Part shown: positions 1-64,000 of the stretch, one piece after another
How positions within the stretch are numbered: position 1 is the stretch's first letter
Layout: every line of letters starts with the position of its first letter
From: Onthophagus taurus
Taxonomy: Eukaryota; Arthropoda; Insecta; Coleoptera; Scarabaeidae
DNA length: 64,000 nt
Assembly (NCBI RefSeq): GCF_036711975.1
Contig: NW_027248941.1
Coordinates: 806,001-870,000, forward strand
Direction: 5' to 3'
Notes under the pieces: model-generated
Told to the model about the DNA's origin: nothing
Database searches by the model: none
The model's input: only the letters and a program-made list of their open reading frames with translations
Program-made: the position numbers and the translations under genes

Positions 1-1790
1 TTTCGTTACCAAACATAACCTAAAAATCGAAACGTCACCTGTCAAAATTAATTTAATTTCTTTGTTTTTTAAAGTGGATATGTCGTGTTTGGTGTCGTTT
101 TAAAGGATTTTTTGTGCCGATTACGATTATCTTTGTTAAAAATTGTTTTGGTTTAATAATAAAAAATTTTATTATAAAAAAAAATTTCTTTTTATTAAAA
201 AATTAGAATCCTCGTGAAGAATCCTTCAAAACGACACCAAACTCGACGGGGTTACCCCCAAAAACAACGAAGATATCGCCGATTTCGTTACCAAACATAA
301 CCTAAAAATCGAAACGTCACCTGTCAAAATTAATTTAATTTCTTTGTTTTTTAAAGTGGATATGTCGTGTTTGGTGTCGTTTTAAAGGATTTTTTGTGAC
401 GATTACGATTATGTTTGTTAAAAATTGGTTTGGTTTAATAATAAAAAAATATTATAATAAAAATTTTTTTTATTAAAAAATTAGAATCCTCGCGAAGAAT
501 CCTTTAAAATGACACCAAACTCGACGGGGTTACCCCCAAAAACAACGGAGATATCGCCGATTTCGTTACCAAACATAACCTAAAAGTCGAAACGTCACCT
601 GTCAAAATTAATTTAACTTTTTTGTTTTTTAAAGTGGATATGTCGTGTTTGGTGTCGTTTTAACGGATTTTTTGAGCCGATTACGATTATGTTTGTTAAA
701 AATTGTTTTGTTCTAATAATAAAAAAAATTTTTTTTATTAAAAAATTAGAATCCTTGCGAAAAATCCTTTAAAACGACACCAAACTCGATGGGGTTACCT
801 CGAAAAACAACGGAGATATCGCCGATTTTGTTACCAAACATAACCTAAAAATCGAAACGTCACCTGTCAAAATTAATTTAACTTTTTTGTCTTTTAAAGT
901 GGATATGTCGTGTTTGGTGTCGTTTTAAAGGATTTTTTGTGCCGATTACGATTATGTTTGTTAAAAATTGTTTTGGTGTAATAATAAAAAACTTTTTTTT
1001 TATTAAAAAATTAGAATCCTCGCGAAGTATTCTTTAAAACGACACCAAACTCGACGGGGTTAAGCCCAAAAACAACGGAGATATCGCCGATTTCGTTACC
1101 AAACATAACCTAAAAATCGAAACGTCACCTGTCAAAATTAATTTAACTTTTTTGTTTTTTAAAGTGAATATGTCGTGTTTGGTGTTGTTTTAAAGGATTT
1201 TTTGAGCCGATTACGATTATGTTTGTTAAAAATTGTTTTGTTCTAATAATAAAAAAAATTTTTTTTTTATTAAAAAATTAGAATCCTCGCGAAGAATCCT
1301 TTAAAACGACCCCAAACTCGACGGGGTTACCTCCAAAAACAACGGAGATATCGCCGATTTCGTTACCCAACATAACCTAAAAATCGAAACGTCACCTGTC
1401 AAAATTAATTTAACTTTTTTGCTTTTTAAAGTGGATATGTCGTGTTTGGTGTCGTTTTAAAGGATTTTTTGTGCCGATTACGATTATGTTTGTTAAAAAT
1501 TGTTTTGGTTTAATAATAAAAAAATTTTTTTTTTTATTAAAAAATTAGAATCCTCGCGAATTATTCTTCAAAACGACACCAAACTCGATGGGGTTACCCC
1601 CAAAAACAACGGAGATATCGCCGATTTCGTTGCCAAACATAACCTAAAAATCGAAACGTCACCTGTCAAAATTAATTTAACTTTTTTGTTTTTTAAAGTG
1701 GATATATCGTGTTTGGTGTCGTTTTAAAGGATTTTTTGTGCCGATTACGATTATGTTTGTTAAAAATTGCTTTGGTTTAATAATAAAAAA
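1..1790. repeat. Satellite, ~265-282 bp unit, about 6.5 copies
   Basis: Tandem array continuing off the left edge. The landmark TTTCGTTACCAAACATAACC, with small changes, starts near 1, 283, 561, 827, 1091, 1358 and 1624. Each unit holds an inverted pair: a left arm reading GTTTGGTGTCGTTTTAAAGG and a right arm reading CCTTTAAAACGACACCAAAC, separated by about 115 bases that include A/T runs. Open frames inside it (for example 1500-1727) are short, follow the repeat and are not genes. The array stops about 220 bases before the bHLH start codon, so it may touch that promoter. Confidence 0.93.
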
Positions 1791-2011
1791 TTTTAATTAT
1801 ATAAAAAAAAAAATTTTTTTCTTAAAAATCGTTAAAAATAACTTTGAAACTGAAACATCTGTAAAACTCATTAAAGCCGTCATCCGGGGACACTTGTTGC
1901 TCTCGAAAACGTAAATCCGGGCCGTTTCGGTATTTAACACCAACCAAGAGGCTTCGTAATACACAAGATTTCGTCGCATAACAAAATTACAATTAACTAA
2001 TATAAAATAAA

Positions 2012-5000
2012 ATGGATTATTTCCATCCATTTAACGTAAACGCAATGGACGATTTTTGCGATAACCCAAAAAAGAAAAGGGGGGAAAATGTGAAACAAAG
2101 AACTCAAGCGAACGCGCGAGAAAGAGATAGAACGCATAGGTAAGAATTAAATTAATCGAAATTAAAATTTTAACAAAAAAATCTTGTAGTGTAAACTCGG
2201 CTTTTACCACCTTAAGACACTTAATCCCAACCGAACCGAAAGACCGGAAGTTGAGTAAAATAGAAACGCTAAGATTGGCATCAAGTTACATCGCGCATTT
2301 GGGGACGCAGCTGGTTGCAGGTAAAAAAGGACTTTAAAAATTTCTTTTAAATTTATTTTTGTGTTCAAGGAGGGATTGAACAACCTTGCCTAAGATTGCA
2401 ACAACTAAGCGACGCGACCCAATCGCCTAATAACCACCGACAAGTTTGCACCTTTTGCATAGCCCACAATAAAAAAGGATCAAGGGTAATTTTTTTATTA
2501 TATAATTTTTATCATTAAATTCGTAATCGCGCCGAAAAATCCTTTAAAACGAGCCCAAACACGACGAAGTTATCTCCAAAAACAACCGAGATAAGCTTGT
2601 TTAAAAATCATTTTGACAGTTTGTGTCAAATTTGACACATTAAGTTAAAAATGTCATTTTTAATCAATATATAATAATTTTTTCATGAAATTTGAGTTTT
2701 TATATTGACGCAATCAATATTAAGTTTTTAGGTGAATGTCAAATTTGACACGTTGAAAGTAAAATCTTAATTTTTATATAATTAAGTACCATTTTGGAAG
2801 TTAAATTCGTAATCGCGCCGAAAAATCCTTTAAAACGAGCCCAAACACGATGGGGTTATCTTTAAAAACAACCGCGAACGCCTGTTTAAAAATTATTTTG
2901 ACAGTTTGTATCAAATTTGACAGATTAAGTTAAAAATGTCATTTTTTAATCACGATACGATTATTTTTTCTTCATATTTGATTTTTTATATTGACACATT
3001 GAATATTAAGTATTTACGTTAACGTCAAATTTGACAGGTTGAAAATAATTTGACGTTTAACGTTCAAATTGGTGAATTTAGCTTTAAATTAATAATTAAA
3101 TGCCGCATTAATGATAAAATTTCAATCAATCAATTTGAAAAATGTCATGTGTCAAATTTGACATTACTTACGTCAATCTTTATATCATTAAGTGTCATAT
3201 TTGATACTTAAATTCGTATTCGCGACGAAAAATCCTTTAAAACGACCCCAAACACGACGGGGTTATCTTCAAAAACAACCGAGATGTGATCGTTTAAAAA
3301 TCATTTTGACAGTTTGTGTCAAATTTGACGGATTAAGTTAGAAATGTCATTTTTTAATGAAAATACGATTATTTTTTCATCAAATTTGAACTTTTATATT
3401 GACACAATCGATATTAAGTTTTTAGATGAATGTCAAATTTGACAGGTTGAAAGTAAAATTTCAAATTTTTATGTAATTAAGTACTTCTTTCAATTTTAAA
3501 TTCGTATTCGCGGCGAAAAATCCTTTAAAACGAGCCCAAACACGATGGGGTTATCTTTAAAAACAACCGAGATACGCTTGTTTAAAAATTATTTTGACAG
3601 TTTAAACATTAAAGTGACAAATTAAGTTGGAAATGTCACTTATACGATTATTATCTCCTCCATACGTTCAAATTTCATTTTCTACAATGACATATTGAAG
3701 GTTAAGTCATCAAGTAAATGTCAAATTTGACAGGTTGAATATAAAATTGACATTTAACGTTCAAATTGGTGAATAAAACCTCAAATTGACAATTAAATGT
3801 CAAAATTGGCGATAAAATACGATTAATTTAGTGTTTAGCTTAAAAATGTCAAGTGTCAAATTTGACAGTTTAAACATTAAAGTGACAGATTAAGTTGCAA
3901 ATGTCACTTATACGATTATTATCTCTCCAACTCGTTCAAATTTCATTTTCTACAATGACACATTAATTGTTAAGTCATTAAGTAAATGTCAAATTTGACA
4001 GGTTGAAAATAAAATTGACATTTATCATTCAAATTGGTGATTTAAACCTCAAATCAACAGTTAAATGTCATATTGGTGATAAAATATGATTAATTTAGTG
4101 CACAACTTATAAACGTCAAGTGTCAAATTTGACAGTTTAAACATTAAAGTGACAGATTAAGTTGCAAATGTCACTTATACGATTATTATCTCTCCAACTC
4201 GTTCAAATTTCATTTTCTACAATGACACATTAATTGTTAAGTTATTAAGTAAATGTCAAATTTGACAGGTTGAAAATAAAATTGACATTTATCATTCAAA
4301 TTGGTGATTTAAACCTCAAATCAACAGTTAAATGTCATATTGGTGATAAAATATGATTAATTTAGTGCACAACTTATAAACGTCAAGTGTCAAATTTGAC
4401 AGTTTAAACATTAAAGTGACAGATTGTGTTGGAAATGTCACTTATACAATTATAATCTCCGCCATTCGTTCCCATTTCATTTTCTACAATGACACATTAA
4501 ATGTTGTCATCAAGTAAATGTCAAATTTGACAGGTTGAACATAAAATTGACATTTAACACTTAAATTGGGACCTCAAATTTATAAACGATTAAAAAAATT
4601 AATTTAATACACAACTTGTAAACGTCAAGTGTCAAATTTGACAGTTTAAACATTAAATTTAATTTTCTACATATTAAATTTCAAGGTAAACATCAAATTT
4701 GACATATTGAAAATAAAATTGACATTTAACATTCAAATTGGTGAATTTAACCTCAAATTAATACTTAAACGTCATATTAATGAGAACATTCATTAATTTA
4801 GTACACAACCTGTCAATGTCATGTGTCAAATTTGACAGTTTAAACATTAAAGTGACAGATTGTGTTGGAAATGTCACTGATACAATTATAATCGTATCCG
4901 CCATTCGCTCCAATTTCATTTTTTACAATGACACATTAAATGTTGTCATCAAGTAAATGTTATATTTGACAGGTTGAACATAAATTTGACATTTAACATT

Positions 5001-5881
5001 CAAATTGGTGAATTTAACCTCAAATTGACAATTAAATCTCATATTGACGATAAAATATGATTAATTTAGTGTTCAGCTTATAAACGTCAAGTGTCAAATT
5101 TGACAGTTTAAACATTAAAGTGACAGATTGAGTTGGAGATGTCACTTATACGATTATTATCTCCTTCATATATTCAAATTTCATTTTCTACAATGACACA
5201 TGAAATGTTAAGTCATCAAGTAAATGTCAAATTTGACAGGTTGAAAGTAAAATTGACATTTATCATTCAAATTGGTGATTTAAACCTCAAATCAACAATT
5301 AAATGTCATATTGGTGATAAAATATGATTAATTTAATGCACAACTTATAAACGTCAAGTGTCAAATTTGACAGTTTAAACATTAAAGTGACAGATTGTGT
5401 TGGAAATGTCACTGATACAATTATAATCGTATCCGCCATTCGTTCCAATTTGATTTTTTACAATGACACATTAAATGTTGTCATCAAGTAAATGTCAAAT
5501 TTGACAGGTTGAACATAAATTTGACATTTAACATACAAATTGGTGAATTTAACCTCAAATTAATACTTAAACGTCATATTAATGAGAACATTCATTAATT
5601 TAGTACACAACTTGTCAATGTCATGTGTCAAATTTGACATTTATATTAAAGTGGTTTTATCTCGGTTATTATTCGAGATAACCTAGTCGTGTTTGGACTT
5701 ATTTTGAAGGATTTTCAATTTCCCACACAAAAATGTCGATTAATCGTTAATTTTGTACTTTTAGAAAAAAGTTTTAGAAGAAAAAGAAGATTTATACAAA
5801 TCGAATCAACAAGGGGGATATTTTTATGAAGCGGAATGCTTTAACGATCAAAATTTCGAAGTAAACGAAGCTTATTTTTAA
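2012..5881 (+). CDS. bHLH transcription factor, paraxis/TCF15-scleraxis family
   Basis: Four coding exons: 2012-2139, 2190-2320, 2370-2485 and 5765-5881, giving 163 residues with frame kept at all three junctions. The bHLH domain spans about residues 29-81: the basic part reads [14 protein letters not shown], and helix 2 includes [18 protein letters not shown]. This is the hallmark of the mesodermal paraxis/TCF15/scleraxis group; flies have a single-copy relative. In the family these proteins dimerise with E-proteins (Daughterless) and bind E-boxes in the nucleus. The tail carries two cysteines (CTFC) and an acidic C-terminus ending EAYF. The start is the first ATG in frame with the domain. 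The last intron, about 3.3 kb, is almost wholly satellite. Family assignment is strong; exact orthology to TCF15 rather than scleraxis is inferred. Confidence 0.9.
2515..5700. repeat. Palindrome-rich intronic satellite (~133-bp rhythm, ~267-bp unit)
   Basis: Fills intron 3 of the bHLH gene. The 14-base perfect palindrome TGTCAAATTTGACA or a one-to-two-base variant occurs about 23 times. From 3720 to 5630 the spacing is nearly constant (about 3720, 3856, 3987, 4121, 4255, 4388, 4521), so two palindromes make a ~267-bp unit. The left part (2515-3600) is a divergent version and also carries the word CCTTTAAAACGA shared with the 1-1790 array. Open frames here are repeat shadows. Confidence 0.93.
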
Positions 5882-5928
5882 TTCTAAAACATAATTTTAG
5901 TTTTAACCCGATTTTGTTGTTGTAAATT

Positions 5929-5934
5929 AATAAA
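5929..5934 (+). terminator. Candidate poly(A) signal of the bHLH gene
   Basis: AATAAA lies 48 bases after the stop codon, the first such hexamer downstream. Weak evidence alone in AT-rich DNA. Confidence 0.45.
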
Positions 5935-6667
5935 AAATTAAATTTTATTTTAACTTTTTTAACTTACCTCTCACTATTTAAACTTTTACCAGTTTGGTAA
6001 GTTGAACAATTCAGAAAAAGATAAGAACCAGATTTTTCTTTCTCCAGGTCAGAATTAACACTTTTTTCGGGGATCATTTCTAATTATTTTTGAGAATATC
6101 CCAAAATAAATCGATTTAACACAAAATTTCGCTTAATTAATCTCGTCATTTTCAAATTAATCAAAAATAAAACTAAAATTAATTTTAAATCAAGTTCTAA
6201 ATCATTTCGAATACGCCCCTGGAATTCTTATGAATCACTTACAAACAAGGAGTTCCAGTTTAAACCATCATTTTCTAATTGAAATCGGTTTCAAATCAAC
6301 ATTCCAACATCGAGGGCGTCCAAATCGAGTCGAAATTAACAAGAATTTGAGAGGTGAGCGATTTTTTAACACTTTTTTAACAAACTACGCCCTCCTAACC
6401 TCACTTTTTCACCAGAACAAAAAAAATTTCAAAATAAAACTAAATTTAAACGTTAACTCAATAAAAATATGATTAATTATTGATTAAAATCGTTGTTTGG
6501 TTTAAAATGGACGATTTCGATAAACAATTAGATGAATTAACACGTATTTAGTGAACTACGCCCTTCTAACCTCACTTTTTGCTCCAGAACAAAAAAATTT
6601 CGAAATAAAACTTAATTTAAACGTTAAATATGATTAATTATTGATTAATTTCGTGATTTGTTTTAGA
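5935..6667 (+). other. Zyxin 5' region with candidate non-coding exon
   Basis: No coding region is supported. A GTGAGC donor at 6354, after the somewhat less AT-rich stretch 6215-6353, could end a 5' UTR exon that splices to the acceptor at 6666-6667 just before the zyxin ATG. The open frame at 6230-6472 runs through this donor and looks fortuitous. Confidence 0.4.
6370..6551 (+). pseudogene. Decayed tandem copy of zyxin intron end plus first coding exon start
   Basis: About 155 bases (6370-6530) are repeated at 6540-6690. The upstream copy contains an ATG reading MDDFDKQLDEL and then a stop, against [11 protein letters not shown] in the real exon. Its splice acceptor has changed from TTTTAG to TTTAAA, so it should be skipped by splicing. 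See the finding for this stretch. Confidence 0.8.
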
Positions 6668-9600
6668 ATGGACGATCTGGATAAACAATTAGCTGAATTA
6701 CAATTAATTAATAATGCCGAGTTACCTCCGAATCCATCAACTTTACAGAAGCAAAGCACCCCGGGGAAAAAAATAGCACCCACTGTTCCCCCAAAACCGA
6801 AAAAACAACAACCTTTGGTGCTAAATTGCTTTTAGTTGATTTAAAAGATAATTTAATAATAAAAATTTAACATTTTAGGTCCCCCATTCGTATTCGATCC
6901 AACAAAATCTTGAACCTTCGTATTCATCGCGTTTACACAGCCCCGGTGGGGCTAATTTTTATTCCAACATAACCCAAAATGTCCAACACAGCAAAACTCC
7001 CTCGAATTCTTCCACACTTCCTTTAGGAACGAGCATGTCTCAAAGTAGTTTGTATGGAAATTCTAGTGATCATTACGCAAATATACTTGGAATGGAACCG
7101 GGAAGTGGGCAATATTCAAATTTACCACCTCCCCCTCCTCCAATAACCCCGGCTCAATCACAAACGGGGAGTGTTTCAGGAAGTGTTCGAGGTAGCCCCC
7201 AAACTGTGTCTACATCCGGGTTTGGGAACACTAATTTCGTTCCAAAAGGTTATAATAAGAAGCCGGAGCAAGTTACTTATAGTAATGTTCAAGTTGGGGG
7301 GTTCCGAGGGGGCGAAAGATCGATTTATAGCAATGTTCAAGGTGTTTATAACAACGTTGGGAGTTTATATGCGAATGGAGGTAATAAAAAGTTGTTTAAT
7401 TCGTTTTAATTCACTAAAATCGTTTTGTTAGAGGACTTACCTCCGCCTCCACCGCCGGTTCAACCATCCAATTTACCGGAATACACACCATGCACGGTTA
7501 ACACCAATTTTCCACCACCTCCGGATGATTTTCCACCGCCTCCATCACCTGTAAGTTCGAGTTATAGCGAGTTACGTCGTGCTACTCAACCGAGTCAAGA
7601 TTATAATAATTACGGGATGGGTTCGGTGAGTTTTTTTTATTCTAATTAACAAAGCAAATTTAAATAAATACCTTTTTATTTAGTATGGAACATCCAGTCA
7701 GGTAATTTTATTAATATATTTAAAAATAAATCGATTAAAAAATTCGTTTGACATTTCGAGGTTAATTTTGACATTTCTAAATTCGACATTTTGAGGTTAA
7801 ACGAAATAAATTTTTTAATTTCGTATTTTGAAACATCTTAACGCATTTTTATGTTTTAATTGAAACGCAAAAATGATTTTTTGTTTATTTCTTACCTTTA
7901 TTTGTGTTGAATTATGTTTATCAAGTTTGTTGGTTTAAAAATATGAATGTGATTCTTCCTCTTGTATAAGCTTTAAGAAGCATAAATAATTAAACAGGTT
8001 ATGGGCTCAAATTCAGTTCAATTCGGTCCATAACTAACATAATTTCGATAAATTAGCCAATTTTCTGCAAATCTTTTTCGCTCCTTTGACAGTTCGCAAC
8101 TTTTACTTCAATACTGCCAACCTCGAAAAAACAAAAAAATCCGTGCCAAACAAATCGTATCTCGAAATATTTTAACAATTTATTTAAATTCGAATAAAAC
8201 AAGTTTAAATATATCCATTTTAACGTAAAACTATAATTTTTATATTATTATAATCCATTTTTTAATTCGGAGGAGTAAAATGAAGCGCAAAAAAGAAGGG
8301 TTGCCATTGGTTAGTTTTAAGCTAAAATAACCCTAGGAAAATTCAAGATGTTGCCGGTCGCCTAGAAATATTCGGATTGATTAAAACATTCAAGGTTTGA
8401 ACACATTTTACAGGTTTTTTAATAAAGAATACATCATGAGGTTGTCCATTATAGTTGTCTATTATAGGATAACCAACTTCAGGTGTAAAATATGGTGTTC
8501 AATATTATAACGTCAAGTGTCAAATTTGACAGTTTAAAAATTAAAGTGACAGATTAAGTTGGAAATGTTACTTATACAATTATTATTTCCTCTATTCGTT
8601 CAAATTTCATTTTCTACAATGACACATTGAATGTTAAGTCATCAAGTAAATGTCAAATTTGACAGGTTGAAAATGAAATTGACATTTATCATTCAAATTA
8701 GTGAATATAACGTCGAATTAATACTTAAATGTCATATTAATGAGAAGATTCGATTAATTTAGTACACAACTTGTCAATCTGTCATCATGCCATCTGTCAA
8801 ATTTGACAGTTTAAATATTAAAGTGATTTTATCTCGGTTATTATTCGAGATAACCTAGTTTTTTTTAATAAAAATACATCGTGTGGAACACCGTGAAGTT
8901 GACAACTAACTTCAAGTTTAAAATGTCAACCTCAATTTTGACTTATTTGTAATCTTCATTAAAAATCCTTTAAAATGAGTACAAACACGACATATTTATC
9001 TTCAATATTAATGAAGTTATGGTCAACTTCCGGTTAGAAATGTCAACCTCAATTTTGACATATTTGTAATCGTCGTCAAAAATCCTTTAAAAGGAGTCCA
9101 AAGATAATACGTTTAATTCTAATATTACGCGAGATATAAGCAACTTCCTGTTTGAAATGTCAATGTCATTTTGATGTATTCTTAATTTTTAGAAAATGTC
9201 TTAAAATTGGTCATAAAAACAAGATATAATAAAAAAAAATTGAAAATTAAGGTTGGTATTAATATTTAAAAATTAAATTGCTATGTTAACTTCCGGTTTA
9301 ATGTTTTTATTCTAACTTTTTTGTTTTTTGAGATAAATGCATCATGTTTGGACTCATTTTAAAGGTTTTTTAATGAAGATGACAAATATGTCAAAATTGA
9401 CGTTGACGTTTCAAACCGGAAGTGATCATATCTCCATTAATATTAAAGTTAAATATATCGAGTTTGGACTCATTTTAAAGGATTTTTTATGAAGTTGACA
9501 AATATGTCAAAATTAAAGTTTAAAGTTCGAATTTTTTTGTTTTTTGAGATAAGTGCATCATGTTTGGACTCATTTTAAAAGTTATTTTATCAAGATTACG

Positions 9601-12379
9601 AATATAATAATCAAAATTAAAGTTGACATTAACACCTGAAAGTTTTTTTCTTAACCATGCGTCGAAAGTCTTTCAAAAAACATCAAAATTATTTTTGGGC
9701 GCACGACTAAACACGAATATTTCTAATTCTAGGTTTAGGTCTAGTGTTAGCTCTAGTTTTAATTCAATAAAAATATGCAACACATTAATATATTCAAAAA
9801 CGGATTAAAGAGTTATTTTGTCAGTAATCCGTAAACTTTTATATCTATGTTCTTGAGTGTCAAATGAAATAAGTTTTTGAATTATTTTGATTCGATTTTT
9901 TTAATCAAATTAATTAAAACATTTACCTTGTCATTCCTAAAACTGATTTGAACCAAAATTTTGATTCCCCGGGTTAAAAAAATCACTCAAATGTTTTAAC
10001 AAATTTAAATCGCAACTTCAAGTAATTAAAACTGTCAATTAATGATGACAACAAAACGTAGTTGCCTGACTTACCGACAATGATTTTTTATTTTCATTTA
10101 TTTGTTTTTCAATTAAATATTGTTATAAATTATTGAATGCAATACTTAATTTAACATCGTCGAAATCGTTTTATAAAAATTTATTTTACAACTTTATTTT
10201 TAAAGGTTTTTTTCGCGGTTTCAAGCAAAGTTTGAACTGTCAATTAAGAATTGGTACACAAATATAAAAAATTATAGATCGACTTTTATTTGGATAGATA
10301 TTTTTGAGCGATTTTTTTCTTATTTATTAATAATAACGGTTTCAATTGATTTCTTTAAATGTAAATTAATAACGTATGAATTAATTTTATAAATTTAAAA
10401 ACGAATTAACGAGTTATTTTAATCAGCAATCCGTAAACTTTTATATCTATGTTCTTGAGTGTCAAATGAAATAAGTTTTTGAATTATTTTAATTCGATTT
10501 TTTTAATCAAATTAATTAAAACATTTACCTTGTCATTCCTGAAACTGATTTGAACCAACATTTGGATTTATCGGGTTAAAAAAAATCAATTAAATGTTTT
10601 AACAAATTTAAATCGTAACTATATGACAACAAAACGTAGTTGTCTGACTTACCGACAACGATTTTTTATTTTCATTTATTTGTTTTCAAATTAAATATTG
10701 TTATAAATTATTGACTTATTATTGATTCTACTGTCCTTGGTTTTTAACTATTTTTTAATAATAATAAGTCAAAATAAATGAATTTCGAAACGATTATTAC
10801 GAAAATTTTTGGTTTTTATTTGATTTGGGGAATTTTTTGTGTTGGTATTAATTTTTCATGACAGCTGACAAATTTGAAATTTTGAGGTTAAACAAAATAA
10901 ATTCATTAATTTCGTATTTTGAATCATTTGAACGCATTTTTATGTTCTAATTGATATAAAAAAGTCATTTTTTATTCATTCCTTACCTTTATTTATTATA
11001 TTTATGATTTGTATTAATTTTTTGCAGTCTTCAACGTACGAGTCAATTTATGAGCCGATTAATCCGCGCCCTTCTAGCCAAATGTCTTCGCGTTCAAATT
11101 ACTCGTTGTACGCCCCGTACAGCGGAAGTAGCAGCCACATGTCTGGACCAAGTCAATCGGCCAGTCGGATCGGAAACAATAAAGAGCACGAAGTCGACAC
11201 GTTAACTGATTTATTGGTGCAAGGGATGGTTGGGGAATCGGAAGGGGGCGAGTTTTATGGAATTTGTGTTAAATGTCGAGAAAAAGTTTGATTTAATTAT
11301 TTTTTATATAAATAGAATTCAATAAATTCGAAATTTTTAGGTTATTGGGGAAAATAACGGGTGTACGGCGATGGACAAAATTTATCACACGAAATGTTTC
11401 ACTTGCAATGCATGCGCGATTAATTTACAAGGAAAACCATTTTATGCTTTGAGAGGGAAACCGTATTGCAAAGAAGATTACATGGTAAAAATTAAAATTT
11501 AACCTCACTTTTTATAATTTATAAATAAATTAATTTTTTGTAATTCGCTACGGTAAAAATTGTTCCTACCTTTCATGGGACGTCTCTGGAAGTAGTTTCA
11601 ATACAACTCCGAGCAGTTTCTCTTATTTCAGGAACGTTTTTTTCAAGTAAATACATTTTGTGTTTTTGACAACCTCTAACTGTCAATTCAAATTTCTATT
11701 TTCAAGTGTTACCAACTTCTACATAAAAAAAATTTCCTAAACTGTCAAAATTTATTTTATTTTTATTAAAAAAAAGAATAAAAACGCGAATTACAAAAAA
11801 ATAGCATAAAAACGTGAAACTAGTTTTTTAATATACGTTTTAGAATACTTTGGAGAAATGTAGCGTATGCACAAAACCAATCCTCGATCGGATTTTACGC
11901 GCAACCGGAAAACCATATCACCCAAAATGTTTTTGTTGCGTTATTTGTGGTAAAAGCCTCGATGGGATTCCCTTCACTGTTGATGCAACCAACCAAATTC
12001 ATTGCATTGAAGACTTTCACAAGTAAATTTACAACATTTTCTTAATTTCTTCGTTTTTATATAACTTTTTTTAAAGAAAATTCGCCCCAAAATGTTGCGT
12101 TTGCAATTTTCCTATTATGCCAGAACCTGGTCAAGATGAAACAGTTCGTGTGGTCGCATTGGATAGGAGTTTTCATATACAATGTTATAAATGCGAGGTA
12201 ATTGTTGCTAATTAGCTTAAGTTATATAAAAATAATGTTTATTTTAGGATTGCGGCTTGGTTTTGTCATCAGAAGCTGAAGGGAGAGGTTGTTACCCATT
12301 GGATGATCATGTTTTGTGTAAAAGTTGCAATGCAAAGCGAGTTCAAGCACTCACTAATAATATTACTACCGAGTTATAA
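6668..12379 (+). CDS. Zyxin family LIM-domain focal-adhesion protein
   Basis: Nine coding exons: 6668-6817, 6879-7380, 7432-7625, 7684-7701, 11028-11285, 11341-11484, 11844-12022, 12077-12197 and 12248-12379; 565 residues, all junctions in frame. The N-terminal half is proline-rich and disordered, with two ENA/VASP-type FPPPP motifs at about residues 244 and 251. The C-terminal third holds three LIM zinc-finger domains (about 366-425, 427-485 and 486-555), starting CVKCREKV and ending CKSCNAKR. Zyxin/LPP/TRIP6 proteins link Ena/VASP actin assembly to adhesion sites and, in flies, act in Hippo signalling. Exon 4 is followed by an 18-base microexon. Intron 4 (3.3 kb) is repeat-filled. The length is close to that of vertebrate zyxin. 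The first donor (GTGCTA) is weak but is the only one that keeps the frame. Confidence 0.93.
8505..8865. repeat. Isolated copy of the palindrome satellite in zyxin intron 4
   Basis: Three TGTCAAATTTGACA palindromes (about 8518, 8654 and 8798) at the same ~135-base spacing as in the bHLH intron, with matching flanks. The right end is the same as the right end of the bHLH-intron array near 5645-5685: TTTTATCTCGGTTATTATTC followed by GAGATAACCTAG. Confidence 0.88.
8930..9620. repeat. Dispersed repeat pieces, both orientations
   Basis: Several copies of a short block containing AAATCCTTTAAAA (around 8965 and 9080) and its reverse complement TTTTAAAGGATTTTT (around 9470; a variant near 9357), each next to GGACTC/GAGTCC, a CATGTTTGGACTC-like word and a GACATATTTG or CAAATATGTC word. 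The block resembles the arm sequence of the 1-1790 satellite. No coding potential was seen. Confidence 0.7.
9797..10711. repeat. Direct repeat, two ~320-bp copies
   Basis: 9797-10133 and 10398-10711 align along their length, beginning GAGTTATTTT and AATCCGTAAACTTTTATATC and ending ATTGTTATAAATTATTGA. The second copy lacks a short internal stretch. Both lie in zyxin intron 4. No terminal inverted repeats or reading frames were found. Confidence 0.85.
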
Positions 12380-12589
12380 ATTGATTCGATTAAAGGGGGT
12401 ACATTCCATGTTTTTTTATCATTATTATTAATTTGGGCAACTTATATTTTACTTTTATTAACGGTTTTTTAGATATTTCCTTTATTAATATTAGATTTTT
12501 TTTAGTTGGGTATAATATACGTGCCAATATGATGTGATTTTTTTCTATTTGATAAATGTTTATGTATAATAATGGTTATTGTATGCTTA

Positions 12590-12595
12590 AATAAA
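12590..12595 (+). terminator. Candidate poly(A) signal of zyxin
   Basis: AATAAA about 210 bases after the zyxin stop. Earlier A/T-rich candidates are imperfect. Low to moderate confidence. Confidence 0.45.
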
Positions 12596-12685
12596 AACAT
12601 TTTATTCCTAATCGCTTTAATAACAACCTAAAAGTGGGGTTATATGTATGTGTGGTTGTCTAACTGTCAGGTTTTGGAGTTTAAT

Positions 12686-12780
12686 AAGGTTATGTTTGTT
12701 AAAATTGCGATAAATATTTTCCCCGTTTTTGAAATTGACGCTTTTTTAGTGAGTTCGATTCATTTAAAATTCATAATTAT
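12686..12780 (-). pseudogene. Dead copy of methyltransferase exon 1
   Basis: On the minus strand this matches exon 1 of the neighbouring ATPSCKMT-like gene (13888-13972), including the coding words CAAAAACGGGGAAAATATTT and CGCAAT. The copy hits a TGA at codon 5 and lacks the GTATTA splice donor. The homology continues into 5' flank (12781-12835). It lies beyond the 3' end of the parent gene, in the same orientation. Confidence 0.85.
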
Positions 12781-12819
12781 TTAGAAAATTGTTTAAATTA
12801 AATCAAAAATTAATTAACT

Positions 12820-15420
12820 TGTAGTTTTAAGTAATTTCCGCCGTAAGATGGCGCTAATTAACATTTAATTTATTTAAAAAAGCTTTTTTTTATGTTATTG
12901 TGACTAATACAGAAGGTAAATTGAGTTTTCTTAAGGCTAAAATTACTGATAAAACTCCATTTTATAAATATTTTTAATAAAAATTAATTAAATTAGGGTC
13001 TTATGTAATTTTCGCCGTAAGATGGCGCTGATTGACATTTAATTTATTTAAAAAAGCTTTTTTATGTTATTGTAACTAATAAAGAAGATAAATTAAGTTT
13101 TCTTAAGGCTAAAATTACTGATAAAACTCCATTTTATAAATATTTTTAATTATTATTATTAAAAATTAATTAAATTATGTACTTACGTAATTTCCGCCGT
13201 AAGATGGCGCTGATTAACATTAATTTATTTAAAAAAAGCTTTTAATAAAACCATTTTATTAATAATTATTTTTATTAATCTCATAAACCCACACCGTATC
13301 AATCCCACTCCCAATAATCCTTTTCGGTTTCAAACTCACCAAAGGAAACCTACAAGCGATAATAAAACAACCATCTCCGCATTCATTTCTAATTTTTTCT
13401 TCCAACATTCCCATCTAAAAACGAAATAAACAATTAATAAGCACTTAATTCATCTTGATATTAAGTAACCATCTCCTCAACACCAAAAATAACCACGTTT
13501 TCGTACTTTCCAATATCAAATTTCCACAAATCTTTACAAAAAAAATTCGTTTTCGCCCTTAAACCCCTCCGAAACGAATCGATTTGAGAATAAACCACCA
13601 ACCAAGGATTTAATTCAACCCCGTGCGAGATAAAATCGTTTTTAGCAGCCTCAATCACAATCCGACCATCTCCAGAACCTAAATCGATAAGATTTCCTCT
13701 TCGTCCTTTAAGCGCTTTTAAAACGTTCGTTATTTGGTGGGTTGTGGCTGGTACGTACGGTAAACACACTTTTCTTAAGGCTGGAATTACGAAGGGGGCG
13801 CATAAAATCGTTAATCCGGTTGCTACTCCTCCTTAAAAAAATTTATTAATAAATCTAACCTAAAAGTGAGGTTATGTTTGTTAATACCTGTTATTGCGAT
13901 AAATATTTTCCCCGTTTTTGAAATTGATGCGCTTTTTGGTGAGTTTGATTCGAAATTATCTTCGAAATTCATAATTAATTAGAATATTGTTTAAATTAAA
14001 TCGAAAATTAATTAAATTGAGTGTCTTATGTAATAAGTTATTATTTTCGCCGTAAGATGGCGCTGATTAAAATTAATTTATTTAAAAAAGTTTTTTTTAT
14101 ATTATTGTGGGTAATATTTAAGATAAATAAAGTTGTCTTAAGGCTAAAATTCCATTTTATAAATATTATTAATAGATGTAACCCAAAACTTAAGAAAATT
14201 AATTAAATTGGTGTCTTATGTAATTTTTGCCGTAGATGGCGCTGATTAAGATTAATTGGTCCAAAAAAGATTTTAATAAAAACATTTTATTCCTAATCGC
14301 TTTTATTAATCTTTCTCTTTTATTAAAACGTTTCGAAATTTTCTTGGAAATTCGTAATTTATTAGAAAATTGTTTAAATTAATTAAATTTAGGGTCTTAT
14401 GTAATAAATTATTATTTTCGCCGTAAGATGGCGCTGATTATCATTAATTTATTTAAAAATAGCTTCTTTTATGTCATTGTGGCTAATACTTAAGGTAAAT
14501 AAAGTTCTCTTAAGGCTAAAATTCTATTTTATAAATATTATTAATAAATGTAACACAAAAGTTAAGAAAATTATCTAAATTGGGGTCTTATGTCATTTTC
14601 GCCGTAAGATGGCGCTGATTAGCATTAATTTATTTAAAAAAGCTTTTAATAAAGACATTTTATTCCTAACCGCTTTTATTAATCTCTCTCTTTTATTAAA
14701 ACGTTTCGAAATTTTCTTGGAAATTCATAATTAATTAGAAAATTGTTTAAATTACTTAAATTGAGGGTCTTATGTAATAAGTTATTATTTTCGCCGTAAG
14801 ATGGCGCTGATTAACAATTAATTTATTTATAAAAAGCTTCTTTTACGTTATTGTGGGTAATATTTAAGGCAAATAATGTTTTATTAAGGCTAAAATTCCA
14901 TTTTATAAATATTATTAATAAATGTAACCCAAAAGTTAAGAAAATTAATTAAATTGGTGTCTTATGTCATTTTCGCCGTAAGATGGCGCTGATTAGCATT
15001 AATTTATTTAAAAAAGCTTTTAATAAAGACATTTTATTCCTAATCGCTTTTATTAATTTTTCTTTTATTAAAGCGTTTCAAAATTTTCTTGGAAGTTCAT
15101 AATTAATTAGAAAATTGTTTAAATTAATTAAATTGAGGGTCTTATGTAATAAGTTATTGTTTTCGCCGTAAGATGGCGCTGATTAATAATTAATTTATTA
15201 AAAAAAAAGCTTTTTTTATGTTATTGTGGCTAATATTTAAGGTAAATAAAGTTTTCTTAAGGCTAAAATTCCATTTTATAAATATTATTAATAAATGTAA
15301 CCCAAAAGTTAAGAAAGTTAATTAAATTGAGGTCTTATGTAATTTTCGCCGTAAGATGGCGCTGAAAATCATTAATTTATTTAAAAAATCTTTTTTTTAT
15401 GTTATTGTGATTAATTTTAT
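12820..15420. repeat. Satellite with CGCCGTAAGATGGCGCTGAT core, ~186-bp monomer, ~372-bp dimer
   Basis: Eleven copies of the core, near 12845, 13020, 13202, 14054, 14234, 14424, 14605, 14798, 14979, 15169 and 15352. From 14054 on, odd and even copies alternate with a ~372-base period, so the array is a two-monomer higher-order repeat. The methyltransferase gene (13259-13972) sits inside the array. One monomer type includes a decayed piece of that gene's exon 1 and 5' flank (CGTTTCGAAATTTTCTTGGA). Confidence 0.92.
13259..13972 (-). CDS. ATP synthase c-subunit lysine N-methyltransferase (FAM173 family)
   Basis: Three exons on the minus strand: 13972-13888, 13831-13470 and 13414-13259; 200 residues. 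A short N-terminus is followed by a hydrophobic segment (about residues 25-45, [19 protein letters not shown]) and a class-I SAM-binding core with motif [17 protein letters not shown]. The motif IFGVEEMMGMLEEK spans the exon 2/3 junction and the tail holds IACRFP and GIDTVWVYE, all typical of FAM173A/B. Family members are membrane-anchored in mitochondria and methylate a lysine of ATP synthase subunit c or of the ADP/ATP carrier. The exon 2 donor (GTTACT) is weak but gives an exact family match. Whether it is the A or B type is not resolved. Confidence 0.9.
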
Positions 15421-15769
15421 GGGTTAAGTTAATTAAATTAATGCGATTTTTCATATTAATTAATACAAATTAAAAAGAAAATAAATAAATTTACATTTTT
15501 TTAAAAAACTAACTTCACGTTTGTTTGAGACGTCATGTCATGTAAAAGTTTAAAAAAAATTAAATTAATTTTCGTTTTTATTATTTATTCGAAAGTAAAA
15601 AAAATACACGCTTAGTAAGTATAAGAAGACGAAACAAATAAATAATCGTTAATAATTACGTTTAAAGAAAAGATATTTACTATTTTTTAATAAGTGAGGT
15701 TATGTCACTAAGATTTAACCTCAAAATAAATACTAAAGCGAAAAAAATGTACAAATAACACGATATTTA
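15421..15769. other. 3' flank of the GPCR gene
   Basis: AT-rich, no gene seen. Contains a copy of the dispersed word GTGAGGTTATGT near 15695. Probably 3' UTR and spacer of the minus-strand receptor gene. Confidence 0.5.
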
Positions 15770-17413
15770 TTAAACTTTGGTGTATCCTTGGGTTAAATTA
15801 TGAGTCGTTGCGTTCCTTGTGGTACGAGGACAAGAATTTGATAATTGCCTCGAATCGGAAACCGTAATCGTACTTTTAACAACATTAAATAATTTAGCAT
15901 AAGCCAATCTGTATTGTTTATTACTAGCTACATAAATAATTGGATTAACAACGCTCGAGGCCCATGCTAAAATTGAAGCGCAAACATGGAGAGTTGGAAT
16001 AGTCGTGTCATCGTCGAAGACATTTACGCACATTAATGGCAAAAAACAAAATAAAAAGCACGCAAAAATGAGGAGCATTAATTTGGTGAGTCTTCTATCG
16101 TCTCGTTCGCGTTTTGAACTCCTTTCTTTGGGATTTGATCTAAAAAATTACAAAAATTAATTTTTTTTTTAGGTTAGAAATGAAATTAAAACATACCTAT
16201 GCGATTTAAGATTATTATTTGATTGGCGAACTTTTAAATAAATACACGTGTAAGAAACGATGATTACTAAGCACGGGATGACGAATCCGACGAGAAAAAT
16301 GAATTGTTTTGGAGATTTTCCATCTTTTTTGTTGATCGTGCACGAAAATGTCGATTTATTTAAGCCTAATTCGCCCCAAATTCCGAGAGAAGGTGGCAAC
16401 TAAAACGATTAAATTTGAATTAATTTAAAAAATTGATTTTTTTTGATTCAATTTACCATTATTAAAAAAGCGACGCTCCAAATTGCGAATAATTGGATCC
16501 AAATTGAGAGTTTCGAGTACAATTTTGAATAATACTCGTAATATGATATGATTATATATCTGGAAATGATTATTTTTAGTAAGTTTATACGATTTTTTTT
16601 TTTGGTTTGGTTTTAATTAAGTCGTTTTAAATGAATGGTTCCCTTTCTTTAGAGTGCATTCATTAAATAAAGTCGCCCATTGTTCCATAAGTCGATTTAT
16701 TTTTTTTTGTTTAGGGTCAAATGTCGCGTTTAGTCATTGCGTTTAATCAAGAACAAGCTCGTATTTTCTGTTATTACAGCAATTTAAATTATTTCTTTGA
16801 AAAATAATTCATTATTAGTCACGATTAAGATAACATAACCTATTTTTTTTTTTTTGGTTTGACGTTTCAAATTTTTTAAACGTCAAATCTGTCAAAAAAA
16901 TTTTTTATTAAAATAACGCTTTTTTACCTGTTTACAGTTATCGCGACCATATTTAGGAGGGATAAAGCGACGTTTCCGTACAAAATAACGGGGAAAACTT
17001 TACACAAAGCATCCCCCATCCTCCATTCTTGGTGAATATACCTGTCTGCCATCAAGGGTAAGTTAATCAAACAAAATAAGAGATCCGAAATGCTCAGGGA
17101 TAACACGAAAAACGTTGTGGCGTGCAAACGAAGTTTGGGGCATCTTATTAAAGCTATTATTGTAACAGTGTTTCCTAAAAAAATTATTATTTTAACAATT
17201 ACGAAAAAATAACTGTAATTTAAGAAGCTATTTCTTTATCTAAATTGATAAGATAACTTCTACCTGAATTTTTAAAAGACTAACTTCATTCTTATCTCGC
17301 TTATTGTAATATTTTGGTCAACACTTACCGAAAACACCCACAATACAAAAAATAATAGCACAAATCGCTGCGAAAATAGTCGCGGGTCGCGGATATTTAA
17401 CGGGTTCATCCAT
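15770..17413 (-). CDS. Rhodopsin-class GPCR, Tre1 (trapped in endoderm) type
   Basis: Five exons on the minus strand: 17413-17329, 17174-16928, 16559-16457, 16399-16197 and 16139-15770; 335 residues. Seven hydrophobic segments can be placed. The usual DRY motif is NRY (about residues 110-112), TM2 has LSLSISDLLFCLINLP, and TM7 ends NPIIYVASNKQYRLAY. The second extracellular loop (GIWGELGLNKSTFSCTI) matches Tre1 better than its paralogue Moody. In flies Tre1 guides germ-cell migration and orients neuroblast polarity through G proteins at the plasma membrane. The N-terminus is short and has no signal peptide. It is somewhat shorter than fly Tre1, mainly in the third loop and tail. Confidence 0.9.
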
Positions 17414-17639
17414 TTTTCGCGAAATTATTTGAATTTTAACCCATTACCGCCAAAAAATCAACACGAACGTACCCAACGCACTTTGTGACGTCAGCGGAGC
17501 GAATGAACGTGATCTTTGGTTGTGCGCTTTAAAGTGTTCGGTCGTCATCGAGTATTGCCCGAGATTTGTCGAAAAATTGAACGTTGTTAAAGTTTATTTA
17601 CATTTTTAGATAAGTTGAAATGTTTTTATTGAAGGGATT

Positions 17640-19060
17640 TCCTAATTGGAGTACATTCTGATGATGAATTTTATTTTTTTTATAATTTTTAGAAATTAAT
17701 GAGTCAATTTGTTTAAAATAAAAGATTTTTTGTGATAATAATCTTATTTTTTGGTTTTTATATTAATGTAATTACGATTTATTAATGTTTTTAATTAAAA
17801 TATTTTAAAAATTATTTTTTTTTAATAGATGGCGTCATAAATGATGATTTTTTTTTATTTTTTAATAATTAATGACTCAATTTTTTTAAATAAAAATTAA
17901 TTTTGTAATAAAAATCTTATTTTTCGGTTTTTATATTAATTTAATTCCAATTAATTAACGTTTTTAATTAAAAATTTAATCTATTAATTTTTTAATAGAT
18001 GGCGCCATAACATTTGTTGACAACTTGTTATAAATGATTAATTTTTTTTTTAATTTTTAGTAATTAATGACTCAATTTCTTTAAATTAAAAGCTTTTTTG
18101 TAATGATAATCTTATTTTTCGGTTTTTATATTAATTAATTCCAATTAATTATGGGTTTTGATTAAAATTATTAAAAAATAAATTTATTATTTTTTTTAAT
18201 AGATGGCGCTATTAAATTTATTGACAACTTGTCATGAATGATGAATTTTATTTTTTTTTAATTTTTAGTAATTAATGACTCAATTTCTTTAAATTAAAAC
18301 TTATTTTGTGATAAAAATCTCATTTTTCCGTTTTTATATTAATTTAATTCCGATTAATTAAGATTTTTAATTAATAAAATTAATTTATTATTTTTTTAAT
18401 AGATGGCGCCATTAAATTTATTGACAACTTGTCATGAATGATGAATTTTATTTTTTTTTAATTTTTAGAAATTAATGACTCAATTTCTTTAAATTAAAAG
18501 CTTTTTTGTGATGATAATCTTATTTTACGGTTTTTATATTAATTAATTCCAATTAATTATGGTTTTTGATTAAAATTATTAAAAAATAAAATTATTATTT
18601 TTTTTAATAGATGGCGCTATTAAATTTATTGACAACTTGTCATGAATGATTAAATTTATTTTTTAATTTTTAGTAATTAATGACTCAATTTCATTAAATT
18701 AAAACTTATTTCATGATAATAATCTTATTTTTCGGTTTTTAATTATTTCAATTCCGATTAATTAATATTTTTAATGAAAATAATCAAAAAATTAATCTAT
18801 TATTTTTTTTCAATAGATGGCGCCATAACATTTAAAGACAACTTGTCATAAATGATTAATTTTATTTTTTAGAAATTAATGACTCAATTTCATTAAATTA
18901 AAACTTATTTTGTGATAATAATCTTATTTTTCGGTTTTTATATTAATTAATTCCGATTAATCAATATTTATAATTAAAATAATTAAAAAGATTAATTTCT
19001 TAATTTTTTTAATAGATGGCGCCATAAAATTTATTGACAACTTGTCATTTTTAACCAAAT
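17640..19060. repeat. Satellite with AATAGATGGCGCCATAA core, ~203-bp unit, 7 copies
   Basis: Cores start near 17827, 17997, 18201, 18401, 18609, 18814 and 19013, all in one orientation. Each core is followed by TTATTGACAACTTGTCAT or a variant. The unit also holds AATTAATGACTCAATTTC. Lies between the head-to-head Tre1-like and TACO1 genes. Confidence 0.92.
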
Positions 19061-19723
19061 TTTTTTTTCATCACAAATAATGCAATTTTGTAACGTTTTT
19101 TTACTAAGTAAGTACTAAATATGTGTTGTATGTATGTAGTTTCATGTGGGGGTGAATTCCTTTTTAGCAATTAGGCCCTTTGTACATCTCCACAATTTAC
19201 ACATCATTTAGGGGTCAGAAAACCAGCTCAAGGGCGTTTATATGGGTTGGATTATATTATCCCAATGATCTTTGAGGTTTGACTAAAACAGAATAAAAGA
19301 TACTGGAAATTAAAAGATTATAGAGGGTGTGTTATCTCTATAAGAGCTTCCTAATCTTTCTAATAACCTTGGAAATCACTACAATGCAAAAGGTATTACA
19401 AATAAAGCTGCTAAGGAGTATATAAGCTAAATTGGGGTACTGTGAAAGATAAAACACTTACTTATGAGTACAATAAACGATTTAAACCTAGTTTAAATAT
19501 ATTAGAAGAATTCATTTATAGGTTATGTCGACCAAAACACAATTTAAGAACACCTTACTTCATTATTATTGATAAATCATACCCGCACAACACTAAATAA
19601 CCCAAAAATGCATTAATATTAATAAATTAATCACCTAAATCACCAAATTTATCATAAATAATAAAAAAGAACACTACTTATTATGACTTATTAGTTGTAG
19701 ATGTCGCCACTTTCGCCGTAAAA
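19061..19723. other. TACO1 upstream region, unrecognised
   Basis: Not tandemly repeated and less AT-rich than its surroundings (for example 19140-19260). A stop-free frame at 19412-19597 (+) has no ATG near its beginning and no family I recognise; it may be an eroded transposon piece. The last ~100 bases should hold the TACO1 promoter. Confidence 0.4.
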
Positions 19724-20620
19724 ATGCTTAAACCTCTATTTAGAGTAAAAGATTTAATTTTTGTGCAAAAACGCTTAGCGGGGCACTCGAAATGGGCCAA
19801 TATCCGACACACGAAGGCGTTAAAAGATGGCCAAAGGGGGCAAATGTTCACGAAATTCGCGAGGCAAATAAAAGTTGCAATTCAAGGTTAGGATTAAAAG
19901 TGAGGTTAAGTTTGCTTTTATTTATTTAAGTTAAATTTTGGTAATTTAGAGGGAGGATCCCCCGATCCGGTTAAAAATTTGAAGTTAGAACAAGTCCTCG
20001 AACAAGCTAAAAGGAATAATATGCCAATTGGAACGATTCAAGGTGTTATTAAGAGTACGCAAATTAATAAGGAGATGTGCAAAAAGTATTTGTTGGAGAT
20101 TAAGTTGGTTGTAATTAATTAATTAATTAAGATTGTATTAAAAAAAGTAATTTTTAGGGGTCCAGGAAGTAGTGTTTTTCTTTGTGAAGTCTTCACAGGA
20201 AATTTAACCCAAACTCGATCGTTACTTGCTTCGATATTAAAAAAACATTCATCTAAATACGTCGAAAATAGCGTAAAACACATGTTTGTGGAGAAAGGAA
20301 TTATTGAGTGTCATCTTGATGATTACAAAGATAAAGACATCTTAGAAAAAGCCACGGAAGATGCAATCGAGTTTGGTGCTGAAGATGTGAAAGTCTTAGA
20401 CGACAATTTAATTCAATTTCTTTGTACATCTCAAAATTTGAAAATAGTTCAAACGAAATTAGAAACGGCGAAATATAAAATAACCAGTGCGAGTGTTGAA
20501 TATGTTCCAAATCAGTTACAAATTTTGAATGAAAAGGATTTAGAAATATGTTCAAATTTATGTGAGAAATTAGAGAATCAAAGTGAAGTTATTGAAATTT
20601 ATGATAATATAGGAAATTGA
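19724..20620 (+). CDS. TACO1, mitochondrial translational activator of COX1 (YebC family)
   Basis: Three exons: 19724-19886, 19950-20103 and 20158-20620; 259 residues. The family signature [17 protein letters not shown] is at about residues 19-35, followed by [13 protein letters not shown]; the middle has [11 protein letters not shown], and the C-terminal domain includes [12 protein letters not shown] short basic N-terminus ahead of the YebC domain fits a mitochondrial targeting peptide. In mammals TACO1 binds COX1 mRNA and supports its translation. The donors of introns 1 and 2 are GTTAGG and GTTGGT, both non-consensus at position 3, but only these keep the frame. A 190-bp satellite begins about 40 bases after the stop, so the 3' UTR probably lies within repeat DNA. 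Confidence 0.93.
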
Positions 20621-20659
20621 GTTGATATAAAAGAAATTAATAAATTTAAATATGAAGGG

Positions 20660-23600
20660 TAGAAGTAGAATCCTTTCCTTTCTTAATTTTAATAAATACA
20701 GCTTTCAGGAATTTTTAAATTAACAACTTTTTGACATTTATATGAAAATGTAAGTTTTATTTCAACGTCTTTTTTCTCAATATTTTTCCAATCCAACCCA
20801 ACAATTATTATACCTCATTTTAAAGAGAAAGCTTTGAGCTTTAATTTAAAATAAAATTCATTCCTTAATATCAATAAATACGACTTCCAGGAATTTTTGA
20901 ATTAGCATCTTTTTTTGACACTTTTAGGTTATACAAAAATGTAACCTTTATTTCAACAATTTTTTTCTCAATATTTTTCCTATTCAACCCATCAATTATT
21001 ATACCTCAGTTTAAAGAGAAAGCTTTGAGCTTTAATTTAAAATAAAATTCATTCCTTAATTTCAATAAATACGGCTTCCAGGAATTTTTAAATTAACATC
21101 TTTTTTGACATTTTTAGGTTATTCGAAAATGTAAGGTTTATTTCAAAATTTTTTTTCTCAATATTTTTCCAACCCAACCCAACAATTATTACATATCATT
21201 TTAAAGAGAAAGCTTTGAGCTTTAATTTAGAATCAGTCTCATTCCTTAATTTCAATAAATACGACTTCCAGGAATTTTTGAATTAGCATCTTTTTTTGAC
21301 ACTTTTAGGTTATACAAAAATGTAAGTTTTATTTCAACATTTTTTTTCTCAATATTTTTCCAATCCAACCTAACAATTATTATACCTCATTTTAAAGAGA
21401 AAGCTTTGAGCTTTAATTTAAAATAAAATTCATTCCTTAATTTCAATAAATACGACTTCCAGGAATTTTTGAATTAGCATCTTTTTTCACACTTTTAGGT
21501 TATACGAAAATGTAAGTTTTATTTCAAAATTTTTTTTCTCAAAATTTTTCTAATCCAACCTAACAATTATTATACATCATTTTAAAGAGAAAGCTTTGAG
21601 CTTTAATTTAAAATAAGTTTCATTCCTTAATTTCAATAAATACTGCTTCCAGGAATTTTTAAATTAGCATCTTTTTTTGACACTTAGGTTATACAAGAAT
21701 GTAAGGTTTGTTTCAACATTTTTTTTCTCAATATTTTTCCAATCCAACCCAACAATTATTATATATCATTTTAAAGAGAAAGCTTTGAGCTTTAATTTAA
21801 AATAAAATTCATTCCTTAATTTCAATAAATACGACTTCCAGGAATTTTTGAATTAGCATCTTTTTTGACACTTTTAGGTTATACGAAAATGTAAGTTTTA
21901 TTTCAACATTTTTTTTCTCAATATTTTTCCAATCCAACCCAACAATTATTACACATCATTTTAAAGAGAAAGCTTTGAGCTTTAATTTAGAATCAGTCTC
22001 ATTCCTTAATTTCAATAAATACGACTTCCAGGAATTTTTGAATTAGCATCTTTTTTGACACTTTTAGGTTATACGAAAATGTAAGTTTTATTTCAACATT
22101 TTTTTTCTCAATATTTTTCCAATCCAACCCAACAATTATTATACATCATTTTAAAGAAAAAGCTTTGAGCTTTAATTTAAAATAAAATTCATTCCTTAAT
22201 TTCAATAAATACGGTTTTCAGAAATTTTTAAATTATCATCTTTTTTGACACTTTTAGGTTATTCGAAAATGTAAGTTTTATTTCAACATTTTTTTTCTCA
22301 ATATTTTTCCAATCCAACCTAACCATTATTATACCTCATTTTAAAGAGAAAGCTTTGAGCTTTAATTTAGAATCAGTCTCATTCCTTAATTTCAATAAAT
22401 ACGACTTCCAGGAATTTTTGAATTAGCATCTTTTTTGACACTTTTAGGTTATACGAAAATGTAAGTTTTATTTCAACATTTTTTTTCTCAATATTTTTCC
22501 AATCCAACCCAACAATTATTACACATCATTTTAAAGAGAAAGCTTTGAGCTTTAATTTAGAATCAGTCTCATTCCTTAATTTCAATAAATACGACTTCCA
22601 GGAATTTTTGAATTTGCATCTTTTTTGACACTTTTAGGTTATACGAAAATGTAAGTTTTATTTCAACATTTTTTTTCTCAAAATTTTTCCAACCCAACCT
22701 AACAATTATTATACCTCATTTTAAAGAGAAAGCTTTGAGCTTTGATTTAAAATAAGTTTCCTTCCTCAATTTCAATAAATACGGCTTCCAGGAATTTTTA
22801 AATTAGCATCTTTTTTGACACTTTTAGGTTATACGAAAATGTAAGTTTTATTTCAACATTTTTTTTCTCAATATTTTTCCAATCTAACCCAACAATTATT
22901 ATACATCATTTAAAAGAGAAAGCTTTGAGCTTTAATTTAAAATAAAATTCATTCCTTAATTTCAATAAATACGGCTTCCAGGAATTTTTAAATTAGCATC
23001 TTTTTTGACACTTTTAGGTTATACGAAAATGTAAGTTTTTTCAACATTTTTTTTCTCAATATTTTTCCAATCCAACCCAACAATTATTATACATCATTTT
23101 AAAGAGAAAGCTTTGAGCTTTAATCTAGAAAAAGTCTCATTCCTTAATTTCAATGAATACGGCTTCCAGGAATTTTTAAATTAGCATCTTTTTTGACACT
23201 TTTAGGTTATACGAAAATGTAAGTTTTATTTCAACATTTTTTTTCTCAATATTTTTCCAATCCAACCCAACAATTATTATACATCATTTTAAAGAGAAAG
23301 CTTTGAGCTTTAATTTAGAATAAGTCTCATTCCTTAATTTCGATAAATACGGCTTTCAGGAATTTTTGAATTAGCATCTTTTTTGACATTTTTAGGTTAT
23401 ACAAAAATGTAAGTTTTATTTCAACTTTTTTTTTCTCAATATTTTTCCAATCCAACCTAACAATTATTATACCTCATTTTAAAGAGAAAGCTTTGAGCTT
23501 TAATTTAGAATAAGTCTCATTCCTTAATTTCAATAAATACGACTTCCAGGAATTTTTGAATTTGCATCTTTTTTGACACTTTTAGGTTATACGAAAATGT

Positions 23601-25680
23601 AAGTTTTATTTCAACATTTTTTTTCTCAATATTTTTCCAATCCAACCCAACAATTATTATACATCATTTTAAAGAGAAAGCTTTGAGCTTTAATTTAGAA
23701 TAAGTCTCATTCCTTAATTTCGATAAATACGGCTTTCAGGAATTTTTGAATTAGCATCTTTTTTGACATTTTTAGGTTATACAAAAATGTAAGTTTTATT
23801 TCAACTTTTTTTTTCTCAATATTTTTCCAATCCAACCTAACAATTATTATACCTCATTTTAAAGAGAAAGCTTTGAGCTTTAATTTAGAATAAGTCTCAT
23901 TCCTTAATTTCAATAAATACGACTTCCAGGAATTTTTGAATTTGCATCTTTTTTGACACTTTTAGGTTATACGAAAATGTAAGTTTTATTTCAACATTTT
24001 TTTTCTCAATATTTTTCCAATCCAACCCAACAATTATTATACATCATTTTAAAGAGAAAGCTTTGAGCTTTAATTTAGAATAAGTCTCATTCCTTAATTT
24101 CGATAAATACGGCTTTCAGGAATTTTTGAATTAGCATCTTTTTTGACATTTTTAGGTTATACAAAAATGTAAGTTTTATTTCAACTTTTTTTTTCTCAAT
24201 ATTTTTCCAATCCAACCTAACAATTATTATACCTCATTTTAAAGAGAAAGCTTTGAGCTTTAATTTAGAATAAGTCTCATTCCTTAATTTCAATAAATAC
24301 GACTTCCAGGAATTTTTGAATTTGCATCTTTTTTGACACTTTTAGGTTATACGAAAATGTAAGTTTTATTTCAACATTTTTTTTCTCAATATTTTTCCAA
24401 TCCAACCCAACAATTATTATACATCATTTTAAAGAGAAAGCTTTGAGCTTTAATTTAGAATAAGTCTCATTCCTTAATTTCGATAAATACGGCTTTCAGG
24501 AATTTTTGAATTAGCATCTTTTTTGACATTTTTAGGTTATACAAAAATGTAAGTTTTATTTCAACTTTTTTTTTCTCAATATTTTTCCAATCCAACCTAA
24601 CAATTATTATACCTCATTTTAAAGAGAAAGCTTTGAGCTTTAATTTAGAATAAGTCTCATTCCTTAATTTCAATAAATACGACTTCCAGGAATTTTTGAA
24701 TTAGCATCTTTTTTGACACTTTTAGGTTATACGAAAATGTAAGTTTTATTTCAAAATTTTTTTTCTCAATATTTTTCCAATCCATCCTAACCATTATTAT
24801 ACCTCATTTTAAAGAGAAAGCTTTGAGCTTTAATTTAAAATAAAATTCATTCCTTAATTTCAATAAATACGGCTTCCAGGAATTTTTGAATTAGCATCTT
24901 TTTTGACACTTTTAGGTTATACGAAAATGTAAGTTTTATTTCAAAATTTTTTTTCTCAATATTTTTCCAATCCAACCTAACCATTATTATACCTCATTTT
25001 AAAGAGAAAGCTTTGAGCTTTAATTTAAAATAAAATTCATTCCTTAATTTCAATAAATACGGCTTCTAAGAATTTTTAAATTAGCATCATTTTTGACATT
25101 TTTAGGTTATTCAAAAATGTAAGTTTTATTTCAACATTCTTTTTCTCAATATTTTTCCAATCCAACCCAACAATTATTACACATCATTTTAAAGAGAAAA
25201 CTTTGAGCTTTATTTTAGAATAAGTCTCATTCCTTAATTTCAATAAATGCGGCTTCCAGGAATTTTTAAATTATCATCTTTTTTGACACTTTTAGGTTAT
25301 ACGAAAATGTAAGTTTTATTTCAAAATTTTTTTTCTCAATATTTTTCCAATCCAACCTAACCATTATTATACCTCATTTTAAAGGGAAAGCTTTGAGCTT
25401 TAATTTAAAATAAAATTCATTCCTTAATTTCAATAAATACGACTTCCAGGAATTTTTAAATTAGCATATTTTTTGACATTTTGAGGTTATATGAAAATGT
25501 AAGCTTTATTTCAACATTTTTTTTCTCAAAATTTTTCTAATCCATCCCAACAATTATTATACATCATTTTAAAGACAAAGCTTTGAGCTTTAATTTAAAA
25601 TAAGTTTCATTCCTTAATTTCAATAAACACGGCTTCCACGAATTTTTAAATTAGCATATTTTTTGACACTTAGATTGTGT
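20660..25680. repeat. Large ~190-bp satellite, about 26 units
   Basis: Unit landmark AAAGAGAAAGCTTTGAGCTT recurs about every 190 bases (20821, 21011, 21202, 21392 and so on to 25570). Each unit also has AATTTCAATAAATACGGCTT, giving an AATAAA poly(A)-like hexamer per unit on the plus strand. 23281-24660 is a near-perfect 380-base higher-order repeat. No reading frames. It fills the space between the convergent TACO1 and Tao genes. Confidence 0.95.
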
Positions 25681-25689
25681 GAAAAATAA

Positions 25690-26060
25690 AATTTAAAGGT
25701 TTCTGTTTTTAAATGTTTCCATTGGATATTTATTTTTGAATAAATTTGAATAAAAAGTTACAAAATGTTTCCTTGAATGACCTCTAATTGACCTTGACCT
25801 AGTTAAAACTGAAAATTTTTCTCGAAACTTTGAGGATGTCTCCTTGAGTTCACCTTGAACGACCTCTAATTGACATTGACGAAGGTAAAAGTGAAAATTG
25901 AAAACGAAATTTTGAGGATATCTCCTTGAGTTCACCTTGAATGACCTCTAATTCACCTTGACCTACTTAAAACTGAAAATTTTTCTCAAATCTTTGAGGA
26001 TGTCTCCTTGAGTTCACCTTGAATGACCTCTAATTGACATTGATAAAGGTAAGTGTTTTG
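25690..26060. repeat. ~110-bp tandem repeat, about 3 copies
   Basis: Repeats of CTTGAATGACCTCTAATT, TGACCTAGTTAAAACTGAAA and GAGGATGTCTCCTTGAGTTC. More GC-rich than the adjoining satellite. An open frame on the minus strand (25693-25935) is a repeat shadow. Confidence 0.82.
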
Positions 26061-26162
26061 TAATTTTTACTTCCTCGAAAATGAAAAGTAGGAAAAATAT
26101 TTAGGGAGTAATTTGGCGGGAAATATGAATTAAATATACCTCGTAATATCAAACTAAAGTCC

Positions 26163-26443
26163 CTAGATTTACAAAGTACCGCGCTTCATGACGCCTGTTT
26201 TCGAGCCAAAATGGCGGTTTGACAACCTGTCACTACATCTCACCACTTATTTACAAAAATATTGCCGTCTTGTTGCCTTTGGAGTTGCAAGAATAGCAGT
26301 AAGAAGGGCTTTCGACTCTTCAGAGTACCACGAGATAAAAGAAAAGAATTTTGGCGTAATGTTATCAATACAACGACAGTTTTAAATTTCCCGCTTGACT
26401 TTCGAGCCAAAATGGCGACAAACCGCGGTACTTTGTAAATCTA
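26163..26443 (+). pseudogene. THAP-like zinc-finger fragment between inverted repeats
   Basis: A 21-base near-perfect inverted repeat (CTAGATTTACAAAGTACCGCG and its reverse complement) bounds this ~280-base block. Between them, in the plus frame around 26265-26400, the translation reads CCLWSCKNSSKKGFRLFRVP followed by RDKRKEFW. The C-x3-C pair, the FR-F/P stretch and the W fit the start of a THAP DNA-binding domain. The later zinc ligands (C and H) are missing, and the only in-frame upstream ATG (26211) meets a stop after three codons. It could be a remnant of a P-element-like transposon, a lone first exon, or chance. AAAATGGCG words sit inside both ends. Confidence 0.42.
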
Positions 26444-27079
26444 GCGACATCTATCATTCAATAACAAAACTAATCTTAGGAACCAAAAGCGCTTTGTAAC
26501 TGCCTAACAGATGTCGCCCTATATTTCGAGAAATAATTTTATAACTAATTATTGTAAACGGATCAAATATTGTTACAAAACTTGAAAAGGAATTATAAAA
26601 AAAATCGTATTTAATAATAATAATACGTTATTGCCCCAAATAAAATACAAAATACTTAATTAATTTTAAAACAATTCGAATTCTTTACGATTATCTCGCA
26701 TTCATAACAAATTCGTTAATTGTAATTAATTCAAATCGATTCTAATTAAGAGAAATAAATTAAAAATATCTTTTTTTGATTTAATCCACTTACCTTGTTT
26801 ATAATTCCCTGGATAAACCAATTTTGAGTTAAATACAGCCTTTTAAACCAATTAAATAACACTTTTTCCTTAAATAAACTTCAATTCAATTTCAATTTTG
26901 ACAAGCACCTGCAATATTTGGATCTTAATCACCATGACAACCGAGTCAAGTTGGATAACCTAAAAATAATAAAATTTTAACCGTTAATATTTCGCTTTAT
27001 ATTTTAATAAACATTGTTTTGTTGTGACAGAACAATTAATTAAGGTTATGTACCTAATTAATTGTTAAAGATTAATTAA
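26444..27079. other. Intergenic, no gene seen
   Basis: AT-rich unique-looking DNA between convergent TACO1 and Tao. Related words GACATCTATC (26447) and CAGATGTCGCC (26507) occur near its left end. No supported reading frame. Confidence 0.5.
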
Positions 27080-27545
27080 TTAGAAATAAATATCTTTTTA
27101 AATCCCGAATTAACGCACTCAAAACTCACCAGCACTTTTCGAAACGTCAAACTTAAAAAGTAAACAAAGATTGAAGTTATGTTTAAAAAAAAAATCTTAT
27201 TTTAAATTGTTAAATAAACGTTTTTAACATAAATTAATTGTTTACGATTTAAATTACTTACTTAGCCATTAATATCTTCTTAAATCCCGAATTGACGCAT
27301 TCAAAACTCAGCAACACTTCTCGAAACGTCAAACTTAAAAAGTGAACAAACATTGAGGTTATGTTTAAAAAAAATCGTTTTTAAAATAAATTAAATGTTT
27401 AAGATTTAAATTACTTACTTTTAGTCATAAATATCTTCATAAATCCTGAATTAAAACTCACCAACACTTTTCGAAACGTCAAATTTGAAAAATAAATAAA
27501 CATTGAGGTTAAAATCCTTTTTTAAAACATTAAACAAGTTATTAA
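27080..27545. repeat. ~165-bp tandem repeat, 3 copies
   Basis: Units share AAATCCCGAATTAACGCA or a variant, CAACACTTTTCGAAACGTCA, and a run of TTAAAAAGT, AAACA and TGAGGTTATGTTT. The third copy lacks part of the start. Confidence 0.85.
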
Positions 27546-28665
27546 ACTTATTTAACATTAATTATAAATAAAACGCAATAAAAATATCCACTAGTGTATA
27601 GGGGGGTAATACTATAATAGATTTTTTTTACATATTAAATTTTTTTACAATCTAAACGCGGTACGTGTTTTTTTTAAGGTTATACAGATTTTTCGGGTTA
27701 TTTTTGAACAATTTTTTTTCGAGATAAAAATAAGTAATAAAAAAGGAATTTAGGATTGTTTTAAAAAAGGATTTTGGATCGATAAAAATTTTTTAAACAA
27801 AATTTAAGTTGGTAATACGAATCGATTAAAAGTGAGGTTAAGATTTGTTTAAATGGGATTTCGGGGAGGAAAACAACGAGAAAAAAAGGATTTTTATTAC
27901 AATTAACGACATTATAATACAGGACAAGGGATTGCCTTATTTTTTCTTTTATAAAACAAATATATACAAACGTAACGCGACAATTATCGAATAATATTAA
28001 TATTAAATATAAATACATTTTTTTTTTAACTAAGTTGATAAAAAAGAGTTTTTTTACGTTTTCATTAAATCTTTTTAAAATAATTAATAATTAATAAAGC
28101 GAAGAAATAAAATCGTAATATAATAGAGAGTTTCTTGTGAGTGAGAAAAGAATCGTTTAATTTTAATTTTAGGAAAAGTAAAAATTTTTTTTGAAGGTTA
28201 TGTTACAATTAGAATCTAAATATTTTTATTTTATTAATCGTAAAATTGTTATTTTAGTAAATAACTTTATATATATACATTCTATTCTAAATCGTTTTTT
28301 TTTTTATATTTATTATTTTCTTTTTTAATTAAAAATTATTTTAATCATTTTCATCTATAATGACTCAGAATGAAGCAAATTTCTCTAAAAAAAAATGATT
28401 TAATTCAAAATCTGTCTTTTATCCGTTACCGATTTTAACTTTAATAATTCATAACCTCAAAAAAAAAATTAAATCTCGATATTGCACTCTCGGAAAATAC
28501 TTCTAACCTTACTTTCTTTTAATTATTTATTTTATATGGAATCGGTAACTTTTTCTTTTGACTTTTTCTTACCTAACCAACACATTTACGCATATTTCCA
28601 CTATTATTTAATTTTTTTTTGCATGTGATATCATATTATTATTAAATATCGGCTAAAGCGGTGCC
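27546..28665 (-). other. 3' flank and probable 3' UTR of Tao
   Basis: Very AT-rich, no tandem structure and no supported coding frame. It follows the Tao stop on the minus strand and probably contains its 3' UTR. Several minus-strand AATAAA-like hexamers exist, and I cannot tell which is used. Confidence 0.45.
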
Positions 28666-31600
28666 CTAAAGCGAACCGGGCGGGAAGCTTGTCGAACTAT
28701 TCGAATGGGCCAAACTGAGCATTGAGCCTGAAAGGCTACGATCATCCTCGTCGTATTTCTCCCTCGTTCCTTCAGCAATAGCTAACGCACTAAAATTAAA
28801 TTAATTAAATCATTTTTAATCGTTATTTAATCCAAAATTTAACTCACCTAAATCCTAACCTAGCCGATTCATCATCAAACGTTTCGATTTCCCTCGAATG
28901 CTTATCGTTCAACAACCGTATCCTTTCAGCTCTTTCCTCCAAGAACCGGTGCATCTCCGAGTTCATTTTTTGATCCAAAAGGGCACGTCGCGTATCCACC
29001 CTTTGTTCCAACTCGGCTCTTTCGCGATTACGCTGCGCTTGAGCGTGCATTTTATTTTTGCTTTGATAAGCGGTTAAACTATCCAGCTCGTAATGCAATC
29101 GATCTTTTAATTGTTGTTGTTCGTGTTCTTGACTTTCGTCCAATTTCAAGCTTTGCTTCTGCAACATTTCAATAATACTTTGCTCGTATTGGTCGCCTAA
29201 AAGCGCCAATTTTCTTCGTTGCTCCTCCTTTAACTTTTTGATAACCCCTTTTTGGTCTTCCTTGGCGGTCGTCGCCAAAATATGCGCCTTCAACGCTTTG
29301 TATTGTTTCGTTTGAACTTTGCAAGTGTCGCGGAATTGTTTTCGAACCAACATTTCTTTTTGTTTTAACGATTTCGGTTGCTGTTTTAGTTCGAGGGCGT
29401 GTTTTTTTCGCAATTCTCGCTCAGCTCGTTTCATGTACTCCTCTTGGTTGGCGAGTTCCGTGTCGTGTTGACTTTTGATTTGCTCGTCGCGTAACGTGTG
29501 CACCGCTTTTTGTTGTTTGTATTCAAGTTCTTGGGTTTTCTCGTGGTGTTTTAGCAGCATATCGTGAGCTTGCTCGAGTTGACTGTGACGTTTGTTCAGT
29601 TCTTCGCGTAGCAGTTCTTGCTCGAGCGAGTGATAAACAAGAAGCTTTTTTCGTTTGTACTTTCGCACTTCTAGGTCGAGGTATTCGCGTTGACCGCATA
29701 ATAAACGTTGTTCATCTTGGGCATCGACCAATTTTAAATTTTCTTTTTGGGATCTACAACAAAATTTATTAATTAAAATCAACATAATATGTGTAAAGTG
29801 GCGCCATCTCTTAGTTGATTGTAATATAACCTTAATTATTTTTGATTAAAAAAACGTCGATTACGTTTAAAAAAGATATCCAACCTCAAAAGTAAGTCTA
29901 AAATCTCTCAATTTAGTAAATAATTAAAATTAAAAATATTTTATAATTATTTTAAAATTAAAAATTAAATAATTCTAATTATCACGGTACTAAAGTGGCG
30001 CCATCTCTTAAATGACATTTAGTACGTTTTCTGTAATCAAAATAAAATTTATTAATTTTGCTTCAAAAAATGTCTTAATCAGTAACGAAATAACCACAAA
30101 ACGTTTTTTATACCCTTTATTCTTTAACTTTATCGGTTAAAAGTGTCACGAAAAAATAATTTAAATCTTTTCATGGATAATAAGTTGGTTGGGACATAAC
30201 CTTACTCTTTTTTGATGAATAAAACGTCGATTACGTTTAAAAAAGATATCCAACCTCAAAAGTAAGTCTAAAATCTCTCAATTTAGTAAATAATTAAAAT
30301 TAAAAATATTTTATAATGATTTTAAAATTAAAAATTAAATAATTCTAATTATCACGGTACTAAAGTGGCGCCATCTCTTAAATGACATTTAGTACGTTTT
30401 CTGTAATCAAAATAAAATTTATTAATTTTGCTTCAAAAAATGTCTTAATCAGTAACGAAATAACCACAAAACGTTTTTTATACCCTTTATTCTTTAACTT
30501 TATCGGTTAAAAGTGTCACGAAAAAATAATTTAAATCTTTTCATGGATAATAAGTTGGTTGGGACATAACCTTACTCTTTTTTGATGAAAAAAACGTCGA
30601 TTACGTTTAAAAAAAATATCAAACATCAAAAGTAAGTTTAAAATCTTTCAATTTAGTAAATAATTAAAATTAAAAACGTTTTATAATGATTTTAAAATTA
30701 AAAATTAAATAATTCTAATTGTCACGGTATTAAAGTGGCGCCATCTCTTAAATGACATTTAGTATTGTACGTTTTCTATAATCAAAATAAAATTTATTAA
30801 TTTTGCTTCAAAAAATGTCTTAATCAGCAACGAAATAACCACAAAACGTTTCTTATACCCCTTATTCATTAACTTTATCGTTTAAAAGTGTCACGAAAAA
30901 GTAATTTAATTTTTTTCTTGGATAATAAGTTATTTGGGACATAACCTTACTCTTTTTTGATGAAAAAAACGTCGATTACGTTTAAAAAAAATATCCAACA
31001 TCAAAAGTAAGTTTAAAATCTTTCAATTTAGTAAATAATTAAAATTAAAAACGTTTTATAATGATTTTAAAATTAAAAATTAAATAATTCTAATTGTCAC
31101 GGTACTAAAGTGGCGCCATCTCTTAAATGACATTTAGTATTGTACGTTTTCTATAATCAAAATAAATTTATTAATTTTGCTTCAAAAAATGTCTTAATCA
31201 GCAACGAAATAACCACAAAACGTTTGTTATATCCCTTATTCTTTAACTTTATCGTTTAAAAGTGTCACGAAAAAATAATTTAATTTTTTTCATGGATAAT
31301 AAGTTGGTTGGGACATAACCTTACTCTTTATTGATGAAGAAAACGTTGATTACGTTTAAAAAAGATATCCAACATCAAAAGTAAGTCTAAAATCTCTCAA
31401 TTTAGTAAATAATTAAAATTAAAAACGTTTTATAATGATTTTAAAATTAAAAATTAAATAATTCTAATTGTCACGGTGTTAAAGTGGCGCCATCTCTTAA
31501 ATGACATTTAGTATTGTACGTTTTCTATAATCAAAACAAAATTTATTAATTTTGCTTCAAAAAATGTCTTAATCAGCAACGAAATAACCACAAAACGTTT

Positions 31601-34600
31601 ATTATACCCCTTATTCTTTAAATTTATCGTTTAAAAGTGTCACGAAAAAGTAATTTAATTTTTTTCATGGATAATAAGTTGGTTGGGATATAACCTTACT
31701 CTTTTTTGATGAAGAAAAACGTCGATTACGTTTAAAAAAGATATCCAACATCAAAAGTAAGTCTAAAATCTCTCAATTTAGTAAATAATTAAAATTAAAA
31801 ACGTTTTATAATGATTTTAAAATTAAAAATTAAATAATTCTAATTGTCACGGTATTAAAGTGGCGCCATCTCTTATCCGACATTTAGTATTGTACGTTTT
31901 CTATAATCAAAATAAAATTGATTAATTTTGCTTCAAAAAAAGTCTTAATCAGCAACGAAATAACCACAAAACGTTTATTATAACCCTTATTCTTTAAATT
32001 TATCGTTTAAAAGTGTCACGAAAAACTAATTTAAATTTTTTCATGGATAACATATTGGTTGGGACATAACCTTACTCTTTTATGATGAAGAAAACGTCGA
32101 TTACGTTTAAAAAAGATATCCAACATCAAAAGTAAGTCTAAAATCTCTCAATTTAGTAAATAATTAAAATTAAAAACAATTTATAATGATTTTAAAATTA
32201 AAAATTAAATAATTCTAATTGTCACGGTATTAAAGTGGCGCCATCTCTTAAATGACACTTAGTATTATACGCTTTCTATAATCAAAATAAAATCTATTAA
32301 TTTTGCTTCAAAAAATGTCTTAATCAGTAACGAAATAACCACAAAACGTTTGTTATACCCCATATTCTTTAAATTTATCGTTTAAAAGTGTCACGAAAAA
32401 ATAGTTTAATTTTTTTCATGGATAATAAGTTGGTTGGGACATAACCTCAATCTTTTTTGATGAAAAAAACATCGATTGCATTTAAAAAAGATATCCAACA
32501 TCAAAAGTAAGTCTAAAATCTCTCAATTTAGTAAATAATTAAAATTAAAAACAATTTATAATAATTTTAAAATTAAAAATTAAATAATTCTAATTATCAC
32601 GGTGTTAAAGTGGCGCCATCTCTTAAATGACATTTAGTATTGTACGTTTTCTATAATCAAAATAAATTTATTAATTTTGCTTCAAAAAATGTCTTAATCA
32701 GCAACGAAATAACCACAAAACGTTTATTATACCCCTTATTCATTAACTTTATCGTTTAAAAGTGTCACGAAAAAATAATTTAAATCTTTTCATGGATAAT
32801 AAGTTGTTTGGGACATAACCTTACTCTTTATTGATGAAGAAAACGTCGATTACGTTTAAAAAAGATATCCAACATCAAAAGTAAGTCTAAAATCTCTCAA
32901 TTTAGTAAATAATTAAAATTAAAAACGTTTTGTAATGATTTTAAAATTAAAAATTAAATAATTCTAATTATCACGGTGTTAAAGTGGCGCCATCTCTTAA
33001 ATGACATTTAGTATTGTTCGTTTTCTATAATCAAAATAAAATTGATTAATTTTGCTTCAAAAAATGTCTTAATCAGCAACGAAATAACCACAAAACGTTT
33101 GTTATACCCCTTATTCTTTAACTTTATCGTTTAAAAGTGTCACGAAAAAATAATTTAAATTTTTTCATGGATAATAAGTTGGTTGGGACATAACCTTACT
33201 CTTTTTTGATGAAGAAAACGTCGATTACGTTTAAAAAACATATCCAACATCAAAAGTAACTCTAAAATCTCTCAATTTAGTAAATAATTAAAATTAAAAA
33301 CGTTTTATAATGATTTTAAAATTAAAAATTAAATAATTTTAATTGTCACGGTATTAAAGTGGCGCCATCTCTTAAATGACACTTAGTATTATACGTTTTC
33401 TATAATCAAAATAAAATCTATTAATTTTGCTTCAAAAAAGTCTTAATCAGCAACGAAATAACCACAAAACGTTTGTTATACCTCATATTCTTTAACTTTA
33501 TCGTTTAAAAGACTCACGAAAAAGTAATTTAAATTTTTTCATGGATAATAAGTTGGTTGGGACATAACCTTACTCTTTTTTGATGAAGAAAACGTCGATT
33601 ACGTTTAAAAACGATATCCAACCTCAAAAGTAAGTCTAAAATCTCTCAATTTAGTAAATAATTAAAATTAAAAGCGTTTTATAATGATTTTAAAATTAAA
33701 AATTAAATAATTCTAATTGTCACGGTATTAAAGTGGCGCCATCTCTTAAATGACACTTAGTATTATACGTTTTCTATAATAAAAATAAAATTTATTAATT
33801 TTGCTTCAAAAAATGTCTTAATCAGCAACGAAATAACCACAAAACGTTTGTTATACCCCTTATTCTTTAAATTTATCGTTTAAAAGTGTCACGAAAAAAT
33901 AAAAATAAATTGGTTGGGACATAACCTTACTCTTTTTTGATGTAGAAAACCTCGATTACTTTTAAAAAAGATATCCAACATGAAAAGTAATTCTAAAATC
34001 CCTCAATTTAGTAAATAATTAAAATCAAAAACAATATTTAATGATTTTAAAATTAGATAATTCTAATTGTTACTGTTTTAATGTGGCGCCATCTCTTAGT
34101 TGACATTTAGTATTTTTGCAGCTTTCTGTAGGCAAGTTATTTATTAATTTTACTTCAAAAAGTGTCTTAATCCCCAAAAAAGGTTTGTTATTTAATTATT
34201 TATGAATATTATAACTTACTGTAAAGTAGCATCCTTTTGTTTTTTCGGTGTTGAATCATCCTGAGACAACTCCCTTTTCCACCTTTCCTTGTTCGCCTTA
34301 TAATCCTTTTTGCGTTGATTCTCAAACAATTTCCGATCCATTTCTTGCCTTCCGGCGATATCCTTAATTAATTTTTTCTCCCCTAAAGTATTCTGTTTCT
34401 GCCTCCGTTCTAATTCTTGTTGATGTTTCGTCTGTAACCGTTCCAATTCCCTGCTGAATTGTTGCAGCAACGTCTCGTACTCCTTATCTAACTGAGCCTT
34501 ATGATTCTCCATCTCCATTTTGCAGCGCTCCTCCAATTTCAAAAGTGCGCTTTGATGCTCTCTACGCATCCGTTTATAACCGGACATCTGTTCGTGCATT

Positions 34601-37600
34601 TCCTCTTGCATGTGTTCTTTTTGTTGCTTCGTAACGATACTTGTAGTACGAATCGTGGCGAAATTACTCGTTCCGTGATCAACAACGGCCGCCGCGGCGG
34701 GATGGCTTATTGTGCCGCGACCGTATCTCCTTGTGGTGCCATCTGCTGGTAAACTATTGGTACTACTCGATTGACTACTTGCGGAGACACCGACTGAGTG
34801 TACAGAGTGCTCAGATGTGACTGAATTGCTCTTTGAGCTGTCACCGCAGGCGTTGTCGTCGATTATTTCCTCGTTGTCTAAGGTGCTTTCGGTTTCGCAA
34901 CTATCGTTCATTAGGATCTTTTTCATTTTTCGGTAGTTGAGGTTATCTAATTCGCGAACGGCCGCTTTCGTCCGTTGGATTAGGTCAATTAGAACGTTTG
35001 AAGAGCGGAGACGCAATAAAAGCGGGTGAGATAGAAGTTTTGATGATGATGGTCGGTTTGATGGTGATTTCTATAACAAAAATAGATTTTATTTTAATTT
35101 TTTTTAATTCATACAAAGTCAGAATCACTTCTGATTTCTACCTTACTTTGGTTCAATGATCTGGCAAAAACAGAGCTCTGTGCCAATGAGGTGAGTGATA
35201 CATAAAGAAACTTAATAACTTACTGTAATGTTGCATCAAATAAGTTTATATCTATTTTATGCTGCTATTTCGTCGTGAAATGCTGGACACTGCTTGTTAA
35301 AAATAGAAAGTGCTTGCCAAAAATTGAAAACTGGTTCTAAATGACTAAAAATTTATACTATAAACTGTTTCTAAAAATCTGGAAATTGCTTCAGAAAACT
35401 GATTACTGCTTCTAAAGACTGAAAACTGCTTCCAAAAGACAAAGACTGCTTCCAAAATACTGAAAAGTGCTTGCAGAAGGCTAGAAACTGCTACCAAAGG
35501 ACAAGAACTGCTTCTAGAATACAGAAAAGTGCTTGCAGAAGTCTAGAAACTGTTACCAAAAGACAGAAAATGCTTCCAAAATACTGAAAAGTGCTTGCAG
35601 AAGGCTAAAAACTGCTACCAAAAGACAAAAACTGCTTCCAAAATACTGAAAAGTGCTTGCAGAAGTCTAGAAACTGTTACCAAAAAACAGAAAATGCTTC
35701 AAAAATAGTGAGAAATGCCTGCAGAAGACTAGAAATTGCTACCAAAAGACACAAACTGTTTCCAAAATACTGAAATTTTCTTGCAGAAGACTGAAAACTA
35801 CTATTAAAAAACAGAAACTACTTCCAAAAGACAAAAACTGCTTTAAAAATACTGAAAAATGCTTACAGAAGACTAGAAACAGCTACCAACAGACAAAGAT
35901 TGCTTCCAAAATACTAAAAAGTGGTTGCAGAAGACTAGAAACTGTTACCAAAAGACAAAAACTGCTTCCAAAATACTGAAAAGTGCTTGCATATGACTAG
36001 AAACTGCTACCAAAAGACAGAAACTGCTTCCAAAATACTAATAAGTGTTTGCAGATGACTAGAAACTGCTACTAAAAGACAGAAACTGATATCAAAAGAC
36101 AAAAACTGCTTCCAAAATACTGAAAAGTGGTTGCGGATGACTAGAAACTGGTACTAAAAGACAGAAACTGCTTCAAAAATACTGAAAAGTGCTTCCAAAA
36201 TACTGAATAGTGGTTGTAGAAGATTAGAAACAGCTTTCAAAACACAGAAACTGCTTCCAAAATACTGAAAAGTGCTTGCGGAAGACTAGAAACTGGTACT
36301 AAAAGACAGAAACTGCTTCCAAAAGATAGATACTGCTTTCAAAATACTGAAAAGTGGTTGCAGAAGACTAGAAACTGCTACCAAAAGACAAAAACTGCTT
36401 CCAAAATACTGAAAAGTGCTTGCGGAAGACTAGAAACTGCTACTAAAAGATAAAAACTGCTTCCAAAAGATATATACTGCCTCCAAAATACTAAAAAGTT
36501 CTTGCATATGACTAGAAACTGCTACCAAAAGACAGAAACTGCTTCCAAAATACTAAAAAGTGTTTGCAGATGACTAGAAACTGCTACTAAAAGACAGAAA
36601 CTGATATCAAAAGACAAAAACTGCTTCCAAAATACTGAAAAGTGGTTGCGGATGACTAGAAACTGGTACTAAAAGACAGAAACTGCTTCCAAAAGATAGA
36701 TACTGCTTCCAAAATACTGAAAAGTTCTTGCATATGACTAGAAACTGCTACCAAAAGACAGAAACTGCTTCCAAAATACTAAAAAGTGGTTGCAGAAGAC
36801 TAGAAACTGCTACCAAAAGACAAAAACTGCTTCCAAAATACTGAAAAGTGCTTGCGGAAGACTAGAAACTGCTACTAAAAGACAGAAACTGCTTCCAAAA
36901 GATAGATACTGCTTCCAAAATACTGAAAAGTTCTTGCATATGACTAGAAACTGCTACCAAAAGACAGAAACTGCTACCAAAAGACAGAAACTGCTACCAA
37001 AAGACAGAAACTGCTTCCAAAATACTAAAAAGTGGTTGCAGAAGACTAGAAACTGCTACCAAAATACAAAAACTGCTTCCAAAATACTGAAAAGTGCTTG
37101 CGGAAGACTAGAAACTGCTACTAAAAGACAGAAACTGCTTCCAAAAGATAGATACTGCTTCCAAAATACTGAAAAGTTCTTGCATATGACTAGAAACTGC
37201 TACCAAAAGACAAAAACTGCTTCCAAAATACTAAAAAGTGTTTGCAGATGACTAGAAACTGCTACTAAAAGACAGAAACTGCTTCCAAAAGATAGATACT
37301 GCTTCCAAAATACTGAAAAGTTCTTGCATATGACTAGAAACTGATATCAAAAGACAAAAACTGCTTCCAAAATACTGAAAAGTGGTTGCGGATGACTAGA
37401 AACTGGTACTAAAAGACAGAAACTGCTACCAAAAGACATAAACTGCTTCAAAAATACTAAAAAGTGGTTGCAGAAGACTAGAAACTGCTACCAAAAGACA
37501 AAAACTGCTTCCAAAATACTGAAAAGTGCTTGCGGAAGACTAGAAACTGCTACTAAAAGACAGAAACTGCTTCCAAAAGATAGATACTGCTTCCAAAATA

Positions 37601-40600
37601 CTGAAAAGTTCTTGCATATGACTAGAAACTGCTACCAAAAGACAGAAACTGCTTCCAAAATACTAAAAAGTGTTTGCAGATGACTAGAAACTGCTACTAA
37701 AAGACAGAAACTGATATCAAAAGACAAAAACTGCTTCCAAAATACTGAAAAGTGGTTGCGGATGACTAGAAACTGGTACTAAAAGACAGAAACTGCTACC
37801 AAAAGACATAAACTGCTTCAAAAATACTAAAAAGTGGTTGCAGAAGACTAGAAACTGCTACCAAAAGACAAAAACTGCTTCCAAAATACTGAAAAGTGCT
37901 TGCGGAAGACTAGAAACTGCTACTAAAAGACAGAAACTGCTTCCAAAAGATAGATACTGCTTCCAAAATACTGAAAAGTTCTTGCATATGACTAGAAACT
38001 GCTACCAAAAGACAGAAACTGCTTCCAAAATACTAAAAAGTGTTTGCAGATGACTAGAAACTGCTACTAAAAGACAGAAACTGATATCAAAAGACAAAAA
38101 CTGCTTCCAAAATACTGAAAAGTGGTTGCGGATGACTAGAAACTGGTACTAAAAGACAGAAACTGCTACCAAAAGACAGAAACTGCTTCAAAAATACTGA
38201 AAAGTGCTTCCAAAATACTGAATAGTGGTTGTAGAAGACTAGAAACAGCTTTCAAAACACAGAAACTGCTTCCAAAATACTGAAAAGTTGTTGCAGAAGA
38301 CTATAAACTGCTACCAAAAGATAGAAACTGCTTCCAAAAGGTAGACACTGCTTCCAAAATACTAAACAGTGCTTCCAAAAGATTAAAAACTGCCTCCAAA
38401 AACTTGAAAACTACATACTTGCAGAAGGCTGAAAACCATTTGCAAAAGATTGGACAGCGCTAGTAGAGAATTGTTAACTGCTTGCAAAAGACTGTAATCT
38501 ATGTGCAGAAGACTAGAAACTATTTCTAAAAGACTGGAATTTACTCCCAAAAGACAAAGTACTTCCAAAATAAAGAAAACTGAAATCTGATTTCGAAAGA
38601 TTGAAAACTACTTCCAAAAGACTGATAATTGCTTACAAGAAGCCAAACATTACTTACAAAAGACTACACTGCTCCAAAAAAAATATAAACTACTTGTAGG
38701 AGACTAAAAACAGCTTGCTAATAACGAAATCAGACTGTTTGTAGAAGGTAAACGTCTTATTGCAGAAACTGTTACTAAAAGATTTGATACTGTTTAAAGC
38801 GGACGAGAATCTTGTTGTAGAAGGTTAGAAATTGGTGTTAAAGTACTGGATACAACTTGAGGAAAACGGAAAATTTATTGCAAAAATCAATTCTCATTGC
38901 AGAAGATGAAAATCTCTTTGTAGAGGACTGGAAATTGTTTATAAAAAAATTGATAGTTTGTAAAAATTGATATTCTGATTGCATTAGCAATAAAAGACTA
39001 GATACTGCTAGAAAAAAACTAAATGATGCTTACAGAAGAACTATAAATGCTAATAAAACTAGGTACAGTTTGGAGAAGACTAGATATTGATTGAAAAAGA
39101 TAATAGTATATTTAGAAGTTAAAATATTGCTTGGTGAAGACTACAAACTGTCTACAGAAGACAAGAATGTCTTTGCAGAGGGCTAAAAATCCAAATAAGA
39201 CTTGGTACAGTTTGGGTAAGACTAGATATTGCGTGAAAAAGATCAAATAATGCAAGATAGTGCTTGCAGAAGGTTATAAATTAAATAAAAAATTATAAAA
39301 TAAATAAATGCTAATAAAAGACTTGATACAACTTGAAAAAGATAACATATTGACTGCTTGCAGATTACTACAATATGCTTACAGAAGACAAGCATCTCTT
39401 TGCAAAAAGCTATAAATCCTAATAAGACTTGATACAGTTTGGAGAAGACTAGGTATAAATGAAAAAGATTAAATAGTGCAAGCAGAAGTCAAGATAGTGC
39501 TTGTAAAAGACTATAAAGTGAATATAGAAGACAAAATGCCTTTGCAGAGGACTATACATGCTAATAAAAGACTTAATACAATTTGAAGAAGAAAAGATAT
39601 TGCTTACAAAAGAACGAATAGTGCATGCGTAAGTCAAGATATTGCTTGCAAACAATTATTAATTGCCCTACAGAAGACAAAAATGTCTTTGCAGAAGGCT
39701 ATAAATCCTAATAAGACTTGATACAGTTTGGAGAAGACTAGGTATAGTGTGAAAAAGATTAAATAGTGTAAACAGAAGTCAAGATAGTGCTTGTAAAAGA
39801 CTATAAAGTGAATATAGAAGACAAAATGCCTTTGCAGAGGACTATACATGCTAATAAAAGACTTAATACAATTTGAAGAAGACAAGATATTGCTTGCAAA
39901 AGAACGAATAGTGCATGCAGAAGTCAAGATATTGCTTGCAAACAACTATTAATTGCCCTACAGAAGACAAAAATGTCTTTGCAGAAGGCTATAAATCCTA
40001 ATAGACTTGATACAGTTTGGAGAAGACTAGGTATAGCGTGAAAAAGATTAAATAGTGCAAGCAGAAGTCAAGATAGTGCTTGTAAAAGACTATAAAGTGA
40101 ATATAGAAGACAAAATGCCTTTGCAGAGGACTATTCATGCTAATAAAAGACTTAATACAATTTGAAGAAGAAAAGATATTGCTTGCAAAAGAACGAATAG
40201 TGCATGCAGAAGTCAAGATATTGCTTGCAAACAACTATTAATTGCCCTACAGAAGGCAAGAATCTCTTTGCAGAAAGCTATAAATGTTAATAAGACTTGA
40301 TACAACTTCAAGAACAGAACATATTGCTTTCAAAAGAATGAATAATACATGCAAAAGTCAAGATATTGCTTGCAGAAAACTATTAATTGCCTACAGAAGA
40401 CAAGATTGTCTTTGCAGAAGGCTATAAATCCTAATAAGACTTGATACAGTTTGGAGAAGACTAGGTATAGCGTGAAAAAGATTAAATAGTGCAAGCAGAA
40501 GTCAAGATAGTGCTTATAAAAGACTATAAATACCCTATAGAAGACAAAATGTCTTTGCAAAGAACTAGAAATGCTAATCAAAGTTTGAAAAAGAATGAAT

Positions 40601-41893
40601 AGTGCACACAAAAGTCAAGATTCTACTTGCAGATGCCTAAAATATGCTGGCAGAAGACAAGAATCTCTTTGCAGAAGGGTTAGAAATGCCAAGAAGACTT
40701 GATATAGCTTGGAGAAATTAGAATTTTGGTTACAGATCACTAGATAGTGTGTGCTAATGATAATGCCTGAACGATTTTGATGATCAGAAGATTAGATATT
40801 GCTTAATATCAAAAGTTATTTACAAAATTGAGGGATATAGGAAATGATGTTATAATAAATAATGTTATAAGTTCCTAGTCCAACTAGGAAAACAACATTA
40901 TTTTTTATGGACAACCAATTACTTTAAAATAACTTGGTTACAATGTGTGTGGTACAACATTCCCAATAAATTGGGAGAAAATATTTTAACCTTAATTTAA
41001 AAAATATTATTTAAAAAAAAATATTGTAAAGTAATTTTTAATACAATATAACCTCAAATACTAACTCAGTTAAAATAAAATTGATGATAAAATAATAAAC
41101 ATACCCTTAAACAAGCTTCAACAAAAGTTTTAAACGCATCCGACCAATCGTTAGCTTGTAACGAAGGCGCATCATTTTGGGCTATATGATAAAGTGCAGA
41201 CATCGCATTCATATTGAAATAAGGTGGTTTCCGTTCGGCGAGTTCGATACATGTAATCCCTAACGACCACACGTCCACTTTACCATCGTACTGTCCCTCA
41301 TCCATCGCCAATATCACTTCGGGAGCCATCCAATACGGCGTCCCCACAAACGAATTCGCCGGACACTTAATCGAGGCGCTCCCAAAATCGGCCAACTTCA
41401 CCGTTCCATTCTCCGTCAACAAAATGTTCCCCGCCTTAACATCGCGATGAATTTTCCCTAAATTATGTAAATAACTCAATCCTTGTAGAACCCCTTCACA
41501 AATCGCCGCGATTTCATCTTCTCTTAAAGGCTTTTTGTGTACTTCAATGATATCGGATGCCGATCCGAGACAATACTCCATCACTAACCATGCTGTACTA
41601 TCTCGGAGATAACACCCTTTGTACTCGATCGTGTTGGGATGTTTGAGTTGTCGAAGAAATCGGATTTCTTTGAGAATATCCTGCCATTTATCCGAACTTT
41701 GTTTACCCATATAGGACATCTTTTTGATCGCGACGATCTCGTTGGTGACTGTGTATCGGGCGTAATAAACAGCACCGAAGGAACCATGGCCGATCTCGCG
41801 AAGATCTTCAAACACCCGATCCGGGTCATCTTTGAAGAATAATTCGGCCACGTCCGGGTGTTTTAAATTGCCCGGTTTTATAACCGGTGCCAT
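28666..41893 (-). CDS. Tao serine/threonine kinase (TAOK, STE20 family)
   Basis: Four coding exons on the minus strand: 41893-41105, 35070-34220, 29753-28848 and 28789-28666; 889 residues, all junctions in frame. The kinase domain is about residues 28-280: glycine loop GHGSFG, ATP-binding lysine in VAIKK (K57), HRDVKAGN catalytic loop, DFGSAS and APE. A serine-rich linker follows. The C-terminal half is long coiled coil, ending in the conserved [14 protein letters not shown] and PPGSL. In flies Tao phosphorylates Hippo (Salvador-Warts-Hippo pathway), regulates microtubules and acts in MAPK signalling. Introns 1 and 2 (about 6.0 and 4.5 kb) are expanded by two unrelated tandem arrays while intron 3 is only 58 bases. 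The kinase domain is complete and no key residue is missing. Confidence 0.95.
29780..34130. repeat. ~374-bp satellite in Tao intron 2, about 12 units
   Basis: Core GTGGCGCCATCTCTTA starts near 29799, 29995, 30365, 30735, 31110, 31485, 31860, 32235, 32610, 32985, 33359, 33733 and 34083, mostly 370-375 apart. Two adjacent units at 29850-30590 are almost identical, showing recent duplication. Every core is on the same strand. The array starts within about 30 bases of the exon 3 acceptor and ends about 90 bases before the exon 2 donor. Confidence 0.95.
35280..40800. repeat. Complex GAAACTGCT minisatellite in Tao intron 1
   Basis: Built from ~30-37-base modules such as AGACTAGAAACTGCTACCAA, AAGACAGAAACTGCTTCCAA and AATACTGAAAAGTGCTTGCA. 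Around 36000-38100 the modules form a ~370-base higher-order unit; 37451-37820 and 37821-38190 look identical. From about 38700 to 40700 a diverged version has ~270-370-base units. It opens frames on both strands (for example 36790-37251 plus and 39634-39945 minus) that simply follow the period. Purine-rich on the plus strand. Confidence 0.94.
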
Positions 41894-41919
41894 TTTTTAT
41901 GTTTCGTGTTATGTTGTTG

Positions 41920-42580
41920 GCATTTCTCACTGTTTAATAACAAAAAGATTCATTAATAAAAACAATTATTGATAAAAATTAAAAAAAAAAAGAAACATAA
42001 CCTCACTTTTTTTTATTATTATCATTAAATAATAAAAAACGTAACCTAACTTGGAATTATTACGATTTTTGATGTTTAGTGTTATGTTGTTGGCTTTTCT
42101 CAGTATTTAATAATAAAAAGATTAATTAATAAGAAAATTATTGATATAAAATTTTAAAAAAAGCAACATAACCTAACTTTTTCTTTTGAGCCATCACTAA
42201 ATAATAAAAAATCTAACCTGTCTTGGAATTATTATGATTTTTGATGTTTGGTATTATGTTGTTAGCATTTCTCACTGTTTAATAATAAAAAGATTAATTA
42301 ACAAGAAAATTATTCATATAAAACTTTAAAAAAAGAAACATAACCTCACTTTTTTTTTTGAGCCCTCACTAAATAATAAAAAAATCTAACCTGTCTTGGA
42401 ATTATTATGATTTTTAATGTTTGGTATTATGTTGTAAGCATTTCTCACTGCTTAATAATAAAAAGATGAATTAATAAGAAAATTATTGATATAAAATTAA
42501 AAAAAAGCAACATAACCTCACTTTTTTTTTGAGCTGTCATTAAATAATAAAAAAAACCTAACCTAACTTGGAATTATTAT
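41920..42580. repeat. ~180-bp tandem repeat upstream of Tao, 3-4 copies
   Basis: Units share a short block of GTTATGTTGTTGGC, TTTCTCA, AATAATAAAAAGATTAATTA and ACATAACCTCACTTTTTTTT. It begins just upstream of the Tao ATG, in the 5' UTR intron or leader. Confidence 0.85.
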
Positions 42581-42639
42581 GATTCATTTTCTTTATTACG
42601 AATTATTGATAACGAAACATAAAATACCTAAGAGAATGA

Positions 42640-43130
42640 AAAAATCCTCACCGGGGGCTGATGATTTGCACCACGGGAGGGGCAGGTCCTTATCCTTTGT
42701 TAAAAAGGGGCCCCGCTGAAACGCCGCCCCGTTGAAATCAAAACGTTCCGACCCCGTTTGGGGGGAATCGTTTTCGTTTCGTAACCTTTTTTTCTTAATT
42801 TTTGTGTTTAACAGAAAAAAAAACCTTTCAGTTTCGGAAGCAGGGTGCAGGAACTAAAATGGCGATCGCTTGATTGCCGAAACTGGCGTGTGTGTCTTCG
42901 AGTCGTATTCGCGATATCAATCGCTTCGCGCGGCACTTTATTCGCGAGGCTGCGACGGCGAGGCACCCCGACGCGCGTCGTCCGCACGGCGAAACGCGGC
43001 CCCCACGTTCGGTACCCAAGGGGGGTGCTTCGCCCGCCCGAATTTTCCGCACCGAACAACAAAAAAAAACACTCACCGTCCTCCGAGCGAGGTTAAAATC
43101 GCGACGATCTAGCGGCAAAATTCTAAACTA
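42640..43130 (-). promoter_or_regulatory. GC-rich Tao promoter and candidate first exons
   Basis: The only clearly GC- and CpG-rich block of its length in the window. On the minus strand it holds a strong donor GTGAGT (43076-43071) and another GTGAGG (42651-42646), fitting one or two non-coding first exons of Tao. Frames open on both strands because the block is GC-rich; none resembles a protein I know. It may also serve the plus direction toward Mlh1, though that start is 1.3 kb away. Confidence 0.6.
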
Positions 43131-43379
43131 AACTTAGTCGGTAAAGAGGATTGCTAGTAACTTTTTTTTTAAACAAATTAATTAATTTATAAATCTAATT
43201 AATTCATTATTTATAAACCAAATAATATAAACAAATTTAATTAAATAATTAAAAAATTAATCCAATCAATTAATTTAAAAAAAAATTGTCGGTAAAGATT
43301 GAAATTAAAAAATTGGTAATTAACGGTAATAATTAATTAAGATCATTGTAATAAAAATGTTGAGATTAAAAGTTGGTGA

Positions 43380-43860
43380 AATATTAAGCTGAAAAGCTCG
43401 AGGAGAGCTTTAATTTGGAAATATTAAAAGCTTACCTTTATTAATAGAAAATTATCTTCCCAATATAATCGGTTAATATACTCCAGGATTAGCTTCCAAA
43501 GTAAATTGGGACACTGAAAAAGAATGTTTTGAATCATTAGACACTTTTTACGCAGAGTTGTATAACGAAGAAATTATTGAGGGGAGCAAAGAATGTTTTA
43601 CATCCCGATATTAAAAAATCCTTTTTGCCACAAAAAAATTTTACTATAAATACTATACCATGACTTACCGAGTTTCTGTAATGCTTTTAAGAGGTGTTAA
43701 TCCCATATTCTTCTTCATTTTTGTGTTAAAACGTTTAGTTGAGTTGAGAAATAAAAGTGAGGTTATGTTGGATTGTTTGTATTTGAATCTTGTCAAAAAT
43801 TTCGCCAACCTAAAGAAAACAAAAAAAAATTTAATTTTATTCATTTTTAAATAAATTAAA
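43380..43860 (+). pseudogene. Upstream decayed copy of the Mlh1 last exon
   Basis: Matches the gene's 3' end at 46190-46700: AAAAGCTTACCTTTATTAAT, AATTATCTTCC, TTGGGACACTGAAAAAGAAT, GAGTTGTATAACGAAGAAAT and GACTTACCGAGTTT. The match continues through the gene's 3' flank (GTGAGGTTATGTTG and CCAACCTAAAGAAAA). Stop codons and deletions break the frame. Lies before the Mlh1 start codon. Confidence 0.9.
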
Positions 43861-43984
43861 TAAATAATTTATTAATTACATTAAGTTTATAATAAATAAA
43901 TTAAAAAATAACTTTAATTATAACACAAGTAAGTTTTTAAATAAAAAAATTTAGGTTATGTTTACCTTTTTTAGGTTATTCTGT

Positions 43985-44235
43985 AAAGGGAATTATCACA
44001 AAAAGTTGTCGAAATATTAAGCTTTAATTTGGAAGTGTTAAAAGCTTACCTTTATTTATAGAAAATTATCTTTGCAATTTGATCCATTTACCGGTTTATA
44101 CTCTACGATTACCTTCAGAAAAATAATTTGGACACTGAAAATTCATTCAAAGATAAAAGTAAGGTTATGTTGGATTGTTTGTATTTGAATCTTGTCAAAA
44201 GTTCCGCCAACCTAAAGAAAACAAAAAAAAAATTT
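43985..44235 (+). pseudogene. Second upstream Mlh1 last-exon fragment
   Basis: Shorter copy of the same block (AAAGCTTACCTTTATTTATA, AAATTATCTTTGC, CCGGTTTATACTC) plus the gene's 3' flank. Frame broken. Confidence 0.85.
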
Positions 44236-44428
44236 TATTTTATTAATATTTAAATAAATTAAATATATAATTTATTAATTACATTAAGTTTATAATAATT
44301 AAATTAAAAAATGACATTAATTATAACACAAATAAGTTTTTAAATAAGAAAAAGAGATTAAAAAAAAAATTTGAGGTTATGTTTACTTTTTTAGGTTATA
44401 TTTACCGTTTAGGTTAACTTAATAATTA

Positions 44429-46576
44429 ATGAAGAAAATGAATCAAGCACCAAAAATACTTAAATTAAACGAAACCGTAATAAATAAAATCGCCGCGGGT
44501 GAAGTAATTCAACGCCCGGCGAATGCGTTAAAAGAGATGATCGAAAACTCCTTGGATGCTAAATCAACAAATATCCAAATAATCGTCAAAAACGGCGGGT
44601 TAAAACTACTCCAAATCCAAGATAACGGATGCGGGATACGAAAAGAAGACTTTGAAATCGTTTGCGAGAGATTTACAACGTCGAAATTAAAGGAATTCGA
44701 GGATTTGGGAAAAATAGCTACGTTTGGGTTCCGCGGCGAAGCTTTAGCCAGTATTTCCCACGTTGCGCATCTCACGATCATTTCTAAAACGATTTCGGAT
44801 AAATGCGCTTATAAGTAATGAGATGATTTCGATTTTATTTGGAAATAATCAAAAATTTTAGGGCTTCGTACGAAGATGGGAAAATAAAAAGTGGCCCCAT
44901 TCCTTTCGCAGCGACTCAAGGAACACAAATTATCGTCGAGGATCTATTTTATAACATGAATGTGAGAAAGAGGGCTTTAAGGAGCCCATCTGAAGAGTAT
45001 AATAAAGTTTTTGAGGTTGTTTCGAGATACGCAATCCATAATAATCATGTTGGTGAGGTTATGTTTGGTCTAAAAAGTTTTAATTTAATTAAAAATGTTT
45101 GTAATTATAGGATTTGGGCTAAAAAAGCACGGCGAAACGAACGATATAAAAACATCGCTAAATTCGACGAAAATAGATAATATTCGATTAATTTTTGGGG
45201 CGGAAATTGCAAAAGAATTGGTTGAGGTTATGTTGGAGAACGAAACTTATCGCTTTAAAGTTAGTGGATGCGTAACTAACCCGAATTATTCAACGAAGAA
45301 ATTTATCTTTTTATTGTTTATTAATAACCGCTTGGTGGAGTGTCAAAGTTTAAAGCGATCAATCGATCAAGTTTATGCAACATATCTCCCAAAGAATTCG
45401 CACCCCTTCGTTTATTTAAGTTTAGAACTTGACCCCGCGTCTGTAGATGTTAATGTGCACCCAACTAAACATGAAGTACACTTTTTTAATGAAGATCAAA
45501 TCATTGAGTTAATAATAACATCGCTTGAAACGAAATTATTGGGTTCAAATAATTCCCGGACGTTCTATACAACCGGAAAATTACCTAAAATAACTTTAAA
45601 AAGTGAAGATAAAACTTTGTATCAAAAAGAATTTGTTCGAACTGACACAAACGAGCAAAAATTAACAAAATTTTTTGGTCCCACATCAACAGGGAAAGAA
45701 AAATCTCCCATTAAAACGACAAAATTGGTAGATACGAGTTTATCAGAAGACGTTTTTGATAGATTTAATAAAGATTTTATAAAAAGAACCGAAAGTTTAG
45801 AAAAAGAAACGAAAAAAGATCATCATTTATCGAAAATATCCCGAATCGAAATAAAATTAACGAGCGTTTTGGAACTTCAAAAAGAAATCGAATCGAATTC
45901 GCATAAAAATTTAAGGGAGTTATTCGCGCAACACGTTTTTGTTGGATCGATTAACCCAAAACAAAGTTTAATCCAATACAACACAAAACTTTTTTTGTGT
46001 AACACAAAAAAGATATTGCAAGAACTTTTTTATCAATACATCATGTATAATTTCCAAAATTTCGATAAAATCACCTTGACAAATCCTTTACCAATTTACG
46101 ATTTATGTTTGTTAGCTCTCGATTTATCCGAAGTTGGTTGGACCCCCGAAGACGGCGATAAAACCGAATTATCTCAAAAAGTCGTCGAAATATTATCAGA
46201 TAAAGCTGAAATGCTCGACGAATATTTTTCGATGGAAATTGAAGACGGAAAAATTAAAAGCTTACCTTTATTAATTGAAAATTATCTTCCTGATATGATC
46301 GGCTTACCGGTTTATATCTTGCGATTAGCCTCCGAGGTTAATTGGGAAACTGAAAAAGATTGTTTTAAATCATTCGCGATTGAAACGGCGGCTTTTTACT
46401 CGGAGTTGTATAGCGAAGAAATTAATGAAGGGAGTAATTGGAGGTGGGTGACGGAACATGTTTTATATCCAGCTATTAAAAAATTCTTTTTACCACCAAA
46501 AAATTTTACCGAAAATGCTAGTGTGTTACAAATTGCAGACTTACCGAGTTTGTATAAAGTTTTTGAGAGGTGTTAA
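44429..46576 (+). CDS. MLH1 DNA mismatch-repair protein (MutL alpha subunit)
   Basis: Three exons: 44429-44814, 44862-45052 and 45111-46576; 680 residues. The N-terminal GHKL ATPase has [20 protein letters not shown] (about 21-40), DNGCGI and [12 protein letters not shown]. The transducer domain ends with [17 protein letters not shown]. The long last exon includes the C-terminal dimerisation domain and ends in FERC, the conserved MLH1 terminus. It partners with PMS2/PMS1 to process mismatches in the nucleus. Length is close to fly Mlh1 (about 660). The donor of intron 2 lies inside a copy of the dispersed word GTGAGGTTATGTT. An in-frame ATG four codons in (44438) is an alternative start. The last exon is the source of decayed copies on both sides. 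Confidence 0.95.
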
Positions 46577-46819
46577 TCTTATTTTCTTCTTCATTTTTGT
46601 ATTAAAACGTTTAATTAAGTTATTGAGAAATAAAAGTGAGGTTATGTTGATTTGTTTGTATTTGAAACTTGTGTCAAAAATTCTGCCAACCTAAAGAAAA
46701 TAAAAAAAATTAATTTTTAAATAAATTAATTAAATAATTTATTAATTACTTTAAATTTATAATTAATAAATTAAAAATTTATTAATTATAAATTTAAAAG
46801 TTAAAAAAAAAAGTTGAGG

Positions 46820-49490
46820 TTATGTTATTTTTATCACAAAAAGTTGTTGAAATATTAATTACTGTTAATATTAGATCGACTTACCAGTTTATTCTCTACC
46901 ATTAGCTTCTGAACTAAATTGGGAAACTGAAAAATAACGTTTTGAATCATCACTTTTTACCCACAAAAAGTTTAATTGATTTAATCAGGAATAGAAGTGA
47001 GGTTATGTTGATTTGTTTGTATTTGAATCTTGTCAAAAATTCTGCCAACCTAAAGAAAATAAAAAAAATATTTAATTTTTAAGTAAATTAATTAAACAAT
47101 TTATTTATAAAATGTTTATAATTAATAAATTAAAAATTAATTTTAATTATAACACATTAATAAAAAAAAAGATTAAAAAAAATTTTGAGGTTATGTTATT
47201 TTTATTACAAAAAGTTGTCGAAATATTAACGAAAATGCTCGCGGAACGCTTTAATTTGGAAATATTAAAAGCTTACCTTTATTTATAGAAAATTATCTTC
47301 TCGATATGATCAGTTTACCAGTTTATACTCTACGATTAGCTTCCAAAGTAAATTGGAAAACTGAAAAATAACGTTTTGAATCATCAAACACTTTTTATCA
47401 TTACATTATTAATCATTACTTGACTTACCGAGTTTCTATAATGTTTCTAAAAGGTGTTAATCCCAATTTCTTCTTCATTTTTGGCTACAAAAAGCTTAAT
47501 TGATTTAATCAGGAATAGAAGTGAGGTTATGTTGATTTGTTTGTATTTGAATCTTGTCAAAAATTCCGCCAACCTAAAGAAAATAAAAAAAATATTTAAT
47601 TTTTAAATAAATTAATTAAACAATTTATTTAATTAATTTATTTATAAAATATTTATAATTAATAAATTAACAATTAATTTTAATTATAACACATTAATAA
47701 AAAAAAAGATTAAAAAAAATTTTGAGGTTATGTTATTTTTATTACAAAAAGTTGTCGAAATATTAACTGAAATGCTCGCGGAACGCTTTAATTTGGAAAT
47801 ATTAAAAGCTTACCTTTATTTATAGAAAATTATCTTCTCAATATGATCAGTTTACCAGTTTATATTCTACGACTAGCTTCCAAAGTAAATTGGGAAACTG
47901 AAAAATAACGTTTTGAATCATCAGATTCATCAGACACTTTTTATCATTACATTATTAATCATTACTTGACGAGAAGAGGTGTTAATCCCAATTTCTTCTT
48001 CATTTTTGGCCACAAAAAGCTTAATTGATTTAATCAGGAATAGAAGTGAGGTTATGTTGGTTTGTTTGTATTTGAATCTTGTCAAAAATTCCGCCAACCT
48101 AAAGAAAATAAAAAAAATATTTAATTTTTAAATAAATTAATTAAACAATTTAATTAATTAATTTATTTATAAAATATTTATAATTAATAAATTAAAAATT
48201 AATTTTAATTATAACACATTAATAAAAAAAAAGATTTAAAAAAATTTTGAGGTTGTTATTTTTATTACAAAAAGTTGTCGAAATATTAACTGAAATGCTC
48301 GCGGAACGCTTTTATTTGGAAATATTAAAAGCTTACCTTTATTTATAGAAAATTATCTTCTCAATATGATCAGTTTACCAGTTTATATTCTACGACTAGC
48401 TTCCAAAGTAAATTGGGAAACTGAAAAATAACGTTTTGAATCATCAGATTCATCAGACACTTTTTATCATTACATTATTAATCATTACTTGACGAGAAGA
48501 GGTGTTAATCCCAATTTCTTCTTCATTTTTGGCCACAAAAAGCTTAATTGATTTAATCAGGAATAGAAGTGAGGTTATGTTGATTTGTTTGTATTTGAAA
48601 CTTGTGTCAAAAATTCTGCCAACCTAAAGAAAATAAAAAAAAATTAATTTTTAATAATTTTTAAATAAATTAATTAAATAATTTCATTAATTAATATAAC
48701 ACAAACAAGTTTTAAAAAAAAGTTGGGGTTATGTTATTTTTATCACAAAAAGTTGTTGAAATATTAATTACTGTTAATATTAGATCGACTTACCAGTTTA
48801 TTCTCTACCATTAGCTTCTGAACTAAATTGGGAAACTGAAAAATAACGTTTTCGATCATCACTTTTTACCCACAAAAAGTTTAATTGATTTAATCAGGAA
48901 TAGAAGTGAGGTTATGTTGATTTGTTTGTATTTGAATCTTGTCAAAAATTGCGCCAACCTAAAGAAAATAAAAAAAATTTTATTTTATTAATTTTTAAAT
49001 AAATTAATTAAATAATTTATTAATTACATTCAATTTTAATTAATAAATTAAAATGTAACATTAATTATAACATAACACAAGTAAATTTTTAAATAAGAAA
49101 ACATGATTTAAAGAAAATATGAGGTTATGTTTACTTTTTAGGTTATATTTACCAAAAAAATTCTTTATATTAACCGTCGAAAACTTGAATTATCACGAAG
49201 TAGTAGAAATAATAACAGAAAAAGGTGAAAAATTTAAAGTGGAAATATTAAAAGCTTACCTTTATTAATAGAAAATTATCTTCTGGCTATACTTGGCTTA
49301 CCAGTCTATTTATATCATAAGATTAGTTTCCAAAGGTAATTGAAAAAGTTACAAATAAGTTTTTGAAAGGTGTTTTGTTCATAAAAAGCTTAATTGATTT
49401 AATAAGAAATAAAAGTGAGGTTATGTTGAATTGTTTGTATTTGAAACTTGTCAAAACATCCGCCAACCTAAAGAAAATAAAATTATTTAG
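46820..49490 (+). pseudogene. Array of at least six decayed Mlh1 last-exon copies
   Basis: Copies at about 46840-47050, 47210-47590, 47745-48110, 48265-48625, 48740-48965 and 49165-49480, each with fragments such as AAAAGCTTACCTTTATTTAT and AAATTATCTTC plus the same 3' flank (GTGAGGTTATGTTGATTTGT, CCAACCTAAAGAAAATAAAA). The three at 47210-48625 resemble each other most, with a ~530-base unit, so part of the spread is by tandem duplication after decay. All have stops. A remnant of the flank reaches 49800-49865. Confidence 0.9.
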
Positions 49491-50473
49491 TAATTAATTT
49501 TAGTTTTCTTATTAATAAATAATTTTGTATTTTATGCAAAGTACTATAAAAAGGAGAATAATTATTACCTCAACATTAATCAGTGACTTCGAGCTTGTCT
49601 CTACACCATTATAGAAAGTATCTTTTTAATGTGGTACCTGTTGAATGTGATTACTGTTTTAAATCAATAAATTTTTCACAATAAATCACTTTAGTTCTCC
49701 TTCTAGTTCATTCTTGTTCCTTTTGATGGTTTATGTCACCAATATCTTGCCGATATAATTCTTTTCCATAGATTTTTACTCAATTAATTTCCTCCTGGTA
49801 AAAGAGGTTATGTTGCTTTGTTTGTATTCGAATTTGTCAGAATGAACACCAACCTAAAAATAAAAAATTATTTACTTTATGAATCAAATTATTTTTTTAG
49901 TATTAGTAAAAATTAATTAGATTAAAAATGAATTAAAGTTAAGATTATTAAAAATAAATTAATTAAATCGAGTTAGTACAGCATCATCTATCGTGATTCC
50001 CCAAAACTAAATTTTGACAGATTCCTAACCTCCAATTCAAATTTGTACTAAAAATGTTTATTGTTAATTAAAATAAGAATTTAAATTAATGCAAAAAAAG
50101 AATGTTAAGTAAAAATTTATAACCTAGAATCGGTATCTAAGGTGGTTTTCATTTGTCGTTAAAAATCATTACGGCTGTTGATTTTTTTGAAAAGACACGA
50201 GTCAAAAGACAAAAAAAAATTTGCCGTGTGTGTCAAAAAGAAAACGGTCTTAATTAATTGATTGTAACGATTTCTAAAAAAAAAAAAACTGCAAATTTCG
50301 ATCGCCCTTAAAACCCAAAAAAAAAAATCTCAACCTAACCAAAAAGAAAGAAAAAAAATCTTAAAAGAAATAATTAATCTACCCCACGAAGATGACCCAT
50401 ACATGAGCGAAAGGCTGTGGTCCCTCGCTAATAGGGCTTCAGAGGGCTCTGCGCATGTCTTTGGCTAACAAAT
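49491..50473. other. Intergenic; eIF4H promoter in its right part
   Basis: No gene seen. A flank remnant of the Mlh1 repeat lies near 49800. From about 50390 the DNA becomes GC-richer (GGCTGTGGTCCCTCGCTAAT), probably the eIF4H promoter and 5' UTR, just before the ATG at 50474. Confidence 0.5.
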
Positions 50474-51649
50474 ATGGCCGCACGCAGTGGTTACGATGAT
50501 AGAGATAACAGGTAAATAATAAATTTCACATTTTTTTATTAAAACAACCCCCCTTAAACACAATTTTAACCAACAAAAAACCCCCCTTTCCTTACCCACC
50601 CAACAACTACCTATTAAAACACCCCCCGTTTCAAAGAATCGAAATAATCTCGATATCTCCATAGCGCGCGCGATTTTGTCGGCATTCTTATAACATTGTG
50701 TTTCTTTCATTTTAAATGGTGATTAGAGATTACGGGGGCGGAGGGCGAAGAGGCGGCGGTCGCAAACCGTTTCCAACGGAGCCCCCGTTTACGGCGTACG
50801 TAGGCGGCCTCCCGATGGGTATCGTTCAGGGTGATATCAACGACATGTTTAAGAAGCTCAACGTGAAGAACATCCGCTTGGTTATGGATAAAGAAACTGA
50901 TAAGTTTAAGGGGTTCTGTTACGTCGAGTTTGATACGTTAAAAGATCTCGAAGATGCCGTCGCGATGGAGGTTGAAGTTGAAGGGAATATGATTAAGATT
51001 GATGTGGCTGAAGGTAATTTGAATTAATTAATATAAATTAAATTTGAATCAAATTTATTTAGGTAAAAGAAATGATCGTGGTGGTTTCGATAGAGGAAGG
51101 GGGCGAGGGGGGTTCCGTGGGGGACGATCCGGTGGTGATAGCGGAGGTCATAAAGGTTATAACGAAGATTACGACGTTAGAAGGGGCCCTGGCAGAGGGA
51201 ATTTCTCAGGTTATAACCTCAAAATGAAACGTCAAAAATTAATTTTACTTTTTAGATCGTGATAGAGGTGGTCATAGAGGAAATTATGGTAATTTTGGTG
51301 ATGATACCGGTGGTAATTGGAATAATCGGGGTGGAAATCGGAATGTGGGTGGTTTTGGTGGTGGGCAAGGAGGAGGAGGAGGTGGAGGTGGTGGTGGGCC
51401 GAGGAATCGGCAAGATAGGAAACCTTTCAATGATGATTTACCGAATGCAGCACCGGGTAAATTAATATTGGTTAGATTAACTTGATGAGGTGATTTAATA
51501 AAGATGTTTTAGACACGTCGGGGAGGACGAAGTTAAAATTGCAACCAAGGACAGTGACGGCTCCTGTAAACGCCATCGCGGAGACTTCGCAGTCCTCGAC
51601 AATATTCGGAGGGGCGAAGCCGCGCGAGGAAAAACTAGATAAACTATAA
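50474..51649 (+). CDS. Translation initiation factor eIF4H
   Basis: Five exons: 50474-50511, 50727-51013, 51063-51209, 51256-51456 and 51513-51649; 269 residues. One RRM (about residues 28-105) with RNP2 TAYVGGLP and RNP1 KGFCYVEF, preceded by a glycine/arginine stretch and followed by a long RGG/glycine-rich region with an almost unbroken glycine run, then a C-terminus with KLQPRTVTAPVNA. This is the eIF4H layout (fly Rbp2/eIF4H1); the protein stimulates the eIF4A helicase during cap-dependent initiation. The first exon encodes MAARSGYDDRDN. Intron 3 starts GTTATAACCTCA, close to the dispersed word. eIF4B is less likely because it is much longer. Confidence 0.93.
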
Positions 51650-52439
51650 ATAAACCGTTGATTTATTATTATTACCTTTTTTTTAATTAATAATTTTTTT
51701 TTGTCGTGTGTATGTAATTTATACCTTTTTATTTTATTTTTTTTCTTTTAAGTTTAGATGTTTTCTTTTTTTTATATCGCGGTAATAATATTAATGATTA
51801 AAAGAATCGGAATTTAGAGGCGGTCGCAAAAATAACGGCTTTTTCATTGTACAGGTTTCATTTTTTTAAATTCTCCTCCGATTAATTATTAAATTAACGT
51901 TTAATCGTTGTAACGTTTTTCCTCTGAGGAGGAAAACAAAGTTTTAGCAATCGAGGGAACGCAATCGTCCAACAAAAAAAAATTAAAACATAATAATTCA
52001 CCTCTAATAATTAAAAAGGATAAAATTAAATAAAGAGTTGATCGTTTTTTGGCGTTTAAACCCGACGAGAGACAGCCGGAAGTGTCACCGTACACATTTG
52101 TTATATTTAATGTGTATAAAAAAAAAATATGATAATAATAAATAAATTTTCAGAAATTTTTTGCTTTAAAAATATCAAGTCAAATTTCTTTCTTTTCGAT
52201 CACCCAAATCCAATTATACGTAGAAAATGATGTAGATTTAAATACGTCATAAAGTAAGGTTATGTGAGGTTATGTCTAATGTTTTCAATATTGCGAATAT
52301 CATTCGTAATTTCCTGTCTTAAATCATAAAACTAAAAAGAAATTTGCGTCATAAAACTTAATTTTACTTACTTGTACACGTTTTGCGTTATAAAAGAAGA
52401 AATCAATTAATAATTCGCGTTTTAAATTACGCTAAAATA
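51650..52439. other. 3' flank of eIF4H
   Basis: Contains a pyrimidine-rich, very AT-rich stretch (51660-51790) that is probably the 3' UTR. No other gene seen. The minus open frame at 51901-52095 has no family I recognise. The word AAGGTTATGTGAGGTTATGT sits at 52255-52274. Confidence 0.5.
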
Positions 52440-53830
52440 TTTGACATGATGAGAAGTTAGTTATAAACATATTTTTTCCAACAGATGGCGTTATCTCCTA
52501 AGTGTCTTTTTCAAATAACATTTTTTGACGTTTCATTAAAATATAATGAATTTAGTTCATTTTGCGTTAGAAATAAAACTAAAACTAGAAATTTTGAGAT
52601 CCAACTCAATGTTTTAGCGCCCGGGGGCGGCCGATGTCTTCGAAAACGGCCGTGTTGGTTTAAAGCTGTGCTAGAAAATGATGTTAATAATTTCTAATCT
52701 CTTTATCAACACAACCCAACCTCACTTTTTCAAATGATATTTTTGTGACGTTTCTTTAATTACATCTTCAATCTACTCTACGTTTCTTCAATCAAATAGT
52801 AATTCGCGATTTTCGTGGTTTAAATTAAGCTAAAATATTTGACATGACGAGAAGTTAGTTATAAACGTACTTTTTCCAACAGATGGCGCTATCTCCTATG
52901 CGTCTTTTTCAAGTGACATTTTTTGACGTTTCATTAAAGAAAATGTATTTAACTCATTTTGAGTTAGAAAATGGTTAGAAATAAAACTAAAACTGGTACA
53001 ACACCGAATATCTTTATCCTCCCGAGTATAAACAAAGTAGATATTGTGTCGAATTTAAATACGTCATAATGTAAGGTTATGTTTTCATTAGTCGCTGTTG
53101 TGAATACCATTTGTTGTTTCCTGTCTTAAGCCATAAAACTAAAAAGAAGTACGCCTCATAAAAGTTCGTTTTACTTACTCGTACACGTTTTGCGTTATAA
53201 AAGAAGAAATCAATTAATAATTTGCTTTTTTTGTGGTTTTAAATTACGTTATGTTTTTTTTTCAACAGATGGCGTCTTTTTCAGATCAAATTTATTTTAA
53301 ATTTTGCTTTAGAAATGAAACTAAAACTAGAATAATTACATAACTTCAAAATTTCTAGTTTTAGTTTTATTTCTAATACAAAATTAAATCAAATTTTCTT
53401 TAATGAAACGTCAAAAAATGACTCTTGGAAAAGAGGTTAGGTTGGTTTGAAAAAGTGAGGTTGGGACAAACATTGGGGACGAATATAAGATAGATAACAA
53501 ACAAAATTAACATTTCCCAGCGCAGTTTTAAACTGACACGGCCGTTTTCGAACACATCGGCCGCCCCCGAGAGCACGAAATGTTGATTTTCACAAATACG
53601 GGTAGATATCAAAGCTTGATTTCAATGTCTTAACGTTCGCGATGGCCGGGGGCGGCCGATGTCTTCGAAAACGGCCGTGTTAGTTTAAAATTGCTAGAAA
53701 ATGATGTCGAGGATTACTAATCTCACTTTGCAAACACAACCTAACCTCACTTTTTCAAATGACATATTTTGACTTTTATTTTAGACTTTTTTTCAACAGA
53801 TGGCGCTATCTCCTATGCATCTTTGACGCA
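52440..53830. repeat. Interspersed repeats with AACAGATGGCGCTATCTCC and a GC-rich block
   Basis: Cores AACAGATGGCG at about 52480, 52878, 53264 and 53795, each followed by TTTTGACGTTTCATTAAA-like or related sequence. A GC-rich word, GGGGGCGGCCGATGTCTTCG followed by AAAACGGCCGTGTT, is at 52624 and 53646 (+), and an inverted version is at 53538-53575. 53340-53610 is an inverted copy of part of 52500-52670. Short open frames across it are not genes. Confidence 0.82.
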
Positions 53831-54829
53831 CGACATAACCCGAAAATTTCTAGTTTTAGTTTTATTTCTTATTATATCGGCAGAAAAGTCTACGAAAATT
53901 TTGCACTTATCTTAACTTCTAGGTTATGTTGTAGGTCTCTATTGGATTGCAAAGTCCCTCTTAGGAATGGACAGGAATTTGGAAAGCTTCGGTTCGGATA
54001 ATTATTCTTTAATCGGTCTTCTTTGGATCTGGTGTTTATTTTTGATGTTTAAATTTAATTTTTCTTCTTTTTAGGTTATATAAAATCTTGATTCGGCGTT
54101 AAATTTGAATTGAATTATCGGAGAACCAATTTAAGGTTAGGAAATTATTTTTTGACATTTATAGGTTAGATTTCTTGCTCGTACTAAATTGGACTTTTTC
54201 TTGGTTCAACTTTTCCTCTTCTTATATACCCTTTTCTCCTTCTCCAGAAAATTTTCTTCCTTCTATTTTTAACCCGCACTTCTGATTGGTTGATGGAAAT
54301 AAATTCAAATCTTCCTAAATTCCGAAAACGCCATCTATCGGATTTCTTTCGAACTACCCAAAAATTCAAAAACTTATTCTATTCATATCTTCTTCAATTT
54401 TTCACTAATCTAGATGAAACTTGGTATTTGATGCACACATTTTTCTATTTCAGCTGTCCATTGGAGATTTCAAGATTCTCTTACCACAAAAGAAGTTTGA
54501 ATTTTACAAATTCAAATCCAATTTTCAAGGTTAAAATCGTTCAAAATCTTCCAAAATCTAATGAATTAGATGTAGCTGACACTGATCTTCCCGTTTTGGA
54601 TGGTTTAGAAAGGATATTATTAGTTTTGAGAAAATTATAAGCAAATAAAAATTAACTGTCAACTGAATTGAGGTTATGTTTCTCTCTCTCAAGTAAAACT
54701 TGTCTGGGAAGCTATATTACAATATAATTAACTAATCCAGTAAAATCTGGGGTTAGAAAAACTTTTAAATCCTCTACGAATTTTTTTAATCATCCAAACA
54801 TACAAAATCATCACAACGCCCCTTTTTTT
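53831..54829. other. Intergenic between convergent eIF4H and PGAM5
   Basis: No gene I can support. A 116-codon plus frame (54290-54640) overlaps a minus frame and resembles nothing I know; its ending LPVLDGLERILLVLRKL is not low-complexity, so a decayed gene cannot be excluded. The last part (from about 54780) is the PGAM5 3' end. Confidence 0.45.
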
Positions 54830-55827
54830 TTAATGACTAGTTATCACATTAGCGGGCATATGTCCACTATCGCCTAAAGCCCTTAAAATAACCCTCCCTG
54901 AAGGAGTTATCGATATCCATGATATACTCGCATGATTTAATGATAATCTCAACCAAGCTTCTGGAGGAAATTGCAACGCTCTACAAAAAAAATCATTTTA
55001 ACCCAAAATTAATTAACTTAATTAATTAATTACCTGCAGATAAAGTATCTAATAACGTTTGCGTGACACACAAGAACCGTATAACTGTCTTTCGCTTGAT
55101 CAACATCCGCCCTATGAAAATATTTCCGAAATGCCGCCTCAATTCGAGCTCCATCCTCAAAGAACTGCTAAATTATTCGATTTGGAATTAATTTTTAACA
55201 AAAAAATTAATTTGCTTACATGAACGCCCGGTTTCCAATGCCCGACGGGTGGTTCGGGAGGAATAGGGGCCCCCTCCCTCAACATATGACACTCTTTAAC
55301 AGGCACATCGGGCAAATGTTGCGAAATAACGTGCCCCGTTTCTTGAGCTCGACTCATCGTTGATTTAATAATATCTGTGTAAGGGAGTCCTAATTCCCGT
55401 AATCTTTTCGCAGTCCACTCGGCTTGGGTTCTCCCCAATCCAGTTAAAATCCGCTCAGAATCAGTTTTACCCTCTAAATTATACTGCCCGTGTCTTATTA
55501 AAATGATATGGCGAGTTGCAACAGGCTTTAAATTCGAAAAGTTATCCATGTCCTCTTTCACATCTCCCATTTCGTTTTTAAGCTTTTTCGGGTGAACCAA
55601 ACTTGTAGGGGCACGACTTAAAATCAATTTAAATTAGTTTATGTGATTAAATTTAATTTCATTACTTACAAATCCCAATTTTCATCCCATTTCGTCGAGG
55701 GGGTAAAATTGGTGGTCCAGGAAGTGTGGACTTTCTCTTTTTGCTTGTTGGTTAAATAATAATATGTAACCCCGCCGAAAGTACCGATTGATATAAGGAA
55801 TTTTTGGATATTATTTATAGAATTCAT
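54830..55827 (-). CDS. PGAM5, mitochondrial serine/threonine phosphatase
   Basis: Four exons on the minus strand: 55827-55670, 55616-55220, 55167-55034 and 54980-54830; 279 residues. An N-terminal hydrophobic segment (about 10-27) serves as membrane anchor, followed by the family's WDxNWD multimerisation motif (KWDENWDF, about 46-53). The histidine-phosphatase core has ILIRHGQYN with the catalytic His near residue 95, SRAQETG, and a second histidine in [10 protein letters not shown]. The end [15 protein letters not shown] is well conserved. PGAM5 dephosphorylates proteins such as ASK1 at the mitochondrial membrane and acts in mitochondrial dynamics and cell death. The ATG at 55827 is preferred over longer in-frame extensions because they read as hydrophobic low-complexity. 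Length is close to family norm. Confidence 0.94.
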
Positions 55828-56263
55828 CGTAAAAGGACGATGAATCGCCGTGTTTTTAAAAATAACGCGGGACGTGACGTTTGAGGTTAGGTATATATAT
55901 CTCGACGTAAGTGAAGTTGGATATGGTTTAAAAAATATAATAATAAACGTTAAATACTTAATAATAAATAAAATAATAATTAACTTAATTAAATTTAAAT
56001 CAAATTTAAATAAAAATATCATTAATAACTTAATTAATTTATAAATAAAGAAAATTTAAAACCAGCTAACTTCACATATGTCAAAATATCCCCAATATGA
56101 CATTTATGATGTAACAGAAAAAATTTTACCCAAAAAAAAGTAATTAATTCATAAATCCCAGTATAATCTGGGGTAAGTAACTCAAAGTTAACGCAATTTG
56201 AACCGAATCGCAAATTTTAAACAAGAATGTCCCATACTTAACATAACCTCAAACTTTGACGAG
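55828..56263. promoter_or_regulatory. Shared upstream region of PGAM5 and DNAJC30-like
   Basis: 436 bases separate the two head-to-head start codons. Very AT-rich, with no repeat array. Likely a bidirectional promoter; both products are mitochondrial in their families. A TTG-initiated extension of the DNAJC30 frame to 56198 is possible but I chose the ATG. Confidence 0.5.
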
Positions 56264-56973
56264 ATGTACACCAGGTATGGGCCGTTTAATGTATTTTGGG
56301 GGCACGCACGCAACTTTACCACATCAGCCATTAAAAACGCAACCGCTGTTAAGTCGCATTACGAAGTTTTAGGAATAAATCCAGGGGCAACGCAAGCGGA
56401 AGTTAAATCGGCTTATTACAATCTATCGAAAATGTATCATCCGGATAAAAATCAGGGATGTGAGGACGCTGCGACGAAATTTAGGGATATTACGAATGCT
56501 TACGAAGTATTGGGGAACGTGCAATCGCGCAGGTTATACGATAAAGGTATTTAATGATTTTAAAATTATTTTTAAATTAATTTATTTCATTTTAAGGTGT
56601 ACGTTTTGAAAGATCTCGTCATTCCGCGCACCATCCGGCGCAAGATGATGACCCAAAAACGCGATTTTATCGCAGTCGCGATCACAGACATAAACCTCCG
56701 ACGATGGGGGGAACTCATCGCCAAACGGTTTACGATTTCGACGAGTGGTCGAGAGCTCATTATGGGGCGACTTTTGCCCGAGACCTCGAGAGAAAACGTC
56801 GCCAACAAATCGTGAACGAAATGAATGAACAGATCAACAATAGGAAGAAAATTGAAAACGTTTTATTTGGAATGATCATTTTTATGATGATCGTTATGGC
56901 CATAACGAGGGAATCATACGATATGAATCATCTAAAACCAAGGGGGAATTCGAATCCGCCGATCGAGCGATGA
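56264..56973 (+). CDS. DNAJC30-like mitochondrial J-domain protein
   Basis: Two exons: 56264-56546 and 56597-56973; 219 residues. A basic N-terminus (to about residue 30, TRYGPFNVFWGHARNF) fits a mitochondrial presequence. The J domain spans about 33-96, starting HYEVLGINPGATQAEVKSAY and containing the HPD motif (YHPDKNQG). The middle is Arg/His-rich, and a single transmembrane segment lies near the end (VLFGMIIFMMIVMAI), as in DNAJC30. In mammals DNAJC30 is an inner-membrane partner of complex I/ATP synthase and works with mitochondrial Hsp70. The ATG at 56264 is the first in frame. Other single-pass J proteins are possible but fit less well. Confidence 0.85.
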
Positions 56974-57300
56974 GTGGTTCAATTAATTGAGGTTATGTTA
57001 ATGTCGTCGTCTGTGATTGTTTTTCGAAGAATCGGGTGGAAAATTTAGTGAATTTTTTTTTATCAGGTATTATAGTTTTAATTCTTGTTGAAATATATAT
57101 TTATTTTTTTATAGATCCTTTTTTTGATGAATAAAATTAAAAATAAAAAAGTGAGGTTAGGTTAATCTTAATTTTGACTTTGACAATTAAAAAAAAGTGA
57201 GGTTATGTTTATCTTAGTTTTGACCTTGACAATTAAAAAAAAAGTGAGGTTATGTTTATTTTTAGTTTGAATTATTAATCAAAATTATTTAAATCAAAAT
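56974..57300. other. Spacer between convergent DNAJC30-like and TAF7
   Basis: No gene. Three close repeats of AAAAGTGAGGTTATGTTT (57140-57255) with GACTTTGACAATTAAAAAAA-like flanks form a small tandem of the dispersed word. Confidence 0.65.
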
Positions 57301-58147
57301 TTAATGTGTAAAATCCATGATATCGTTTCGATCGCCGGTCGATGAATCATCATCACTTTCAATATCGCTGATCGTATCTCCAAAAATAGACAATTCTAAC
57401 CCCAAAAACACAAATAATCATCTTTAAAGTTAACTAAAAAAGTGTTTTACCTGTTACTTTTCTAAGCGGGATATCCACAGTGGTGGCTTTTTCATCTTGA
57501 ATGAACTCAAAACGAGTAGTCACCTAACCAATAAATTAAAAATTACCTTCTTAATGATTTTTTTTTTGACTCACCGCTGCATTATCCATCCTTAAAAGTA
57601 TCAAAACTTCTTTTTCGACATCCGCAGCTTCCTCCAAATCGTTTTTGTTCCGTAACGTTTTTCTGAATCTTATATTCGAGATGTTCTTTAAAGGGGGTGT
57701 TATACCATGAAGATATTGATATTTTTGTTTCATATCATCCGTTTTATATTTCACTTTGGCTTCGTTTATTTTAAAAGTTTCTTCGTCTGTACAAATCAAC
57801 ATTTGGGAAACATCAGCCGTTTTAAATATTTGTACCCCGTCTACGGTTTTATTCGATTCTACAATCGTTGGTAAATCCACTAATTTCCCTTTTAAAAGTT
57901 TTCTATGTACGAAAACGTTGCAGTAGCGCATATTAAATTCGAAATCTAAGGTTAAATATTTTTTGATCTTTTTCGGCTTCTTTTTTAATACTTTTCGAAC
58001 AAACTTTGCTTGCTCCTGTTGGATTAGAAATTATTTTATTAAAAAAATTGATTAATTTAGTAAAGAATAACTCATTACCTGGGGTAAACGCAAAATAAAT
58101 TGATCTTCAAGATCGAATTTTTGTAAAACCTCCGGTTTCGTTGACAT
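57301..58147 (-). CDS. TAF7, TFIID subunit
   Basis: Four exons on the minus strand: 58147-58079, 58015-57575, 57523-57451 and 57395-57301; 225 residues. It begins with the TAF7 domain: LEDQFILRLP at about 14-23, then LVDLPTIVESNKTVDG, FKTADVSQMLIC, LHGITPPLKN, RFRKT and DVEKEVLILL. The short C-terminus is acidic with serines (SDIESDDDSST). TAF7 binds TAF1 in TFIID and restrains its acetyltransferase activity during transcription initiation. The protein is much shorter than human or fly TAF7, the difference being the C-terminal extension. All junctions are in frame and the last exon ends in a clean stop, so it looks complete. It could be a TAF7-like paralogue; I cannot tell. Confidence 0.9.
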
Positions 58148-58552
58148 TTTTACAACTGTCAAAGAGCCCTCTATGAATCAATAGTAAAATTAAAAAATTA
58201 ATTTTAACGAATTAAGTTAAAATCACTTTTTAATTAATTTATGTTTTAACTAAATTATTTTAAGTGATTTAATTAAAATTAATTAACTTTAATTATTAAT
58301 TTAACAACATAAAAATAAAACAGGTGGTGTTTTTATCGTGAACTAAAAAAAAAATGGCGGAGTGTAACGGGTGTTGTGAACGTTTAACGAGTTAAAAATG
58401 AAAATTACCCGATTTTTCGCCGGTTTTTCCGCTTGATTTCGCCCGCGAGATGTAAATTGAACGTTAACGTAATGTTTTCGCATCGATTGTGGTTTTAGAT
58501 GTGTAGGGTGTTTTTGAGGGTGTGTTTTGATCGCTAAAGAAGTGTTGAGAAA
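58148..58552. promoter_or_regulatory. Shared upstream region of TAF7 and Yurt
   Basis: About 405 bases between head-to-head start codons. The left half is extremely AT-rich; 58360-58550 is GC-richer and likely the Yurt 5' UTR and promoter. The minus frame at 58343-58633 appears to be chance. Confidence 0.55.
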
Positions 58553-61500
58553 ATGTTTAGATTTTTGAGCGGGCGAAAGGGCAAACGCTCCGAGGGAAAT
58601 TCTCAAAGCAGGAATTCTCGCCACGCCGTCCACAAAGGGTTAATTCAGTGCAAAGTGATTCTTTTAGACGGAACCGATCTTTCCGTGGAATTATCGGTGA
58701 GTAAAGTTTTTTTGTTTGTGGTGTTTAGGTGTGGGTGGAATTATATCAGCGATACTCAAACAATTGTGTTTTATTTTTTCAAGTATTAAAGTTATTTTAA
58801 GTTTTAATTATCGGGATTAAATAGAATTAGATTACATTGACGTTTTAGGTTAAAACATAACCCCATTTTTCTTTTGTTTTTGTTTTAAGTCAAAAAATTT
58901 TTAGGTTATGTTTTTATTAATTTTTTTTTAAATTAATTTTAGAAAAAAGCCGAAGCAAGAGATCTCTACGAACAAGTGTTTTATTCGTTAGATTTGATCG
59001 AAAAGGATTATTTTGGGTTACAATTCACGGATGTTAATCACGTCAAACATTGGCTCGATCCTACGAAATCGATAAAAAAGCAAATTAAAAGTACCCCACT
59101 TATTTTCTTACCTAAATTAACACTATTTTTATTAATTTTGATGTTTTTTTAGTTGGCCCTCCATATACTTTGCGATTAAAAGTAAAATTTTACTCATCAG
59201 AGCCAAATAACCTCAGAGAAGAATTAACGAGGTACCAATTTTTCCTGCAATTAAAACAAGATATTTTAGAGGGCCGATTGGAGTGCCCCCATCAAACGGC
59301 CGTTGAATTAGCCGCGTTATCTTTACAATGTACTTAAAAATTAAACATAACCTAAAAATTTTTTTTAATCAAACTTATTTTTATAGCCGAATTGGGTGAT
59401 TATGATGAATCCCAACACACGGCAGCTACTGTTTCTGAATTTCGTTTCGTTCCAAATCAATCAGAAGAAATGGAAATTGAAATTTTGGAGGAATTTAAGA
59501 AAGTTCGTGGGTTATCCCCCGCTCAAGCCGAAATGAGTTATTTGAATAAAGTGAAATGGCTCGAGATGTACGGTGTTGATATGCACACCGTTTTAGTAAG
59601 TTTTTATTTAAATAAAAATGTTTTTTAATTAATTTTAATTTAATAAAGGGAAAAGATGGAATGGAATACCACTTAGGTTTAACCCCAACCGGAATTTTAG
59701 TCTTCGAAGGTTCCCAAAAAATCGGATTATTCTTCTGGCCAAAAATCGGAAAGTTAAACTTCAAAAAGAAAAAGCTCACTTTAATCGTGGTCGAAGACGA
59801 CGATCAAGGACGCGAACAAGAACACACTTTTGTATTTAGGTTAGAATCTAAATCTTTTAAATCGATTAATTTGATTAAAAAATGATTTTTTAAGGTTGCA
59901 TAATGAGAAAGCTTGCAAACACTTGTGGAAATGCGCTGTTGAACATCACGGCTTCTTCCGGCTTCAAGCTCCCGTTAAGGGGCCCTCAGCCAGGCAGAAC
60001 TTTTTTAGGATGGGGTCGCGGTTTCGGTACTCGGGACGAACTGAATATCAAAGTACGCATCAAAATCGGGCGAGGAGGACGGTTCAACTTGAAAGGAGAC
60101 CAAGTCAAAGGTAAAAATGAACATTTATCTGTCAATTTTGACATTTTATCGCCAACTTCACGCGAAAACTTCATTTTATTAAATTTTAGTTGTAAATTTT
60201 TTAAATAACTAATTTTTTTTACAAATTTACAACAATTAAGTAACTTATCATTTATTTCTCCATATTTTTATCAAAAAAAAGTAAAAATACAAAAATTTAG
60301 TTATTTTTCTGTTAGTAAACATTCATCTGTCAATTGACGTTTTGTCACCAACCTCACGCGAATATTTTATGTCATTAAATTTTAGTTGTAATTTTTTTAA
60401 ATAACTCATTTTTTTTTACAAATTTGCAACAATTAAGTAACTTATAATTTATTTCTCATATTTGTATCAAAAAAAAGTAAAAATACAAAAATTTAGTTAT
60501 TTTTCTGTTAGTAAACATTCATCTATCAATTGACGTTTTGTCGCCAACCTCACGCGAATACTTCATGACATTAAATTTTAGTTGTAATTTTTTTAAATAA
60601 CTCATTTTTTTTTACAAATTTGCAACAATTAAGTAACTTATAATTTATTTTTCCATATTTGTATCAAAAAAAAGTAAAAATACAAAAATTTAGTTATTTT
60701 TCTGTTAGTAAACATTCATCTGTGAATTGACGTTTTGTCACCAACCTCACGCGAATATTTTATGTCATTAAATTTTAGTTGTAATTTTTTTAAATAACTC
60801 ATTTTTTTTTACAAATTTGCAACAATTAAGTAACTTATAATTTATTTCTCATATTTGTATCAAAAAAAAGTAAAAATACAAAAATTTAGTTATTTTTCTG
60901 TTAGTAAACATTCATCTATCAATTGACGTTTTGTCGCCAACCTCACGCGAATACTTCATGACATTAAATTTTAGTTGTAATTTTTTTAAATAACTCATTT
61001 TTTTTTACAAATTTGCAACAATTAAGTAACTTATAATTTATTTTTCCATATTTGTATCAAAAAAAAGTAAAAATACAAAAATTTAGTTATTTTTCTGTTA
61101 GTAAACATTCATCTATCAATTGACGTTTTGTCGCCAACCTCACGCGAATACTTTATGACATTAAATTTTAATTGTAATTTTTTTAAATAACTCATTTTTT
61201 TTACAAATTTGCAACAATTAAGTAACTTATAATTTATTTTTCCATATTTTTATCAAAAAAAAGTAAAAATACAAATATTTTGATATTTATCTGTTAATAA
61301 ACAGTCATCTATCAATTGACGTTTTGTCGCCAACCTCACGTGAATACTTCATGTCATTAAATTTTAGTTGTAAATTTTTTAAATAATTCATTTTTTTAAA
61401 AATTTACATCAATTAAGTAACTTATAATTGATTTTTCCATATTTGCATAAAAAAAGTAAAATAACAAATATTTAGTTATTTTTCTGTTAGTAAACATTCA

Positions 61501-64000
61501 TCTATCAATTGACGTTTTGTCGCCAACCTCACGCGAATACTTCATGTCATTAAATTTTAGTTGTAATTTTTTTAAATAACTTTTTTTACAAATTTACAAC
61601 AATTAAGTAACTTATAATTGATTTTTCCATATTTGTATCAAAAAAAAGTAAAAATACAAAAATTTGGTTACTTTTTAAATTTATTAAATTAATAAATTTA
61701 AAAAGTAACTAAATTTTTAGGGATTTTTATTTTTTTAAAATTTATTACTTTAAAAAAAAGTGACAGATTTAACATAACCACTAAAATTAATTTATTAACA
61801 TTTCTTTTTATTTCTAGATACGGTAGAAGACAAAGTCACGTTTTAAGAGAAAAATTAAGGGAACAACAACAATTATCACAACCACCAATCGAAACTGTCG
61901 ACTCAAACGCAAATAAAACAACCAACGTTGCTTCTACAACCACAACGGACACAATTCAACCCTCTTCGAGTCGATGCAGCGAACGATCGAATAAATCCAC
62001 GGCTACGAATGCCACAAATACGACGGATAACGACCCACTTTATTGTAAAGTTAATGATGATTTAACAAAATCGTTAACTCCAACAGGTCCTGATTCGTTA
62101 GGATTGGCAAGTCAAAGTAGTTTTGGGAAAGGTTCAACCGGTCATAATTCCTTTGGAAAAGCATCAATTGGTTGTGGTTCCTCCTACAGTCCCGTTTTAT
62201 CCGTTGGAAGTAAAAATGGCACTTTAAAACGGAATAAAACGGCGACTACTCCAACAAGTCCCACTCCATCATCAAACGCGGACTCTCAATTAGACTTTTT
62301 GTTGAAAAGTTTAGCAAAAGAGACTCTTAGTGGAATACAAAGAGATGAATCGAGGAATGAAACTAATAAATTAGAAGGTAAATTAATCGATTTAGTTAAG
62401 TATTTAATCGCTTTAAACGCATGCTGCAATTGTAATAATTGTTTTAGATTCAGAAGTAGAAGTGATAACGAAATCAATGCCTGCCGAATTGCCGAATAAC
62501 ATTACTAAACTTTGTAACACAGTAGCTAAACCTCTACCTCCCGGACAAGTAAAATGTAATATCTTAAAAGGTAGTTATTTACGCTTTTTGTAACTTAAAT
62601 AATAAATTATTTTTCTTGTTGTAGCGAAAATTGAAGAAGAATTAAACCAACAATTAGCTCCCCCGACGAAGTTAACCAATCAGATGTTTGTTGCAGCTGC
62701 AAAAGAAGACGAAACTAATTTAAATTCTTTAAACGCGGCTACATTCGTTTCTGTGGTGAGTTTAATTTTGTTGAAATCGATTTGTTGACGTTTTTCATTT
62801 TCATTATTTGTGGGGGCTTCCGCTTTTTTATATTTTTCACAGGGTGGTGATAAATTAACTTTAGCTGTAACCGGTCCCACAAGTACCAATCCGATAGTAA
62901 CTAATTCCCCGACCCGAGAAACACCACCAACGACCGAAAATCACCTTCAATTAATCAACCAATCGAATAACAACAATAACCAACAAAAACGTTGCACCAC
63001 CCCGGTTACCGTAACGTTTTTCGGTCACTCCGATCGTGGAAAATTGGAAAAAGTTATGATCTCCAGCCCGGAAATTAAAAACAAACAACAACCTTTAAGT
63101 TTATTATCAACCAACGGCGATGAGAAAGACTCGAATGGAATCGATAGTTTATTTAATTCGTTGAATTTCATCGATAACTCGATCACGCGGAAAGAATCCA
63201 ATTCGAATCCTTTTTTTAATCTATCCGGGGATAACGAAAACTGTAAGAATCCATTTCAAGAGAGTCATAATCCGTTTTTATCGGGGAATAATCCGTTTCG
63301 CGATGATTCGGATGGATTGGTTGAAAACGGTGGTGGGGAAAGGGAGGAAAATGGAAAGAAAGAGGTGAGATCGGCTTATTTGTTGCTTTTATTTCGCTGA
63401 ATTTGTGACGTTTTTCATTTTAATTCATTATAAATTAGTTTTTAAAATTAAATTAGACTGTTTAAGTGGCGCCATCTTTTAGCGAAACTTAATATTGATT
63501 TGTGTTTATATTTTTAACAAATTTTCTTTTTTTTTATTTAAATAACAATATATTAGGTAAAAATCACTTCGTAAATGCGTTATTTATCTTTTAAAATGTT
63601 AACAAAGTTATTAAAATTTAATTTTCGTAATTTTAATTTCTTAAAGTGGCGCCATCTTTTGGTGAAACTTTTTGTATTGTTTATTTCTCCAACGAATTTT
63701 TTCTTAAAAAAACGATATTTTATCTAAAAAAAAACAATTTAATCGATTCATAAACGCGTTATTTATGTTTTAAAGTGTTAACAAAGTTTTTTTTACAAAA
63801 TTAATTCGCGTTAAAAAGTTTCGTAAATACATAACCTAACATTTTTGATTTGAGTTATTTAAATTTTGTGTAGAATTAATTATTTAGGTTTATTAGTATT
63901 TATTACTAATAAAGGTATTTATGTTTTATTCAAATTAATTTAAATAATTTTTTTTAGGATGTAAAGCCATCGATAATTACCGTAAAACTTGAAAAATCGT
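58553..64000 (+). CDS. Yurt / EPB41L5-type FERM protein, 3' end outside window
   Basis: Eleven exons seen: 58553-58696, 58943-59090, 59153-59329, 59387-59595, 59649-59839, 59895-60110, 61818-62377, 62448-62570, 62625-62755, 62843-63364 and 63958-64000 (open); about 821 codons, all junctions in frame. The FERM domain spans about 30-330: [49 protein letters not shown] and [15 protein letters not shown]-adjacent segment follows ([24 protein letters not shown]). The rest is Ser/Thr/Asn-rich and disordered, with four NPF tripeptides in exon 10. Yurt limits apical Crumbs activity and acts at lateral membranes and septate junctions in insect epithelia; EPB41L5/4B are the vertebrate counterparts. Intron 6 (1.7 kb) is satellite. 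Confidence 0.93.
60112..61690. repeat. ~196-bp satellite in Yurt intron 6, about 8 units
   Basis: Landmark TCAATTGACGTTTTGTCGCC, with variants, recurs near 60330, 60527, 60725, 60920, 61117, 61310 and 61508, with AACCTCACGCGAATACTTCA and TTGCAACAATTAAGTAACTT in each unit. The first, most diverged unit begins directly at the splice donor. Confidence 0.93.
63455..63690. repeat. Two-copy repeat with AAGTGGCGCCATCTTTT in Yurt intron 10
   Basis: Cores near 63463 and 63644, each followed by GGTGAAACTT or AGCGAAACTT. The words AACGCGTTATTTATGTTTTA and GTTAACAAAG also recur on a ~180-base spacing. Confidence 0.82.

What the first reader, a model, noticed from the sequence alone, without database searches (positions are those of the whole stretch)
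12820..63690. One 9-mer, AGATGGCGC, is embedded once per unit in five unrelated satellite families
By eye I count 34 exact copies of AGATGGCGC on one strand or the other: 11 in 12.8-15.4 kb, 6 (plus one variant) in 17.8-19.0 kb, 13 in the Tao intron at 29.8-34.1 kb, 2 (plus two variants) in 52.4-53.8 kb, and 2 in the Yurt intron. The families share nothing else obvious and have different unit lengths. In AT-rich DNA this GC-rich word should be rare. It fits the recalled CTCF core consensus AGRKGGCRS. Within each array all copies point the same way: plus at 13-19 kb, minus at 30-34 kb, plus at 52-54 kb, minus at 63.5 kb, so the arrays form two facing pairs. Inference: arrays may be clustered insulator-protein sites, or the word may be the shared insertion or amplification signal.
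Basis: partly seen in the sequence, partly recalled or inferred. Interest (0 to 1): 0.85.

Follow-up and report, generated by a model that had tools for sequence, protein, structure and literature searches.

The report
CTCF-like core word in unrelated satellites
Many different AT-rich tandem repeats in this animal genome carry the same nine-letter word once per unit, most likely the core of the binding site of the genome-organising protein CTCF, which would make these repeats ready-made rows of boundary-protein sites.

Summary
The count is right: 34 exact AGATGGCGC (19 plus, 15 minus) against 0.065 expected. Only three of the five "families" are clear tandem arrays; the other two are small, diverged groups. 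The word is in excess genome-wide: 5512 copies against 512 for its backwards control, 4.9 times the mean of its one-mismatch neighbours. It recurs in tandem at 172-202, 262-292 and 352-382 bp in 184, 154 and 152 pairs (control 0, 0, 1), in many unlike sequences; listed pairs concentrate on contigs C3 (beyond 20 Mb), C5 and the window's own C16. CTCF is favoured over YY1/Pho: CC stands at -5/-4 in 726 of 5512 copies (about 145-165 expected), CCACY precedes 109 (about 3 expected), A at -1 is depleted, and the genome encodes an 11-finger CTCF with human-type contacts in fingers 3 and 4. In the window itself only 12 of 34 copies have the CC. Binding, insulation and cause of amplification are untested. 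"Two facing pairs" carries no statistical weight.

The parts
12797..13243 (+). F1, first array, 172-bp unit, AGATGGCGC at 12846, 13020, 13202 (context cgCCGTAAGATGGCGC)
14005..15394 (+). F1, second array, 373-bp double unit (halves 179-192 bp), AGATGGCGC at 14055, 14234, 14426, 14607, 14799, 14981, 15171, 15354; F1 flank identity 0.675 over 11 units, cores identical
17673..19048 (+). F2, ~170-208-bp unit, AGATGGCGC at 17997, 18201, 18401, 18609, 18815, 19014 and AGATGGCGT at 17827
29801..34172 (-).
52483..53921 (+). F4, irregular diverged group, AGATGGCGC at 52881 (CCAAC before it) and 53798 (TCAAC before it), AGATGGCGT at 52483 and 53267; AGGTTATGT at 53074 and 53921 (52257 and 52267 just before)
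63469..63837 (-). F5, AGATGGCGC at 63469 and 63649 and AGGTTATGT at 63829, each 180 bp apart, same sense
43760..49813 (+). Diverged ladder of the second word AGGTTATGT, 18 exact copies, all one sense, of which 45056 and 45225 lie in Mlh1 coding ORFs; 9 of 17 spacings are 169-213 bp, 4 are 324-387 bp; no AGATGGCGC
41892..42584 (-). 172-bp array with one AGGTTATGT per unit (41995, 42166, 42338, 42510)
167..1790 (-). 267-bp array with one AGGTTATGT per unit (295, 573, 838, 1103, 1370, 1637); no AGATGGCGC here

Best explanation
AGATGGCGC is the core of this genome's CTCF site. Many otherwise different AT-rich satellites of one or two nucleosome lengths each hold one such core per unit, and the core tends to stay while the rest of the unit drifts. 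Most likely CTCF (shown: the gene and its core-reading fingers are present; inferred: it binds) occupies the cores and phases nucleosomes around them. Tandem duplication in steps of the nucleosome repeat then copies site plus spacer, and purifying selection or gene conversion keeps the site (inferred). The arrays would be rows of same-facing CTCF sites in introns and between genes, able to act as boundaries or loop anchors (inferred, untested).
For: Genome-wide excess: 5512 copies against 512 backwards control, 4.9 times the mean of 27 one-mismatch neighbours. Extended CTCF context CCASYAGRKGGCRS (consensus seen in a passage of PMC6746451): CC at -5/-4 in 726 of 5512 (backwards pattern 14), about 145-165 expected; of the first 100 listed, R at -3 in 93 and Y at -1 in 77; CCACY in 109 (backwards pattern 2), about 3 expected, 67 distinct places among the 100 listed. 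Sample of 73 flank clusters: the two most informative of 40 flank columns are -5 C (24 of 73, P 8e-5) and -4 C (21 of 73, P 0.0016), third is +1 Y (52 of 73, P 9e-5). CTCF orthologue at G000:C1:27292759-27293526, 53% identity over 252 residues, 11 fingers; contact residues -1, 2, 3, 6 identical to human in fingers 3 and 4, 3 of 4 in finger 5, 2 of 4 in finger 7. Tandem pairs 184, 152 and 154 against 0, 1 and 0. Core identity within units 0.93-1.00 against flank identity 0.53-0.93. Arrays with the full consensus CCACTAGATGGCGC exist: five copies in C5:9617547-9618970 and four in C1:1439201-1440346.
Against: No binding data. In the window CC at -5/-4 is present in 12 of 34 copies only (10 of 11 in F1, 1 of 2 in F4, 1 of 2 in F5, none in F2 and F3); 87% of genomic copies lack it. 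AGATGGCGC is also contained in the YY1 site AAGATGGCGCC used at Peg3; both F5 copies fit that exactly, and 12 of 34 window copies have its A at -1. Part of the genomic excess lies in dispersed repeats: some flank clusters hold 5 to 8 rows from several places on C1. Finger 6 keeps 1 of 4 contacts, as do fingers 1, 8 and 11. Units were chosen by having the word or a one-mismatch form, so its conservation is biased upwards. The R and Y tallies lean on CCAAC (22 of 100), which may be one repeat; among the 29 distinct five-letter words R is 22 and Y 15. Y at -1 over all 73 clusters is weak (42, P 0.09). AGATGGCGG also forms at least one array on C1 (nine copies ~283 bp apart), so tandem form is not unique to this word.
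Confidence: 0.6

Rival explanations
1. The word is a YY1/Pleiohomeotic site (AAGATGGCG[GC]C), and the arrays are Polycomb- or YY1-type clusters like the YY1 site cluster in the Peg3 control region.
For: The YY1 core GGCGCCATCTT (= AAGATGGCGCC) contains the 9-mer and occurs as a cluster in Peg3 (passages of PMC2615030). F1 (10 of 11) and F5 (2 of 2) have A at -1. A C16 array has CCGCCATTTTGG close to its AGATGGCGC. AGATGGCGG is 1539 against 682 for its backwards control.
Against: A at -1 is depleted in the 73 clusters (15, P 0.007). AGATGGCGG, the other YY1 form, is 3.6 times rarer than AGATGGCGC and only 1.4 times the neighbour mean. CC at -5/-4 lies outside the YY1 matrix GCCATNTTN (seen in PMC3799424).
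Confidence: 0.12
2. Common descent: all these satellites come from one ancient satellite or mobile element of ~180-190 bp or its double; the words are what is still recognisable.
For: Two words share register and sense in 5 of 6 groups. F3 and F5 share 14 to 16 letters. Some 270-300-bp arrays on C3 and C5 look related by eye. Listed tandem pairs are concentrated on C3 beyond 20 Mb, C5 and C16.
Against: No flank similarity between window families: of 153 pairs of 18 representatives the median z is 0.06, and all 4 with z above 4 are within a family. The word also occurs in many single, unlike contexts (C1 and window) and on all large contigs. CTCF-type upstream bases are enriched.
Confidence: 0.2
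3. The word is an amplification seed only: a site of fork stalling, breakage or microhomology that starts tandem duplication, with no function of the arrays afterwards.
For: Tandem pairs are about 45 times commoner per copy than for the backwards word (490 against 1). Within the 172-202 range the listed spacings peak at 175-189 bp (68 of 100).
Against: The core stays more alike than its flanks within units (biased set); the genome-wide excess of dispersed copies needs another cause.
Confidence: 0.1

Closest known systems
DXZ4/Dxz4, FIRRE and ICCE tandem repeats of mammalian X chromosomes
   Same: Tandem arrays with a CTCF site in the repeat unit; at DXZ4 the CTCF interval is conserved while the rest of the unit diverges between species (passages of PMC3491370; of PMC6985041).
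   Different: Those are a few X-linked loci, DXZ4 with 3-6 kb units and proven CTCF binding; here there are many unlike families with ~180-380-bp AT-rich units, several in one 64-kb window, and no binding data.
CENP-B box in otherwise unlike centromeric satellites (recalled, not looked up)
   Same: A short protein-binding word kept once per unit in satellites that share little else.
   Different: Different word and protein; these arrays lie in introns and between genes.
Drosophila 1.688 satellite on the X chromosome
   Same: Euchromatic arrays of short satellite units concentrated on one chromosome and linked with dosage compensation (titles and abstract starts; unit lengths recalled).
   Different: 1.688 is one family without a shared CTCF-type word (recalled); whether C3/C5/C16 belong to an X chromosome is unknown.
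YY1 site cluster of the Peg3 control region
   Same: Several copies of AAGATGGCGCC in one region (passages).
   Different: Not a satellite of many families; the flank statistics here favour CTCF.

Membership tests
CTCF binding sites | Core AGRKGGCRS | tested here: met
   AGATGGCGC fits letter for letter; 34 of 34; consensus seen
CTCF binding sites | Upstream CCASY | tested here: inconclusive
   Genome-wide enriched: CC 726 of 5512, CCACY 109; in the window CC at -5/-4 in 12 of 34 (10 of 11 F1, 1 of 2 F4, 1 of 2 F5, none of 6 F2 and 13 F3)
CTCF binding sites | Genome encodes CTCF with conserved core-reading fingers | tested here: met
   53% identity over fingers 3-11; contacts 4 of 4, 4 of 4, 3 of 4 in fingers 3, 4, 5
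CTCF binding sites | Bound by CTCF in vivo | not testable with these tools
   no ChIP or CUT&RUN data
YY1/Pho sites | A at -1 (AAGATGGCG) | tested here: not met
   15 of 73 clusters, background 0.344; but met in 12 of 34 window copies (F1, F5)
YY1/Pho sites | Final G form AGATGGCGG equally enriched | tested here: not met
   1539 against 5512
DXZ4-like CTCF tandem array | One CTCF motif per tandem unit, best conserved part of the unit | tested here: inconclusive
   Core 1.000, 0.968, 1.000, 0.926, 1.000 against flanks 0.675, 0.746, 0.934, 0.529, 0.616 in F1-F5; 2 of 156, 14 of 160, 84 of 361, 11 of 157 and 9 of 147 nine-column windows are as conserved, core included; set chosen by the word
DXZ4-like CTCF tandem array | Boundary or loop anchor in Hi-C | not testable with these tools
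   no Hi-C data

The most novel reading that the evidence does not exclude
Two DNA-binding proteins, CTCF at AGATGGCGC and an unknown one at GTGAGGTTATGTT, lay down a ladder of one site per nucleosome repeat, in one sense, and seed new satellites again and again from unlike DNA. Unrelated satellites then converge on the same words, in one large region or chromosome (C3 beyond 20 Mb, C5, C16), possibly as a chromosome- or region-marking system.
Probability: 0.25. Interest if true: 0.88.

Novelty: new variant of a known kind. Interest (0 to 1): 0.64.

Why it matters
CTCF sites in tandem repeat units are known from some mammalian loci such as DXZ4. A genome in which many unlike nucleosome-length satellites each carry one CTCF core per unit would link satellite birth to chromatin proteins. 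It would also give a natural series of arrays with 2 to 13 same-facing sites, on which insulation and loop direction could be measured against site number in an animal outside mammals.

Tried and rejected
Literature: searches for the word itself (AGATGGCGC, GCGCCATCT) listed 20 of 239 and 15 of 184 papers; by title none treats an insect satellite or insect CTCF, and the one I followed was the Peg3 YY1 paper. Searches for CTCF with beetle (4 of 4 listed), with tandem repeat, satellite and insect (20 of 32 listed) and with mosquito, honeybee and Hi-C (15 of 158 listed) showed, by title and abstract start, no paper on CTCF cores in insect satellites; papers not listed were not seen. The Tribolium low-copy satellite paper does not contain the term CTCF in its held main text (find). 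The Drosophila CTCF paper of 2007 was not held, and in the passages seen of the 2012 one its 9-bp motif is only in a figure, so no fly matrix was run; that fly CTCF prefers AGGTGGCGC is recalled, and that form has 1709 copies here (control 536).

A first within-array alignment failed for F1 and F2 because stretches longer than a unit were used; one search replaced it. Strict nucleosome quantisation was considered and weakened: 262-292-bp spacing gives 154 pairs too, by eye from few families, and only three spacing ranges were searched. 'X chromosome' was considered for C3, C5 and C16 and not adopted: C3 carries its arrays mainly beyond 20 Mb (19 of 26 places), which fits a pericentromeric or low-recombination region as well. 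Facing pairs were rejected as evidence.
Full report
Observation. The window holds 34 exact AGATGGCGC, 19 plus and 15 minus, where a first-order Markov model of the window expects 0.065. Tandem Repeats Finder shows three clear arrays with the word: F1 (12797-13243 and 14005-15394), F2 (17673-19048) and F3 (29826-34172). F4 (52.5-53.8 kb) and F5 (63.5 kb) are small diverged groups. Other window arrays of unit 100 bp or more (167-1790; 2515-5643; 8921-9174; 20674-25671; 39380-40578; 41892-42584; 60120-61676) and the two-copy stretch at 27212-27511 hold no AGATGGCGC, nor does the 21-bp-based array at 35.4-38.4 kb (my reading).

Is it more than chance genome-wide? The window is G000:C16:806001-870000 of a 290.8-Mb genome in 33 contigs. 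The word occurs 5512 times, its backwards control 512 times. Within one mismatch there are 35811 places, so the 27 neighbours average 1122 (same figure for the control 521). AGATGGCGG has 1539 (control 682) and AGGTGGCGC 1709 (control 536). The fully specified CGTAGATGGCGC has 41 places spread over C1, C2, C3, C5, C6, C7, C8, C10, C11, C15 and C16 (5 on C16), so the word is dispersed, though some of these places lie in arrays.

What word is it? I collected 140 sites with 40 bp on both sides (106 rows from fetched loci, all on contig C1, some loci overlapping so that a site can appear twice, plus 34 from the window) and grouped them by flank similarity into 73 clusters, one representative each (sites nearer than 40 bp to a locus end were dropped; a few clusters are visibly related, so 73 overstates independence). 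Of 40 flank columns the three most informative are -5 (C, 24 of 73), -4 (C, 21 of 73) and +1 (C or T, 52 of 73). CC at -5/-4 is what CTCF's CCASYAGRKGGCRS asks for (consensus seen in a passage of PMC6746451). Across the genome CC precedes 726 of 5512 copies where 145-165 are expected from CC frequency in the window and in the 199-kb C1 sample. CCACY precedes 109 where about 3 are expected. A at -1, which YY1 asks for, is depleted (15 of 73, P 0.007). That matters because the YY1 core at Peg3, GGCGCCATCTT, contains the same 9-mer (passages of PMC2615030). Against: in the window only 12 of 34 copies have the CC (10 of 11 F1, 1 of 2 F4, 1 of 2 F5), 12 of 34 have A at -1 (F1, F5), and both F5 copies are perfect matches to the Peg3 YY1 core.

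The protein. Human CTCF fingers 3-11 find one clear orthologue, G000:C1:27292759-27293526, E 8.3e-80, 53% identity; the next locus has 39% over a shorter stretch. Its open frame has 11 C2H2 fingers by pattern. Contacts -1, 2, 3, 6 equal human in fingers 3 and 4, 3 of 4 in finger 5, 1 of 4 in finger 6, 2 of 4 in finger 7. That fingers 3-7 read the core and its CC is recalled.

Arrays genome-wide. Pairs of the word in the same direction: 184 at 172-202 bp (control 0), 154 at 262-292 (control 0), 152 at 352-382 (control 1). From positions the window supplies about 13 of the 184 and 17 of the 152. The tool lists the first 100 of each, in contig order as it appears. The 200 listed pairs form 84 places when merged within 5 kb: C5 35, C3 26 (19 beyond 20 Mb), C1 9, C2 6, others 8. 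The unlisted rest (84 and 52 pairs) lies further down the contig order and was not seen. Contig lengths are C1 44.2, C2 30.8, C3 30.3, C5 14.9, C16 3.2 Mb. In one search the 100 listed are C5 33, C16 32, C3 30, C11 3, C7 1, C15 1, with 54 unlisted. So, as far as listed, the tandem form is strongly concentrated in C3 beyond 20 Mb, C5 and C16, while the single word is spread. The letters that the tool prints after each word differ widely between places, whereas one search is made up, by eye, of a handful of families. As a caution, AGATGGCGG too has a nine-copy array of ~283 bp on C1.

Are the window families related? Ninety bases on each side of 18 representatives of both words were compared in 153 pairs against block-shuffled flanks: median z 0.06; the four pairs above 4 are within F1 (three) and F4 (one); the two F3-F5 pairs reach 2.2 and 1.9. 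Within families the core is at or near full identity. Nine-column windows as conserved as the core (core included) are 2 of 156 (F1), 14 of 160 (F2), 84 of 361 (F3), 11 of 157 (F4), 9 of 147 (F5). Units were picked by the word or a one-mismatch form, so this favours the core; in F3, which is very uniform, the core is not special.

A second word. A scan of window 9-mers with at least five copies and eight-fold excess (787 words) for the number of unlike contexts ranks overlapping words of (G/T)TGAGGTTATGTT first (AGGTTATGT: 58 copies scored, 24 contexts, 0.47 expected); AGATGGCGC is the best word outside that set, seventh overall (34 copies, 8 contexts, 0.07 expected). AGGTTATGT occurs 59 times: at 172 bp in 41.9-42.6 kb; in a looser ladder in 43.8-49.8 kb (9 of 17 spacings 169-213 bp, 4 of 17 324-387 bp; two of its 18 copies are in Mlh1 coding ORFs); and mostly alternating with AGATGGCGC in F3 at 174 and 196-201 bp. 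At F1, F4 and F5 copies lie at 159, 186, 216, 193, 193 and 180 bp from an AGATGGCGC or its T variant, in the same sense; other near copies lie at 123, 343, 506 and 667 bp. Five of six AGATGGCGC groups (not F2) have a same-sense copy at 155-220 bp; 2000 circular shifts of the second word average 0.95 groups, P 0.007; no group has one in the opposite sense. The range was chosen after seeing the distances, so this is exploratory. Genome-wide there are 46 places with AGATGGCGC followed at 172-202 bp by AGGTTATGT (control 0), 19 of them on C16, 10 of those in the window; the chance level is not known because the second word was not counted genome-wide. In the 199-kb C1 sample it has 19 copies.

Mechanism. 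Shown: the word, its excess, its CTCF-type context, the CTCF gene, its one-per-unit tandem form in many places. Inferred: CTCF binds; it phases nucleosomes; duplication proceeds in nucleosome-length steps around bound sites; arrays act as boundaries. The nearest proven relatives are DXZ4 and its like, where the CTCF interval is the conserved part of diverging tandem units (passages of PMC3491370). The difference is the number of unlike families and the short AT-rich units.

Limits. One genome, no relatives, no binding data.

Noticed in passing
window 41995-49813, 30194-33927, 295-1645, 57200-57255, 63829: Second shared word AGGTTATGT (gtgAGGTTATGTT), 59 copies, 24 unlike contexts, often on a ladder of ~170-213 bp and in register with AGATGGCGC; binding protein unknown.
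   Followed up: partly
G000 C6:25983610/25994882, C6:26303388/26314661, C6:27856281/27867749, C8:19318100/19329584, C1:22364331/22375557 and others: CCACCAGATGGCGC often occurs as a minus/plus pair 11-22 kb apart (five at 11.2-11.5 kb), as if in the inverted ends of a large mobile element that carries a near-full CTCF consensus.
   Followed up: no
G000 C1:22138658-22138762 and C1:22285042-22285295: AGATGGCGC at 48-bp (3 copies) and AGGTGGCGC at 49-bp (6 copies) intervals in the same 22-Mb region of C1: short-unit arrays of CTCF-core forms.
   Followed up: no
G000 C16:740250-761001: ~265-285-bp arrays with AGATGGCGC and, 11 bases further on, CCGCCATTTTGG (a YY1/Pho-like site, recalled); their letters resemble the reverse complement of the 167-5643 arrays of the window, which lack AGATGGCGC (by eye).
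   Followed up: partly
window 44429-46576: Mlh1-type mismatch-repair gene (Mlh1_C, E 5e-86), beside the diverged AGGTTATGT ladder.
   Followed up: no
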